64,000 bases of DNA from Mesostigma viride (lineage: Eukaryota; Streptophyta; Mesostigmatophyceae; Mesostigmatales; Mesostigmataceae). Positions 1 through 64,000 of this stretch are shown piece after piece. Within the stretch, counting starts at the first letter, position 1. Each line of letters opens with the position of its first letter. The notes beneath the pieces are model-generated. The model worked only from the letters and a program-made list of their open reading frames with translations, was not told the origin of the DNA and ran no database searches. The stretch is taken from positions 1,783,211-1,847,210 of the forward strand of contig RPFO01000106.1 in the NCBI GenBank assembly GCA_009746045.1. Reading direction: 5' to 3'. Position numbers and translations under genes: made by a program.

Positions 1-267
1 GAGCATTGTATACCAAGAGCACACCGGGTTGAACTGGCGAGGGGTATTTCATGGTACTGTACATCACATGGCAACAAACAGGGTCGAGAGGACAGCGGGA
101 AGCATAAGTTGCAAGGGCTGTAGAGCACCTATGCACGAGGGGCCATGGCCAGCGACGCCAGGATGTGACAGGTGACCGCAAATGCTTTGGGACAGAGAGA
201 AAAGAGAAGAGAAACGTAGGAAGAAATGAGAGGGGGAGGAAGGAGAATGAACAAAAGGGGACACACG

Positions 268-538
268 AGGGGAGGACAAGAGGGGGAGATAAGGCAGGGG
301 GGACAGAAGGGGAGGACAAGAGGGGGAGATAAGGCAGGGGGGACAGAAGGGGAGGAGAGGAGGGGGAGATAAGGCAGGGGGGACAGAAGGGGAGGAGAGG
401 AGGGGGAGATAAGGCAGGGGGGACAGAAGGGGAGGACAAGAGGGGGAGATAAGGCAGGGGGGACAGAAGGGGAGGAGAGGAGGGGGAGATAAGGCAGGGG
501 GGACAGAAGGGGAGGAGAGGAGGGGGAGATAGAGGGAA
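268..538. repeat. 40-bp purine-rich minisatellite in DDX11 intron 6
   Basis: About 6-7 copies of a 40-bp G/A-rich unit (plus strand) with two variants (GGACAAGAGG and GGAGAGGAGG). It starts about 28 bp downstream of the exon 6 donor at 566/567, so the DDX11 transcript would be C/U-rich here. The long proline/serine-rich reading frames on the minus strand are by-products of the repeat. Confidence 0.9.
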
Positions 539-566
539 GAAGGAGCCCAGCCACTGCCCTGCTTGC

Positions 567-3500
567 CTTCATTGATGCAGAGCGCCTTGCGAGACGCCAG
601 TGCGACCATCTGAACGTCCGCGTCACGGAAGGGCGTGCGGTTGACCTCGTTGACAAACTGGGACAGCTGCGAGTGCGTGCGGCTGCTGAAAAAGATCTGG
701 CACGTGTCACGTGATTAAAGTAGCAAAAATAAATTAGTTAGATAAAGTAAAGTACTTATAAAGAAAAAGTCAAAATTACCCTCAGATGAGCAATGCACAC
801 ATGCAGAAAAACTCGGGCAGGAATGAGAAGATGGGAAAAGCGTGCAAGTTGAGGCTAGCTGCTAGCAAAGCGTCAGTCCGTGACCATGGGTGCGGTATAG
901 TAGACTTCGCTGGGGGGCGGTGTAGTAGACCTTGCAAACCTTAACATTCGAGGATGGGAACCAACAGCGAGACGCGTGTCACAAAACGGGGCGTACACAG
1001 GTGAGCCGCAGCACGGAGGCATGTGCCTATCAGCAGGGGTAGTTCAGGCCACTGGATAGATATACTTCTGAAGTATGCATAATGCTCGGTATACATAGCT
1101 CAGGCCACTGGACATATATATACACCGCTGCTGGGTTTAGTTCAGGCCACTGGATAGACACAACGCAGCAGACGGAGCGCACCTCGAGTAGCAATGATGT
1201 TCTGCATGCGAGCGTTCACGATGCGGCACCGACAAGCAAAACCGGGCAGTTACTTGATCCATCCAACACGTTTACTGGGGAGAAAAAGGAAATAGTTGCC
1301 ACAATAGTTGCCACAATAGTTGCCACAATAGTTGCCACAGTTGCCAAGTCCATCGAGGTCTATTCCTCAATGAACAAGGGAAATTACTTAGCCCATTAGT
1401 TGCCTGTTGCCACAAAGATGTCGTTGACAAGGGTGAGAGAGGTGAGCCAGCAGTTAAACATACCTTCACAGCTGTGGCGTCCGTGCCCAGGTCAGTGCCA
1501 CTGTCGTAGCCATCGCTGTCGGATGAGACCGCGCCGTCGGCATGTGCCAGCCGTTTGAGGGGGGCGCGGGCAGCTGCTTGCGGTGGGGCACCGGCATACC
1601 ATGCAGGGAGGTTCAGAAACATCCCATAATAAGTCAAAGAAAGCCCCATTGCGCATCAGTGCAAGTAGTATTCAAAGCCAAGGCATGGCACATGCCAGAT
1701 GGCCTTGCGGCCCGGGATCCAAATCTTTCGAAAGCGGCCCACCTGGCCCACCCCGTTCACTGTAGCTTGAAGCAAATTTGCAGGAGCGCCAAAAAAGGGA
1801 GGAGAGGATTGAAAGTCTCATTGGGATGTTTAGGGCCGGCTTGCAAGCCTATGAGAAACCGAAACGCTTCCATCTTAAACGTGAAGGCAGATATACGATG
1901 CCGAGCTTTTTACAAAACCATGAGACCAACCCCTCCAGACATCGGGCAGGTCAGCTGATTTCTAGGCCAAGGACAAACGGCCTGCACAAGTTACTACTTG
2001 AATTGCTGACCATGTTACAAACGACCTGCAGAAGTGGTTCCCTTGACTATTGCTAACCACATTCCAAGTTACAAACACAAATATACTGCACAGGAGGTTA
2101 CCTTGGGTGTCATCCCATTCCCCCAGCAACAGCTCGGAATCTTCGTCTTTTCCCAGGGTGGAGCCTGCACCCTCCAAGGAGGCCCTCCTGGCCGCACTTG
2201 CCGATGGAGCACCAGGGTCAGTCCCGGCCGGGCCCTGCCACATACCGGATCGGAGCCAAGACAAGTGCTGTACTTTAGCAGCCCTTGTGTAGTGTGGTCA
2301 TCCGCGGCATATTCTCCGGAAGACCTTTCCTTGAACCCACATTTTCTGGGAAATAATCTTGTTTCCTAGTAGCCTTATACTACCAATGATTTGCTGGACA
2401 TGAAGAAGGGGTTACCAGAGCAGTGTACGGGATGTAACACTCGGCTAAGGAGAAGGGGTTACCAGAGAAGTGTATGGTATATAACACTCGGCTAAGGAGA
2501 TGGCGTTACCAGAGCAGCGTATGGGATATAACACTCGGCTAAGCGGTCCAGTGCTGCCTAGAATACAGCGCTGCCATATGTATACAAGCTCCGGCCATCT
2601 GAAATTGAAAAAGAAGAAATCCATTCATAGTTATCATTAATAGGATATAAATGCAGACACCAATAAAACTAATGACCGCATAAGGAAGCTGGCCGATTAA
2701 GGCAATATGCGCCTCTCCACCATAGGTCCGTACAATGCAACATCACGGTGGTGGTAACTCCACATTTTGAGAACATCAACCATGTGACCATGTCACCATA
2801 TTTTTCAAGCAAGCCAATGCCTTGCACGTTCTCTGGGGATCCGAGGCTGCAAAGACAAAACACAAGATCGTTCAATGGCATCGGCATTGGCCATCGTTCA
2901 ATGGCATTGGACCTCTCACGCATGACAGCATGGTCTAGAAAAAGAAAAGCTTGTCTCCTGTGCTTGCCATTTGCATCGAGAATTCGTGTAGTAAGTATCC
3001 ACCATCTCCCCACACCCCCTTCTGTCCCCAAAGCAGAAACTTTAGCACGCTCATGCAGTAGCTCTAGATTAAGGTACGACAAACCAACCGGATCGCTTAC
3101 AAAAAGTGAGGCGGCGCCGCTGGCCGCAACTCCCCTGCCGCCCCGTGCATTGGCCCTTGCTTTGAATGTTTCCACCTCTCGGCGCGCTAGCTCACGGTTT
3201 TTCTGCCGCAGCGTTCGGACATGCTCCTTATGCTTGCGCTCGCGGTCCACCTCGTATTCCAGCACCCACGCGGGCTCTGGGGGGGGGAGGGTAATAGGTA
3301 TGTACAAGGGGATGGGGGGGGGGAGCATGTGGTTCACTCGGCAGCGCCAATGGCAAACAACGTGGGTCGCTTGAGATATTATTCAGCACCTTGTTCATGT
3401 CAGCCAGGCGGCGGTATACAGTTATACTAACGATTAGTGGTAATCAGTTATTCATGTGCGACGTATACGAGTACTAGTGAATCTTATAAGATTCACTAGT

Positions 3501-5605
3501 CATAGCGGATGATCTAGGAAACCACGTTCTTTTGTCTAACAGTCATAGCGGATGATCTAGGGAACTACGTTCTATTGTCTAACAGTCATAGCAGATGATC
3601 TAGGAAACTACGTTCTACTGTCTAAGAGTCATAGCAGATGATCTAGGGAACTACGTTCTTTGTCTAAGCCTAGACTGCCCAACCGTGAAACTCAATAGAT
3701 TTCCCAGGATAGGCAGTTTGAGGGAAGAAGAACGGCAAAGAAGCAGGGAAAAATCAAGGGGACGGGGAGCGGGAGACAGGGATAGGGAAACAAAGAACAG
3801 GGGACGAGGGGACGAGGGGACGAGGGGACGAGGGGACGAGGGGACGAGGGGGCGAGGGGACGAGGGGACGAGGGGACGAGGGGAAGAGGGGACGAGGGGA
3901 CGGGCGGACAAGGGGGCTAGGGGACTAGGGGACGGGGGGGCATGGGACGAGGGGACGAAGGGACGAGGGGACGAGCGGACAAAGGGACAAGGGGACAGGG
4001 CACAGGGAACAAGGGGCAAGGGGCAACAAGGGAGCAGGGAAGAAAGGAGCTACAACCTCCTCACCCACCATTGTCCCCATTGGCGTTTCCGCCCCTGCTG
4101 TCCAGTTGAGATGTGGCCGTGGCATCCCCTGACTTGACAGGTGGCGTCTTCTGGTCCTCCAGCCACTGCAGGGCGCTGCAGATGACGCTCAGGGTCTTGC
4201 CCTGGATATGGCACCCAGGATGGGGGCGACCAGGCAAGGGAAGGAAAGGCTTTATGAGCCTTGACCGCTTCATGTGTGTGCCAGCAGAGGCGTGTGCCAG
4301 CAGCAATTGAGCGGTCAATGGAACGCGCGCAACATTTCACCTTAACTGCACTGGCCACCATTGTTGTATTGGACACATTGGCGTATCGGACACTGCATGT
4401 TTTAGGCGCCAATGTTGTATTGGACACTTCATCCATTGGACACTTTGTGTGTTGGACACCAATGTTGTATTGGACAATCTCACATATTGGACACTTCCAC
4501 GTATTGGAACTTCCACACGGTGGACACTTCATGTATTGGACGCTTCATTTATTGGAGACTTCATTTAATGGAAATATTCTTGAGCCCAGAAAGCCCTGCT
4601 TTGTGATACCCTCACGACCAAGCCTTGACATGTGCCTCAGCCGTCCTGCGATGATTGGTTGTCGGTTATAGAACCCGTCAGGGACTCCTATCTTTCGCAC
4701 GCTGCCTGGCAGAGCGGTGGCTTGGGAGAGAACACAGTGCGGGATAGTAGAAAATTGCTTTTAACCATCCTAGTCCAGGCGACCCCCCCGTTCCCAGTGT
4801 GTGTGGTGTACAGATAGCCAACAGGAAACTTGCGCAGCCGTCCAAGGTGTCGGTTGACTATCGCAGGCAATGACATGGGAGTCTGGGACAAGGATCTTGG
4901 AGGGCTAGTGCAGCAAGGGTAGTTGCAATCAGGCCTTGCGTGACTACATGGTGGATGGTTTGACTGACCACACCGTCGATGGACTTTCCCACATGAGTTA
5001 AGGTCACAACGCATAAGCAAGGGGGTGGAAGCACTGAGGTCCTAAAATGTGACAGCTGGCCAAGGGTGGCCGAGATGCATCAAAGCCAATGATGTGATGG
5101 GCCAAGGCTAACAATTACGTGCTAATGGTGGCTGCCTCAGCTATGTGTGGGACTAACTCTATGCACGGGAGGGTGCATCAGATTCTGACGAAGCTGTTTC
5201 GCCCAAATACGCTAGACAAGGTCTATGCTAGAGCTGGAGAGGCCACATAGCCCACGTGAAAGGTAATGGGGCATTCAGCACACATCAAATATAAGAGAGG
5301 GGAAATCTTTACATTAACCGAGCCTGGTTGGCCCGATGACGCAGGCGTACTTTTGTCAGTACTCGGGAGGAAATAGGCGGGGGGGGTGAGTGGTTGAGCA
5401 ACTACAGGTGACATGTGAGACTCTAGCCCAGCCTTACCGTGCCTGTCGGGCTCTCGAATATGCCAACACCACCGCTGTCAATCGTGTCGTAGATCTTCTG
5501 CATCAGTTGCTGTTGAATAGGGTATGGAGTGAACGGAAATGCAGGGAATTCCTGACGCTTGCTTTGCCCCGCCGGGCCTTCGGCGAGATTTCCGTGGTCT
5601 GGCAT
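567..5605 (-). CDS. DDX11: DDX11/CHL1-type Fe-S DNA helicase, N-terminal six exons (partial, continues past left edge)
   Basis: Superfamily 2 XPD-like helicase for sister-chromatid cohesion and fork maintenance in the nucleus. Exons on the minus strand: 5438-5605, 4069-4201, 3101-3276, 2102-2234, 1464-1573, 567-696; phases match at each junction. Exon 1 starts at ATG 5605 and carries the Q-motif-like FPFTPYPIQQQLM and the start of Walker A, ESPTGT; exon 2 continues it with GKTLSVICSALQWLED. Exon 3 begins EPAWVLEYE, like the PDWV segment of DDX11, and is charged and helical. Exon 4 holds the acidic DEDSELLLGEWDD stretch. Exon 6 holds motif Ia, SSRTHSQLSQFVNEV, and ends at CINE, where the first Fe-S cysteine of this family sits. 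The last donor is probably GC (AG/GCAAGC). About 283 residues are present; the remaining helicase motifs lie outside the window. FANCJ or RTEL1 are less likely because the PAWV and SRTHSQL regions fit DDX11 best. Confidence 0.87.
1024..1160. repeat. Three degenerate copies of a ~57-bp repeat in DDX11 intron 5
   Basis: Three copies share the core TTCAGGCCACTGGATAGA or close variants, near 1039, 1098 and 1139. A short (ATAGTTGCCACA)n run of four to five copies follows at about 1291-1343. Both lie in the intron between exons 5 and 6. Confidence 0.75.
1962..2107 (-). repeat. Tandem copies of the DDX11 exon 4 / intron 4 junction
   Basis: Read on the minus strand, the donor CAAG/GTAACC at 2101-2105 is followed within about 60 bp by a copy beginning CAAGGGAACC and then by a third beginning CAAGTAGTAAC. 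All three are followed by a related ~58-bp stretch containing TGTGCAG and GTTTGTAAC. The copies are imperfect, and only the first is the in-phase splice donor. Confidence 0.65.
2400..2546. repeat. Three copies of a ~55-bp repeat in DDX11 intron 3
   Basis: Units share GGGGTTACCAGAG and ATAACACTCGGCTAAGGAGA with about 90 percent identity. No coding content is seen. A further stretch to 3100 shows nothing recognisable. Confidence 0.85.
3498..3669. repeat. 43-bp tandem repeat, four copies, in DDX11 intron 2
   Basis: Four copies begin AGTCATAGC at 3498, 3541, 3584 and 3627, an exact 43-bp period, each with GATGATCTAGG and TACGTTCT. Confidence 0.92.
3780..4010. repeat. Short-unit G-rich array (GGGGACGA)n adjoining the DDX11 exon 2 donor
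   Basis: An 8-9 bp purine-rich unit repeated over more than 200 bp on the plus strand, ending about 60 bp from the exon 2 donor at 4068/4069. The transcript strand is C/T-rich. Confidence 0.9.
4360..4565. repeat. Degenerate ATTGGACAC repeat in DDX11 intron 1
   Basis: The word TATTGGACAC(TTC) recurs about ten times with irregular 14-30 bp spacing. This is an old, diverged short tandem array; no coding content is apparent in the rest of intron 1 (4202-5437). Confidence 0.7.
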
Positions 5606-6517
5606 CTTGGTTGCTTCACGCGCGCTTGCGGGCGGGTCCCATGTTGTACCTTAGGCCCCGATGCTCACCGGCAGCCATCGTACCAGGTCCTCGAGCAATA
5701 CGAAGCTCTATCTGCAGCACCGCGCGACTGACACCTTAATCATGGCGCCGAACTTCGATGATCCATGCGCGGACCAACTGCGGACATCAGGAGGCCAGAA
5801 GGCATGCTCTGAACTAAGCCGCAGTTACAACCTTAAGCCGCGCAGACAACGTTGGCATTCAGCTGCAACAGCCTGTCCCGGCGTTGTCTACATGCTTGCA
5901 GTAAGCAATACGTTGGACTAACAAAAAGCAAAAAAAGGCAATGACCCACGAGAGGACCTCGGCTTAAGCGCAGTGCAAATATGGAAGGCTTTGCTCTCTT
6001 GCGGTTACACCTGGCCTATGCTTCTTACGCAGGACGACGAATACGGCCTGGAGAGTGGAGCGAGAAATTACATACAAGCACCGAAAGTAATAGTGGGCTT
6101 TGACAACGTCGCTTCTGATAGCTTTTGATCGACTGCTTCTGATCGAGTTGCTGTGGCGGGAACCCGTGATCGACGACCGCGGCAAAACCCTTTCCCGCGA
6201 ACCACTGGGCACGTGTCGTTCTCACATTCAATGTTGTGTGAGGTTGTGGGTCTTTGAGCCACATTTTGTTCCGGCATCAGATTGCAAACTCCACCGGCCG
6301 CGGCCGGGTCGCGCGTGTCTGACTAAGCCGTTCGTTGCCGACTAAGCCGTTCGTTGCCAGACTTGGCGACGCCACGCCCGCGTGGCGCGCCCGTCAGGCC
6401 GTCACCCGCGCGACTATTTTGTCCTGGCACCGAGGCCGAATCGCTATTTCAGGTAAAAATACTACCCAATATACCGTCGGTATATACTACCACTATCATG
6501 TAACTAGCCGTACGAAG
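5606..6517. other. Intergenic: DDX11 upstream region
   Basis: Lies between the DDX11 start codon and a transposon remnant. A tandem 18-bp doublet (GACTAAGCCGTTCGTTGCC) sits at about 6320-6358. No gene or RNA is recognised. The DDX11 promoter should be here, but no specific element can be identified. Confidence 0.4.
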
Positions 6518-6750
6518 TGAGACAACTATGCCTGGACGCATGGCGATCCCGCAACGCCGTGGAAGGACTAGGGTAGTTGTCTGAGAGGAAAGACGCGAAG
6601 CCCGCGTTAGCCGCGTGCCTATCTCTAGGTAGACCTGCATGGAGGGAGCTATAGGGTAACAAGAAAGGTTGATCTATAGGGAAAACACACACACACACAT
6701 ACACACACAAGGAATACACGTACACTGATAGGGGGATAATAGTTGTCTCA
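6518..6750. mobile_element. Candidate MITE with 13-bp terminal inverted repeats
   Basis: GTGAGACAACTAT at 6518-6530 is the exact inverse of ATAGTTGTCTCAC at 6738-6750, bounding 233 bp that include a CA-rich run. The left ~180 bp recurs at 56010-56200 with about 85 percent identity, so the sequence is dispersed. No clear target-site duplication is seen, and no coding capacity. Confidence 0.55.
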
Positions 6751-6844
6751 CTTAAGTTTTATATATGACTTGCAAAGAGAAGTTAAGGGGCCTCAGATTT
6801 AGTAGGAATGGAGCCGTACAGGATACCATTGTGATGCAAATAAA

Positions 6845-6900
6845 TTAATAAAATTCATTAATTTACACATAGACTGCGTCACGTGAGCACGTCAAGATGA
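6845..6900 (-). mobile_element. Solo LINE 3' end (minus orientation)
   Basis: An AT-rich TTAAT-type tail is followed by GACTGCGTCACGTGAGCA, the same terminus that ends the LINE 3' UTR at 37,678-37,712. It is probably a severely 5'-truncated insertion. Confidence 0.45.
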
Positions 6901-7148
6901 CACGCCAGTAGTCACCCACATTTTGGCGCTGTGTACTTGCCGATGGTACCTCTCAACACAATGATTATTATTTGTCTCTTTACACATGAACATAAATGAC
7001 AAAACATCTTATGTGACTTTATTTGTTCCTTGAAAAGGAGCACGTCAAAACTACCAAATTTACAGCTGCCCAGGTGCAGTTGCCAACTGGATTCACCTGG
7101 CCAGACACATATAGGATGACTGTGAAAAATATGATCACCGAATCAGGT

Positions 7149-10100
7149 TTACCAGAACTCAAGCTGTCGGTTTTCCATGCCCTTGATGTTGCGTTTGTGT
7201 TCATCAAACATGCGTTGGAGCTCCTGTTTTCATACAGCCATGGACAAGCAATAGCATGCAGCAAGTGCATCACATGTAGAAATTCCGAGGACACATGCAT
7301 GAGAAAACCACGCCATGCGCAATTGCAAACAACCCAACGCACCAGGCACATGAGTAGAGAGGCTACAGCAAAGCAGCCAACTTCGCACGAGCACATAGTA
7401 CCTTCACCTGAAAGCATGCGAGACCATCAGACAGGCTGGCAGTAACAAGGCTACTCACACAGGGGAAAAGCAGGGCAGGTTGCTGACTGGCAAATTATCC
7501 CACAGGAATCAGTGCAGCGACAGGCAGTAGACTACCAACAAAGGAAACAATTGGTTTGCGTGTGCATGCGACCGTGAACACTCAAACCCGTCAAGGGGTG
7601 TTCAAAGTGGATTTCTTGAAGTGCCATGACTACCTTTCAACCCATCATTTTGACCCATCCACTGCGTGTGCCACCCTATGACACGTGCGGCACCGCTCAC
7701 GTCATCAGCGCATAAAAGTTGTGCCCCCTGATTGAAAGTACCGAGCACCTTGTCGCCACTGGCATTATATTAAATATTCTACGCCTTCGATAGCATGAGT
7801 GGCATGGTGAGGCCTACCTAGTCAGCCATTTTGATGGGGTGCCGCCGGTGCATAACAGGCCTGCGACCGCACATTCAATTCCTATAACCGGAATACTGCT
7901 GGATATCTGTTCCCGCCTAACGTGCATGGCCATTGCGTGCCTGAAAATATTCACAGTAAAACACAGTGTCGCATACCATCAAGTAGCATGGTATTGGTCC
8001 ACCATCCACTCGCACCAGATGACCGACGTAATGCTGCCTACCTTGACACAACTCTGCCTACCTTCACATAGTTGGCGTGGTACTGGCCCATCCACGCACC
8101 CCATGACCGACATAACTCTGCCCACCTTGATGTAGCTGGCATGGTATTGGTCCACCTGCGCCTGCGTCGGCTCCGCGATCTTGGGCAGCACAAACGGCTT
8201 GCCCACCACGGTATGCAGCTCCAGGTTGGTGCGCGGCAGCAGCGGGCAGAACCAGGCGCCAAACGCCAGCACGCCCGGTATTGAGTGTCGGCCTAGCCAC
8301 AGGCGGAAACTCCAACCTCCCTGCAAGTTGGCCATGCAGCAAGAAGATGAAAGATCCAAATGAAGTTACCATCTTGGGAAAGGGGGCAAGAGGGGGCAAG
8401 GGGGCAAGGGGGGGCAAGGGGGGGCAAGGGGGGCCAAGGGGGAAAGGGGGGGAAAGGGGGGGAAAGGGGGGAAAGGCGGGGGAAGGGGGGGAAGGGGGCG
8501 AAAGGGGGGGAAAGGCGGGGGAAGGGGGGGAAGGGGGGAAAGGGGGGGGAAAGGGGGGAAGGGGGGGCAAGGGGGGCAAGGGGGGCAAGGGGGGCAAGGG
8601 GGGGCAAGGGGGGGCAAGGGGGGGCAAGGGGGGCAAGGGGGGCCGAGGGGGGCAAGGGGGGCAAGGGGGGGAAAGGCGGGGAAGGGGGGGAAGCGGGGGC
8701 AAGGGGGGGAAAGGCGGGGTAAGGGGGGGAAGGGGGGGCAAGGGGGGAAAGGGGGGGAAGGGGGGCAAGGGGGGCAAGGGGGGCAAGGGGGGCAAGGGGG
8801 GCAAGGGGGGCAAGGGGGCAAGGGGGGGCAAGGGGGGCAAGGGGGGCAAGGGGGGCAAGGGGGGCAAGGGGGGCAAGGGGGGCAAGGGGGGGCAAGGGGG
8901 GCAAGGGGGGGCAAGGGGGGCAAGGGGGCAAGGGGGGCAAGGGGGGAAAGGGGGGAAAGGGGGGGAAAGGGGGGAAAGGGGGGAAAGGGGGGAAAGGGGG
9001 GAAAGGGGGGGAAAGGGGGCGAAAGGGGCGAAAGGGGCGAAAGGGGGGAAAGGGGGGAAAGGGGGGAAAGGGGGGGAAAGGGGGGGAAAGGGGGGAACGG
9101 GGGGAAGGGGGGGAAAGGGGAAAGGAGGGGGAAAGGGGGGAAGGGGGGAAAGGGGGGGAAGGGGGGAAAGGGGGGGGAAAGGGGGCAAGGGGGCAAGGGG
9201 GGGCAAGGGGGGCAAGGGGGGGCGAGGGGCGAGGGGGGGCAAGGGGGGGCGAGGGGGGGCAAGGGGGGGGCGAGGGGGGCGAGGGGGGGAAGGGGGGGGC
9301 GAGAAGGGGGGGGCGAGGGGGGCGAGGGGGAGGGGGGGGGAAGGGGGAGGGGGGGAGGGGGGGAAGGGGGGGGAAGGGGGGGGAAGGGGGAAGGGGGGGA
9401 AGGGGGAAGGGGGGCAAGGGGGGAAGGGGGGGCAAGGGGGAAGGGGAAGGGGGAAAGGGGGGGAAGGGGGGGCAAGGGGGGCAAGGGGGGGCAAGGGGGC
9501 AAGGGGGGGCAAGGGGGGCAAGGGGGGCAAGGGGGGCAAGGGGGGCAAGGGGGGCAAGGGGGGGCAAGGGGGCAAGGGGGCAAGGGGGGGCAAGGGGGCA
9601 AGGGGGGCAAGGGGGGCAAGGGGGGGCAAGGGGGGCAAGGGGGGCAAGGGGGGCAAAGGGGGGCAAAGGGGGGCAAAGGGGGGAAAGGGGGGCAAGGGGG
9701 GGCAAGGGGGGAAAGGGGGGGAAAGGGGGGGAAAGGGGGGAAAGGGGGGAAAGGGGGGGAAAGGGGGGAAAGGGGGGGAAAGGGGGGGAAAGGGGGGGAA
9801 AGGGGGGAAAGGGGGGAAAGGGGGGGAAAGGGGGGGAAAGGGGGAAAGGGGGGAAAGGGGGGAAGGGGGGAAAGGGGGGAAAGGGGGGGAAAGGGGGGGA
9901 AAGGGGGGAAAGGGGGGAAAGGGGGGGAAAGGGGGGGAAAGGGGGGGAAAGGGGGGAAAGGGGGGGAAAGGGGGGGAAAGGGGGGAAAGGGGGGGAAAGG
10001 GGGAAAGGGGGCAAGGGGGGGCAAGGGGGAAAGGGGGGGAAAGGGGGGCAAGGGGGGGCAAGGGGGGGAAAGGGGGGGAAAGGGGGGGAAAGGGGGGCAA

Positions 10101-13100
10101 GGGGGGAAAGGGGGCAAGGGGGGGCAAGGGGGGGCAAGGGGGAAAGGGGGGGAAAGGGGGGAAAGGGGGGCAAGGGGGGAAAGGGGGGAAAGGGGGGAAA
10201 GGGGGGAAAGGGGGGAAAGGGGGGGAAAGGGGGGAAAGGGGGGGAAAGGGGGGAAAGGGGGGAAAGGGGGGAAAGGGGGGGCAAGGGGGGGCAAGGGGGG
10301 AAAGGGGGGGCAAGGGGGGAAAGGGGGGCAAGGGGGGGAAAGGGGGGCAAGGGGGCAAGGGGGAAAGGGGGGGAAAGGGGGGGAAAGGGGGGGAAAGGGG
10401 GGAAAGGGGGGGAAAGGGGGGAAAGGGGGGAAAGGGGGGAAAGGGGGGGAAAGGGGGGGAAAGGGGGGAAAGGGGGGCAAGGGGGGAAAGGGGGGAAAGG
10501 GGGGAAAGGGGGAAAGGGGGGCAAGGGGGGAAAGGGGGGGAAAGGGGGGGAAAGGGGGGGAAAGGGGGGGAAAGGGGGGAAAGGGGGGAAAGGGGGGAAA
10601 GGGGGGAAAGGGGGGAAAGGGGGGAAAGGGGGGAAAGGGGGGAAAGGGGGGAAAGGGGGGAAAGGGGGGAAAGGGGGGAAAGGGGGGAAAGGGGGGAAAG
10701 GGGGGAAAGGGGGGAAAGGGGGAAAGGCGGGGAAAGGGGGGAAAGGGGGGACGGGGGGAAGGGGGGAAAGGGGGGAAAGGGGGGGGAAAGGGGGGGAAGG
10801 GGGGGAAAGGGGGGGAAAGGGGGGGAAAGCGGAGAAAGGGGGGCCAAGGGGGTGTGGGAAGGGGGGAGGCTCAGAAAAAAATATACAAGTTATATGATCC
10901 ACTATAGTTACAGACACATGCAAATACACACACAACCAAGGGGACAAACGGAACATAGATAGACGGATACACTCACTATACCTTCATTTCCACCAACGCA
11001 AACCAATTAAGAACACGCTAGCGCAGAGGCAGGCTTGACGGGACACCCATATGGTGGGGATTGGTACGCAAGAACTTGCTTACGTGGTACGGATCACCGC
11101 AATGTCCAGCTTGAGCTGGTTGTCAGGTTGATATTATGCCCACTATCTTATAGTAATGGGTTGTGGCAGGGATCCTCGCAACGTCAAGCTTGTGCTAATG
11201 CTATCTCTCGACATGCACGCTCACCTGCACGTTGTAGTACAGGTCAGACTCGCCAAACGTGTACACGGGCACCAGCGTGGCGCCCTCCCGCAGACCGATT
11301 TTCACAAAACCCTTTCGATTCTTGAGGAAGAGGCGCTCCTTACGGATTTCCGTGACAGACGCCTCTTCAAAACCGCCTGCTCCCCGATACGTGTTTCAAA
11401 TGACACGTGTTTTGAAAACATGGCATTCAAGGTTTCAAAATCAATTTTGTCCATGGTAGAGGAAAGATAGAAAGTGGGCTGAGAGTGGGCTGAGAAGTGC
11501 GCCGCATGGAAAACACGATATCCTGTGCGGGATGAATTCATGTTACGTTTTCCACCGGCCTGGCACACAATCATCAGTCATGATGTTCTCGGTAACGCAA
11601 ATGGAATGCAGTTTTTTGAGAATATGCGAAGGTGCCGGCCGACTCCCTGACAAATCTTACACGGGTGAGATTGTATGTGTGGGTGCATGTGCACGCACGC
11701 GCGTGCGTGGTCGGGTGGGTATAAGGGGGTGAGGGAGGGGGTGGCATGAAGCAAACCGCCTACGCGATTTCCGAGAACATCTTCCTGGAACTCACAGGAA
11801 ACATATAAACACACTGTCTGAAGATTCTTCTGGACGCAACGCTCGGTTACTGACAAAATTTGCAAACCAATCCCTGTCTCCTGCACCTACGTATATGACA
11901 TCAAATTCTCAAATGCAGCCAACGCGCTCAGCTATGCCAAGCCAGCCAATTCCCCCACATATGTGTTGAGTGGCGGATGGAAGTGCGGGCAAACTATTCT
12001 AGAGACAGAGTATACTCGTACGACGACATTATGTGTACCATCGTTTTTTCTTCGCCGAGTATACTTTATTGTCCATGGGCACATGCGCGCAGCATGCTAC
12101 TAATGCCTATCGTGCAAGTAGTGGGGGGGACGTAGCACGAGTCAAAGCGCATTATATAGTGGCGCGACAGCCGCCCCAATCAACTGCAAATCATTCAAAT
12201 AGATTTGACTGCATGTGATGTCAAGTAAATATCATCCCATAACCATCATTGACACATGGCACAAAGGCAGGTGTCCTTGCCTTTGTCAGATCAGTCAGAC
12301 ATTAAAGCACCACCAGTTTACAACATCTGTTGCGCGTCCTGACCTGGCAAAATCGCCATCACCTCCCCCGCTTTAAGGCGCCGCACAAAACTGCCTCTGC
12401 TGGCAGATCCGCCGCAGGTGATCTGGCACAACCGGGATGGGGGGGGGGGGCAAACAGCAGATCACAGCGATGCCATACACATGCGTAGTTAAACAGATAC
12501 TCATAATTATTGCTCATACTGGCACTTGGAGTGTTCCATGCTGCAGGGCCGTCCACAAGACATCCAAAAAATGTAATAAGTATAATAATAATAATAATAT
12601 TAATAACCAACGGAAAAAAAGATGGGCATTGCATATCGTATTATGGGATAAATGTAAGAAAACCACACATTGGCATGCAAAACCGTTGAAGAATAAATGA
12701 ATGCATACAGCTAGGGCACTAAAACATGGCAACCTCCTCCTGGCCTTAAAACATGGCAACCTCCTCCAGGAACTTTCTTAAAATCAAACCTTCTAATACA
12801 TAAATCCAAAACATTAATAAGGCCAGAAAATAAGACCACGTAAGTGTGAACATCAGCGGAAACAGCCATGTGAAAATAGGAACTTGTCCATTCTCGTTGG
12901 TCTGTGCCAGTGCCCAGTTGCTGCCTTGTGCTCAAACCAGCATAGCTTACAAGAGAAACACAGCTTGCACGAAACCCAGCCAGCTCACACTCTTCAACAC
13001 AGTCCGCACTTTTGGATGTGTATTCACAATATGTATGTATATATACTACTATATGTATGTATATATTACTATATGTATGTATATAGTAATATACATACAG

Positions 13101-14635
13101 CGGGCCCCATGGTCGGCGCGGACCTGGACGTCATATTGGCGTCAGCGCTTGTCGGTGGCGCTGACTCGGGCCATGGCTGACATCATGCTCCGCCGTACGC
13201 GGGCTGATTTTGCGGTGCAGCAGGGCTATTAGGTTCCTCCCATTGGGAGTTTCCCTTGGTCTTATCGTAGTATAGAGCTTTGACATGGCTCTGTATATAG
13301 GTTTATAGCTGGGCGTTTGCTTTGGTTTGAGTGATTTCACTCTGCTGTAAGTAATTATATTTTTAATGTATATATATATATATTACTATAGAGAGATACT
13401 CCTAAAAAATCCAAACAGCCTCCCTTTATTTGCTTGAAGTCCCTCAAAGCCCAACGGCCTTGCTTCCACAATAACAGGAGCCATTTACTCAACATGTACA
13501 ACCGCTTACCCCTCTCACTAAAAAGTTGAACAGCGGTGCACGGTACAGGAGCTTGGCCATGAGAATGCGGACACGGATGAACTCTGGCTGCAGGCTCATC
13601 AATACCTGGAAAGGAGCAGGTACAATCCACAGCAAAAGCATTCGAAACAATCCACCGTATAAATACGGCAATTTATCCACATATATAAGCAGCATTTGGC
13701 TATGTGCAAGGCCTTTCCAACCATCAACAGCAATGTCCAAGTGAGGGCATGTAACACATAAATAAAAATTTTAGTAAATGAAATTCTTGTGCATGTACAG
13801 CAGTAAAACCCAAGGTGACTAGCACAGGGTGATCGCATAAGTATACTGCTTGAAAGTATTCCTGCTACAAAACACTGCAGCTATGGCTGTCAATAAAGGA
13901 AATCTCCAGTTGCATCAATAAACTGTACCACATGCAGTGAAAACCGTGCACCTAGAGCCAAGCCATTCGGCCCCATTATGGGGTCATGAAACGCAGTGAA
14001 GGCCCGGGTCGCATTCCCCTTTACACTCTCATGACAAAGAAACGCGTTTCTTTGTGCAAATTTTTGCTGCACGACAATCAGCTTTGATATCAGATTCAGA
14101 CCAGGTAGCACGCTCCTCGAAATTACGTACGTATAAGTAGAACAACTTAATTACATTAGAACATTCAAAACTCATTCCCGAGGTACGATGCGCAGGGACT
14201 ACAACGTTCATTTAGCAATTGAATACCTACCAAACCCCAGCAATATATCCCGTGGGGATGCACGCAAAATAGTACAGGATTCGGTGACGCCTTCTTTTGA
14301 CGATCCGCTGCCGTCAATTCCAGTATGCTGGCATGGTCTTCAAAGGATATGGTGTATGATTTGAAATACAGTGGTCCAGTCGTGGTGAAAATTCTGCGCA
14401 GCCATGGTATAATGTCAACGTGCATCACTAAGGGAAGTACGGTCAAAGTGGCGAAGGATATTGCCCAGGTGTATTGTCCGGAAAACGCCAGGCCTATCGT
14501 GATGAATGGAAGGAACGACCCGATGCACCATGAAAGAAGGAAGATGAGAGACAACAGAATGGATTGAATCCATTGAAAAAAGGTCGGAGGGCCTTGTTTT
14601 CTACTGTAAAGTACTGTCTTAGATGGTAACGCCAT
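7149..14635 (-). CDS. DGAT2: Diacylglycerol O-acyltransferase type 2, complete (six exons)
   Basis: Transfers an acyl group from acyl-CoA to diacylglycerol, the committed step of triacylglycerol synthesis, in the ER membrane. Exons: 14231-14635, 13510-13605, 12344-12422, 11225-11376, 8126-8320, 7149-7223; all junctions are GT-AG and in phase, giving 333 residues, the normal DGAT2 length. Residues ~20-52 and ~58-72 are hydrophobic hairpin segments. The catalytic HPHG is at about 126-129, at the end of exon 1. Exon 3 ends VMAILPG and exon 4 continues GFEEASVTEIRKERLFLKN, then RKGFVKIGL and LVPVYTFGESDLYY. Exon 5 has HTVVGKPFVLPKI and PTQAQVDQYH; exon 6 ends LEFW then TAA. ATG 14635 is the first in-frame start before the membrane segment. 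Possible poly(A) signals are AATAAA (7018-7023, minus) and TGTAA (7060-7064, minus). Monoacylglycerol acyltransferase activity cannot be excluded by sequence. Confidence 0.93.
7977..8154 (-). repeat. Tandem copies of the DGAT2 exon 5 / intron 5 junction
   Basis: On the minus strand the exon end DQYHASYIK plus donor GTGGGC (8125/8126) is followed by a second copy reading QYHANYVK plus GTAGGC, then a partial third copy of DQYHA. The units (about 85 bp) share the intron sequence GCAGAGTTATGTCGGTCAT. The second copy therefore keeps both exon codons and a usable GT donor. Confidence 0.85.
8376..10870. repeat. 2.5-kb G-rich array (G5-7 A/C-rich spacer) inside DGAT2 intron 4
   Basis: An almost unbroken series of G5-G7 runs separated by AAA, CAA, AA or CGA, with a period of about 9 bp, on the plus strand. 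It lies in the intron between DGAT2 exons 4 and 5 and ends about 55 bp upstream of the exon 5 acceptor (8321). Each strand is stop-free in all frames, creating spurious reading frames of 700-930 codons. The G-rich strand is the DGAT2 template, so pre-mRNA is C/U-rich. Confidence 0.96.
11140..11224 (-). repeat. Diverged ~75-bp duplication just downstream of the DGAT2 exon 4 donor
   Basis: Two related blocks on the minus strand (CAAGCTTGACGTTGCGAGGATCC and CAAGCTGGACATTGCGGTGATCC) lie within about 120 bp of the donor. They do not obviously include the donor itself. Confidence 0.45.
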
Positions 14636-15940
14636 TCTTGTTATAAGCCGCTCGCCCGCACGCTTGTGATTTTGCTTTACGTGAACACATCGAAATTTGC
14701 GTAATATTTTGCGGAACCGACGTCGTTTTGGAAGACAGCGACGTCAGCTGCTGCCTGTGTAGCCATGAACTGCCATCTGTCACGCAAGGTAGCGTGTTCA
14801 CTGAGTATCAGCGTTCCGGGTTGATATCCGAGCATTACGCTTTCGCAATTATGACGAACTCGGACATGATGACCTCACTACCCACTGAACTGAACCCTAA
14901 TAACTATACCCTAACTAGGGAACAAACTCTGCAAGTTTTCCCTCGTCACAACTCACAACTTCCCAGTTACGCGTCTGCATGAGGTGGTCGTGGACTCGTG
15001 GTCAGCCAACGGCCCAACGCTGAAGTCGCAACAGCTGGATAAGTTTTCCCGAGGTTGCCTTGTCACAGACAACCGCCCGCGCTCAGGCTCTTGCACTGGC
15101 AACTGAGCAATAATTACCAAAAGTATAATAAACTACTGGTAGTTACACCGTATAGGCCGTATTCCGTCTACTGTCATGCCCTGTATTGGCTCGGCTTGTG
15201 ACGACGGCTTGACATGCTGGCAGAGTCTGCAGAGCTTGGAGGCGACCCATGCCACGATTGCCGGGCACGTGAGCACCGGGACGTTCAAGCAGTGGCGCAC
15301 TCCAGTCTACTCCAGTCTCCAAGGCCCAAGGCCCAAGCAGTGCTGGTACGTAGTGAGCACAACAAAACAACTTGGTTATTACCAAAGCACTACTGTGTAC
15401 CAGGCCATGGTGGGGGCAGTAATTCCTTAAACAACGCCGAGGGGTCTGAGTTAAGGACATAAATAACATGCAAGTACCATCCCAAACACCACACGACTTT
15501 GGCTGATGACCCGATGACTGGCGAACAGATTGCTGGCAACTAAACATTACTGCTGCAGCTAGCCCCCATAGACGCGAGGCTGCGGAACTGCCTCCGCCAG
15601 AATGCTGCCCTCAAAGCTTCTTCGCTCGATGACGTAATTCTGTGCGGCCTGGGAGGTATTCCCTTCCTCATCGTCTCGCACTTGAAGACAATCTCCCAGA
15701 CCGCAAGAGCACGTTTCTCGAAGACCTGCGACAGCCACGGGCGGACGGGCCGGATCTAGATCTCGCATGTACCCGTCTTCGCTGAACATTAGCTTCGAGC
15801 ACGCGACCGAAATGTAGGAAAGAAATGTAGAAGGTTGGCGACTGCGATGCATTCTGGCATGGTAATGCAGTAATAGCCATTCACTACCGGCTATACTTTT
15901 TTGTAAAGATGATACCACCGGTGCTAAATCAATTGAGAAA
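14636..15940. other. Intergenic / divergent promoter region of DGAT2
   Basis: Sits between the DGAT2 start (minus strand) and the first possible exon of the plus-strand gene. A minus-strand open frame at 15559-16002 has ordinary composition but no recognisable motif. It overlaps a plus-strand candidate exon, so I do not call it. Confidence 0.35.
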
Positions 15941-18900
15941 ATGGACCACTTACCCATGCTGAAGTCCATTCCGTGCTGGCATGGGCCAGCCGTGTGTGGC
16001 ACGTGGGTGGTGTGCGCGTCGGAAGGCTCTACACTGCGAGTGTTTTTCGGTGACGTGCTTCAGGTATGCGTTGACATACGGTACCCGTCTCTACGTAGTA
16101 CTCGTCTCTACACGATAGGCGGTTTGCCTAACATTTCGCCACAGCTGATCAGTCAATTTCCGTGGGTTAAGGCTTTGTTGCACAATGCGGCACGTTTACC
16201 AACGCTAGCAGAGGACCGCTCGCACCCCCACGCCTCTGACAGAGAGGGCACCCTGCAGGCATATGACGAGAATGAAATGGGATTGGCCCCGGCCCGCAGC
16301 AATGCAATCAACACCAGCACATCGCATCCTTTGCAGCCACCTCTACTAAACCTTCTGGATAGATGTTGTGGCTGTTGAGTTCAGGAACCAGGTTGGCTTT
16401 TCCCCTTTGCTAGCCCCTGTTGCCCGTCACCCCGACGCTTGCTTCCATCGTGTGCCACTCGCTGCCGTGCTTCTCCTTAGGCAATCAGCACGCATCCATC
16501 TCCAACCTGGGCCACGTGATATTGCTACCCAACGGCCCCTAACTCGCCTGGAAATGCCACCTGGCGCTGTTTGCATGCTTGGCCCGTGCAGGCCACGTAC
16601 TTTTTCCCGTTTCAAGTCATCAGTGTGGACGCGGTCATCTCCCACCACCCTGTCTCGCTGCCCCAATGCTCTCCAGCCTCAACCTCACGCTCATCTGGCA
16701 GGAACTTGGCAGGGGGGCCAACAGGTATCTCTGAACAAACACGTAGACTGCGGTCCATTTCCATCCCACCTTGCAAGCCGGAGCCTGTGAGGCAGCCTGC
16801 TGCGATTCCCTTTGGCGTGCCCGCCACGAATCGGAATGGCGGCTTGGTTTGTCCGAAAAGCTGGTTTGCGGGATCGCTTTTTCTGCTCGCTTTTAGCCTG
16901 ATGCTATAGCCCCCCCCCCCCCCCCCCCCCCTTGTGTCCCCGTGGCTCATTCCACTGCTGTACCATGCCTGTAACAAGGTGGCAAGCAGGCAAGGGGCTC
17001 GTGTCGTGAGGGGAGCTTAAGGCTACCTAGCTCCTGGCGGCCTTGCGTTCCCTGTTGTGCTCCCTTAAGGCCACCTAGCTCCTGGCGGCCTTGCGTTCCC
17101 TGTTGTGCTCCCTTACGGCCACCTAGCTCCTGGCGGCCTTGCGTTCCCTGTTGTGCTCCCTTACGGCCACCTAGCTCCTGGCGGCCTTGCGTTCCCTGTT
17201 GTGCTCCCTTACGGCCACCTAGCTCCTGGCGGCCTTGCGTTCCCTGTTGTGCTCCCTTACGGCCACCTAGCTCCTGGCGGCCTTGCGTTCCCTGTTGTGC
17301 TCCCTTACGGCCACCTAGCTCCTGGCGGCCTTGCGTTCCCTGTTGTGCTCCCTTACGGCCACCTAGCTCCTGGCGGCCTTGCGTTCCCTGTTGTGCTCCC
17401 TTACGGCCACCTAGCTCCTGGCGGCCTTGCGTTCCCTGTTGTGCTCCCTTACGGCCACCTAGCTCCTGGCGGCCTTGCGTTCCCTGTTGTGCTCCCTTAC
17501 GGCCACCTAGCTCCTGGCGGCCTTGCGTTCCCTGTTGTGCTCCCTTACGGCCACCTAGCTCCTGGCGGCCTTGCGTTCCCTGTTGTGCTCCCTTACGGCC
17601 ACCTAGCTCCTGGCGGCCTTGCGTTCCCTGTTGTGCTCCCTTACGGCCACCTAGCTCCTGGCGGCCTTGCGTTCCCTGTTGTGCTCCCTTACGGCCACCT
17701 AGCTCCTGGCGGCCTTGCGTTCCCTGTTGTGCTCCCTTACGGCCACCTAGCTCCTGGCGGCCTTGCGTTCCCTGTTGTGCTCCCTTACGGCCACCTAGCT
17801 CCTGGCGGCCTTGCGTTCCCTGTTGTGCTCCCTTACGGCCACCTAGCTCCTGGCGGCCTTGCGTTCCCTGTTGTGCTCCCTTACGGCCACCTAGCTCCTG
17901 GCGGCCTTGCGTTCCCTGTTGTGCTCCCTTACGGCCACCTAGCTCCTGGCGGCCTTGCGTTCCCTGTTGTGCTCCCTTGAGGCCACCTAGCTCCTGGCGG
18001 CCTTGCGTTCCCTGTTGTGCTCCCTTACGGCCACCTAGCTCCTGGCGGCCTTGCGTTCCCTGTTGTGCTCCCTTACGGCCACCTAGCTCCTGGCGGCCTT
18101 GCGTTCCCTGTTGTGCTCCCTTACGGCCACCTAGCTCCTGGCGGCCTTGCGTTCCCTGTTGTGCTCCCTTACGGCCACCTAGCTCCTGGCGGCCTTGCGT
18201 TCCCTGTTGTGCTCCCTTACGGCCACCTAGCTCCTGGCGGCCTTGCGTTCCCTGTTGTGCTCCCTTACGGCCACCTAGCTCCTGGCGGCCTTGCGTTCCC
18301 TGTTGTGCTCCTTTTTTTTGGGGGGGGGGCGCTTCGCAAGGCTTGATTGTTTCCTAGTTTTCCAGTTTCCTAGTTTTCCAGTGTGCGCTCCCTTTGTATG
18401 GACTCAGGAGGAAGCGGGCAGCTGCATGCATTCATCCATGCACACGGATGGGTTGTCGGTCTAGTGACATCTTATACTAGTGCTGTGGCTGGTTGGCTGG
18501 ACTTCATAGGGAGCGATGGCATGGTTTACTGTGGCTTCGATTGGGATTCTGGGGTGCACCCACAGTGAGGAGAATGCTCACATGAGCAACGGTAGGGGTG
18601 CCAATAGGCGATAAGGCTTGTTCTCCCAGGCACTAAGTGTGTTTTCAATGCACAAAGTCAGGTCACCAGCCGCAGCCAGCCCGCCAGCCCGCCAGCTACC
18701 ATAAGAATAGGTTGTGTTGCAAGTCGGGCAGCCTGGAAATCTTCTGCCGCATCCTTTTCACATCTCAGGCACGAGTCTTGTATCAATGCCACAGCCTTTG
18801 CCCTCTTCAAGAAAATTCTGAGAGGTCATGTCCGCACGGATGTCTCTGATCCGTGCGGACACGGATTTCTTCCCTGGATTCGTTGTGGGCCTCGTGTCGT

Positions 18901-21900
18901 GTTTTTGGGTATCTGCCACACCTGCGATGCCAGTTGGAAGCCCAGGTTTGCAAGTCGCGGTTTTGACCGAGAGCGGGCATTTGTGGCTGGGGTGGCAGCC
19001 CCACCCTGGCAGCCGGGACGCACACCCTGACAGCATGTTGTCGGACCGAGAACCTGCCTGGGACCGCGTTCGAGGAGGCCACCATACAGATGTGAACCTG
19101 CCATCGACGAACAAGGGTGTGAAAGCCGTGCCTTCCATCCATGCACCCAGGAGCGCCGCCCTGGTGTGCATCCCAGGGGCCACACTGACTGCCCTCTCCC
19201 GCCGCTTCGTAAGTAGCGGGGCATCTTACTTGGACGCGCCGCAATAGGGTCATGGCTGGAAATCGAGGAACGGCTGACAAAGATTGTGTTCTTCTCACTG
19301 GTGATCCTGTGATGTGGGACGTGTCGTCGTTTCCATCGTTGTTTCATCCCCCCCTTGCTTGCAAATTGGTCTACTAGTGGGGTGGGGTCAGTGGGGAGTT
19401 TCGATGACAGACGGCGCCGTGGGGAGCAGCATGACACCAGCGTTGAAAATTGCAATCCCTTGGGCATGCTCGCACCTAACACAGCTTGCCATCAAATGGT
19501 TCATGAGCATTCTCCACTGAAACTCTCTAAGTCTCAACTGCATGGCGACCTGCACCAAATTGTCTGATCTTTTTCACCCTTCCCTTGTGCAATGCTTATG
19601 CATGCAGGTCGCCGTCACAGGGCCTGCTCCCTCCTTCCCTTGCGTCATTGACCTGAGCGAAGCCTGCCTGGGACCCACCACAGCCATGACGACCACCACC
19701 ACGCCGGCGGAGCTAAAGAGTGGCCCAGGGGCCACCCGGTCGGTAGCCGTACATGTACCAGGGGAAGGGGACCCACCGAATCAACCGAGCCAAGTCCAGC
19801 TGGCAGACACAGGGACAAGCCGGAGCGTTGATATCCGGTCATGCGCCTCGGGCCCCGACGGTGCTGCTGCTTTATGTGCATGGGTGACGGCTCCCCAGCA
19901 TGGGCCCAGGGTGTACCGGAGGCAGCAGCAGCAGGGTCTCTGGGCGGCGCCGGTGCTGTCGTCGGCGGACGTGAGCGCACGGGCATCGTCTTGTGGCACG
20001 CGGCGGCCGCATTCGTTAGCGCTGGTGTGGGCACCGGAGGGTGAGGGGGGGACCAGGTACGGTTCTCTGTGATCTGTAGGGGAGAAGATGGGACAAAGGG
20101 AAGGGGGACGAGTGCGAGAGGAGAGGGGAATATGCGAGAGAAGATGGGCCAAAGGGAAGGGGGACGAGTGCGAGAGGAGAGGGAAATAGGCAAGAGAAGA
20201 TGGGCCAAAGGGAAGGTGCACGGGTGCGAGAGGAGAGGGGAATAGGCAAGAGAAGATGGGCCAAAGGGAAGGTGCACGGGTGCGAGAGGAGAGGGGAATA
20301 GGCAAGAGAAGATGGGCCAAAGGGAAGGGGGACGAGTGCGAGAGGAGAGGGGAATAGGCGAGAGAAGATGGGCCAAAGGGAAGGTGGACGGGTGCGAGAG
20401 GAGAGGGGAATAGGCGAGAGAAGATGGGCCGAAGGGAAGGGGGACGGGTGCGAGAGGAGAGGGGACTAGGCGAAAGAAGATGGGCCAAAGGGAAGGGGGA
20501 CGAGTGCGAGAGGAGAGGGGAATAGGCGAGAGAAGATGGGCCAAAGGGAAGGGGGACGAGTGCGAGAGGAGAGGGAAATAGGCAAGAGAAGATGGGCCAA
20601 AGGGAAGGTGCACGGGTGCGAGAGGAGAGGGGAATAGGCAAGAGAAGATGGGCCAAAGGGAAGGTGCACGGGTGCGAGAGGAGAGGGGAATAGGCAAGAG
20701 AAGATGGGCCAAAGGGAAGGTGCACGGGTGCGAGAGGAGAGGGGAATAGGCGAAAGAAGATGGGCCAAAGGGAAGGTGGACGGGTGCGAGAGGAGAGGGG
20801 AATAGGCGAGAGAAGATGGGCCAAAGGGAAGGGGGACGGGTGCGAGAGGAGAGGGAAATAGGCAAGAGAAGATGGGCCAAAGGGAAGGTGCACGGGTGCG
20901 AGAGGAGAGGGGAATAGGCAAGAGAAGATGGGCCAAAGGGAAGGTGCACGGGTGCGAGAGGAGAGGAGAATAGGCAAGAGAAGATGGGCCAAAGGGAAGG
21001 GGGACGAGTGCGAGAGGAGAGGGGAATAGGCGAGAGAAGATGGGCCAAAGGGAAGGGGGACGGGTGCGAGAGGAGAGGGGAATAGGCGAGAGAAGATGGG
21101 CCAAAGGGAAGGGGGACGGGTGCGAGAGGAGAGGGGAATAGGCGAAAGAAGATGGGCCAAAGGGAAGGGGGACGAGTGCGAGAGGAGAGGGGAATAGACG
21201 AGAGAAGATGGGCCAAAGGGAAGAGGTGGACGGGTGCGAGAGGAGAGGGAAATAGACGAGAGAAGATGGGCCAAAGGGAAGGTGGACGGGTGCGAGAGGA
21301 GAGGGAAATAGGCGAAAGAAGATGGGCCAAAGGGAAGGTGGACGGGTGCGAGAGGAGAGGGGAATAGGCAAGAGAAGATGGGCCAAAGGGAAGTGGACGG
21401 GTGCGAGAGGAGAGGGAAATAGGCGAAAGAAGATGGGCCAAAGGGAAGGGGGACGAGTGCGAGAGGAGAGGGGAATAGGCGAGAGAAGATGGGCCAAAGG
21501 GAAGGGGGACGGGTGCGAGAGGAGAGGGGAATAGGCAAGAGAAGATGGGCCAAAGGGAAGGGGGACGAGTGCGAGAGGAGAGGGGAATAGGCGAGAGAAG
21601 ATGGGCCAAAGGGAAGGGGGACGGGTGCGAGAGGAGAGGGGAATAGAGAAGGTTGGCAGGAGAGAAGGGCAAGAGAAATATAGATACTACTATAGAATTA
21701 TACTTCTATAGATACTACGATAATAATAGTATAGATACTGATATAGAATTCAAGGCTCAAGCCAGTGAAGATATAGATATAGGCAAGGGGGATAGGCAAT
21801 AGCTGAGTTGATTGGATGTGGTGACGCCGCATGCCAGTCGAGGACCTTCCTGCGCTTTCGTTGATAAGACGCACTTGTGGTCTTTGTGGGTGCCTTGTGA

Positions 21901-24341
21901 TGGCTGTAATGGGAGCCCTAATGGCTGTAACGGGCTGCGCCGCTCACAAGGCCGTGTAAGCAAGCATGACTTATCGGCAGCGCACTGGCGGGACACTTGG
22001 GCAAAATGGATACTTGGGCTGACTTATTTGGGTGGTCCAGCGTGCTCGTCTCCGGCCCCTCCCATATGATACCCAGCCTTACGTTGTTGTATCACTTGGC
22101 CCATTATACGTTGTTGTATCACTTGGCCCATTTTACATAGAGGCTTCGCTCGGCCCATTTTACATAGAGGCTTCGCTCGGACCATTTGACTTAGTGGCTT
22201 CGCTCGGCCCATTTTACATAGAGGCTTCGCTCGGCCCATTTTACTTAGTGGCTTCGCTCGGCCCATTTTACTTAGTGGCTTCGCTCGGCCCATTTTACTT
22301 AGTGGCTTCGCTCGGCCCATTTTACTTAGTGGCTTCGCTCGGCCCATTTTACATAGAGGCTTCGCTCGGACCATTTTACTTAGTGGCTTCGCTCGGCCCA
22401 TTTTACTTAGTGGCTTCGCTCGGTCCGTTTTACATAGTGGCTTCGCGAGCCCCCGTTGCCACCATCATGCCTGCGACTCCTGGCCACCGTCCGACCCCCC
22501 ACACCATGACCCCACCGGGCAGAGACGACAAGAAGCAGGGTTCATCGGGAGGGAGCGTATTCCGGTGCCTGCGAGATAATTTCCTTTCGAGGTCATCCGT
22601 GGAGACAGCAGAGGTCATCGAGAGGGAGGCTGGCCCCAACTCCCGTGAAATAGCCATCATTGAAGGTGAGCGTGGGACTTGGGGGTGTGTATTTCTTGCC
22701 CTTTCATGCCTGAAACTTGTTTTAGTATTTTTTGGTCAACGTTGTAACGTTTGCATAATGTTGCAGTACAATGTTCCCAAGTGTGTGGTACTCGTGGCTG
22801 TATTTCATTTCAACAACAAGGCAATGTGTTCTTTTGACCTTGTTCCATGCCCACTCTCATTGTCTTTCCTGGTAGTGCGATGCCTTAGCGCTGCGTGTTC
22901 AACTAGAAGGCTTGCTTTTTATGTAAAAGCCTCGTTTGAAACATGACGCCGTGTTCCGTGCTCAATTGCTGATTCTCTAAGGCTTTCCGGCTACGCTTTC
23001 CCGACTTTCGCCACATGCAGGCGATGCTGATGGCCGGGTGCAGCTATACTGGTTCAGCCACTGGGATGATGCCAGCATCAGTGGCTCGTATGCAAGCATG
23101 AATGGCACGGTCGCCCACGACAGACCGTGGGAGCATGTAGATACCGCAACAGGGTGGGCGTTTTTCCCCGAAACAGACAAAGGGCAGCTTCCCATGTCAG
23201 GGAATAAGGACTTACAACATAGAGGGGATGCCAGCCGAGGCGATGCGGATGCTAAAGCCATGTCAGTGTCGACACCCATGCCAGCAGTCAAGCCAGCATT
23301 GACGCTGAGCTCTGTGCCACAACGAGCTGATCCGCTCTCAGCACACAGGGGCCATGCCCGAGGCGAAATCCTGCCGCCCGTCACCTTGGTAGAGTTGCTA
23401 CAGCCCTTCGCAGGCCTTTCCCTCGCGTTCTCTCTCCCTTGTGACGTGTTGGCCACACATGGCGGCAACGCGAGGCCTGGGATTAGCACAAGTTTGCGTG
23501 GGGACGGGAAGGTTTACCCAGGACAAGAAGGCGGTGCTGGAACGGCAGGCAGGCCGGAGGGAAGCCCGGCTCCTGTTCACAGGGGTCCAACCGGCTCTGT
23601 GACAAACATGCCTGGCGACGGGGGTTGGCATCCTCTAATGTTGGGCAAGGGCCCTCTGTTGCCCGCTCACTCTGCCTCCCCTAATGGACCCGGCGTTGCT
23701 GTTGCAAGCATTACCGCCCCGACCCCGGCCGCGCTGGTGGCAGTGGGACGGTACGGCGTGACGGCTGTGCTGGCACCCGTCACCACCGCACCTGCGCGCC
23801 GATCGGGCAACCGTCCCCAACCCCTTTCTTTCCCCCACGTGGGTGTTCAAGACGGGGATCGTTGCGAGCAGGGAGGTGACTTGGCTACTGGTGGACGTGA
23901 CGATGGGAAGATGCAGCTACAGCACAGGTCAAGGAGATACCACCTTTGGGTGTCGTGGTGGGAGCTGGGGAGGGCGGTAGCAGAGGTGGCCAGGGAGTGC
24001 TACAGGATGGGAGAGGGCGCGCATATGTCGCACGGGGGTGACCTGGCGCTGTTCTACCGGGCCGGCAATATGTTGTATCGGACGCAGGTGCCTCTGTTCG
24101 GCGACAAGTGTGCGCAGCGGCCACATCTTGTGGCGGTTGGTGGGGGCGGTGTGGAGGGATCGCAATCTGCAGATGCCAGTGCGGAGAATGCGGCGTATGG
24201 AGCGCTGCAAAGCGGGGCGTCGGGGATGTCAGCAGAATCAGGGGCGACCAGGTGGGTCCCTGGCTATGCGTGACATGCGCCGTTGGAGACAGCGTGGGTG
24301 ATGAATTCTGGTTCGGAAGGCGATCCCTTTGAGGGTGTAGC

Positions 24342-24395
<54 letters not shown>

Positions 24396-27300
24396 GTGTG
24401 TGTGTGTGTGCGTGCATACCAATTAAAGCTGTAATGGGGATGTTGGACTCAAGCATGCACGGGAAAGGCTGAAAGCTGCAAGGAGTTTCTGTATCTGGGG
24501 AAGAGGATGGCATGGAATTTGCACATGCTTGCGGATGTGTGGTACTTCATTTGCTTGGTTTTGCGGCCACCCCCAAGTGACTAGATGGCTGTTTGTAATT
24601 TGGCATGGCTCACAACCACCTGTCCTTCACTGCTAGCGCTTTTTGTGTTGCGATTTGAAGTGTGAAACCCCTGGTTTGTCTGTAGTAGCGCAAGTCCTGG
24701 TTGAAATGCCACCTGGGACTACATGTGAATGTCAGAGTGAGCTAGTGCAAGGTGGAGAGCCACGACTTATTAGTCAATGTAGTATCGTTTATTTGTTGTT
24801 GGCTTTAATTTGTTTTCTAGAACGGTGGTTTTTCTTCTTTTTTTTTTACCTGCCCCTGGTGTTATGGCCAGCATTAACTACAGCATAAACTACAGCGCTA
24901 TGGAACAACTCAGATGTTTGGATTCCAGATGTTTCCTTTTTTTACCACGCGTGCGGGATGCGACAAGCAGACAGCTGGCATCGCGTGGAAGTCTTTATTT
25001 ATGTGCATGCCTCTGCTGCGTGGGCGCCACGTGGCCAGTTCTCTCCATAGCCAGGAACCAATTGGCGGTGTCATTTCCTCCTATGTCATGTACTTCTGGG
25101 AGCCCTGATTTGTATGTCCTCATTGCGTTCATCACTTCCATGGAGTCTCCCCAGCACCCTATACCCTTCTGAAAATGCACCACGCACCAATGCTGACCCC
25201 CGCCCCCCCCCGCCTCCCTCAACTCCCCTGCTCCTATGCTGGGATGGCACTCTGCTGGTTCCCAGAGCGAACGCGGCCCCGTCTGCGACCCATCTGGCCT
25301 CTGATGCCGCCACCTGGCACCCGCACCTGCCTCCAAGTCGTGAAACTGTCGCGCTGCTGAGCCAACCGGTCACTGCCACAGGTCCAGTGCATGCGTTCGC
25401 ATGTTGCCCATGTCTTTGCGGTCCCGCGTCCAAGCCAGCCGTTGAGCGAGGAGACGTGCGGGACAAGTGCTCCCCTGCTCTGGCCGCTGCCAATAACAAA
25501 GCAAATAATACCAATGTGAATAGTACTAGTATTACTGATGGTAATAGGGATTTCAATAGCTCCTATGGCCCTTCTGCTTGCGACGGCCCTTCTGCTGGCG
25601 ATCCCATAGGCACCGTGTGTGGAGACAGTGCATGTGAGGAGGGCGCATCTGGGCAGCACAAGGACACACAGCGCAGCCGGTTGGATCCCAGCACCAAGGT
25701 TGCGGCGAACCCGCTAGGGCATGCGGAGCTAAAAACATATGCACCGGGTGTTTCCACGTGCGTTGCTGGGCCAGTGCCGGAAGTCCCTCTCAACAGCCTG
25801 AAAGAGCCCCATAACAGGCGAGAAGTGACCCCTGACAGGCGGGATGGCGCGCCACCGGCTTCCTTGGCATCCCTGGTGTCATTGTGCGTGCATATGGTGA
25901 CTGGCGAAAGCAGCCATTTGGCACGGGCGGATGTGGGCTTGGAAGTACCTAGGGAGCAGCCAGGGTCCAGCGGCCCTGGCACCGCGGAGGAAGTCGAGAG
26001 CCGAGTGAAGGTGGGTGTTCACGGGGCCCAGACAGATCAAACTATTCTCCTTGCAAATACTCTTCTTGCAAATCTCCTTCTCGCAAGCTTCTTTCTTTGC
26101 ATCGTTGTCCCCATACAGGTTTTCTCGGATACGCGTACGGCTGTCCTCATACGTGCTTACCGTCCCCGCTCCCCACATCAGTTTTGTTTTTTTAGTATTT
26201 CTTTCGTGAGTGCACTTGAATTACTTTTCAACTTTGGCTGCACACAAGGTTGTCGACACGCTTCGGATGCTGCTGCTTTGTCACCCATCTCGGCTGATAC
26301 CCCCCATCACAGGTTGCCCCATGTGCCCGTTGTGCTCCCATCCTCAAACCTACTAACCGCCATCTGCGTTGACAGGTGGCACTCCAGAGCATCGCGGCTG
26401 TATCGGCGACCACCCACGCGCTCCGGGCCCACACGGAGCGCCTTGACGCCACCCTGGCGCGCGCCTCCCTGGCCGTGTGCCTGGCCCGCTCCCTGGCCTC
26501 GCCGGCGGCCGGCGGGTCACACGGACCCAGGGATTCCAGGGACGCGGCCTCCTCTCGCTTGTCAGGGCAGGGCGGCGAGCGGCCCGCACGAATGGCACCA
26601 GCTCACGCCGAGTGTCATGAAAGAGTCGAGTGCCACGTAAGGGCTGTCCCGCACGTGGCCGTCGGCGCTGGAGGCCATGTCATGCCATTAGCATGTCACG
26701 ACCCCCGTATACCTGCCACGTGGCGCCACGCAGTGGTCGGGGGTGGGGACGGCGGGCCGGGGGATGGCGGTGGCTGTGACTTGGAGTTGTGGGTGAGGAA
26801 CGGCACGCCGGTGCCCTTGGACGGACGCCATTGGTCGCTGGTGGTTGAGTTCCGGGCTGTAGCGGATGTGCTGGCGGGCCGTGGGGACGAGAGAATCTCA
26901 AACCGCCTGGACTGCATGCCCCGCCGCCTGGCTCGTTTGCTAGCGGGTGCGGGGACGCGACCACCGGCAAAGGCACTTGGCACACAGGGAGCAGGGGGCC
27001 AGGTTGCACCTCCAAGCTACTGGGGCGGCATTGCTCCGGGAGCCGGGGACACGAGTTTGTCAGGCACGAGGTCGGAACCATCCGGTACAGGAAGCTTTGC
27101 GAGGCCCTTGCGGTGGAACAAGACACCGACACGTTTGGAGCCAGATGGCACATCGACCCCAGCCCGCTCAGTGTCCTTTGTCTCGCTGCCCATCGCGCGA
27201 CTCGACCCGGGGGCTGAGTGGGTCACTCGGATCGCCGTGTCAAAAGGCACCATGACAGGTGGCGGCGGCAGCTGCGCGCCCGTGCTCGTGACTGTTATGC

Positions 27301-30300
27301 TGGCGTTCCGAGGCTCTTGGCCGCCCCTGGTCGACCCGGGACACAGCATATCCATGCATGGGTCGTTCCCACCCCCACCATCACTGCCAGCGTCGCTCAC
27401 CGCACGGCAGCCCTTGGGCGCGGCGCTCGTGCTGCTGCGCACGTGGGTGGACCCTCTGGATTTCCTGGTCCCCCTGCGGCCGCTGCCAGGGGCCCCAGGC
27501 TCAGGTGGCGGGCCCCAGCGCGGTCACCCCACCGGAGCCGGCGGTGGGGGCCCGTGGGGCATCTTGTCGAATGCAGCCACGTCGGGGGGTTGGGGATCAT
27601 GGACGGCTGGTGGCCCCCTGGCAGGGGGAGGCATGAGTGCGGGCATGGTACCGAGGGGGAGGGGATTGGCGGGCGAGGGGCACGCGGGGCAAACAGGCGT
27701 TGCTGCCGCTTTGGGGTCGCTGCGTGTTCCCGCGTCGTTGAAGCCACTGTTCACTGTAGTTATAGTGAGCGCGGATGTGGGCGCGCTGGTTGAGTTTGTC
27801 CGGTGGCTGGGCAAGAGCTTCAACGGGCAGCGGTCGCTGGAGGTGCACGCGAGGAAGGAGAAGAGGGGCCGGGACAAGAGGAGCGGGTCGAAGAGGAATG
27901 TGAGTCAATGGCAGAGTGCGCGCTGAAATGTGAGGGCTGTGCATGTATGAGTGGCTTGGATTTGTGGAGTGGTGTCCGATTTTAGAGGGTAACATGCTAC
28001 ACTACAGTATGACAGACGATGGTGAAGTCACCAATCAGTCCTCGATGTTAGGCCGGACGTACCTGTCCTGTCCGGATGTATATCCATCGAGAATGATGAA
28101 TATAGTGTCCGGATGTATATCCATCGAGAATGATGAATATAGTGTCCGGATGTATATCCATGGAGAATGATGAATATAGTGTCCGGATGTATATTCATTG
28201 AGAATGATGAATATAGTGTCCGGATATATATCCATCGAGAATGATGAATATAGTGTCCGGATGTATATCCATCGAGAATGATGAATATAGTGTCCGGATG
28301 TATATTAATTGAGAATGATAAATTTAGTGTCCGGATGTATATTGTGTCTCCGGAAACATTTGAAGCCGCAACAGGCTTTCATAGGTACACTAGGCTTCAC
28401 GGCGTTACCCCCCTCCTGGAAAGGGGATTGGATTCCCCAGGTCTATAGGATCTAGTACCAGCTGGTACCCCCCTACTGAAAAGGGGATTGGATTCCCCAG
28501 GTCTAAAGGATCTAGTACCAGCTGGTACCCCCCTACTGAAAAGGGGATTGGATTCCCCAGGTCTATAGGATCTAGTACCAGCTGGTACCCCCCTCCTGAA
28601 AAGGGGATTGGATTCCCCAGGTCTATAGGATTTAGTACCAGCTGGTACCCCCCTACTGAAAAGGGGATTGGATTCCCCAGGTCTATAGGATCTGCTACCA
28701 GCTGGTGGAGAAGCTTCTGCGTTTCTTCGTCTCAGTGCTATGAGGCTGCAAGAGTAGTTAGACTAGCACCAACTGTCGATGCTGATGGCTGGCCCCCCCC
28801 CCGCCCCTTTTATTTTGGGTCTTCCTGACGGACGGCAGGACTGCCGGTCGTGGTTTTAGTAACTGAGCGGGCACCTTGTCGTTTGCGGACACCTTGCCCC
28901 GGTGGCCTTGTCTGCCAGTCTTTTGGCGTTGGGCGATGGCGTGAGGCAGTAATAGCACGCATGCATAGCATTTTTAGGCGCCTACCATGAAGCTTCTTCT
29001 GTGCAAGCATCATCCTACTAGTACCAGTGCATGTCAAGTAACTCTTTAAATTTCAGGGATAACAGTTAGTTAATTAATTTCAGGGATAACCGTTCGTTAA
29101 TTAATTTCAGGGATAACAGTATCTTTGTCTAGTCTTGAATGCATGTTGTGGGATCGACCGGAGCGTTGCTTAGCGAAGCATTCTTATGCAATTATGAGAA
29201 TGATTGCATGATGATGTATCTGCAATTACTGAGTTTTCTCATGGGCAGGTCCAGGATGTTGAAGAAGTTCACTCCGGTCGTCTTGTCTTTTTCCCTGGAT
29301 GCCTCACCCTGGCTTTGTCACTCAACCCTTCACTGTGATGTCCACGCAGGGTGCCCCTGAGGCGAGCACGGCCGCCTCTACCCTGTCGTCGGGGTCGCCC
29401 GTCACAGCGGCCCGTGCCACGCTGCCAGATGGCGCTTCCCTGCTCATCCGTGCCTGCCTCCACCCACTAGCTGTACCCTCGGTGACGGCAGGTAAAGCAG
29501 CTGGCCAACCGCTACCACAAGGTCGGTCAGGGCCGGGGCACGATGGGGCAAAGTCACTCGTAGGAAACCGTGGCGAGAAAGGGTCCATTGCGGGCGCCAG
29601 CGGCCAGCTACAGGCAGAGGGTATGGTGGGCATGACGGCAGCTGGAGGGGGAGCGGCGCCTGCCCCCAAGCGGCCCAAGCTGGCGCCAGAGGTCCCTGAG
29701 AGCTTTGAACCCGAGGGAGGGAGCGGTGGCCAGGGGGCAGCGCCTACAGTAAGTACTTAGGTGCACAGAAGTTGCTGGAGGGTATTCGCCGTGTGTGGCG
29801 GACACACCCGCGCAGCAGAGAAGTGTAGAAGAGATAGAGGGAGAAGGGATCAGGTGGAATAGAAATGATAGGACAATACGTTAGAAAGGGCCAACTCAGG
29901 ATTATCTCTTTATTCAACTTGAAACAGCGTTGCCTTGTACAGCATCTGCCGCGTTATGGTTTTGCATGAAGTGGGCACACCTGTTCCACTTTGTTTTGAT
30001 AGTGACACTCGTCAGGTTCTCATCCTCGTTATAATAACACGTGATGGTAACACTCGTTATACTGACACTCGTCAGGTCCCCATGACCATTGACAGCGAGC
30101 TGCAGGTCGGGGACAATCGAAGCAACCATATGCCCGCTCCCAGTTGGCCTCTGTTGCTTTGTGTGGAGTCAGACACTAGCTGCCTGGTTGCCTGATGGCA
30201 CGGCTGGCAGCCCTCATGCTGCTGGTGCCTAGTTCCTCGATAGTAGTTAGTATTGTTACTCGATAGTAATTAGTGTTGTCACTCGATAGTAGCTAGTATT

Positions 30301-31333
30301 GTTACTCAATAGTAGTTAGTGTTGTTACTCGATAGCAGTTAGTATTGTTACTCGATAGTAGTTAGTGTTGTTACTCGATGGTAGTTAGTATTGTTACTCG
30401 ATAGTAATTAGTGTTGTTACTCGATGGTAGTTAGTATTGTTACTCGATAGTAGTTAGTATTGTTACTCGGTAGTAATGTGCCATGCGGATACAAGCACAA
30501 AATACAGCAATAAGAACATGTCAGGAAAAGTGCTAGTGAGCAAATGCCTCATCCCACCTCAAACTTGTGAACTCTACGTATAACTCTACGCTGACGGTGC
30601 GTACGCGTGGTGGAGACGCCTTTTCCCGCCATGATGATTTTCTTGTGGGGGATTGCCTCCATTGAATTTTCTCCTTGAGCAGGAACATCCTACACACCGG
30701 CTTGAGATCGTGGTGCAGGCGACCACGCTGCCTGCGGCGCTGACCTGCCGCGCGTGCCTCATGCGGAGACTGGCGCAGCTGACGCTGGCCATACCCCAGC
30801 CCCCCACGAGAGCTGCTGTGACATGTGACATTGTCAGCAAGTCCCCTGGAGGCAACCAATCGGATGCCGGACCGAGCTGCGGGGGCCCCGATGCCAGTAG
30901 CAACTCGCAGGCGGCAAATGTCGTACCCGGTTCTTCAAGGATGCCTCCCCCTGCTGCTGCTGCTGCTGTTATAGTAGCAGCAGCCCCGACAACCGCGACT
31001 TCTTCATCCCTGCCTGCCTCTCATGCCCTTCATGGCAGTACCTCCACCGGCACTGCTAATACCCGATTTAGCGGGACGTTGCCATCACTCCCTGCTGGCT
31101 CTGCTGGGAGGCGGGGGGAGGGGGGGAACCGGGTGCGAGAGCTGGAGAATGCGTTGGTTGCGCTGCGCGCCCTCGCCCGCGATGTGACAGAATTAGGGGA
31201 CGCCCAGATGGGGGTGGAGGAGCTGCGGGGGAGGCTGCTGCGGGATGACAGACGCCAGCTGGGCACCGGAAAGGCATCCGTGCCCGCAAACAACTCGAGG
31301 ATGCCGTGTGGCGAGGATGGTGCGTGCAGATGA
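15941..31333 (+). CDS. Large multi-exon gene, unrecognised; possible beta-propeller plus beta-sandwich protein
   Basis: Phase-consistent exon chain: 18946-19208, 19608-20040, 22450-22665, 23021-24251, 25266-26010, 26376-27899, 29350-29748, 30683-31333 (stop). About 1,800 residues result. A candidate 5' exon at 15941-16063 reads WVVCASEGSTLRVFF then GTATGC; its phase does not meet 18946, so an exon is missing or this one is wrong. Several segments look like propeller blades (LQVAVLTESGHLWLGW, SFPCVIDLSEA, DADGRVQLYWF). At about 26.8 kb LELWVRNGTPVPLDGRHWS resembles a beta-sandwich strand pair, and 27.76 kb has TVVIVSADVGALVEFVRWLG. The C-terminus ends in a short coiled coil (VRELENALVALRALARDV). 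Long stretches are low-complexity G/P/A/S. The domain order recalls FANCB or FAAP100 of the Fanconi core complex, but I see no decisive motif. Boundaries at 22450 and 24251 are the least certain. Confidence 0.5.
16064..17020 (+). other. Probable intron/exon region of the unrecognised plus-strand gene
   Basis: Open frames of mixed quality and a poly-C run (about 21 C at 16911-16931). An additional exon may be present at 16.4-16.7 kb, but no in-phase boundary could be fixed. Confidence 0.3.
17021..18312. repeat. 48-bp minisatellite, ~27 near-identical copies
   Basis: The unit contains GGCCACCTAGCTCCTGGCGG and GCGTTCCCTGTTGTGCTCCC; copies are essentially identical except early TTAAGG and one TTGAGG variant (about 17977). 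Because 48 is divisible by 3, a 16-residue repeat is open for hundreds of codons in more than one frame. Position between candidate exons suggests it is intronic. Confidence 0.96.
20085..21645. repeat. 56-bp purine-rich minisatellite, ~28 copies
   Basis: The unit is built around GAAGATGGGCCAAAGGGAAG and GTGCGAGAGGAGAGGGGAAT, exact period 56 bp, with a few point variants (GGGGGACG, GGTGGACG, GGTGCACG) forming higher-order runs. It begins about 45 bp after the candidate donor at 20040/20041. The pyrimidine strand has no stop codon in any frame, so reading frames of 343-675 codons are artefacts. Confidence 0.95.
22095..22449. repeat. 27-bp minisatellite, ~13 copies, ending at a candidate 3' splice site
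   Basis: The unit is CATTTTACTTAGTGGCTTCG plus CTCGGCC, with an ACATAGAGG variant. The last unit (TTTTACATAGTGGCTTCGCGAG) merges into the candidate acceptor at 22449/22450. Confidence 0.92.
24341..24415. repeat. (GT)n microsatellite
   Basis: Nearly uninterrupted TG dinucleotides with two CG interruptions, in the intron after the candidate exon ending at 24251. Confidence 0.95.
28071..28345. repeat. 37-bp tandem repeat, ~7 copies
   Basis: The unit contains GTGTCCGGATGTATATCCAT followed by CGAGAATGATGAATATA; period 37 bp by the spacing of TCCGG at 28071 and 28108. Intronic position in the unrecognised plus-strand gene. Confidence 0.93.
28392..28710. repeat. 60-bp tandem repeat with internal palindromes, ~5 copies
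   Basis: Each unit carries the palindrome GTACCAGCTGGTAC and an inverted GGGGATTGGATTCCCC, with an exact 60-bp period. It lies in the same intron as the 37-bp array. Confidence 0.94.
29050..29122. repeat. TTTCAGGGATAAC repeat, three copies
   Basis: Three copies of TTTCAGGGATAAC(A/C)GT, the first two followed by TTAATTAA, about 27 bp apart. Confidence 0.8.
30232..30478. repeat. 23-bp tandem repeat, ~10 copies
   Basis: The unit is ACTCGATAGTAGTTAGTATT plus GTT with single-base variants, in the intron before the last candidate exon (30683). Confidence 0.92.
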
Positions 31334-33309
31334 GATTCTATCATGATAGAGGTGTGAATTACATTGCTGGGACTAGCAACAGTATTTTGTACTTGTGGGA
31401 CTAGACACAGTATGCTGTACTCTTGTCGTTGTTTCGTCGAGCTAGCTTTAATCTAGTTGTTCGCGAAGGGGGTTGCAAGCGCATGATAAACTGGCCAAAC
31501 TCACAGTGTCTTTTTGAGAGGGATGATTCGCTCGGTTCTGGTACGTATCTGCTGGGCCCATCAGTGTGGCGGTTCGGCTGAAGCGTAGTCGTAGCCTGGC
31601 AAGTGGTGACATGCATTCACTGCCTGCGGTAACCATCCTGCATGAAACGGGCGTGTCGGGCGTAATGGTTTTGTATGGCAGGGTGGTGATTGCAGGGGTG
31701 TGGGCACCTACACAAAGCTTTATGCATCACCAAGTTGTGTGACACTACCAGTATTTAAGACTCAGACGTCGCATGATGTTTGTCAATCAACGCAGCCAAG
31801 TTTTCTTTGGTTGCGCTTTGAGCTTTGATCGTAGCACTTTGTTTTTTCCGGTGGAGTCCAGCGGTCCAGTGCGGGAGCAATGGTCAGGAAAGACGGGCAG
31901 TCCTACAACCCCTCTGCCACAATATGTCTAGTAACCTGCCCAGGGATGTCTTTTTGCGAGAAGAGCCTTTCTGTTGCCACAAAGGGACATTGCTGGGCAA
32001 GTCCTATTAGAGTACCCTGGCTATAGTTGATACAAGGCTGCCTGCCTTCTCGGACCCTTTCCTCCTGTGCTGAAGGGGTTCGTTATTAGCCATGGCTAGA
32101 CAAGATTATCGCCGCCAAAGCTCGAACTGAAACGTGAAGAAGTAACTTGACACCGGCTCAGGCACGCGAGGATACACGAGGCTGAATGGGGAGGCTTGGG
32201 GTGACCCCCCTCTACAGGTCTCATGGCTGCGCACATCCACAACCACATTTGATATGGCATGCTGCTGCGTAGTCAGGTATCGTCATGGCACACAAGTAGG
32301 GATGCTTTTATATGGACTGCTGTAATGAGCATAATTTGAGTGTACTAGTATAAACTTGCATGTATATTTAACCAAAAACTTGCATAAACGTCGCAATATT
32401 TCAATGTCTTCAACAGGTGTACCTGTGTGAACGCCGTGATGTTGTCATGTGCAATGGTTGCGCCTACCCACCTGTGTGCTTTTGCTGATGCTGCTTTGTT
32501 TGCGGTGGTGGGGTGGTGGGAGTGGGGGCATCTGTTTTCTTTGGTTTCTTTCTTGCAGGATCATTATTGAAGGCATTGACTTCCCAGACATGTGATTTGT
32601 ATTCCAAAACCATGGACGCCTATGCGCGCTTGAGAGCGCTACGGCCACTTTCAACATTTCGGGAGAAGAGCGTATAGCAGCTAGGTGTCCAGAATTTTTC
32701 CCCAGTAGCTCCATGCTAATCATGCATGCCTTTGATGCATCATGTGTAGGGAGGTAGACAACCAATGACATATAAACGATCAACATTTCAATTAGTGCAG
32801 CTGGTGTGTGTGCCCATTCTGCACGCAAGCACTGTACGACTGAGAGTTGACTGTTGTACTGTTCGCGTGTACATGTGCAAGTCACGCATGCATGCCGGCC
32901 GCTGGCCCCGGCTGCATGACCGCCAACCTCTAAGAACATGTGTGCAGCAATTATTTGGAAATAGCTGCAAGGCATGCACGATCACCATGCGCTGCGAACA
33001 CATAACTCACACATGCTCCCGGTCATGTTAGCAAGATGCAAAGATTCAGGTGCATGGAACCTCTAGTTTCTCATATATAGTTATTGAGAATGATGAATTA
33101 CGGAGATGAGATCGGCATGCAACATACGGAAAGCCAAAAAAACGAGGAAGGACCTGAAAGAAAAAAATTATACCATGGCCGGCAGGCAAGGAGCATGCAA
33201 GCAAACACTAGCGCACAACTACAACGTACTACATGCAGCAACAACGCTGCCGGGCTACCGGGCCTGGAAAGGATCTAGACCGCTTTTTCGATATCATATA
33301 TATGTATTA
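31334..33309. other. Intergenic, no gene recognised
   Basis: Ordinary composition with only short, unconvincing open frames on both strands. No tandem array, RNA gene or transposon end is apparent. Confidence 0.35.
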
Positions 33310-33990
33310 ATTGATCACTAATTAACTAAGTAACTGCATCACGTGGGTATCAGTACATAGTAAAGGAACCGTCTTATAAATACACAACGAGGAGGCAGGG
33401 CCGGCCTTAGCTTCTCTCACTGCCACAAGTGGGCAGGCCACAGAGCGCTCTCTCCACAGCATGGTGCCGGAGTGCAACACTGGGTGCAATACAACCATGC
33501 AATACCATATAGGTATAGGCTGCACATACAGCTTACGCTGTGAGAATTAAGGTAGGCTCATGATCAAAGTGTTGGCTAAAGCGCAGGCTAAACGGGCCAC
33601 CAGCTGGACCCAGAGCTATGTAACATTACTAGCTAGATGCATGATGGAAGGAATGTACACGCGTGGTTGCATCACGTGAGCATAAGTCATCAGCGGGACG
33701 GGAACATGGGATGGAATGGATGATCGATGCAAGCTACATCCTAGCTAGTTAAAGGCTGTTAATGGGCACCACGGCCCGCATCGCTATGAATGCCAACCTG
33801 GGTCGGGACCAGGCATGCGGAGCCCCCACTGACTTGGGGTTGGTCTCCTTCATCGCTACTTGCCACCTATCCTTGCGAGCCATCTGCCTCCATCATACTA
33901 TACAGACAAACCAGGAGGCTGTCCGGGCGTGAGCCCGTCGATCCCGTCTAGGGTAGCTCATGCGTCCATGCTCCGCGGCTCTAGCAGTGG
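33310..33990 (-). mobile_element. LINE 3'-UTR remnants in minus orientation (two ends)
   Basis: One 3' terminus (TTAATTA-type tail then AACTGCATCACGTGGG) is at about 33310-33350. A second, longer copy at about 33664-33975 matches, inverted, the 3' UTR at 37388-37712 over about 310 bp. Landmarks are ATCACGTGAGCATAAGTC, GGGATGGAATGGATG, GGGCACCACGGCCCG and GCGTGAGCCCGTC. Confidence 0.75.
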
Positions 33991-34349
33991 GATCTGCCTA
34001 ACTCCCCTTCCCGCCCCTTTGCCTTCGCAGCCCTCGGGCTGTCGGAGAGAGAGCAACGGGTCGGCAGTGAGCCAGGGTCGCCCCGCCGGCCTCGCGCGGC
34101 CGCCTCCGAAACCTCCTCAGACTGCACGCATTTCTTATGCGTGCAGCTACTAAGACGCAGACTCATTCTACCTGGCCACCCGAGCCAACCGTCGGCGTCG
34201 CCTCGACGCGTTGGCAGGAAGAATCGAAACGGTGATTGAAAGCATAAGTCCCCAACCCGCCCCCCCTACCCCACCACCTCCACCCCCACCCCCATCACCA
34301 CCCTGCTCCATCTCCGCCCCCACCCCCGCCTGCACCCCCCTTTTCGGTC

Positions 34350-37300
34350 AACGCGCGCCCTTGGTCATCGCCACCTTCAACGCCCGCACGCTCCAACCCG
34401 ACGCTGACTGCTGTCACTGCCTGCGCAGTGACGACTGTCAGTGCCATCGAGTATCCAATCTTATTGGTTTCTGCATCGACAATAATATCGCCATCCTGGG
34501 AATCCAAGAACACAGGGCGCACTGCATCGGCCCGCGGATCAACTGCCCTTGCTGCTGACGACATCGACGGCTGGCGGTTCTACTACGGAGGCGGCGACGG
34601 CACCGGGAACGGGGGCGTCGGTCTCCTCTGCTCCCCGCTCGCCGTACGCCACATGGGCGAACCCCAGCTGGTCAACGCTCGGCTCCTTGTGGCCACTTTT
34701 CATTCGATGGAGGGCCACTCGACCTACGCCCTGACGGTGGGCGTTGGTTACGCACCCCACTCCGGCCACCCAGAACAAGACCGCAAGGACTTCTTTGCAG
34801 CGCTGGAGAACCTGGCGAACGGCATCCCTGGTCGCAACTACCTCGCTCTGCTGCTGGACGCCAACGCCACGCTACCACCGGGTACTGGCGGATGTCAGCA
34901 CGCCCCCAACGGTACGGTCTCCAATGCCAACACTGAACTTTTTGCTGATTTGCTTACGACATGCGATTTGGTCACTGCCAACACCCGCTTTCCACATAGT
35001 CCAGATGCTTTTGGTCACACACACCTCGCCAACTGGCACTGAACGCTGCATTGACTATGTTGTAATGCGCAAGCGTCATCAAGGATCTGTACTAGCTGCT
35101 CGCTCGCTCGCATGTGATCCCCCTGGTGCGCTCCGATCATCGCATCGTCACCGCCCGCATCCGCCTGCGATTCCCCTCGCCCTTTCGTAAGCACGTGGCA
35201 CCACCTGATTTGCGCACACTTCAGTTGCTTGAGAAATCTGACGACGCTCTGGAGGACTTCCCTGAAAAACGCGCCCACAAGCGCGCAGAGGCAGAGGCGT
35301 TCGTCGACGCGCTGGACATCCCGGCCAGCCACGCCCAGCTGTTCGCTGCCGGCCCGGCATCGGCCCTTCGGCACCTCGCTGACAAGCTGCCCGCGGCCGG
35401 GCCCTGCTGCCCCCCGCCGCCCGCCCCGCTTCACCAGCCTGCACCGGCTCCCCGCCGTCATCCAGGCCCGGCAAGCCCTGCGCGACAACAACGACCCCGC
35501 CCGCTACGCCCGCCTCAAAGCCGATTACCACTCGGCCATCCGGCAGGCGACCAAGGAGCAGGAGGACCTTCATGTCCGCGAGTACTTCGCCCACCTCAAG
35601 GACCAGCACGGCAAGTACGCCTGGACCCGCCTGCGTCACGCCCAACGGCCCGCCGGCGGCGCGCAGCCGGCGCCGCGGACGCTCTCTGGCTCACCGCAGC
35701 AGCAGCTCGACCAGTGGTATTCCTCCCAGTCCCGGCTGCTCGGCGCCCCCCGCCGCCTCCGCCGCTTGGCCCTCTGGCGGCCGCACGCCTGGCAGTAGCG
35801 CCTGCGGACGTCCCTGCGCCGCCCACGCCGCCCGCCGCTGAGCAGGACTACACGTACCCAGCCCTGACGGAACCCCTGGCCGACCCCAACGAGCTCCCGC
35901 CGTTCACCGAGCTCGAGCTGAGCACCGCCGCCAAGCAACTCCGCTTCTACGCCGCCGTTGGACCTGACCAGCTCCCAGCCCCGGTGATTAAGCTGACGGC
36001 GCTCACGGGGTTCCTGCTTGACGTCTGCAACCGGATCCTGCTTGCCGACGCGCCGCCGATTCCTGAGTGGCAGCACAGCTACCGTATTATGCTGTACAAA
36101 AACAAAGGTTCCCCTGATGACGACCCCGCCAACTACAGAGGAGTCTGCATCCAGAGCGCCGCACTCAAGTTGTTCATGCGCATGATCCTCAACCGCCTTC
36201 GTTCTGCTCTCGACTGTCACCTTGGGGAAAGTCAAATGGGCTTCCGTCCTGGGCGCAACACCGTCATGGCCATCTTCGTCGCGCGTCGCCTCTTCGAGGA
36301 AATCGCTCTCCTGCAACCTGGTGAGTTTCCCGCCATCCTGATCTTCGTCGACTTCATCAAGGCTTTTGATTCTGTCCTCTGGGACGCTCTATGGGCTGTA
36401 CTTGCTCGCGCTCGCGTCCCCACTCCCCTGATTACCGTCATCCGCACGCTGTATGAGGGGTCGACCACTTCGGTGCGCACTCAACACGGCATTACCCCGC
36501 CCTGCCCACTGCAGACCGGCGTCTGGCAGGGTTGCGTCCTGTCGCCGTACCTGTTTATTATTGTCGTGGATTATGTTATGCGCCAGGCACGTGCTCGCTT
36601 TGCTAGCATTGCAGGCCGTGCCCCTGGCCTAGCGATCACGAACGAGCTTGGGGAAGGGGGGCCGACTAACAAGCAGAATTTACTAGCTGACCTCATTTAT
36701 GCCGACGACGACATCACGCTCATCGAGAAGCCGGAGTCTGCCCAACTTTGGCTGGACTGCCTGGCGCTCGAGGCTCGGGCGGTTGGTCTAGAAATCAGCC
36801 CCAAAACGGAGGCCCTGGCCCTCGGCATGGCAGGGCCCCCACCCACACTCCGCCTCTTAGACGATGCCGAGGTCAACTACCCTCCTTCAGGCCGCTTCAA
36901 GCTGCTCGGCAGTTGGCTTCCCGACTGCGAGGACGACATGACGACACGGATCGGCATGGCGTGGGCGCACCTCCATGACCACCGCCGCTGGTGGAGCAAC
37001 CCCGCCCTACCCCGGATCGTCAAGCGTGACCTCTTCAAGGTCGTCATTCTGACGATCCTGACCGGCCTACGGTGCCGAGACGTGGACACTGACGCAGGAG
37101 CTGGAGCAACGACTCGACGGCACCGTCACCAAGATGCTGCGCCAGGCCCTTAACATCCCCCTTGGTTTGCACATTAGTAATGAGGATTTGTTCGCTGATT
37201 TGCCCTATGTTTCCAACATTATTAGGCACAGGCGCCTGGGCCTAGCCGGGCACCTGGCCCGCACAGATCAGGTAGATACATCAGATAGACTAGCTGGCAC

Positions 37301-37712
37301 CAAGCCCGGCCGCCCAGCCTGGGCGATATGTCCTCACCTGGCGTGCCCCCGGCCGCGCGCGGCAGGGCCGCCACCCGTGGACTTTTCGTGATAGACTTGG
37401 CATGGACATGTGCTACACTAGACGTGACGGGCTCACCCCCGGGCAGCCTCCTGGTTTGTCTGTAATATGGAGGCAGATGGTGCGCAAGGATAGATGGCAA
37501 GTAGTGATGAAGGAGACCACCCCCAAGCCTGTGGGGGCTCCGCGTGCGGTGACCAAGTACATATGGCATTCATAGCGATTCGGGCCGTGGTGCCCACACC
37601 CAGGCTGTAACTAGGACCTAGATAGCTTACACCATCCATTCCATCCCATATGTTCCCCTCCCACTGAGGACTTATGCTCACGTGACGCAGTCACGTGTCT
37701 ATTATTAATTAT
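34350..37712 (+). mobile_element. Degenerate LINE retrotransposon (APE endonuclease + reverse transcriptase) with 3' UTR
   Basis: Non-LTR retrotransposon ORF2 broken by at least five frameshifts. Endonuclease hallmarks are visible in order: TFNART (N), GIQEHR (E), LLLDANAT (D-N) near 34855 and SDHRIV near 35135. Reverse transcriptase: GFRPGRNT (~36240), motif A FVDFIKAFDSV (~36345), QGCVLSPYLF (~36530), motif C YADDD (36698-36712). The C-terminus has RRLGLAGHLAR (~37230). The 3' UTR runs 37388-37712 and ends CACGTGACGCAGTCACGTGT then a TTAATTA-like tail. Frame breaks lie near 34540, 35020, 35100, 35400, 35790 and 37090, so the copy is dead although the catalytic residues survive. No ORF1 is seen upstream. 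Confidence 0.9.
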
Positions 37713-39190
37713 GCGTCCATGCCTAGCCTATCACGGAAAGTCTGGAGTAGTCGGATGGCGACCCGGTCGTGCGCGGCCTGGTGCACGCCATGTGAGGATC
37801 GACAAAACTAACGCCCGGGATGTGCGGGCTTGCATGCCAGCGATCGAGTCTACTGATCCAATGTCGGTCTACCTTATCTGTGCGCGAACCAGGTGCCCGG
37901 CTAGGCCCAGGCGCCTACTACATATATACGATGTGGGAAACGTATGGCAAATAAATCAGCGTGCAAATCCTTACATATTGCTAATGTGCAAACCATGCAT
38001 GCAAAGGGGCCGGATATTAAATGCCTTGCGCAGCATTCTTGAGTGAAACTGCCGTCGAGTCGTTTAATCTCCAGCTCCTGCCGCGCCAGCGTTCACGTCT
38101 AGGCGCGCCGTAGGTCAGGATAGTACTAGACTACAAGGACTAGTCATGGAATGACGACCTTGATGAACATGCAAGCCGGCGCGCTTGACAATCCTGGAGG
38201 GTAGCTAGGGCGGGGTTGCTCCACCAGCGGCAGTGGTCATGGATCGAGTTGCGCGCCCATGCCATGCCTATCCCCGGGTGGTCATGTCATCCTCACAGTC
38301 GGGAAGCCAAAGTTGCCTAGCAACTTGAAGCGGTCTGAAGTAGGGTAATTTACCTCGGTGTCGTCTAAGAGTCGGAGTGGGGGCGGGTGCCCGACCAGAC
38401 CGAGGGCCATGCAGGGTCTCCGTACGTTTGTGGGCTGCATGATTTCTAGACGGCCAACAGCATGAGCCTCGCAAGTGCCAGGCAGTCCAGCCAAAGTTGG
38501 GCAGACTTCGGCTTCTCAATGAGCGTGATGTCGTCGGCATTGATCAATGAGGTAAGCTGGTAAATTCTGCTGGTTGGTCTGTCCGGCCCCCGGCTAGTTC
38601 CCCAAGCTCGTTCGTGATCACTAGACCAGCTAGGTGCGCGGCCAGCCATGCAGCAGAGCAAAGCGGGCAGGTGCCTAGCTGGCGCATAACATAATCCACT
38701 ACAATAATGGACAGGTACAACCTGACGGGACGGAACCCTGCCATACGCCAGTCTGCAGTGGACATGGTGGGGTAATTAGAGCCGTGTTGATTGAGCGCCC
38801 ACCGTGAGGTGGTCGATCGACCCCTCGTACATCGTGCGGATGACAGTAATCATGCAGGGGAGTGGGGACGCGAGCGCGAGCAAGGATAGCCCAGATAGAG
38901 CGGCCCAGAGGACAGAGTCAGAAGCGTTGATGAAGTCGAAGAAGATCAGGACACCAGATTGCAGTCCTGCATGAGCACGATTTCCTCGCAGAGACGGCGC
39001 GCACTGCGAAGATGGCCATGAGTGAGGGTGTTGCGCCCAGGACGAAAGCCCATTTGACGCTCCACACTAAGTGACGGTCGCGAGCAGAACGAAGACGGTT
39101 AAGCATTATGCGCTTGAACAACTTGCATGAGTGTGGTGCTCTGGATGCACACTACTCGGTAGTTGCATGGCGGGGTCGTCAGGGGAATGC
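37713..39190 (-). mobile_element. Second, 5'-truncated LINE copy, inverted relative to the first
   Basis: The minus strand matches the first LINE from about its position 36100 to 37395 (landmarks: YVMRQ, AITNELGE-like, LWLDCLAL, RRLGLA-equivalent) with many indels. The catalytic YADD is altered to NADD. The 3' part near 37,740 is cut where the 3' tail of the forward LINE ends, which suggests one element inserted into the other. Confidence 0.82.
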
Positions 39191-40183
39191 TACTTTACGG
39201 TAAGTACTATAACGCTAGCTTATATGAGTTCATTCCGAGTGCTATAATCTCTAAGCTAGCTATCCTATTCCATGTGCAGTCGCCCCCACCTAGACAAGTT
39301 CTGCTCTATCCCGGCCCCCGGGGGAGCCCGGGGGCCGGGGCTTCCACGGTTTGTTGTTGACATAAAGGTCCCTGCCCCACCAGAAAGTGCAGTTGGAAAA
39401 AGAACATATAATGACATATTAAAATGTATGTTTGCAATACTATGCGAGGATCCTGCGAAATTATTTGAAAAAGATTATAGCATACTCTTCTGTGAGAGTA
39501 AATACGACTATGCTAGTACTTAGAGTGGTAGAATGTTCATGGCATGTTGCCGACAGCCCATCCCTGTAGCTGCCAGGCCACAAAATACTCGGCACTCCAC
39601 ATGTGACAAATAAATAAAAATGTAATGGCAAGATGCGACATCCCAAACTCCTGGCAAAGTATCACCCGGGCTGAATCATTAGCACCCAAAGTTGGAGCTT
39701 TCCACTTGACCCTTTCAAAGATGAACACGGTGACGGGGATCGTAGGCAACTTGTGGACACTACCACCTCCCATTCACAGCGCTTGAAGCAGGCGTTACAG
39801 GACTCTACCTCAGAATATCCATGGCAATCCAGAAGCCTAGGAGTGGAAGTTCGCTTTTTGTCAATGGCTGTTCTCAGGCCGCATCACACTTGCATCCCCA
39901 GGGGCCACGGGGCCACCACCCCGTTGGATGTCACTATGTACAGAACAACATGTTGCCTGTTTTCGCACCCCCTGTCGGCACATGCCGATAGAAAGGATGC
40001 TGCCACCCGTGTGTAGGGGTTTTGTTTCGTTTACCAGAGCCCACAGGCAGTACATCATGTGCCTTTTGTCACCTCGAGGGAGGCCCACTAGCCCAGATGC
40101 TTGTGCAAATTATACGTCTGCACCAGTGAGAGGGGCTGTTGCTGGTGGATATATATATCTCTAGTCGGGATACACTCGGGCTG
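39191..40183. other. Intergenic with a GC hairpin and an AT-rich island
   Basis: A perfect inverted repeat CCCGGCCCCCGGG / CCCGGGGGCCGGG sits at about 39317-39347. An AT-rich stretch (39355-39525) follows whose plus frame reads KRTYNDILKCMFAILCEDP and ends KYDYAST then stop. No family is recognised; it may be a fragment of a foreign or mobile gene. Confidence 0.35.
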
Positions 40184-43100
40184 TCATTGGTGGGAATATA
40201 GGCTGGGGAGACGGGCGCTGACGGGCCCGGACCCCCCTGGGGCGCCCCAGTTCATCTGCTTCGAGACAGGGGCGGGAACAACCGCCCTTGGCATCGGCAC
40301 TGCAGCAGGGAACGGAGCCGACGGTGCCTGGCCCATCCCCGCCCCATGCTCAAACGCCTCCCGGCCCCCATCCATCACCATCGGAGTCGCCATACATGTA
40401 TCTTCAGACCTGGACCGCCCCCGTGCACTGCCCAAGGGGGCCATGGCCGGAGGGTACGGTACGTCCACGCTGCCCATCCGGCGCAGGCCGGGGCTCGGGG
40501 GTGACAGGGGCCCTGTGGGGGAGAGCGGGCCAGGGGGAGAGAAGGCGCCAGGTGGGGACAGGGTCCCACCGGAGCTCACAGCGCCAGAGCCGATGCGTTT
40601 CAGCTTGGTCGGGAACGCGCCACCTGTCATGAGCGGGTTCCCTTGCGGCCGGGAGGGGTCCACAAGGCGCGCCGGTTGGGGCCGCGAGTCGGTCAAGCTC
40701 CCCTGACAAAAATAGACCATGGACACGCGGCGAGGAGAGAGCGCGTTGGGTGAGAATGAGTCAGTGGCGGCCACCAGCAGAAGACGCTGCCGTGCTTCAA
40801 TGGCACTTAAGAGTATTTCAAGCAGGCATGTATGTACATGGTTTGCCTCTAATGTATTCACATCGCAAGAGACCACAATTAGTTAAGACCACATCCAAAT
40901 AGTATAATATTATGATACCAACGAGGCACCCACGGGCTTCCCTCACGAGACACACAAGTACGAGTATAAGCGCGTAAGTACAAGCATAGAACTGCTACAC
41001 GTGAAATAATGGAAGCAACACCTACGCTCACCTCGCATGACACAGCATACGACTAATGCCAACACACGTGTAATAATGAAAGCAATTGATAAGCTCACCC
41101 CGCATGACACAGCATACGACTAATACCAACACACGTGTAATTATGAAAGCAATACCTAAGCTCACCTCGCATGACACAGCATACGACGAATACCAATACA
41201 CGTGTAATAATGAAAGCAATTTATAAGCTCACCTCGCGAGACATGCCGCTCCGACCTGGTCCCCCCGCCGACCCCGACGGTACGGATCCCATCTCCCCGT
41301 GCTCCCTCAGCGGTGACGGCGTCCTCAGCGCCGCCGCCATCGCCACCCCGCTCTGCTGGTGCTGGTATACAGGCGACAGCATCGGCGAGTGCGAGCGGTA
41401 GCTCAGGTGGCTCGGGGACGACCCGGCGCCAGGTGGCGACGCCGGGTTGGATCCGGTCGAGCGCGCGGTGCTGGGGCATGTCCCTGGGAGGCCCTGGTGG
41501 TTGGGCACGTGCAGCGGCGCCAGCTCGTTGATCTCGCGTATCCGAGCCTCCTTGCGGTGGATCTTGATGTTGGCCCCTTTGAGCATGTCCTCGTACGCCG
41601 CCACCTTCCTGGGGGGTACAAGGCCGAGGGCGAAGAATGGAGCAAACGAGCAGCACAGAATCGCAGTGTCAAGATGACAGGGGTATGATACACCGCCACT
41701 GTCGTGGGGGTGTGGGGGGGTATGTAAGCAATTCGAGTACAATGGAAAGGGAAGCGAGGAGCGTGGAGGTTAAGTTGGAGGGGGTAGAAAGGAGCAAAAC
41801 AAGGTGTGCAGGATTGCAGTGTCGGGACCGGGGGGCCAAAGTACACCGTCACTTTCCCTGGGGCCGTTGACACAGGATCTGGGCATGAAAGTTGGATGGG
41901 GAAGCGAGGAGCGAAACGACAGGGATTGCCAGGTCAGGGTCCGCAGGGTTTGGTATAATACATGGGACCCATGGCAGCAAGCGAGGCCAGAGCGCAAGCG
42001 GTAAGAGCTGCAGGTACAGAGGGAGGTCGAGGAATTGTGGGGTGAGAGCAATCCCCCCGTTACAGAGAGCAGCCATAAGAAGCCAGGGTTAAAAGATGGA
42101 CGCAGAAGAGCTGGGGCGACTGCACACACTCATCGTCAGTACAATGTAATGTCTAGTCACCCGTAGTCCGCCAGGCAAGCGAGACAGCTGTCTCGTAGAT
42201 GCCCCTCATGAAGGCCAACCCTGATGCAAGCTTGCCAACCCTGATGCAAGCTTGCCAACCCTGATGCAAGCTTGTTAACCCAAACATTCCCTTGGCCTCT
42301 CCACTTAATCTCCGCCAATGCCCCCCTCACCGTCCCATCTCCACTCATCCCCTTCTCCTCACTATTCCATCGGCACTACTCCCCTTCTCCTCACCGTCCC
42401 ATCTGCACTCATCCCCTCCTCATCACCGTGCCATCTGCACTAACCCCCTTATCCTCACCGCTCGATCTGCAGCAACCCCCATCTCCTCACACTTCCATCT
42501 GCACTACCCCCTCCTCCTCACCGTGCCATCTGCTCCAACCCCCATCTCCTCACCGCTCCATCTGCACTACCCCCCTTCTCCTCACACTGCCATCTGCACT
42601 GACCCACTCCTCAAACTGCCATCGTCACCTCCCGTACTCCAACCCCCCCTTATTTTCTCACCGTTCCATGTCCGCACACTTGTCGCTGTACATGCGGTTC
42701 ACTTCTGCCAAACGCGCGTTCGACTCGTCGGCCAGCCGCAGCTTCTGGGTGGCGTTCGCCAGCTCGCTGCGCAGCCCCTCGCGCTCCTCCACCACCACCA
42801 GGTTGTCGGCCTCAGCCGCATGCAGCCGCTGGGCCAGCTCGTTGGCATGATTCTGCCAGTCGCACGCCTGCTGGCGAATGACCTCCACTTCTTGCAACCT
42901 GGGGTAAGATGTGTGTGTGTAGGAGGGGGGATGGCGGGGGGGGAGGGAAGTGCCGGGGGGGAAAGGAAGAGGAGGAAAAGGGGGAGAAACAAAAGTTTTA
43001 AGATCTTGTATGTCATCACTCTGTGCTTTAAGGTGCTAGATGACACAGCAAGGAACCTCCTTGAGAAGCTAAGGTTGTATGTCTGCGCTAGTGATAACAG

Positions 43101-45813
43101 CATGTGTTCATCTGTCATAGTTGATGTGCACGATGTGGGTGATAAGCTGTTGCGGAGCTTCCGCTCATACCTTCCGTAACGCCCTGCATTCTCAAAAGAC
43201 AGGCATCACCACATGAAGGGCAAAATGAACCTGGCAAGGGCAACGTATACGCCATACGCCGCTCTGAATAGCTCGACTATCTGCCACCATTTCTACTTGG
43301 AACCGGAATAAAAACATCTCCACCCGCATAATCTTTCCTTGCGACCTCAATGACCTGCCACCCTCTTTACTACCACCATCTCTTCGTAAACATTTCTGAT
43401 CGCAAACTACTCACGACCCCGTCATTTGCATCGTCTTGCCACCCCAGCAAAACAGATCCCCTTCACCTGACACCACAGACTTCTCTCCCTGTTACCACTC
43501 TCATGTTGACCACCCACATCACTCTCATGTTGACCACCCACATCACTCTCATGTTGACCACCCACATCACTCTCACATTAGCCACTGTAGCCACTGTAGC
43601 CACTCTCACATTGACCCCCCATTATCCCCATAACAGTGGCCACTCACTTCTCGGTCATCGTCTCTGCTTGCGTCCCGAACAACTCCAGCTGCTGCCGCAG
43701 CGCCGCGTTCTGGTCCGCGTACGCCTTGAGGGAGGCGTCCAGGTCGCCCACCTCACGGCGCGCGCGCGACAGCTGGCTACGCTCTTCGGCCAGCTGCGTC
43801 GCCAGGCCATCCGCGCGCACACACACCTGCGCGTGCTCCTGTTCCAGGGCAGACTTGTCACGGCTGGCGGCCTGGTGGTGGCGGTGTGCATGTCGGGGGA
43901 AGATTTTGAAAAACAGTGGAGGAGGTTAATACAGTTGCTAGGGGGCGACTTACACGGGATGTGAGTAGGTCTAGTACAGGGGTAAATAGGCGTTGATAGG
44001 GAAGTTCATGGGAAAGATGGGGGTGTTCATAGGGGTTTTTGGGGGGGAAGAGGGGCCCAACTTGTGGGCAGACAAGGACGGGAGAAAGGATCTCTGTTGA
44101 AGTCTAGGCTACAAGTCTCCAGCAACACCACAGGGTCGCTGTCATATCATCTTTCACGTGGTTGGAATGGCCGGGTTGTGAGCGGCGGCTACACTTTCTT
44201 GTTGAGGTTTGTACTGCAAGTTGAACCAATATGGGTTGCCAGGGAGGGAGATGGAGATGAAATTAGGCTAACACCCTAGCTGTGCTGCATCAACTGTATC
44301 CACTGTATCCACTGTATCAACTGTATCCACTGTATCAACTGTATCAACTGTGTCAACTGTATCAACTGTATCAACTGTATCAACTGTATCAACTGTATCA
44401 ACTGTATCAACTGTATCAACTGTATCAACTGTATCAACTGTATCAACTGTATCAACTGTATCAACTGTATCAACTGTATCAACTGTATCAACTGTATCAA
44501 CTGTATCAACTGTATCAACTGTATCAACTGTATCAACTGTATCAACTGTATCAACTGTATCAACTGTATCAACTGTATCAACTGTATCGATATGAACAAC
44601 ATTACTAACTAATTTAACCAATATAACCAATATTACCAATATTATACCAATACTCTACTACTGCTTATATCATCGCCGCACTGACAGCATCACAATGCTC
44701 CCCCAATATCCATGCTTTCCCAACATCGATGAGACAACCAGAGACCACAATATGGCTATATGGCAGGCAGGGATTAGTAAGAGGCAACGTAAGAATATGG
44801 ATGTACAGCAGACAGCTGGGAAGATCAGTTGTTGGGCATTGGTGGATCCATCCCTGGCCAAGCTTATATTGTTGACCCTAAGCTTGGAATCGGCGCGACT
44901 ATGCCAAGTGGCTGAAGATTAACATCCCAATCCCGACGTGAAGCAGGCAGGTCATCAGAGCATGGCTTGCTCACAGGCAACAGCTCCAAACGACACATAC
45001 ATATAACACTCACATTCCGCAAGCAAAAGCCACCAGCAAGCCTACAGCCCGAGCTCGTGGGAACACCCCCAGCATGCTGTCTGGGACTTAGTCACACTGG
45101 AATGGGTAGCATAAAACGGCTTTTTCCTTAGGCAGATTGCCACCTGTTGGCACCTTGCCACCTGCCCCTGCAGCGGCTTGCCATCTTACCTTATGCGAAG
45201 GTTTTATCTGGGTAGTCATGCATAAGTGCTGTGGCATAGCAAAATATGAGCGGCAATGATGACAACTTGGGGAGAGCGAGAAAGGCATGCTCACGTCACC
45301 CGGCTCTTGTCCTGTACATTTGCGCGCATCTCCAGGCTGCGAGTTTGATAGCTACGCAGCTATCGACTACGCAGACCTGGGAATAGAATCGAAAAGTACG
45401 ATGCTAACAAAATCTTCAGAATTTTCTAGAGACCCTAACGGCTACCGGATGGTGGCAGGGGCGCATGATGTCGCTCCAGGATTTGTGTCCAGCCAGCTAG
45501 CACGCTAGCTGCCGGCGGACGTACTCTGGGCTGTCTGCATTCTCGCTACCTTCCTCACCTCTAGTAAGGCGTCGCGCTCTTCAATAGATTGCCGTTGCTC
45601 TGCCACCTGGTTCTCCAGTTGCTTAGCATAATCTTCTTTTGCTGCAAGCCTTTGTTTCAATGTCTCCCGTTCTCGCTCCAGGGAAGCATTTCGGAGGTTT
45701 GTAGTGTGGAGGACGGTTGCCTGCACCCGGGCTTCGTCCATATCCACCGGCATTACGACCCCAGCCATGTCGGCAGGGGTGGAGCCAGCCCCTCTGCCGC
45801 CTGGCCTAACCAT
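40184..45813 (-). CDS. Coiled-coil protein with Ser/Pro-rich C-terminus, five exons, function unknown
   Basis: Exons: 45559-45813, 43648-43871, 42662-42898, 41233-41608, 40184-40702; every junction is GT-AG and in phase (0, 2, 2, 0), giving about 536 residues if ATG 45813 is the start. Exons 1-3 and the start of exon 4 are heptad-rich coiled coil (ERERETLKQRLAAKEDYAKQ; LAEERSQLSRARREVGDLDA; LRSELANATQKLRLADESNA; YEDMLKGANIKIHRKEARIR). The C-terminal ~290 residues are disordered, with SP and PSP motifs (TLSPPGAFSPPGPLSPTGPL). No catalytic domain or membrane segment. It could be a centrosomal/basal-body, tethering or scaffold protein, but nothing fixes that. An upstream exon cannot be excluded. 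It is divergent from SUOX, about 1.2 kb apart. Confidence 0.72.
40950..41233 (-). repeat. 67-bp tandem repeat carrying copies of the exon 4 donor of the coiled-coil gene
   Basis: Donor-containing blocks (plus-strand CTCACCTCGC or CTCACCCCGC) start at 41027, 41094, 41161 and 41228, exactly 67 bp apart. The rightmost is the real donor GCGAG/GTGAGC. Three further copies downstream retain G(C/G)GG/AGGTGAG-like GT donors. A degenerate fifth copy may lie at 40950-41026. Confidence 0.92.
42207..42275. repeat. Three copies of a 21-bp repeat
   Basis: CCAACCCTGATGCAAGCTTG is repeated three times, in the intron between exons 3 and 4 of the coiled-coil gene. Confidence 0.85.
42320..42670 (-). repeat. 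~32-bp array of copies of the exon 3 donor of the coiled-coil gene
   Basis: On the minus strand the exon end and donor GACATGGAACG/GTGAGAA (42661/42662) is followed by about ten imperfect copies such as AGATGG(C/A)ACGGTGAGGAG, each spaced about 32 bp by a G-rich linker. Most keep a GT donor-like GGTGAGG. Confidence 0.9.
43498..43640. repeat. 24-bp tandem repeat near the exon 2 donor of the coiled-coil gene
   Basis: CACTCTCATGTTGACCACCC plus ACAT is repeated three to four times. On the minus strand units carry GTGAGAGTG, similar to the real donor GTGAGTGG at 43642-43647, but homology is weak. Confidence 0.75.
44284..44592. repeat. 9-bp tandem repeat (TATCAACTG)n, ~33 copies
   Basis: Almost perfect 9-bp units with a few TATCCACTG variants at the left end. 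Because 9 is divisible by 3, both strands are open in several frames (IQL, VDT and YQL repeats). Intronic in the coiled-coil gene. Confidence 0.97.
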
Positions 45814-46991
45814 CCTAACAGGAGCTACGATAATTGCTGCAACGCTTAAAAATTGTTGCGTCCGTGGTCAACAGGCACAAATGGCCCTCCTCTAATCAGC
45901 CCTATCACTGGCGATCCTAGGCTTTAAAGCAGACCGTCCTCTAATCCATTCATGACCCCCCCTAACATCGCCAGCCATGGTCGCGATGCACTAGTGAACC
46001 AAACTTCAAGCTTTATATTGCGTGCCTGTCGCAAATTGCGCGTATTTCGCTTAGGGCGCGTTCCATGCCGCGCACAACGGAAGTAGGTACAGTATTAATG
46101 TGGTTGCAGCACTAGATTAAACAGCGGAAATGGCCCAGTAATATAATCCACCGAATTGAGACTGCACCCGTTGACCACCAGGAATAATGTACCAAGAATG
46201 TAGCCAACGTTTACCAGCAAACGTGGTCGAGATCCTGAGTCAGTCCACTGACCACTCTTGTCGTAAGTACGGTAGCCGATAGGACACTAGCCGAATAGCC
46301 GAATAGGCCTGTACATCTCTATAGGCCCCAATAGGCCTCTATTGAGCCTCCTCAGACCGCAGTACTAATGTACGCGGCTGTGCCACTCATCTTTCCTAAA
46401 CTGCCTGACTTTTGGGCTGTGCCGCTGTGGCTGTGGGCTACAGGACACATTCCAACGGATCCACCGAGCAAAAATAGCCTGGATGGCCAAACCAGGCCGT
46501 CTGTCACGCGAGGTACGCGCCTACGTGGCCATTGGCCATTGGCCAAGCGTCAGGGCTACATACATACTGTACTGTACTGTAGTTAAATTTGGCACAGTCA
46601 TCCTGTTCCCAACCCTGCCCAACGGCCAGGGCGCATTGTTGTTGGACCGTGGACGTATGGCAGAGATGCTAGCATTCATTATGATGGCATTCACAGCATT
46701 CACCCGAACGTTACCGCAGAGATGCTAGCATTTCCGTAAGTGCCGTACAGCAAAACGTGGCAAGCTTGCAAGTGGCTTGGGTATGGCGCCCATATCGCGA
46801 GAGCATTTACAACCCCACCATACGCCTCTGCCAGGCTGGGGCAGCGCCTGCAAATTGCATTGAAACCTATCCCCCAAGTGCCATGCTTTCTTAAAGAGCC
46901 AAGCCACCATCGCTATCGGCAGGGCTTCGTTCTTAGTTACAAATCAACAAACCTTTAGTTCGGACGCTCCTGTCGACGATTCGCGCCAGAA
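45814..46991. other. Divergent promoter region between the coiled-coil gene and SUOX
   Basis: The two genes start about 1.18 kb apart on opposite strands, so this interval should hold both promoters. No long repeat or further gene is evident. No specific regulatory motif can be supported. Confidence 0.4.
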
Positions 46992-49900
46992 ATGGCTAGC
47001 ATTCTATCCCGCGGACCTCATGGTATTCGTTTGGGAAGAAATCACAGTGCCAGCATGGTTTTCCTGAGATATCTCTCCACGGTCCCCCAGACCCAGCAAG
47101 CGTCTGCTTCTTCTTCCGAGCCCTGGCATGGTCGGGCTGCAGGGATTCTTCTCGCTGCTGCTGTCGCAGGGGGCCTTACTGCTGCTAGCTTCATTGACCG
47201 GGAGTCCCGGCCCATTACGGCAGCTCCATCTTTCGCCAGTAGCGCACTGTCTCACTGCGATGCCGCGAAACCTGCCCCAGGTGCGCCTCTAATCTCCTCA
47301 ACTACACCGTACTCCCCTTTAATGTAGTCAACGAGAAAGCCTGTAGTGCCCTGAACATCATTCCGTTTGTCGCCTTCTACGAGGAACTCTATTCAACAGT
47401 AAACCTTATGACAGTGTACTTAGTCCTGCTTAATACGACGGAGCATGGTATAGTCGATCAGCTATGCACGCGCCCTCGTCCCACGGGATGCGCTGCCCAC
47501 CTCCTTGCATGGAGTACTGGCTACCATGTCTGTGGCGCCATTTTCCTGGAATTAGCGCACTGGGGCATGCACCAGGATGTTGGATGCCCAAATGATGAGC
47601 GCACTGGCTCGTGGCACAGCAAACAAGGGCATAGGGCATTGACCAGGTTGGCTGGTTGGCTCATCCTCTTTTCTGGCCAGACATCTTGCCCGACCACTGC
47701 TATTTTGTCCGCCCACAGCCAGTTGGTAAGCCCACAATTAGCTTGCGACTTTCAGCTTGCATGCTTGTAGTCCTCTGCGTGGAGTGAGTAAAATGGTCGC
47801 TGCATTGTTGGTAGGGTGGATTACCAGCGGGCTGATTGGGGGCTGGGGGATTGGGTTGGGCTAATGCCCCACTTCGTTGCTTCATATCCGGCTTTGGTAT
47901 CAAACACGACGCCTTCTGCCCCATATCCAACTTTGCTGTCCAACATGACGGCTTCTGTCCCCAGTCAGGCTTCTAGCTAGTTGTTTGCCATTTGTTAACT
48001 CTGGCACTTGTGGGTCTACTTTCCCTGTCCCCCTACCCCTAGCTAGTGCAAGCTAGTGCAAGCTAGCGCAAGCTAGTGCATGCTAGTCAAAGGGCGAGCT
48101 CGCTCCTTCTCGTTGTGTATAGGGGTGGAAGGTTCCCTTATTGGTACCCACGTGACGCAGTCTATGTGTTAATGAATAGATCCCCTTCCTATTGAATTAA
48201 TTAATCCCCCTACTATTGAACTAATTAGCCCCCTACTATGTAATTACTTAATCCCCCTACTATTGAATCAATTAGCCCCCCTATTATTTAATTAATTAAT
48301 CGCCCTACTATGTAATTAATTAGTTCCCCTACTATTTAATTACTTAATCCCCCTACCCCTCTGCCCCCGACAAATCTCGCCAGGCCCATGCCAGGCTGCC
48401 GCTCCCGACAAGTCCTATCCTGAAATAACCCGCGCCCAGGTGGCGGAGCACCGCACCCTGGACAGCATGTGGGTCACGTTTGGGGACGGCGTGTACGACG
48501 TGACGGCGTTCGTGGCGGGGCACCCGGGGGGGAAGGACCGCATCATGCTGGCAGCGGGGGGCGCGGTGGAGCCCTTTTGGTCCATGTACCGCGTGCACAA
48601 CACACAAGGTAATTTTATCGGGCAGCCTCGCACACGTTTTTTACTCTTTTGCTTGTCGATGTACCGCATGCACAACACACAAGGTAATTTTACTGGTCAA
48701 CCTCCCTCAGGTCTTTGACTCTTTTTCTGGTCCATGTACTGTGTGCCCCACGGGCAAGGTGCGTAGTCTTGGAGGGCATGCTAGCGACGGTGAACTAATT
48801 AGCCACAGCCAAGCCTTTTGTTGGGACATAATGTCCCTAAAGTTGCGCCAATGGTCTGGGTGCTGCAGAGGACGGCGTTGCACAGCAGCCGTTCACATAG
48901 TGGTCCATGGCTGTAAAATAATTTCCTTCTAAGTTGTGGAAGGTGTTGTCGCTTCACCATGAAATGAAGGCTGTAGTACTCTCCCAATATATTAGGGTAA
49001 TGTCTAATACACTAAGGTAATTTGTCATTTAAATTAGTTTGGCCGCCTTACACTTGCACGGTGCCTGCCCCCTCCTCCCCTCTTGGCCCCCTTCCTCCTC
49101 CTCCCCCCCCTTCCCCTCCCCCTTCCCTTCCCCTACCCCCCTTCCCCTTCCCCCTTCCCCTCCTCCCCCCCCTTTCCCCCCCCTTTCGCCCCCCTTTCGC
49201 CCCCTTTCGCCCCCTTTCGCCCCCTTTCGCCCCCTTACCCCCTTACTCCCCCTTTCCCCCCCTTACCCCCCTTACCCCCTTACCCCCTTACCCCCTTACC
49301 CCCCCTTACCCCCCTTACCCCCTTACCCCCTTACCCCCCTTACCCCCCCTTACCCCCCTTACCCCCCTTACCCCCTTACCCCCTTACCCCCCTTACCCCC
49401 CTTACCCCCCTTACCCCCCTTACACCCCCTTACACCCCCTTACACCCCTTACACCCCCTTACACCCCTTACCCCCCTTACACCCCTTACCCCCCTTACCC
49501 CCCTTACCTCCCCTTCTCCTCCCTCCCACCCCCTCTTCCTAACACTTGCATCAGCCACGCGGGACTTGCTGGAGACGTACCGCATCGGGACTCTTCCCGA
49601 GGGGGAGCGGGGCACGCCCATGCCGGACCTCGGGTCAGACATGTGGGCCAACCAGCCAGATCGGTCAGGTACGTGCTCACGCGCGTTTGTGGTTTCTTAC
49701 TGTTTGCTGCTACAAGCTGCTATCTAAATACTTGCTATTGAAATTGCGGATCAATCGGGTATGTACTCAACTGCATTCATGTGGTACGTGGTCACGCACG
49801 CTTGTGTTTTCCCGTTCTTTGCCGCTAAAGTCAGTGATTCAAAAAATTGCTATTTAAATTGCCGATGGCCCTTGTTTCCCCCCTTGTTTTCCATTGTTTA

Positions 49901-50302
49901 TTCTTTTTCCTGTACTTTTGCTCATCCCCTGGCTGCTGTACTCCTTGATGTGCCTCTGTGCGTGGCACAAGTATTTTTTCGCTTTCTTGCTTGCCTCTCC
50001 ACGCAAGGTTATTGCTTTCATTTACGAAGTCACCCCGTACACTTCTTTCCCCCCTCCCATCGCTCGTCTCCCCCGTCCCCCCCCGCACCAGCACTGCGCG
50101 TCATCCCCGTCACCCAGCAGCCCTTCAACGCGGAGACCCCCGTGGAATACCTGCTGGCGTCCGCCGTGCAGGCCAACGACGTCTTCTTCGTCAGGCACCA
50201 CCTGCCGGTGCCCACCGTGGACGTGCGCGCGTGGCGGCTCGACCTGAGCAGTGACGAAGGGCTGCTGCCAGGTAGGGGGCCTGCACGTGGAGTTGTAGTA
50301 GC

Positions 50303-50362
<60 letters not shown>

Positions 50363-53300
50363 TCACCGTAGTAATAATATATTTGAGTATGTGATATTTT
50401 ACAAGAGTGTATTTTGGTCCCTTAGAATAAACAAAGGGGGGTAATAAATCGTTTAAAAATGGCTTCAAACAACAATGCCGGCAAGGACAACAAGGACAAC
50501 AAGGAACTCCCCGGGCCTGTTGAGCTAAACTTGATGCCACCAGAAGTATTGCACGAGTTCTGGGGCCCATCTTTTTCAGTCCAAGTTGGAATGAGATGAA
50601 TGCGAGAGACAACTCACGAAAGCTGAGAATGATGAGGAAGATTGTATTAGCAATAATACAATGAACGCAATGAACGCTGAGGGCTCAGGATGGAACTGGG
50701 CAAACTCGGGTGCTGCGGCACTCCCCAGTGCTACGCCTATGGCAGTGCTCACTGCAGCACCTGCCAGTGGACAACTGTACACTGCAATGCCATGCGACCA
50801 CGTCACTAGCGACAGCTACACTCGGCCCGTGAGACCCGGATACCCCGGATCTGGCGGGTCAAGCTAGAGCCTAGGAACAGTCTGGCACTAACTGCACGTC
50901 AGTCCACATGACACCGCAGTACCGTACGACCTGCCGTACAGTACTAAGGTGTCCCGCTCAGCCGCGGTAGGCAATACGCGGCGCGCAGGCCGGAAATCCG
51001 TGTGTCAGCCTAAGCATCTCATCTAACTGAGGGAGGGGAGGGAGGGGAGGGAGGGGAGCGAGGGGAGAGAGGGGAGAGAGGGGAGAGAGGGGAGAGAGGG
51101 GAGAGAGGGGAGAGAGGGGAGAGAGGAGCCAGAGGGGAGAGAGGGAATACAAGGATTATGATACGGCTCATTGTCAGCCCGCAAGGGTAGTCTCCCATTC
51201 TCCTGTCTGAGCGTGTACCCATACGTGGTTGTCTTGTATAAGCTGCAGAGTAGTGCTTTGTTTCTTTCTTCTCGCGCTGCCCGGTAATTTGGCGAGTTGA
51301 GGGGTGGTGTACGGGCCTGTAGGGTTGGGCACAATGGATAGTTTGGCTTGTATGGTTGGGCAGGGTCCCGTGTGGGTTCCTGTGTCTGGAAGGTACCCAC
51401 TTGATCGTTAGGAAACAGTGGATTGCAAGTTCACTCTTGGATGCTTACTTCTGTCACGCGTCCACCTGCCGTCTGCCTGAGCAAGAGCACCATGTGCCCC
51501 TTGTGCACCGTGCCAACTGCTGCAGGTCAGGACGAGTCGGGTGGCCCGCTTTCCTTTTCATTGGACGACCTGAAGACCAAGTTCCCAAAGCACACGGTGG
51601 GTGACGTAACGCCTCGTGAGGCTACCTAATGCTACCAGCTGCTCGGGTTCCTGTCGTCCAAACACGTGCCGTGTTGGGCATGCATGCCTGGCGCGTCCAG
51701 CTCTGTGTGGTTGTGCGTGTGCAATCGATGCCCCGCGGGGTGAAGCTATCCCCACACATCGCTGCAGCGGTGCCCACTCTACATCCTGTAATCAGGTACT
51801 GCTGTGATCCGGTCGTATACCCTGGAGGTATATTGCTGGTGTAGGCCTCCATGTGTGGCATGGGACATATCATGAGTTTAAATTGTGAGCGGCTGGCTTT
51901 GTGTGAAAGGTCGCACACCATCGTTTTGGCCTGCGCTGGTTGTCTCGTTGATGTACCGCTATGGACACAGGTGGGTGTTCCAGTATGCCTTCCGTCCTGC
52001 CTACAGAGCTTTGCAACGTCTTGGCGTCCTCTAATAGTAACCTTGCCTTTGGCGTATTCTATATTAGCCTCGCTTGGCCCCTGACCTTGTCAGCCTTACT
52101 TGCCCCGTCATGCACCACGCATTCCTTACCTGCTTGGCCATACATTACTCTTTCCTTACTTGCTCCGTCATGCATCATGCATCGCGTGCCTTGGCCCCGT
52201 CACCTGGGCTTCGCACTACGTGGCCACGCCTCATCGAACCTCTCTAACCATGCACCCTCCGACCCATGCCTGATCTCCGTGATCTGGGCATGCACCATCG
52301 GACCATGCACCCTCCGACCCATGCCTGATCTCCGTGATCTGGGCATGCACCATCGGACCATGCATCCTCCGACCCATGCCTGACCTCCGTGATCTGGGCA
52401 TGCACCATCGGACCATGCACCCTCCGACCCATGCCTGATCTCCTTGATCTGGGCATGCACCATCGGACCATGCACCCTCCGACCCATGCCTGATCTCCGT
52501 GATCTGGGCATGCACCGTCGGACCATGCATCCTCCGACCCATGCCTGATCTCCGTGATCTGGGCGTGCACCATCGGACCATGCACCCTCCGACCCATGCC
52601 TGATCTGAGCACGCACCATCTGATGATGCATCGTCTCACCTCGCCCCATCGAACCGTGCCGAACCTGGCCACCTGCGTGCCACCTGGCAGGTGCGCGCCA
52701 GCATCCAGTGTGCGGGGAACCGCCGTGCCGCCATGGACACTGTCAAGCCCGTGCGTGGCCTCAAATGGGGCCCTGGCGCGGTGTCCACCGCGGACTGGGG
52801 CGGCGTGCGGCTCTGCGATGTGCTGGCGCAGTACGGGATCACCGCGGACAACCACCGGGGGTTGAAGCACGTGCAGTTTGAGGGGTGGGTCACAGGTAGT
52901 TTGAAGGGTAGGGCACTCTCCCGGGAGAGGTTAGACTCCGGGTTCCACGGGTGCTCTGGGTTCCAGGGTAGATATGCCTCATGAAATACGTTGGGTAGGC
53001 ATGGCAGGTCCAGGTTTTGCTCAAGGGGTAGATTTGGTCGATGGGTTGCAGTGACTTTGGGTAGATTTGGTCGATGGTAGCCGTGACTTAACCGGTAGGA
53101 GCATTTTCGAAAGGTAGGTGGGATGGGGGGGAGGGTGGGCTGGGTTGATGCGTGCGTTCAGAGATATGGCCAGGTCTGTCGTCCTCAGAAGAGGATGCCC
53201 TGCAGGGTACCAGTCTATGCTCAATACCCTGTCGATGTGTGGGTGGGGGTGGGGTGGGTGGGGCGGGGGGGGGGGGTCTCACAGGGTCTGATGCCTACAT

Positions 53301-55806
53301 AAGCATCCTCTCGTCCCCCCCTTCCGTCCACGTCCCCCATTCACCATCCTACTGCCCTGTCTTTTTGTCCCTCTACACTCCTCACCCCAGCCCACCCCAC
53401 CGCCTCCCCTCTGTCTCTCCCTTTCTCCTCCTTCCCCTCCTTTTCTGGCTTTAATATTTACATACCCACATTCTTGACTGCCGGTTGCTTCTTTGTCATT
53501 TCTCTTTGCTGCTGTCCCAGTATGCACTGGCAACTGGATTCCCACATGCAGCCAAATAATCGCTGGCATCCTTACACTGTTTCATCCATGGCTAATCCTC
53601 TTCCCCCCCTCCCGCCCCCTCCCTTGGCACCCCCCAGCCTTGACCGGGACATGGAACATGCATACGGCGCCAGCATACCCATCGAGACGGCTACCAACCC
53701 GGCCGGTGATGTCCTGCTTGCGTTTGAGATGAACGGGGAGCCGCTGCCGATCGACCACGGCTTCCCCCTGCGGGTGATTGTGCCGGGGACGGTGGCGGCG
53801 CGCAGCGTCAAGTGGCTGCACAAGATCGTGGTGTCCAAAGTGAGCTGAAAGATTTATCTTTTCCAAAGTTGGCTGCATAAGATTCTGGTGTCCAAAGTAA
53901 GCCTGAAGATCATAAATACTAGTATATTACAAATATAATATAGATATTACAACGGTTAGCTGACCAAGATCATGACGTTAAAATTAGGTAAAGTGCGCTA
54001 TTTCCTATAAGGTGTCCAAGGTCGTGCTTTCCACGCTAAGATAAGGGAGTTTGATGTCTTAGTATTATATTACGCTGATCGAGTGCTATTTCCTATAAGG
54101 TGTCCAAGGTCGTGCTTTCCACGCTAAGATAAGGGAGTTTGATTTCTTAGTATTATATTACGCTGATCGAGTCCATGTTGTCCCAAGTAAGACCAGAGAG
54201 TTTCTTGAACCACTCTCTGGAGTTATCAATCTTTATACCCTATGATATGTTGGCAAACGTCGTGGTGCCCAAAGTAAGACACCACGTCACCACGTAAGAC
54301 GACGAGTCATGTTACACATTCATACAACACTGTGCCCGGATGTCCAAACTAGGAAATGAAAAACCGATCTTTTTTTAGCTCTACGACAAGGTGTCCAAGG
54401 TTGTATTTTTCAAAGTGCGCAAGATTTATGGGCGCCTGCTGCCTTTCCCCTCCGTTTCCTTGCGCAGGACGAGAGCGACTCCCACTGGCAGCAGGCGGAC
54501 TACAAGGGCTTCTGCCCAAGCTCGGACTGGGACAAGCTGGACTTCTCCAAGGCCCCTGCGATCCAGGAGATCCCCGTTCAGTCCGCCATCCTGTCGCCCA
54601 AGGAAGGGGACGCCAAGCCTGTCCGACCTGGTACGTAGGAATTAATGAAGCAAGCAAGAGCATCCGCGGTTCTTTAAACCTTTAATTTCTAGGGAGGTGG
54701 GGGACGAGCCATACAGCTAATTAGTCACGTGCTCCTTGGGGACTCGCGGAGCACAGTAGTACAAGGTTACATCTGGGAGATGAAGCTCGATGTGACTATC
54801 AAGCATGTTAAATAGAATAAATCCTCTGCATGCATGTCCCTTCTCTAGAGTTTGCCTATCCCTCTGTCTACATGGCTCATAAGAAACGTGCTGAAGTACC
54901 AATGTCTGTCGGGTGTGGGTTGAACAGGGCTACGCAAAGTCATCTGCATGTTCATAAACACAGCCGTTGTTTAAGATAACGTTTGATGTTAGGCATGTGG
55001 CGTGACTTTATGAACATCTGGCAAGCAGTGCCATTGGTAGAGCCTGCGAGCTGCCTGGTTTCTGGTAGAGCTCACCCTAGCGTGGCACCCGCTGCTATCT
55101 CCAGGGCCGTGGTGTGCTGCTGTATAGGTAACCAGGTGCAGCTTCTGCCTACCTTTTCCTGCTTCAAGGGGTCATGTTACTTTTGGCGCATGCTAGGAGG
55201 TAGCAAGGCTACCATGCTGCCGTTTGCCACGGTGCCAGGGTTTGATGCCTGATTACACTTAGGTAGCCATTCAAATTGCACTTCCAACATCTGCATGATG
55301 CGTGTTTAAGAAGCAGAGAGCATGAGGCAACTTGCTCATGAACTGCATGGTATCAACTCCCCGTCTCTCTGCATCCTGGCGACGCCCCTTTGCTGCGTAT
55401 CTTTTTCCCTTCTCCAGGGGATATGCTCCCTGTCGCTGGGTATGCGCTCTCTGGTGGTGGGCGGGAGATCATCCGCGTGGATGTCTCCGTCGACGGGGGG
55501 GAGACGTGGAGGGAGGCCACCCTGGAAGAGACCAGCCAGGCGCCGGGGAGGCACTGGGCTCTGCGGCGCTGGCACGCAAATCTAACCGTCCCTGCCATAA
55601 AATCAGAGAAGTCAGGCAAAGACGGGCAGAGCGGTACCGTGCGGCGCAAGCTGCAGCTTGTGTGCAAAGCGGTGGACCGTTCGTACAACGTCCAGCCCGA
55701 GCGGTTCGAGCCGATCTATAACGTGCGGGGTGTTCTGTCCAATGCGTGGCATCGGGTGGATATTCCAGTTGCTGAGACGGCCCACCACCCTGCTGCTAAG
55801 AAGTGA
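46992..55806 (+). CDS. SUOX: Sulfite oxidase, animal-type with cytochrome b5 domain, complete (nine exons)
   Basis: Oxidises sulfite to sulfate with a molybdopterin centre, passing electrons via heme b5 to cytochrome c. Exons: 46992-47280, 48384-48608, 49555-49668, 50092-50271, 51526-51596, 52691-52884, 53638-53839, 54468-54630, 55418-55806; all phases agree (608 residues). Residues 1-~45 are Arg/Ser-rich and suit a mitochondrial presequence, followed by the hydrophobic [17 protein letters not shown], as in intermembrane-space proteins. The cytochrome b5 domain (~105-175) has HPGG His143 and His168 (MYRVHN), the 25-residue heme-ligand spacing of vertebrate SUOX. Mo domain: [38 protein letters not shown] with the Mo-ligand Cys300, [22 protein letters not shown]. 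The dimerisation domain is in exon 9 (VSVDGGETW). Land-plant SUOX lacks the heme domain, so nitrate reductase or plant-type SUOX is excluded; there is no FAD domain. Confidence 0.94.
48150..48190 (+). mobile_element. Solo LINE 3' terminus in SUOX intron 1
   Basis: CCCACGTGACGCAGTCTATGTGTTAAT repeats the terminus of the LINE at 37.7 kb. It is followed by the TTAATTAA-rich tandem array. Confidence 0.5.
48180..48360. repeat. ~24-bp ATTAATTAATCCCCCTACTATTGAA array in SUOX intron 1
   Basis: About seven degenerate units, possibly grown from a LINE tail. It ends about 25 bp before the exon 2 acceptor at 48383. Confidence 0.85.
48581..48765 (+). repeat. 75-bp tandem copies of the SUOX exon 2 / intron 2 junction
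   Basis: TCCATGTACCGCGTGCACAA plus CACACAAG/GTAATTTTA begins at 48581 (real donor at 48608/48609). It recurs at 48656 with an intact GTAATTTTA donor, and at 48731 in a diverged form ending GGGCAAG/GTGCGT. The period is exactly 75 bp. The copies encode versions of SMYRVHNTQ that contain the second heme ligand His. Confidence 0.92.
49075..49540. repeat. C-rich array (CCCCCTTA)n ending at the SUOX exon 3 acceptor
   Basis: Runs of C4-6 separated by TTA, TTT(CG) or TTACA, becoming more regular rightwards. It ends within about 20 bp of the acceptor at 49554. The transcript strand is pyrimidine-rich. Confidence 0.93.
49658..49866 (+). repeat. Tandem duplication of the SUOX exon 3 / intron 3 junction
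   Basis: GATCGGTCAG/GTACGTGCTCA at 49659 recurs as GATCAATCGG/GTATGTACTCA at 49749. Both are followed by related intron sequence (CACGC, TTGTG, TTGC(C/T)GCTA, TTGCTATT, AAATTGC). Confidence 0.8.
50302..50361. repeat. (AAT)n microsatellite, ~20 copies
   Basis: Uninterrupted AAT/ATA trinucleotides, 30 bp downstream of the SUOX exon 4 donor (50271/50272). Confidence 0.96.
51026..51148. repeat. Purine-rich (GAGAGAGGGGA)n array in SUOX intron 4
   Basis: Short units of GAGAGAGGGGA and GGGAGGGGA over about 120 bp. Here the purine strand is the transcript strand. Confidence 0.9.
52240..52640. repeat. 55-bp tandem repeat, ~7 copies, upstream of SUOX exon 6
   Basis: The unit contains ACCATGCACCCTCCGACCCA and GATCTGGGCATGCACCATCGG with few variants. 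It ends about 50-70 bp before the exon 6 acceptor at 52690. Confidence 0.94.
52872..53095 (+). repeat. Degenerate short repeats derived from the SUOX exon 6 donor
   Basis: The donor context TTTGAGG/GGTGGGTCACAGG is echoed by TTTGAAGGGTAGGG and several GGGTAGATTTGG-type words over 200 bp. Similarity is limited. Confidence 0.4.
53813..54275 (+). repeat. Tandem and dispersed copies of the SUOX exon 7 / intron 7 junction
   Basis: TGGCTGCACAAGATCGTGGTG plus TCCAAA/GTGAGCTGAA at 53813 recurs 57 bp later as TGGCTGCATAAGATTCTGGTG plus TCCAAAGTAAGCCTGAA. Weaker echoes occur at about 53955, twice within an 88-bp direct repeat (53997 and 54085), and at about 54250 (GTCGTGGTGCCCAAAGTAAGA). Confidence 0.85.
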
Positions 55807-55839
55807 GATCAATGGTTAGCTCTTCCACTTTGCCTCATT

Positions 55840-56009
55840 CATTATTTAATTAATTAATCTACACGTATAACTGCGTCATGTGAGCATTAAGTCCTCAGGG
55901 AATGGAATATGGGATGGATGGATGGATGGATGTAGCTATACGTAGTTCCTAAATAGCATATGTACATCATCCATTCCATCCCATGTTCCCATTCCACTGA
56001 GGACTTATG
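55840..56009. mobile_element. Fold-back of two opposing LINE 3' ends
   Basis: A TTAATTAA tail plus ACTGCGTCATGTGAGCATTAAG and TCCTCAGGG runs leftward-ending. About 110 bp later the inverse TTCCCATTCCACTGAGGACTTATG appears. The arms pair imperfectly over ~40 bp. Confidence 0.6.
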
Positions 56010-56200
56010 AAGTGAGACAACTATGCCTGGACGCATGGCGATCCAGCGCCGCACGTGGAAGGACTAGGGTAGTTGTCTGGGAGGAAAGACGCGAAGGCCG
56101 CGGGAGTTATCTCTAGGAAGACCTGCACGGAAGGAGACAGACGGTAACAAGAAAGGTTGATAGGGAAAACACACACACACACACACACACAAAAAAAAAG
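56010..56200 (+). mobile_element. Partial second copy of the 6.5-kb MITE-like element
   Basis: GTGAGACAACTATGCCTGGA and the following ~180 bp match 6518-6700. The right inverted terminus is not preserved; the copy ends in CA- and A-rich sequence that continues to about 56420. Confidence 0.6.
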
Positions 56201-56580
56201 TACTAAGAAGGAAAAGAGGGAATGCATACACACATACACGAAGGAGCTAAAAGAAAAGACAAGGAGTACACATTACAAAGGGAAAAAGAAAAAGTAAAAG
56301 AAAGAAAGAAAAAAGAAAAGAAAATGTAAATATTAATGTGAAGTGAGGCAACTAATAATACAAACAATAATAAATAAAGACAAAGTGAAGAGCTAGTAAT
56401 AATAATGAAAAAAACAAAAATGGATTAAAGAAAGAGGTCATTGCTGGGATATGGTGAGGCGCAGGACAGTATGGGTCAGGAGTTCCATGTTTCAGCGCCC
56501 ATATGCTCACGTGGCATGTGCAGTTAAAAAAATTAATAAATTAAATTATAACATGCCTCCGTTGGGAGATCATGTAGCAC

Positions 56581-58614
56581 ATATTCCTTGATCCATCCAT
56601 CCATCCATCCCGAGCCACGAGGTAGCCATGGCTGACGGCGGAGCTCATAACTTTCACGTTTGAGCACCGAATTACGCCGTGAATATCACAGTCGACGCGT
56701 CTTTCTACGACGCACATGCTGATATAATTTTCCGACGCTATTACGCAATATACGATGAGCAAACGGCTCTCGACGCAACGCAGCCTGACGGCTGCACTCG
56801 GCAATGAAAATACGTCTGCAGCTTCGGCTGCAGCTTCGCCCTCAGGCCCGGCAGGCAGCTAGCGGTGACACTAGTCGCGCACTGGTGGTCGCCCAGCACC
56901 CGCCCGGGCTTCCCGCCTCGCCTTCAGCCTCGCCCGAGCCCAAACGCAGCCGCCCAACCGAACCTAGCTGGTCTGAGTACGACTTTGACGTTGACGAGTT
57001 ATTTTCAATCTTTGACGTCAACAGACCCGGCTATTTCGACAGGGCACCTATCCGGATCCTGGAGCTTTTGTTTTATTGGTCGTATGCCTCCCTTTTCGAC
57101 CTGTGCCAGCGCCTCCAACGCCATAAATGCTTCCGCAGCCAGTCTGACGGCCAGTTCCAGCCTCGTGCACCTGACCTGTCTCAGCTGGACGCGACCGCGC
57201 CTTCAGCTTGCCGCCCTCTTTTCCATCCTTCAGCGCAGTGCCATTGACGTCTGGCGCCCCATCCCCCTGACCGAATCCGCCCTCCTCCTCCACCTCAACG
57301 AAGCCCTCTCACAGCACGTGACGCCCCTAGCTGCAGATGTGGCAGCTGTGAGTCGCACGCTGGCTGCTGAGCTCCCCACCATCCCCACCGCCACCGCCAC
57401 CCTCCTCGCCTCCTCCACCGCCACCACCCCCACCTCCGACGCCATCACCGCCCAGCTCCGTGAAATCGACCAGCGTCTTAAAGACAACGCAATCGCCATC
57501 GAGGTCCTGCAGAACACCGCCGGCCTCACCGCCCAGGCGGTGAAGGACATTGCCGCCAAGCCAGCCCCTGCTGGCCTGGCCGGCGATGCTCCTCCCATCA
57601 CGACCTGGGCGGACATGCTTAAGCAGCACACCCGACCTCCACCACCTCCGCCGTCGCAGCACAGCTCCAGCGGCAGACGCTTGACCTCCGCGAGGAGGCC
57701 GAGCTCGCCAAGCGCAGCCTTAACGTCATTGTCAAGAATCTCAAGATGGAGGAAGGTGAGAATTCCGAGAAGCTTGCGCGTGCTTTTGAGAGAGGTATCC
57801 TTGATCGCATGGGCCTTACTGGTGAGATCGAGCTGGCCGCCCACCGCCTTCCCCGCGCGCGGGGTAAGGCAGGGCCGCCCCCGCTCCTTCTCACCTTTAA
57901 GACCCCGGCGGACAAGATTTCTTTTCTCAGACGCCGCAAGCGGCTCGAGAAGACTCTCTTCACCCTTGATGACGACCTGACCCTGGCGCAGCAACAACGG
58001 CGACGGGAGCTATGGCCGACCTACCTCCAGCTCCGGCAGACCAAGGCGGGACAGCCGGTGTACTGGAATGAGGGGGCGGCCATCTACGTCGGCCACATGA
58101 GCCCTGGCAGGCGACCCCCGCGGCCCCAGCGACTCCAGGCGCCCCAGCTTAGGGGAATACAGCAGTAGTAGTGTAGAATAGATAGACCGTGGCCATGTAC
58201 ATGTACGCCTCCGAGAGGCCCTATCCCAGCTAAGCCACGCGCTTTATTTAATCATGTACATGTGTGCCTATGATGAGCCACACTCCAGATGATGCCTAGC
58301 TTTATTTAGTTATGTTGTGCCCATGCAGGGAGTAACTCTCTGCTGAGCCGCCATGCCCTAGCTTCTTTGTATAGCTATGCTGATCTCCCCCCCCATGACA
58401 GGCTCCCCCTGATCGTTGGGCATAGCTTGAAGATCATGGGGATGCACGTGCCCTGGTGCACCTAGAGCAAGGGTCCGTTACATCCCCACCCTTGCAGGAA
58501 GTAGCTTAGGATGTATGATAGGCCATATGCCCCCTCTCAAGGGCTATGTGCTACATATACTCCGCAACGGAGTTATGTTACAATTCAATTCAATTCAATT
58601 CAATATTCCTTGAT
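56581..58614 (+). mobile_element. ORF1-only LINE derivative with 12-bp target-site duplication
   Basis: ATATTCCTTGAT at 56581-56592 is repeated exactly at 58603-58614 and bounds a 2,010-bp insertion. The 3' end is a short tail of ATTCA repeats (about 58581-58602), typical of non-LTR retrotransposons. Only ORF1 lies inside; there is no endonuclease or reverse transcriptase. The ORF1 therefore probably moved by using another element's enzymes. Confidence 0.85.
56804..58168 (+). pseudogene. LINE ORF1 (L1 ORF1p-like nucleic-acid-binding protein), frameshifted
   Basis: Three frames must be joined (shifts near 57110 and 57640). A helical middle part (LREIDQRLKDNAIAIEVLQN) is followed by RSLNVIVKNLKMEEGE, AHRLPRARGKAGPPPLLLTF, RRRKRLEKTLFTLDDDLT and YWNEGAAIYVG. 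This is the RRM-like plus C-terminal-domain layout of LINE ORF1 (Transposase_22-type): an RNA-binding chaperone that coats element RNA. No CCHC zinc knuckle is visible. Two frameshifts make it non-functional as it stands. Confidence 0.75.
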
Positions 58615-58685
58615 GGATGGGTGGAGTGGAAGGAGCCGCGTAATCGAACTAACCTAACTCTAATCTAGCTAGTCTAGAAAAGTCC

Positions 58686-58900
58686 TAACTACCCTACTCA
58701 TCAAAACGCCTCCTCCGCTTGGGGGGAGGTGGTTTGCCCACAGGGTCGGGTGTGTGAGCCTTGACAATCCTCTTCCACCGCGTCTTGTTCTGCATGGCGG
58801 TCCAAAGAAGGGAGAGAGAGTGGATACGGTATTCAAACTGGGCTGGGACCAGTAGGTCATCCAGCAACATCATGTGCAGTTACGTGTAATTAATTAAAAT
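58686..58900 (-). mobile_element. Probable LINE ORF2 C-terminal fragment and 3' end
   Basis: The minus frame from 58872 reads MLLDDLLVP, then LLWTAMQNKTRWKRIVKAHT, then a basic PPPPKRRRRFDE and stop. This resembles the tail of non-LTR polyproteins. A GTTACGTGTAATTAATTAA-like LINE terminus adjoins it at 58875-58900. Family assignment is inference. Confidence 0.4.
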
Positions 58901-59300
58901 TAATTTGATATGCAGTTCCTAGTGACAGGTTTGCGGCCTTGCGGGCACCACGGCCCGAATCGCTATGCATGCCAAACTTGGTCACACATGCACGCCGGGA
59001 GATATCTTCTTACATCAAGTCGAGACAACATCTTACATGGTCAGGCCAGCTGCCATGCAGGGTTAGGCAACGCAGTTGCCAACATTGGACTTATTGATTC
59101 TCCCGATCTTTGGCCTGCGCTGCTTGTCTCCTTGATACCGCGACATGCATGATTTTATCGCTGACATGCAGAGCAAAGACGTTGTTGGCGTCATCCGCTC
59201 AACCCCTCTTACAGATATGGTCGGATATGCAGGATAAGCAGCGTAATTGCCAGGCGGACATTGTCAAAGACTACGAACCGACCCCCAACTGTGGCCGGTC
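58901..59300. other. Repeat-derived intergenic sequence
   Basis: GCGGGCACCACGGCCCGAAT near 58940 matches part of the LINE 3' UTR. The rest is unrecognised and lacks coding potential. Confidence 0.4.
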
Positions 59301-59690
59301 CTAATTAATTAATTAACTAAACATACACGTAACGTACAGCTCGTTACGTGAGCATAAGTCCTCAGTATAGTCAAGGGGGATGGGATCGATCGATCGATGG
59401 ATGGAGCTAGCTATCTAAGACCTAGTTACGGGGTAGCACATGGGCACCACAGCCCGAATCACAGTGAATGCCATACTAGGTCACACGCGGATTGAGCCCC
59501 GGCCCACTGACTTGGGGTGGTCTCCTTCATTACTACCTGCCACCTATCCTTGCGGACCCGTCTGCCTCCAGATGACATGCAGACATGCCACGGGGCTGCC
59601 CTGGCGTGAGCCCATTGCGACGTGGGTAACACATATCCATGCCTAGCCTATCCCGGATCGAAGGTCCACAGGTGGCACCCCGGCCGCCGC
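59301..59690 (-). mobile_element. LINE 3' UTR copy, minus orientation
   Basis: A TTAATTAATTAA tail (59303-59316) is followed by GTTACGTGAGCATAAGTCCTC, GGGCACCACAGCCCGAATC, TTGGGGTGGTCTCCTTCATT and GCGTGAGCCCATTGC, then CCATGCCTAGCCTATC. This parallels the forward LINE 3' UTR (37388-37712) along its length. Confidence 0.75.
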
Positions 59691-60601
59691 TCGGCCCGGC
59701 CGGCCATGTGGGTCCTAGGAAATATAAAAAGCATGGTAGGCATAGTTTGATTAGCAAGATTAGCTCGAGGCCTCACTTGCTGCCAACCGCTACCGGTGAT
59801 CCCTGCCAATAAACCCGCCGAAAGCCTACTCAATCCGTCAGGACTACCTGCATGACAAGTGAGCCTCCCGGCTGTCATAACTTTGACCAACTAGCTGGCA
59901 GTGTATAGCATATCCGGAAATCGCGGCTCGCTATAGCTTCCTTGGCATGCATTTGTGTTGCCTTGTAAACATATGCCGCATGACAATCCGACAAACGGCC
60001 GGGTTCCCACCCTGCCTTCACAGCCAGCCGACACGCTTGGTGAGCGGCTCGAGCGGGCCACTTGCCATATGCATGCACTGCCATGCATGTACTGTAATTG
60101 CTGCTTGCCGGTACAGGTTTGTGCGCATCCCCCGTTCTGCACATCCACCGGCCGCAGGCGGGCTGCACCCGGCCTGACATTTGCCTCCTCGGCCCACAAG
60201 CTTATATATATATCCCGCATTGTGGCATGTGCAGCATCAGCTGGCTCGCATCTTCTAAGCCTTGGACCAATAATAGTGGACAGCTACGATGCTTGTCACG
60301 TGCCGGGTGGCAGGCTAAGAGCCAGGATCTTCAGTAGTCAGTAGACTGCAGCTGCAACATAATTCCCTCGATTCACCACCTCTTTGGCCATGCAGCGAAC
60401 TACAGGCATTTCATTGAGTGACATGCGATGGCTTCAGAAGTTCACAAGGCAGCCACTCTGCTCAGGGAAGCACTATACAATTCCATACCATACCATGGTT
60501 CCCATTGCCGGCGCGCCACTCGGGCTTCACAATACCCGCATTTATTCCCGGCATGAAATCATCCGACCGCCTGCCAGCTGGGCCGCGCCTCCTCCCCCCC
60601 C
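59691..60601. other. Intergenic, no gene recognised
   Basis: No family motif, tandem array or transposon terminus seen; only short open frames. Confidence 0.35.
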
Positions 60602-60756
60602 TCAGGGCCACCAGTGCCGCCACATTCTGCCGCTCCACGTGCTCGTGCCCACCCACAGGTACTGTGCCAGCTGGCACAGCGGGTTATTGGACACTTGGTG
60701 CCCTGCCTGTTTGAGACTGCCCCAGCTCCCATCCTCCCCACTGACCGCCATGCTGC

Positions 60757-60800
<44 letters not shown>

Positions 60801-62769
60801 CTGCCACTGCCAGTGCAGCCATGATCCTTGCCATCATGAGCACGATCATAGGCTACCCCCTCGAAAAGGCTGCCGCCGTCACCCGACACGCCATGACCTC
60901 CACCGGACGTGCCACCACCAACAACACCACCAACACCACCACGGGATGTGCCGCAAACACCACCCGACATGCCACCATCACGGCCAGACAGGTCATCATC
61001 AGCCATGCCACCATCCGACTCGCCCGATGTGCTGTCGCTGCTGCCGCTGAGGCCACCGTCGTAACCCCATCCGGCGCCATCACTGGCCGCACCACCCGAC
61101 ACCCCGCTGTCACTGGCCAGAGGAGAAGCCGGCCTTAGGGCCCCCCTCGACATCAGCAGAGGCTTGTGATCCACGTGGAGCGTGGGCGGTGGCGGCGGGC
61201 GGTAGGCAATGTCGCCGTTGGTCGCCATGTGGACGGCCCGTACGCCCGCAGGAGCGTGGGGCACCGTCACTTGCGCGCGGTGAAACCGTCGCACCGCCTT
61301 GCCGGAGGAGGCTGCAGAATGGAAGGAAGGAATGTGACATGGAAGGGGGTTGGTTGAGAAGGGAATCCTGTTCTCATGTATGCATACTAGTATGGATGGG
61401 TTTAGCGGGCGGGCGGTGATGAACGGTGATGAGATCATCAGTTCAAGCAACGCAGAGAGGCATTCGGAAACATCGACAGTTAGACACAACATTGAGTGGG
61501 CATAAGAGTGCACCGCGGACACGGCTGCGGCGATGGACGGAAACTACACCCGACCACCTACCGTATCGACTGTGTTCTGTATCCTCTGTGAGTCTAGCTG
61601 TCGTCGACAGAATCACAGCAATGCAAGAGTATCGATCTGGGTGGTTGACATCTATAGCCATCGAAGGATCACGTGAATAGATCTGCAGGGTCCATGTTAC
61701 GTGAATTGAAAGGACCAGTACTGCACCCGCCATGTTTTGTGGACAGCCTGCCTGATGGCGCAGAATATACTACCATGCATCGCAGCGGGCAACACAAAGA
61801 GCACTACAGTAAGGAAAGCACTCATGTCTCAGTAAAAACTTCAACAATAAATGCACGATAAAGTTAAAACAATAAAGTAAAAACAATAAAGTTAAGAGGC
61901 CATGGGAAAAAATCCACGCACCGTACATGATAACATTTAAAAGGCATGATAATAACATTAAATGATCAATTTCATGTTGAAGTCATTTTAGAAATTATCA
62001 ACGCATGCTCAACAGGGCTTGTACAAGTCACTGCGTTGATTAACGATTAGACCACCGCGTCGTGCCGGTTTCAGTAGTAGCTACTAACAGCTACTAACAA
62101 CTACTACAACGAGCCGACCTGTCTACAACAGCCCATGTTGCCCAGTGCATGGCATGTGGGACATGCCACTAGGGACTCCTGAAGGCGCCTCGTCCCGCGG
62201 CACGAAGACCTAGAGCCCTGTGCCAGCGAATCTCAGGTAAGTACAGCACTGCATGCCCATCATGCATAGCATGCAAAACTTCAAGCCCAAGCCGGCCAGG
62301 AGTCTATAGTTCCACAAATTACACACCTCCCCGCATACACCATTTGTCGGACCCAATCGGCGCCCGCAGCACCACCGACGTGTTTTTTGTCACCATGTCG
62401 CAGCCCGTGCCCACAACAAAAATGAATGTGCTCAACCACCCCACCCTGCGATAACCCACCCTGAGCCTGCGGCTCCACGGACAACTGTGTCGCCTGTGAT
62501 CACGTAGCATCCCTTGCCCACCATTATAAAGTAAAACACCCAAAAGAGTCATGCCTTGTGGCACTCGAGCAACCCACCCTGCGCCTGCAACGCCACGGCG
62601 GTATCGCGCGTGACCATGTAGCAGCCCTTGCCCGGCTTGATCATCTGGAACAGCAACCACGACCCGCTCGCCGCGACCATGATGGAGTAAACGCGCCCCT
62701 TGCGCACGGGGTAGTCCAACAAGCCCCCTTTGTCATAGCTGTGGTTCACGTATGCCATCGCGCTGTGGA
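60602..62769 (-). CDS. Unrecognised gene, at least two exons, with poly-Asp tract (5' part missing)
   Basis: Exon 62578-62769 reads HSAMAYVNHSYDKGGLLDY, then VRKGRVYSIMVAASGSWLLF and KGCYMVTRDTAVALQAQ, ending CAGG/GTGGGT. The exon starting at 61311 (acceptor TTCTGCAG) continues in phase with SSGKAVRRFHRAQVTVPHA, then a Pro-rich loop, MATNGDIAYR and a long Ser/Gly/Asp-rich tail with 14 Asp encoded by (GAT)n at about 60757-60800, stop at 60602. The first exon looks like a compact beta-rich domain (short strands with Gly turns), but I do not recognise it. More 5' exons should lie right of 62769. The tail could be trimmed by a further intron. Confidence 0.5.
60757..60800. repeat. (ATC)n / (GAT)n trinucleotide repeat, 14 copies
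   Basis: Uninterrupted ATC on the plus strand. On the minus strand it is in frame and encodes poly-Asp within the unrecognised gene. Confidence 0.93.
62335..62660 (-). repeat. Three tandem diverged copies of an exon end with its donor
   Basis: On the minus strand KGCYMVTRDTAVALQAQ (~62585-62635, donor CAGG/GTGGGTTG) is followed by GKGCYVITGDTVVRGAAGS (donor CAGG/GTGGGTTA, ~62460-62515). A third copy reads TGCDMVTKNTSVVLRAP (~62345-62400), with its donor lost. Units are about 110-120 bp. Confidence 0.8.
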
Positions 62770-62829
62770 CTGAAGCGGGGAAGGAAGGCAAGGGGGGCGG
62801 TTGATGAGGGTGGAAGGTGGGCCGCAAGG

Positions 62830-63224
62830 AGGGGCAAGGAACAAAAAAGTATAAATAACAAGATCATAATAATAATAATATGCCGGAGCTATGCACAAGT
62901 ATCACCCCAAACTGAGTACAAAAACCGAGATGGCATTATTCTGCCTGAACGTGGCTAGCAAGCCAAAGTGGAAAAGAATGTCACTACAACAGCCAGTTTA
63001 AAACGATCGAAACATGAAACAGATCTTCTGTTGTCCGGCCGTGGTGGCAACTGCCCTTACATCACCTCTTTCATCGCCGCCACTAAATGGCCAAGCCTCT
63101 GTCGCCACAGCAACGTCTGCAATGATTCTGGGCGCTAGCTAGGCATCGCTTCAAACCACTTCCAGTCCTCCACGGGTCTCCTTCCGGACCACGTAAACTA
63201 TAGATAGCCAGTCCTGTATTGTAA
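62830..63224. other. Non-coding flank before the CAG array
   Basis: A short (ATA)n run at 62865-62881; otherwise no gene, RNA or repeat recognised. It may be intron of the minus-strand gene ending at 60602. Confidence 0.35.

Positions 63225-64000
<776 letters not shown>

Follow-up and report, generated by a model that had tools for sequence, protein, structure and literature searches.

Does the end of an exon, together with its GT donor, recur in the intron that follows it, and if so, what process copies it there and why at donors more than at acceptors? This question is raised by a 64-kb stretch of DNA, here called the window (positions 1783211–1847210 of contig C1635, from an assembly of 440 Mb in 2243 contigs), for which such copies had been described at a number of donors. 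Plastid contigs of the assembly match RbcL of Chlamydomonas at 93% identity, which marks the source as a green alga. Intron lengthening is usually ascribed to transposons and slippage, with splice sites disregarded, and the genome-wide intron growth brought about by introner elements involves copies of one family.

Donor copies within the window

We aligned bases −80 to +12 around 16 donors of the window with the following intron up to +400, and regarded a copy as clear if it spanned the junction with a score of at least 14. Some of the 16 donors were chosen because the original prediction had flagged them. The SUOX exons were located by homology to solved sulfite oxidases. Exon ends of DGAT2, DDX11, the coiled-coil gene and the gene at 62.6 kb were placed on the basis of open frame, coding score and donor consensus; the names DGAT2, DDX11 and coiled-coil are those of the original prediction, and homology support is confined to the SUOX exons. 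The exon that it had numbered 2 in SUOX lies outside the homologous part and was left out of the alignment. Clear copies were present at six of the 16 donors, two in SUOX, two in the coiled-coil gene, one in DGAT2 and one at the 62.6 kb exon, and are listed here with one weaker SUOX match.

48574–48758, plus strand: tandem array with a 75-bp unit comprising the end of the SUOX cytochrome b5 exon and its GT donor; first intron base 48609, offset 75, score 35.5
53810–53908, plus strand: SUOX molybdopterin-domain exon end and copy; first intron base 53840, offset 58, score 27, exon part 30 bases
49659–49770, plus strand: SUOX exon end with a weak copy; first intron base 49669, offset 90, score 11, exon part 10 bases only
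8049–8161, minus strand: DGAT2 exon end and copy; first intron base 8125, offset 64, score 26, exon part 36 bases
42325–42678, minus strand: coiled-coil gene exon end followed by a 32-bp array; first intron base 42661, junction copy score 14, exon part 17 bases
40997–41243, minus strand: coiled-coil gene exon end and 67-bp array; first intron base 41232, score 16, exon part 11 bases
62452–62652, minus strand: unrecognised exon end and copy; first intron base 62577, offset 118, score 36.5, exon without homology support

The SUOX cytochrome b5 array, with an exon part of 35 bases, holds about 2.3 copies, the third ending just past its donor. In the coiled-coil gene, Tandem Repeats Finder (TRF) counts 9.0 copies of the 32-bp unit, with GTGAGG-like donors inside, and the 67-bp array consists of four copies with four GTGAGC donors. 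Farther downstream of SUOX 53840 more decayed look-alikes were seen, by eye only. Donor 52896 (plus strand) gave a weak match (score 10; its exon 30-mer scores 13), and no junction-spanning copy at score 14 was found at SUOX 50272, 51597 and 54631, at DDX11 4068 and 1463, or at coiled-coil 43647.

Of the genes for which copies had been described, SUOX, the coiled-coil gene and the 62.6 kb gene thus have clear ones at 48609, 53840, 42661, 41232 and 62577 and a weak one at SUOX 49669, but those described at DDX11 exon 4 (2101, minus strand; score 8, with no offset from 40 to 124 reaching 30 matches in 60) and DGAT2 exon 5 (11224, minus strand; score 8) were not recovered. Unit lengths varied by site and the copies were of each gene's own junction, so the earlier view that they do not stem from one mobile element holds. 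The window is dense in tandem repeats, with 70 TRF rows spread everywhere, and the null that some overlap donors by chance has to be taken seriously; 60 introns outside the window were therefore tested.

Donors, acceptors and intron interiors in an independent sample

Because the window had suggested the idea, testing was carried out on other genes of the same genome, CCT/Cpn60 chaperonins and kinesins, a sample of one kind of genes from two families and 23 loci. Of the CCT exon matches 57 of 58 were used; among the kinesin matches, 46 of 129 lay in the stretches fetched, five of them in the haplotype copy C2. Before the statistical repeat tests, junctions were set from the reading frame, the position in the model and the splice consensus or, in gaps, from the coding score, and yielded 44 introns paired by homology and 16 by coding score. 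Haplotype duplicates (C887 and C2) and one CCT intron with a junction score of 1.7 were dropped before counting, as were exon pairs without a consistent junction and fill-in introns with a low score or small margin (eight exons accepted of 12 solved; five gaps unsolved). Kinesin introns were subject to no score cut, and the lowest scored 2.7.

At a score of at least 13, the last 30 exon bases recurred within 400 bases of the intron start at 20 of the 60 donors, versus 6 of the 60 acceptors in the mirror test (Fisher P = 0.003; discordant introns 19 versus 5). Mismatched gene pairs gave 0.6% for donors and 0.35% for acceptors. The donor–acceptor difference of 0.234 had a 95% interval of 0.137–0.328 in a gene-clustered bootstrap that resampled whole loci, and copies were found at 15 of the 23 loci for donors and at 6 for acceptors. 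Restriction to homology-paired introns gave 15/44 donors versus 4/44 acceptors, and the counts by source were 6/20 and 1/20 for CCT, 9/24 and 3/24 for kinesins, and 5/16 and 2/16 for coding-score introns; at threshold 20 there were eight donors versus one acceptor. A scan of up to 1500 bases found 57 exon-end copies (null 4.75) versus 20 exon-start copies (null 5.25). Decaying copies of the exon end and its donor thus stand at the start of about a third of the sampled introns, and the copying is real and extends beyond the window. Acceptor copying, described earlier as nearly absent, is far exceeded by donor copying but does occur at some acceptors.

Repeats are also frequent inside these introns, where 16.9% of 2292 interior 30-mers recurred nearby and 78% of 59 test introns had some interior 30-mer repeated. 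When a common filter was applied to all sites (copy spanning the site, offset of at least 25, not low in complexity), copies were detected at 26/60 donors, 7/60 acceptors and 277/2689 interior sites (10.3%). The corresponding values at score 30 were 10/60, 1/60 and 5.9%, and at score 35, which short exon parts hardly reach, 5/60, 0/60 and 5.6%. Coverage by copies peaked at the junction, with 0.405 over the last 10 exon bases and 0.373 over the first 10 intron bases; it was 0.145–0.194 from +30 to +200, 0.013 in shuffled sequence and, within the exon, 0.05 at 30–45 bases inward and 0.013 at −60 to −45. Around acceptors no coverage peak was found, values there being 0.09–0.18. Local duplication at the exon–intron junction, as originally proposed, agrees with this peak over the intron interior in the 60-intron sample. 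Over the last 30 exon bases, starts of arrays of period 15 or more had a density of 6.1 per kb, from 11 events; the density was about 2 per kb beyond +100, yet at 4.0 per kb between +50 and +100.

With all array copies counted, those with at most one mismatch in 24 were present at 5/59 donors versus 5.6% of the interior (P = 0.06, about 1.5-fold), and those with at most five at 16/59 donors versus 7.7% (3.5-fold). A donor necessarily belongs to the first copy of its array, and interior first copies were therefore counted separately. The interior rates then fell to 0.6% at no more than one mismatch in 24 (13.7-fold donor excess) and 1.8% at no more than five (14.9-fold), and acceptors stood at 0/58 and 4/58 against 1.0% and 2.3% of the interior in the same direction. 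The first-copy ratio was 9–15 over settings, with a bootstrap 95% interval of 8.8–27.5 at up to five mismatches. The all-copy and first-copy counts bracket the true donor excess. The comparison by which the original prediction was to be judged, whether duplications are commoner at donors than elsewhere in introns, thus came out in its favour in this sample, but only by the smaller factor for the youngest copies when all array copies are counted. A higher birth rate at donors is suggested by the first-copy correction and by few young events (three donor copies with 0 mismatches, five with at most one).

Anatomy and fate of the copies

The exon part of the 26 junction copies measured 8–55 bases in every case and no more than 45 in 23, and interior events extended farther back (91/277 at no more than 45). 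Small exon parts would follow if a copy that includes the full exon context cannot be tolerated. Copy offsets had a median of 96.5 and a 10–90% range of 54–182. Clean arrays were identified by direct reading at C1502 (83–88-bp units), C2189 (70 bp) and C1702 (48 and 96 bp), where the copies lie locally and head to tail as in small tandem duplications. The intron part of the unit was also copied in 10 of the 26 in each of two tests, the members being partly different; only the junction showed as copied in both tests in 13 of the 26, a count in which the intron part was sometimes too short or too old to tell. Four of these 13 copies (C1546a 7246, C777 6855, C1702 3335 and C1106k 768) have 85–92% junction identity and an intron part of at least 50 bases for which no spacer copy was found, and these are at odds with simple tandem duplication followed by neutral decay. 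Filler between copies, or faster turnover of the spacer, is a possible source of the junction-only copies.

Mismatches between exon and copy affected 14/156 (9.0%), 18/164 (11.0%) and 31/160 (19.4%) of codon positions 1, 2 and 3. This is the pattern of one constrained and one free copy, and the copies drift like neutral intron sequence. The GT was kept in 23 of the 26, and donor positions 0 to +5 matched in 132 of 142 cells. Offsets were in frame in 10/26 cases, with one-third expected by chance, and an in-frame stop lay between the two donors in 12/26; given this random frame and the intervening stops, there is no sign of the copies serving as coding donors.

Origin of the donor excess

A splicing filter alone cannot raise donors above the unfiltered interior, and we therefore infer that at donors either more events occur or more of them survive. 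The explanation that we favour, with a probability of about one in two, is that short tandem duplications of the break-repair type are over-represented at 5′ splice junctions, with splicing still taking place at the original upstream donor. Fill-in and rejoining of staggered breaks or paired nicks would give short tandem duplications, mostly of about 50–180 bp, that lengthen introns; these would arise throughout introns, the first ones being over-represented at the junction of exon and 5′ splice site. A donor-spanning duplication would keep the original exon and donor, and use of the upstream donor, which homology leads us to predict, would leave the protein unchanged. The new exon-end-plus-GT copy would become plain intron sequence, drift, and perhaps reiterate into arrays. 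Duplication of an acceptor would create a second acceptor on the upstream side of the existing one, where it would be misused, and would survive less often. Preference for the upstream donor would favour small exon parts in the copies, too. The repair origin is put forward as a probable reading of these patterns, and the local excess at donors may come from a hotspot or from survival. RNA/DNA hybrids or nicks at donors, the trigger named in the original prediction, would be a conjectural starting point.

A more tentative proposal is that in this lineage DNA duplication is steered to the 5′ junction of exon and intron by transcription or by splicing, lengthening introns from the 5′ end and converting exon ends into intron sequence, so that intron length would be a by-product of splice-site position. 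We are somewhat more doubtful of a mutational hotspot at which transcription or splicing aims breaks or nicks at the 5′ junction (e.g. through R-loops or a G-rich displaced strand), with the splicing filter secondary. The narrow placement of the 5′ breakpoint, 8–55 bases upstream of the donor, and the roughly 13-fold excess of first copies even among the youngest classes (3/59 and 5/59 versus expected 0.11 and 0.20) are in line with a hotspot, but young events are few, their all-copy excess is only 1.5-fold, and copying is linked neither to donor type (e.g. GTGG 5/17, GTGA 8/23) nor to G content over the last 40 exon bases (0.319 and 0.319) nor to intron length (P = 0.96). A sequence motif as the cause was rejected, donor tetramer and G content being unlinked. 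Cryptic donor-like GTs inside introns (2/39, versus 47/2332 other GTs) are too few to judge. Uniform duplication without any hotspot, coupled with a splicing filter at acceptors and inside exons, could also leave donor copies visible for longer, the exon being held by selection. The codon-position pattern shows the exon copy to be constrained, which makes donor copies recognisable about twice as long, and the all-copy excess rises with age as such a process would have it (1.5-fold at no more than one mismatch, 3.5-fold at no more than five). Uniform duplication is nevertheless unlikely, as the first-copy excess is 13-fold at every age, 0 mismatches included, the positional profile peaks at the junction, and acceptors with an equally frozen exon stay at 4/58.

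It is very unlikely that selection keeps the copies for the sake of U1 recruitment or a tuning of splicing, with a role as decoy or auxiliary 5′ splice sites. Retention of the GT and of donor positions 0 to +5 would fit such a role, as would the 13 copies with a conserved junction and no copied spacer, but the exon parts of the copies have also drifted at the first and second codon positions, the third about twice as much, GT retention is near what 87% identity gives, and the frame is random. Hardly credible, finally, is a chance overlap of abundant minisatellites with donors, or a misplacement of exon ends. Tandem repeats are indeed dense, most introns have a repeated interior 30-mer, and the exon ends are predictions. 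Chance overlap was rejected, however, on the mismatched and shuffled controls, which lie near 1%, and the donor/acceptor contrast was obtained on the same introns; homology and frame for 44 of the 60 introns, and coding score for the other 16, had settled the exon ends ahead of the statistical repeat tests. An introner or other mobile family was likewise dismissed: introners share with our copies the genome-wide growth of intron sequence but form one family, whereas each copy here comes from its own gene's exon end, and an intron matches the exon end of its own gene in 33% of cases, versus 0.6% for those of other genes.

For the favoured repair-type duplication at donors, precedents exist in part. 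Paired-nick duplications occur in plants, and break-end fill-in has no known preference for 5′ splice sites. Such fill-in is, according to PMC8355091, an established source of small tandem duplications, which resemble ours in unit size and head-to-tail structure. In potato RdRp (PMC4974935), a local tandem duplication across an acceptor boundary gave rise to a new intron; there as here, duplication across an exon/intron boundary hands splice signals to intron sequence, but in our case it is introns already present that become longer, at the donor, repeatedly and in many genes. The Lipomyces stwintrons (PMC7138796) share with our copies that a 5′ donor was duplicated within an intron already present, an event that the authors credit to fill-in of an asymmetric double-strand break; those duplications comprise 4–7 nt in one gene and create nested introns, whereas our units are tens to hundreds of bases long, take in exon sequence and occur at about a third of donors. 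Long introns are noted, and donor copies go without mention, in the excerpted texts on Chlamydomonas comparative genomics (PMC8226300) and the Limnomonas genome (PMC11228838). Among the literature matches listed, which leave subscription journals mostly outside their scope, there was no description of reiterated exon-end-plus-donor copies across a genome.

Duplication of about a third of sampled donors into their own introns amounts to a natural experiment on splice-site choice, in that it asks why the upstream donor persists. It also bears on the donor–acceptor asymmetry and on a possible influence of splicing or transcription on DNA breakage, and gene finders should be alert to false donors that follow one another in chains.

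Haplotype contigs were also compared for the copy number at donors. C622 and C2 are 99.95% identical over 4190 bases. A further C1641 stretch had no match in C887, and one of these two 98%-identical contigs carries a 43-bp tandem duplication, the sole polymorphic one seen between haplotypes, that is intronic and not at a donor.

A CCT gene on two contigs

Because the same CCT (chaperonin) gene occurs on contigs C1641 and C887 of the Mesostigma viride assembly at an identity of ~98%, these contigs probably represent two haplotypes. One intron of the gene holds an additional 3.1 kb on C1641, and a 43-bp tandem duplication is present in only one of the two copies. In a CCT gene stretch on contig C777 (L037), the intron after model position 108 carries a long GTGC repeat at most ~30 bases past the donor; simple repeats of this kind were kept out of the donor-copy statistics by low-complexity filters.

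A putative bacterial contig and plastid-like contigs

The occurrence of GroEL-like and tRNA-synthetase frames, both lacking introns, on a single contig (C2011, 1.49 Mb) suggests that this contig of the assembly is bacterial. Comparison of the contigs for rbcL identified intact copies, alongside decayed pieces with several stops and 36-66% identity on plastid-like contigs:

C996:11204-12615, decayed rbcL piece
C602:3435-4140, decayed rbcL piece
C879, decayed rbcL piece

Reverse transcriptase frame and tandem arrays in the window

An open frame of the window encodes a reverse transcriptase domain, and two short coding-like pieces, compared by eye, resemble portions of the same kind of element. 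Large tandem arrays are also present:

35096-37153, open frame with RVT_1 (685 codons, E = 3e-25)
38506-38544 and 38797-38844, minus strand, short coding-like pieces
8376-10852, degenerate 9-mer array (x269)
17016-18311, 48-mer array (x27)
20082-21646, 56-mer array (x28)
63312-64000, pure CAG run (~230 units) reaching the window end
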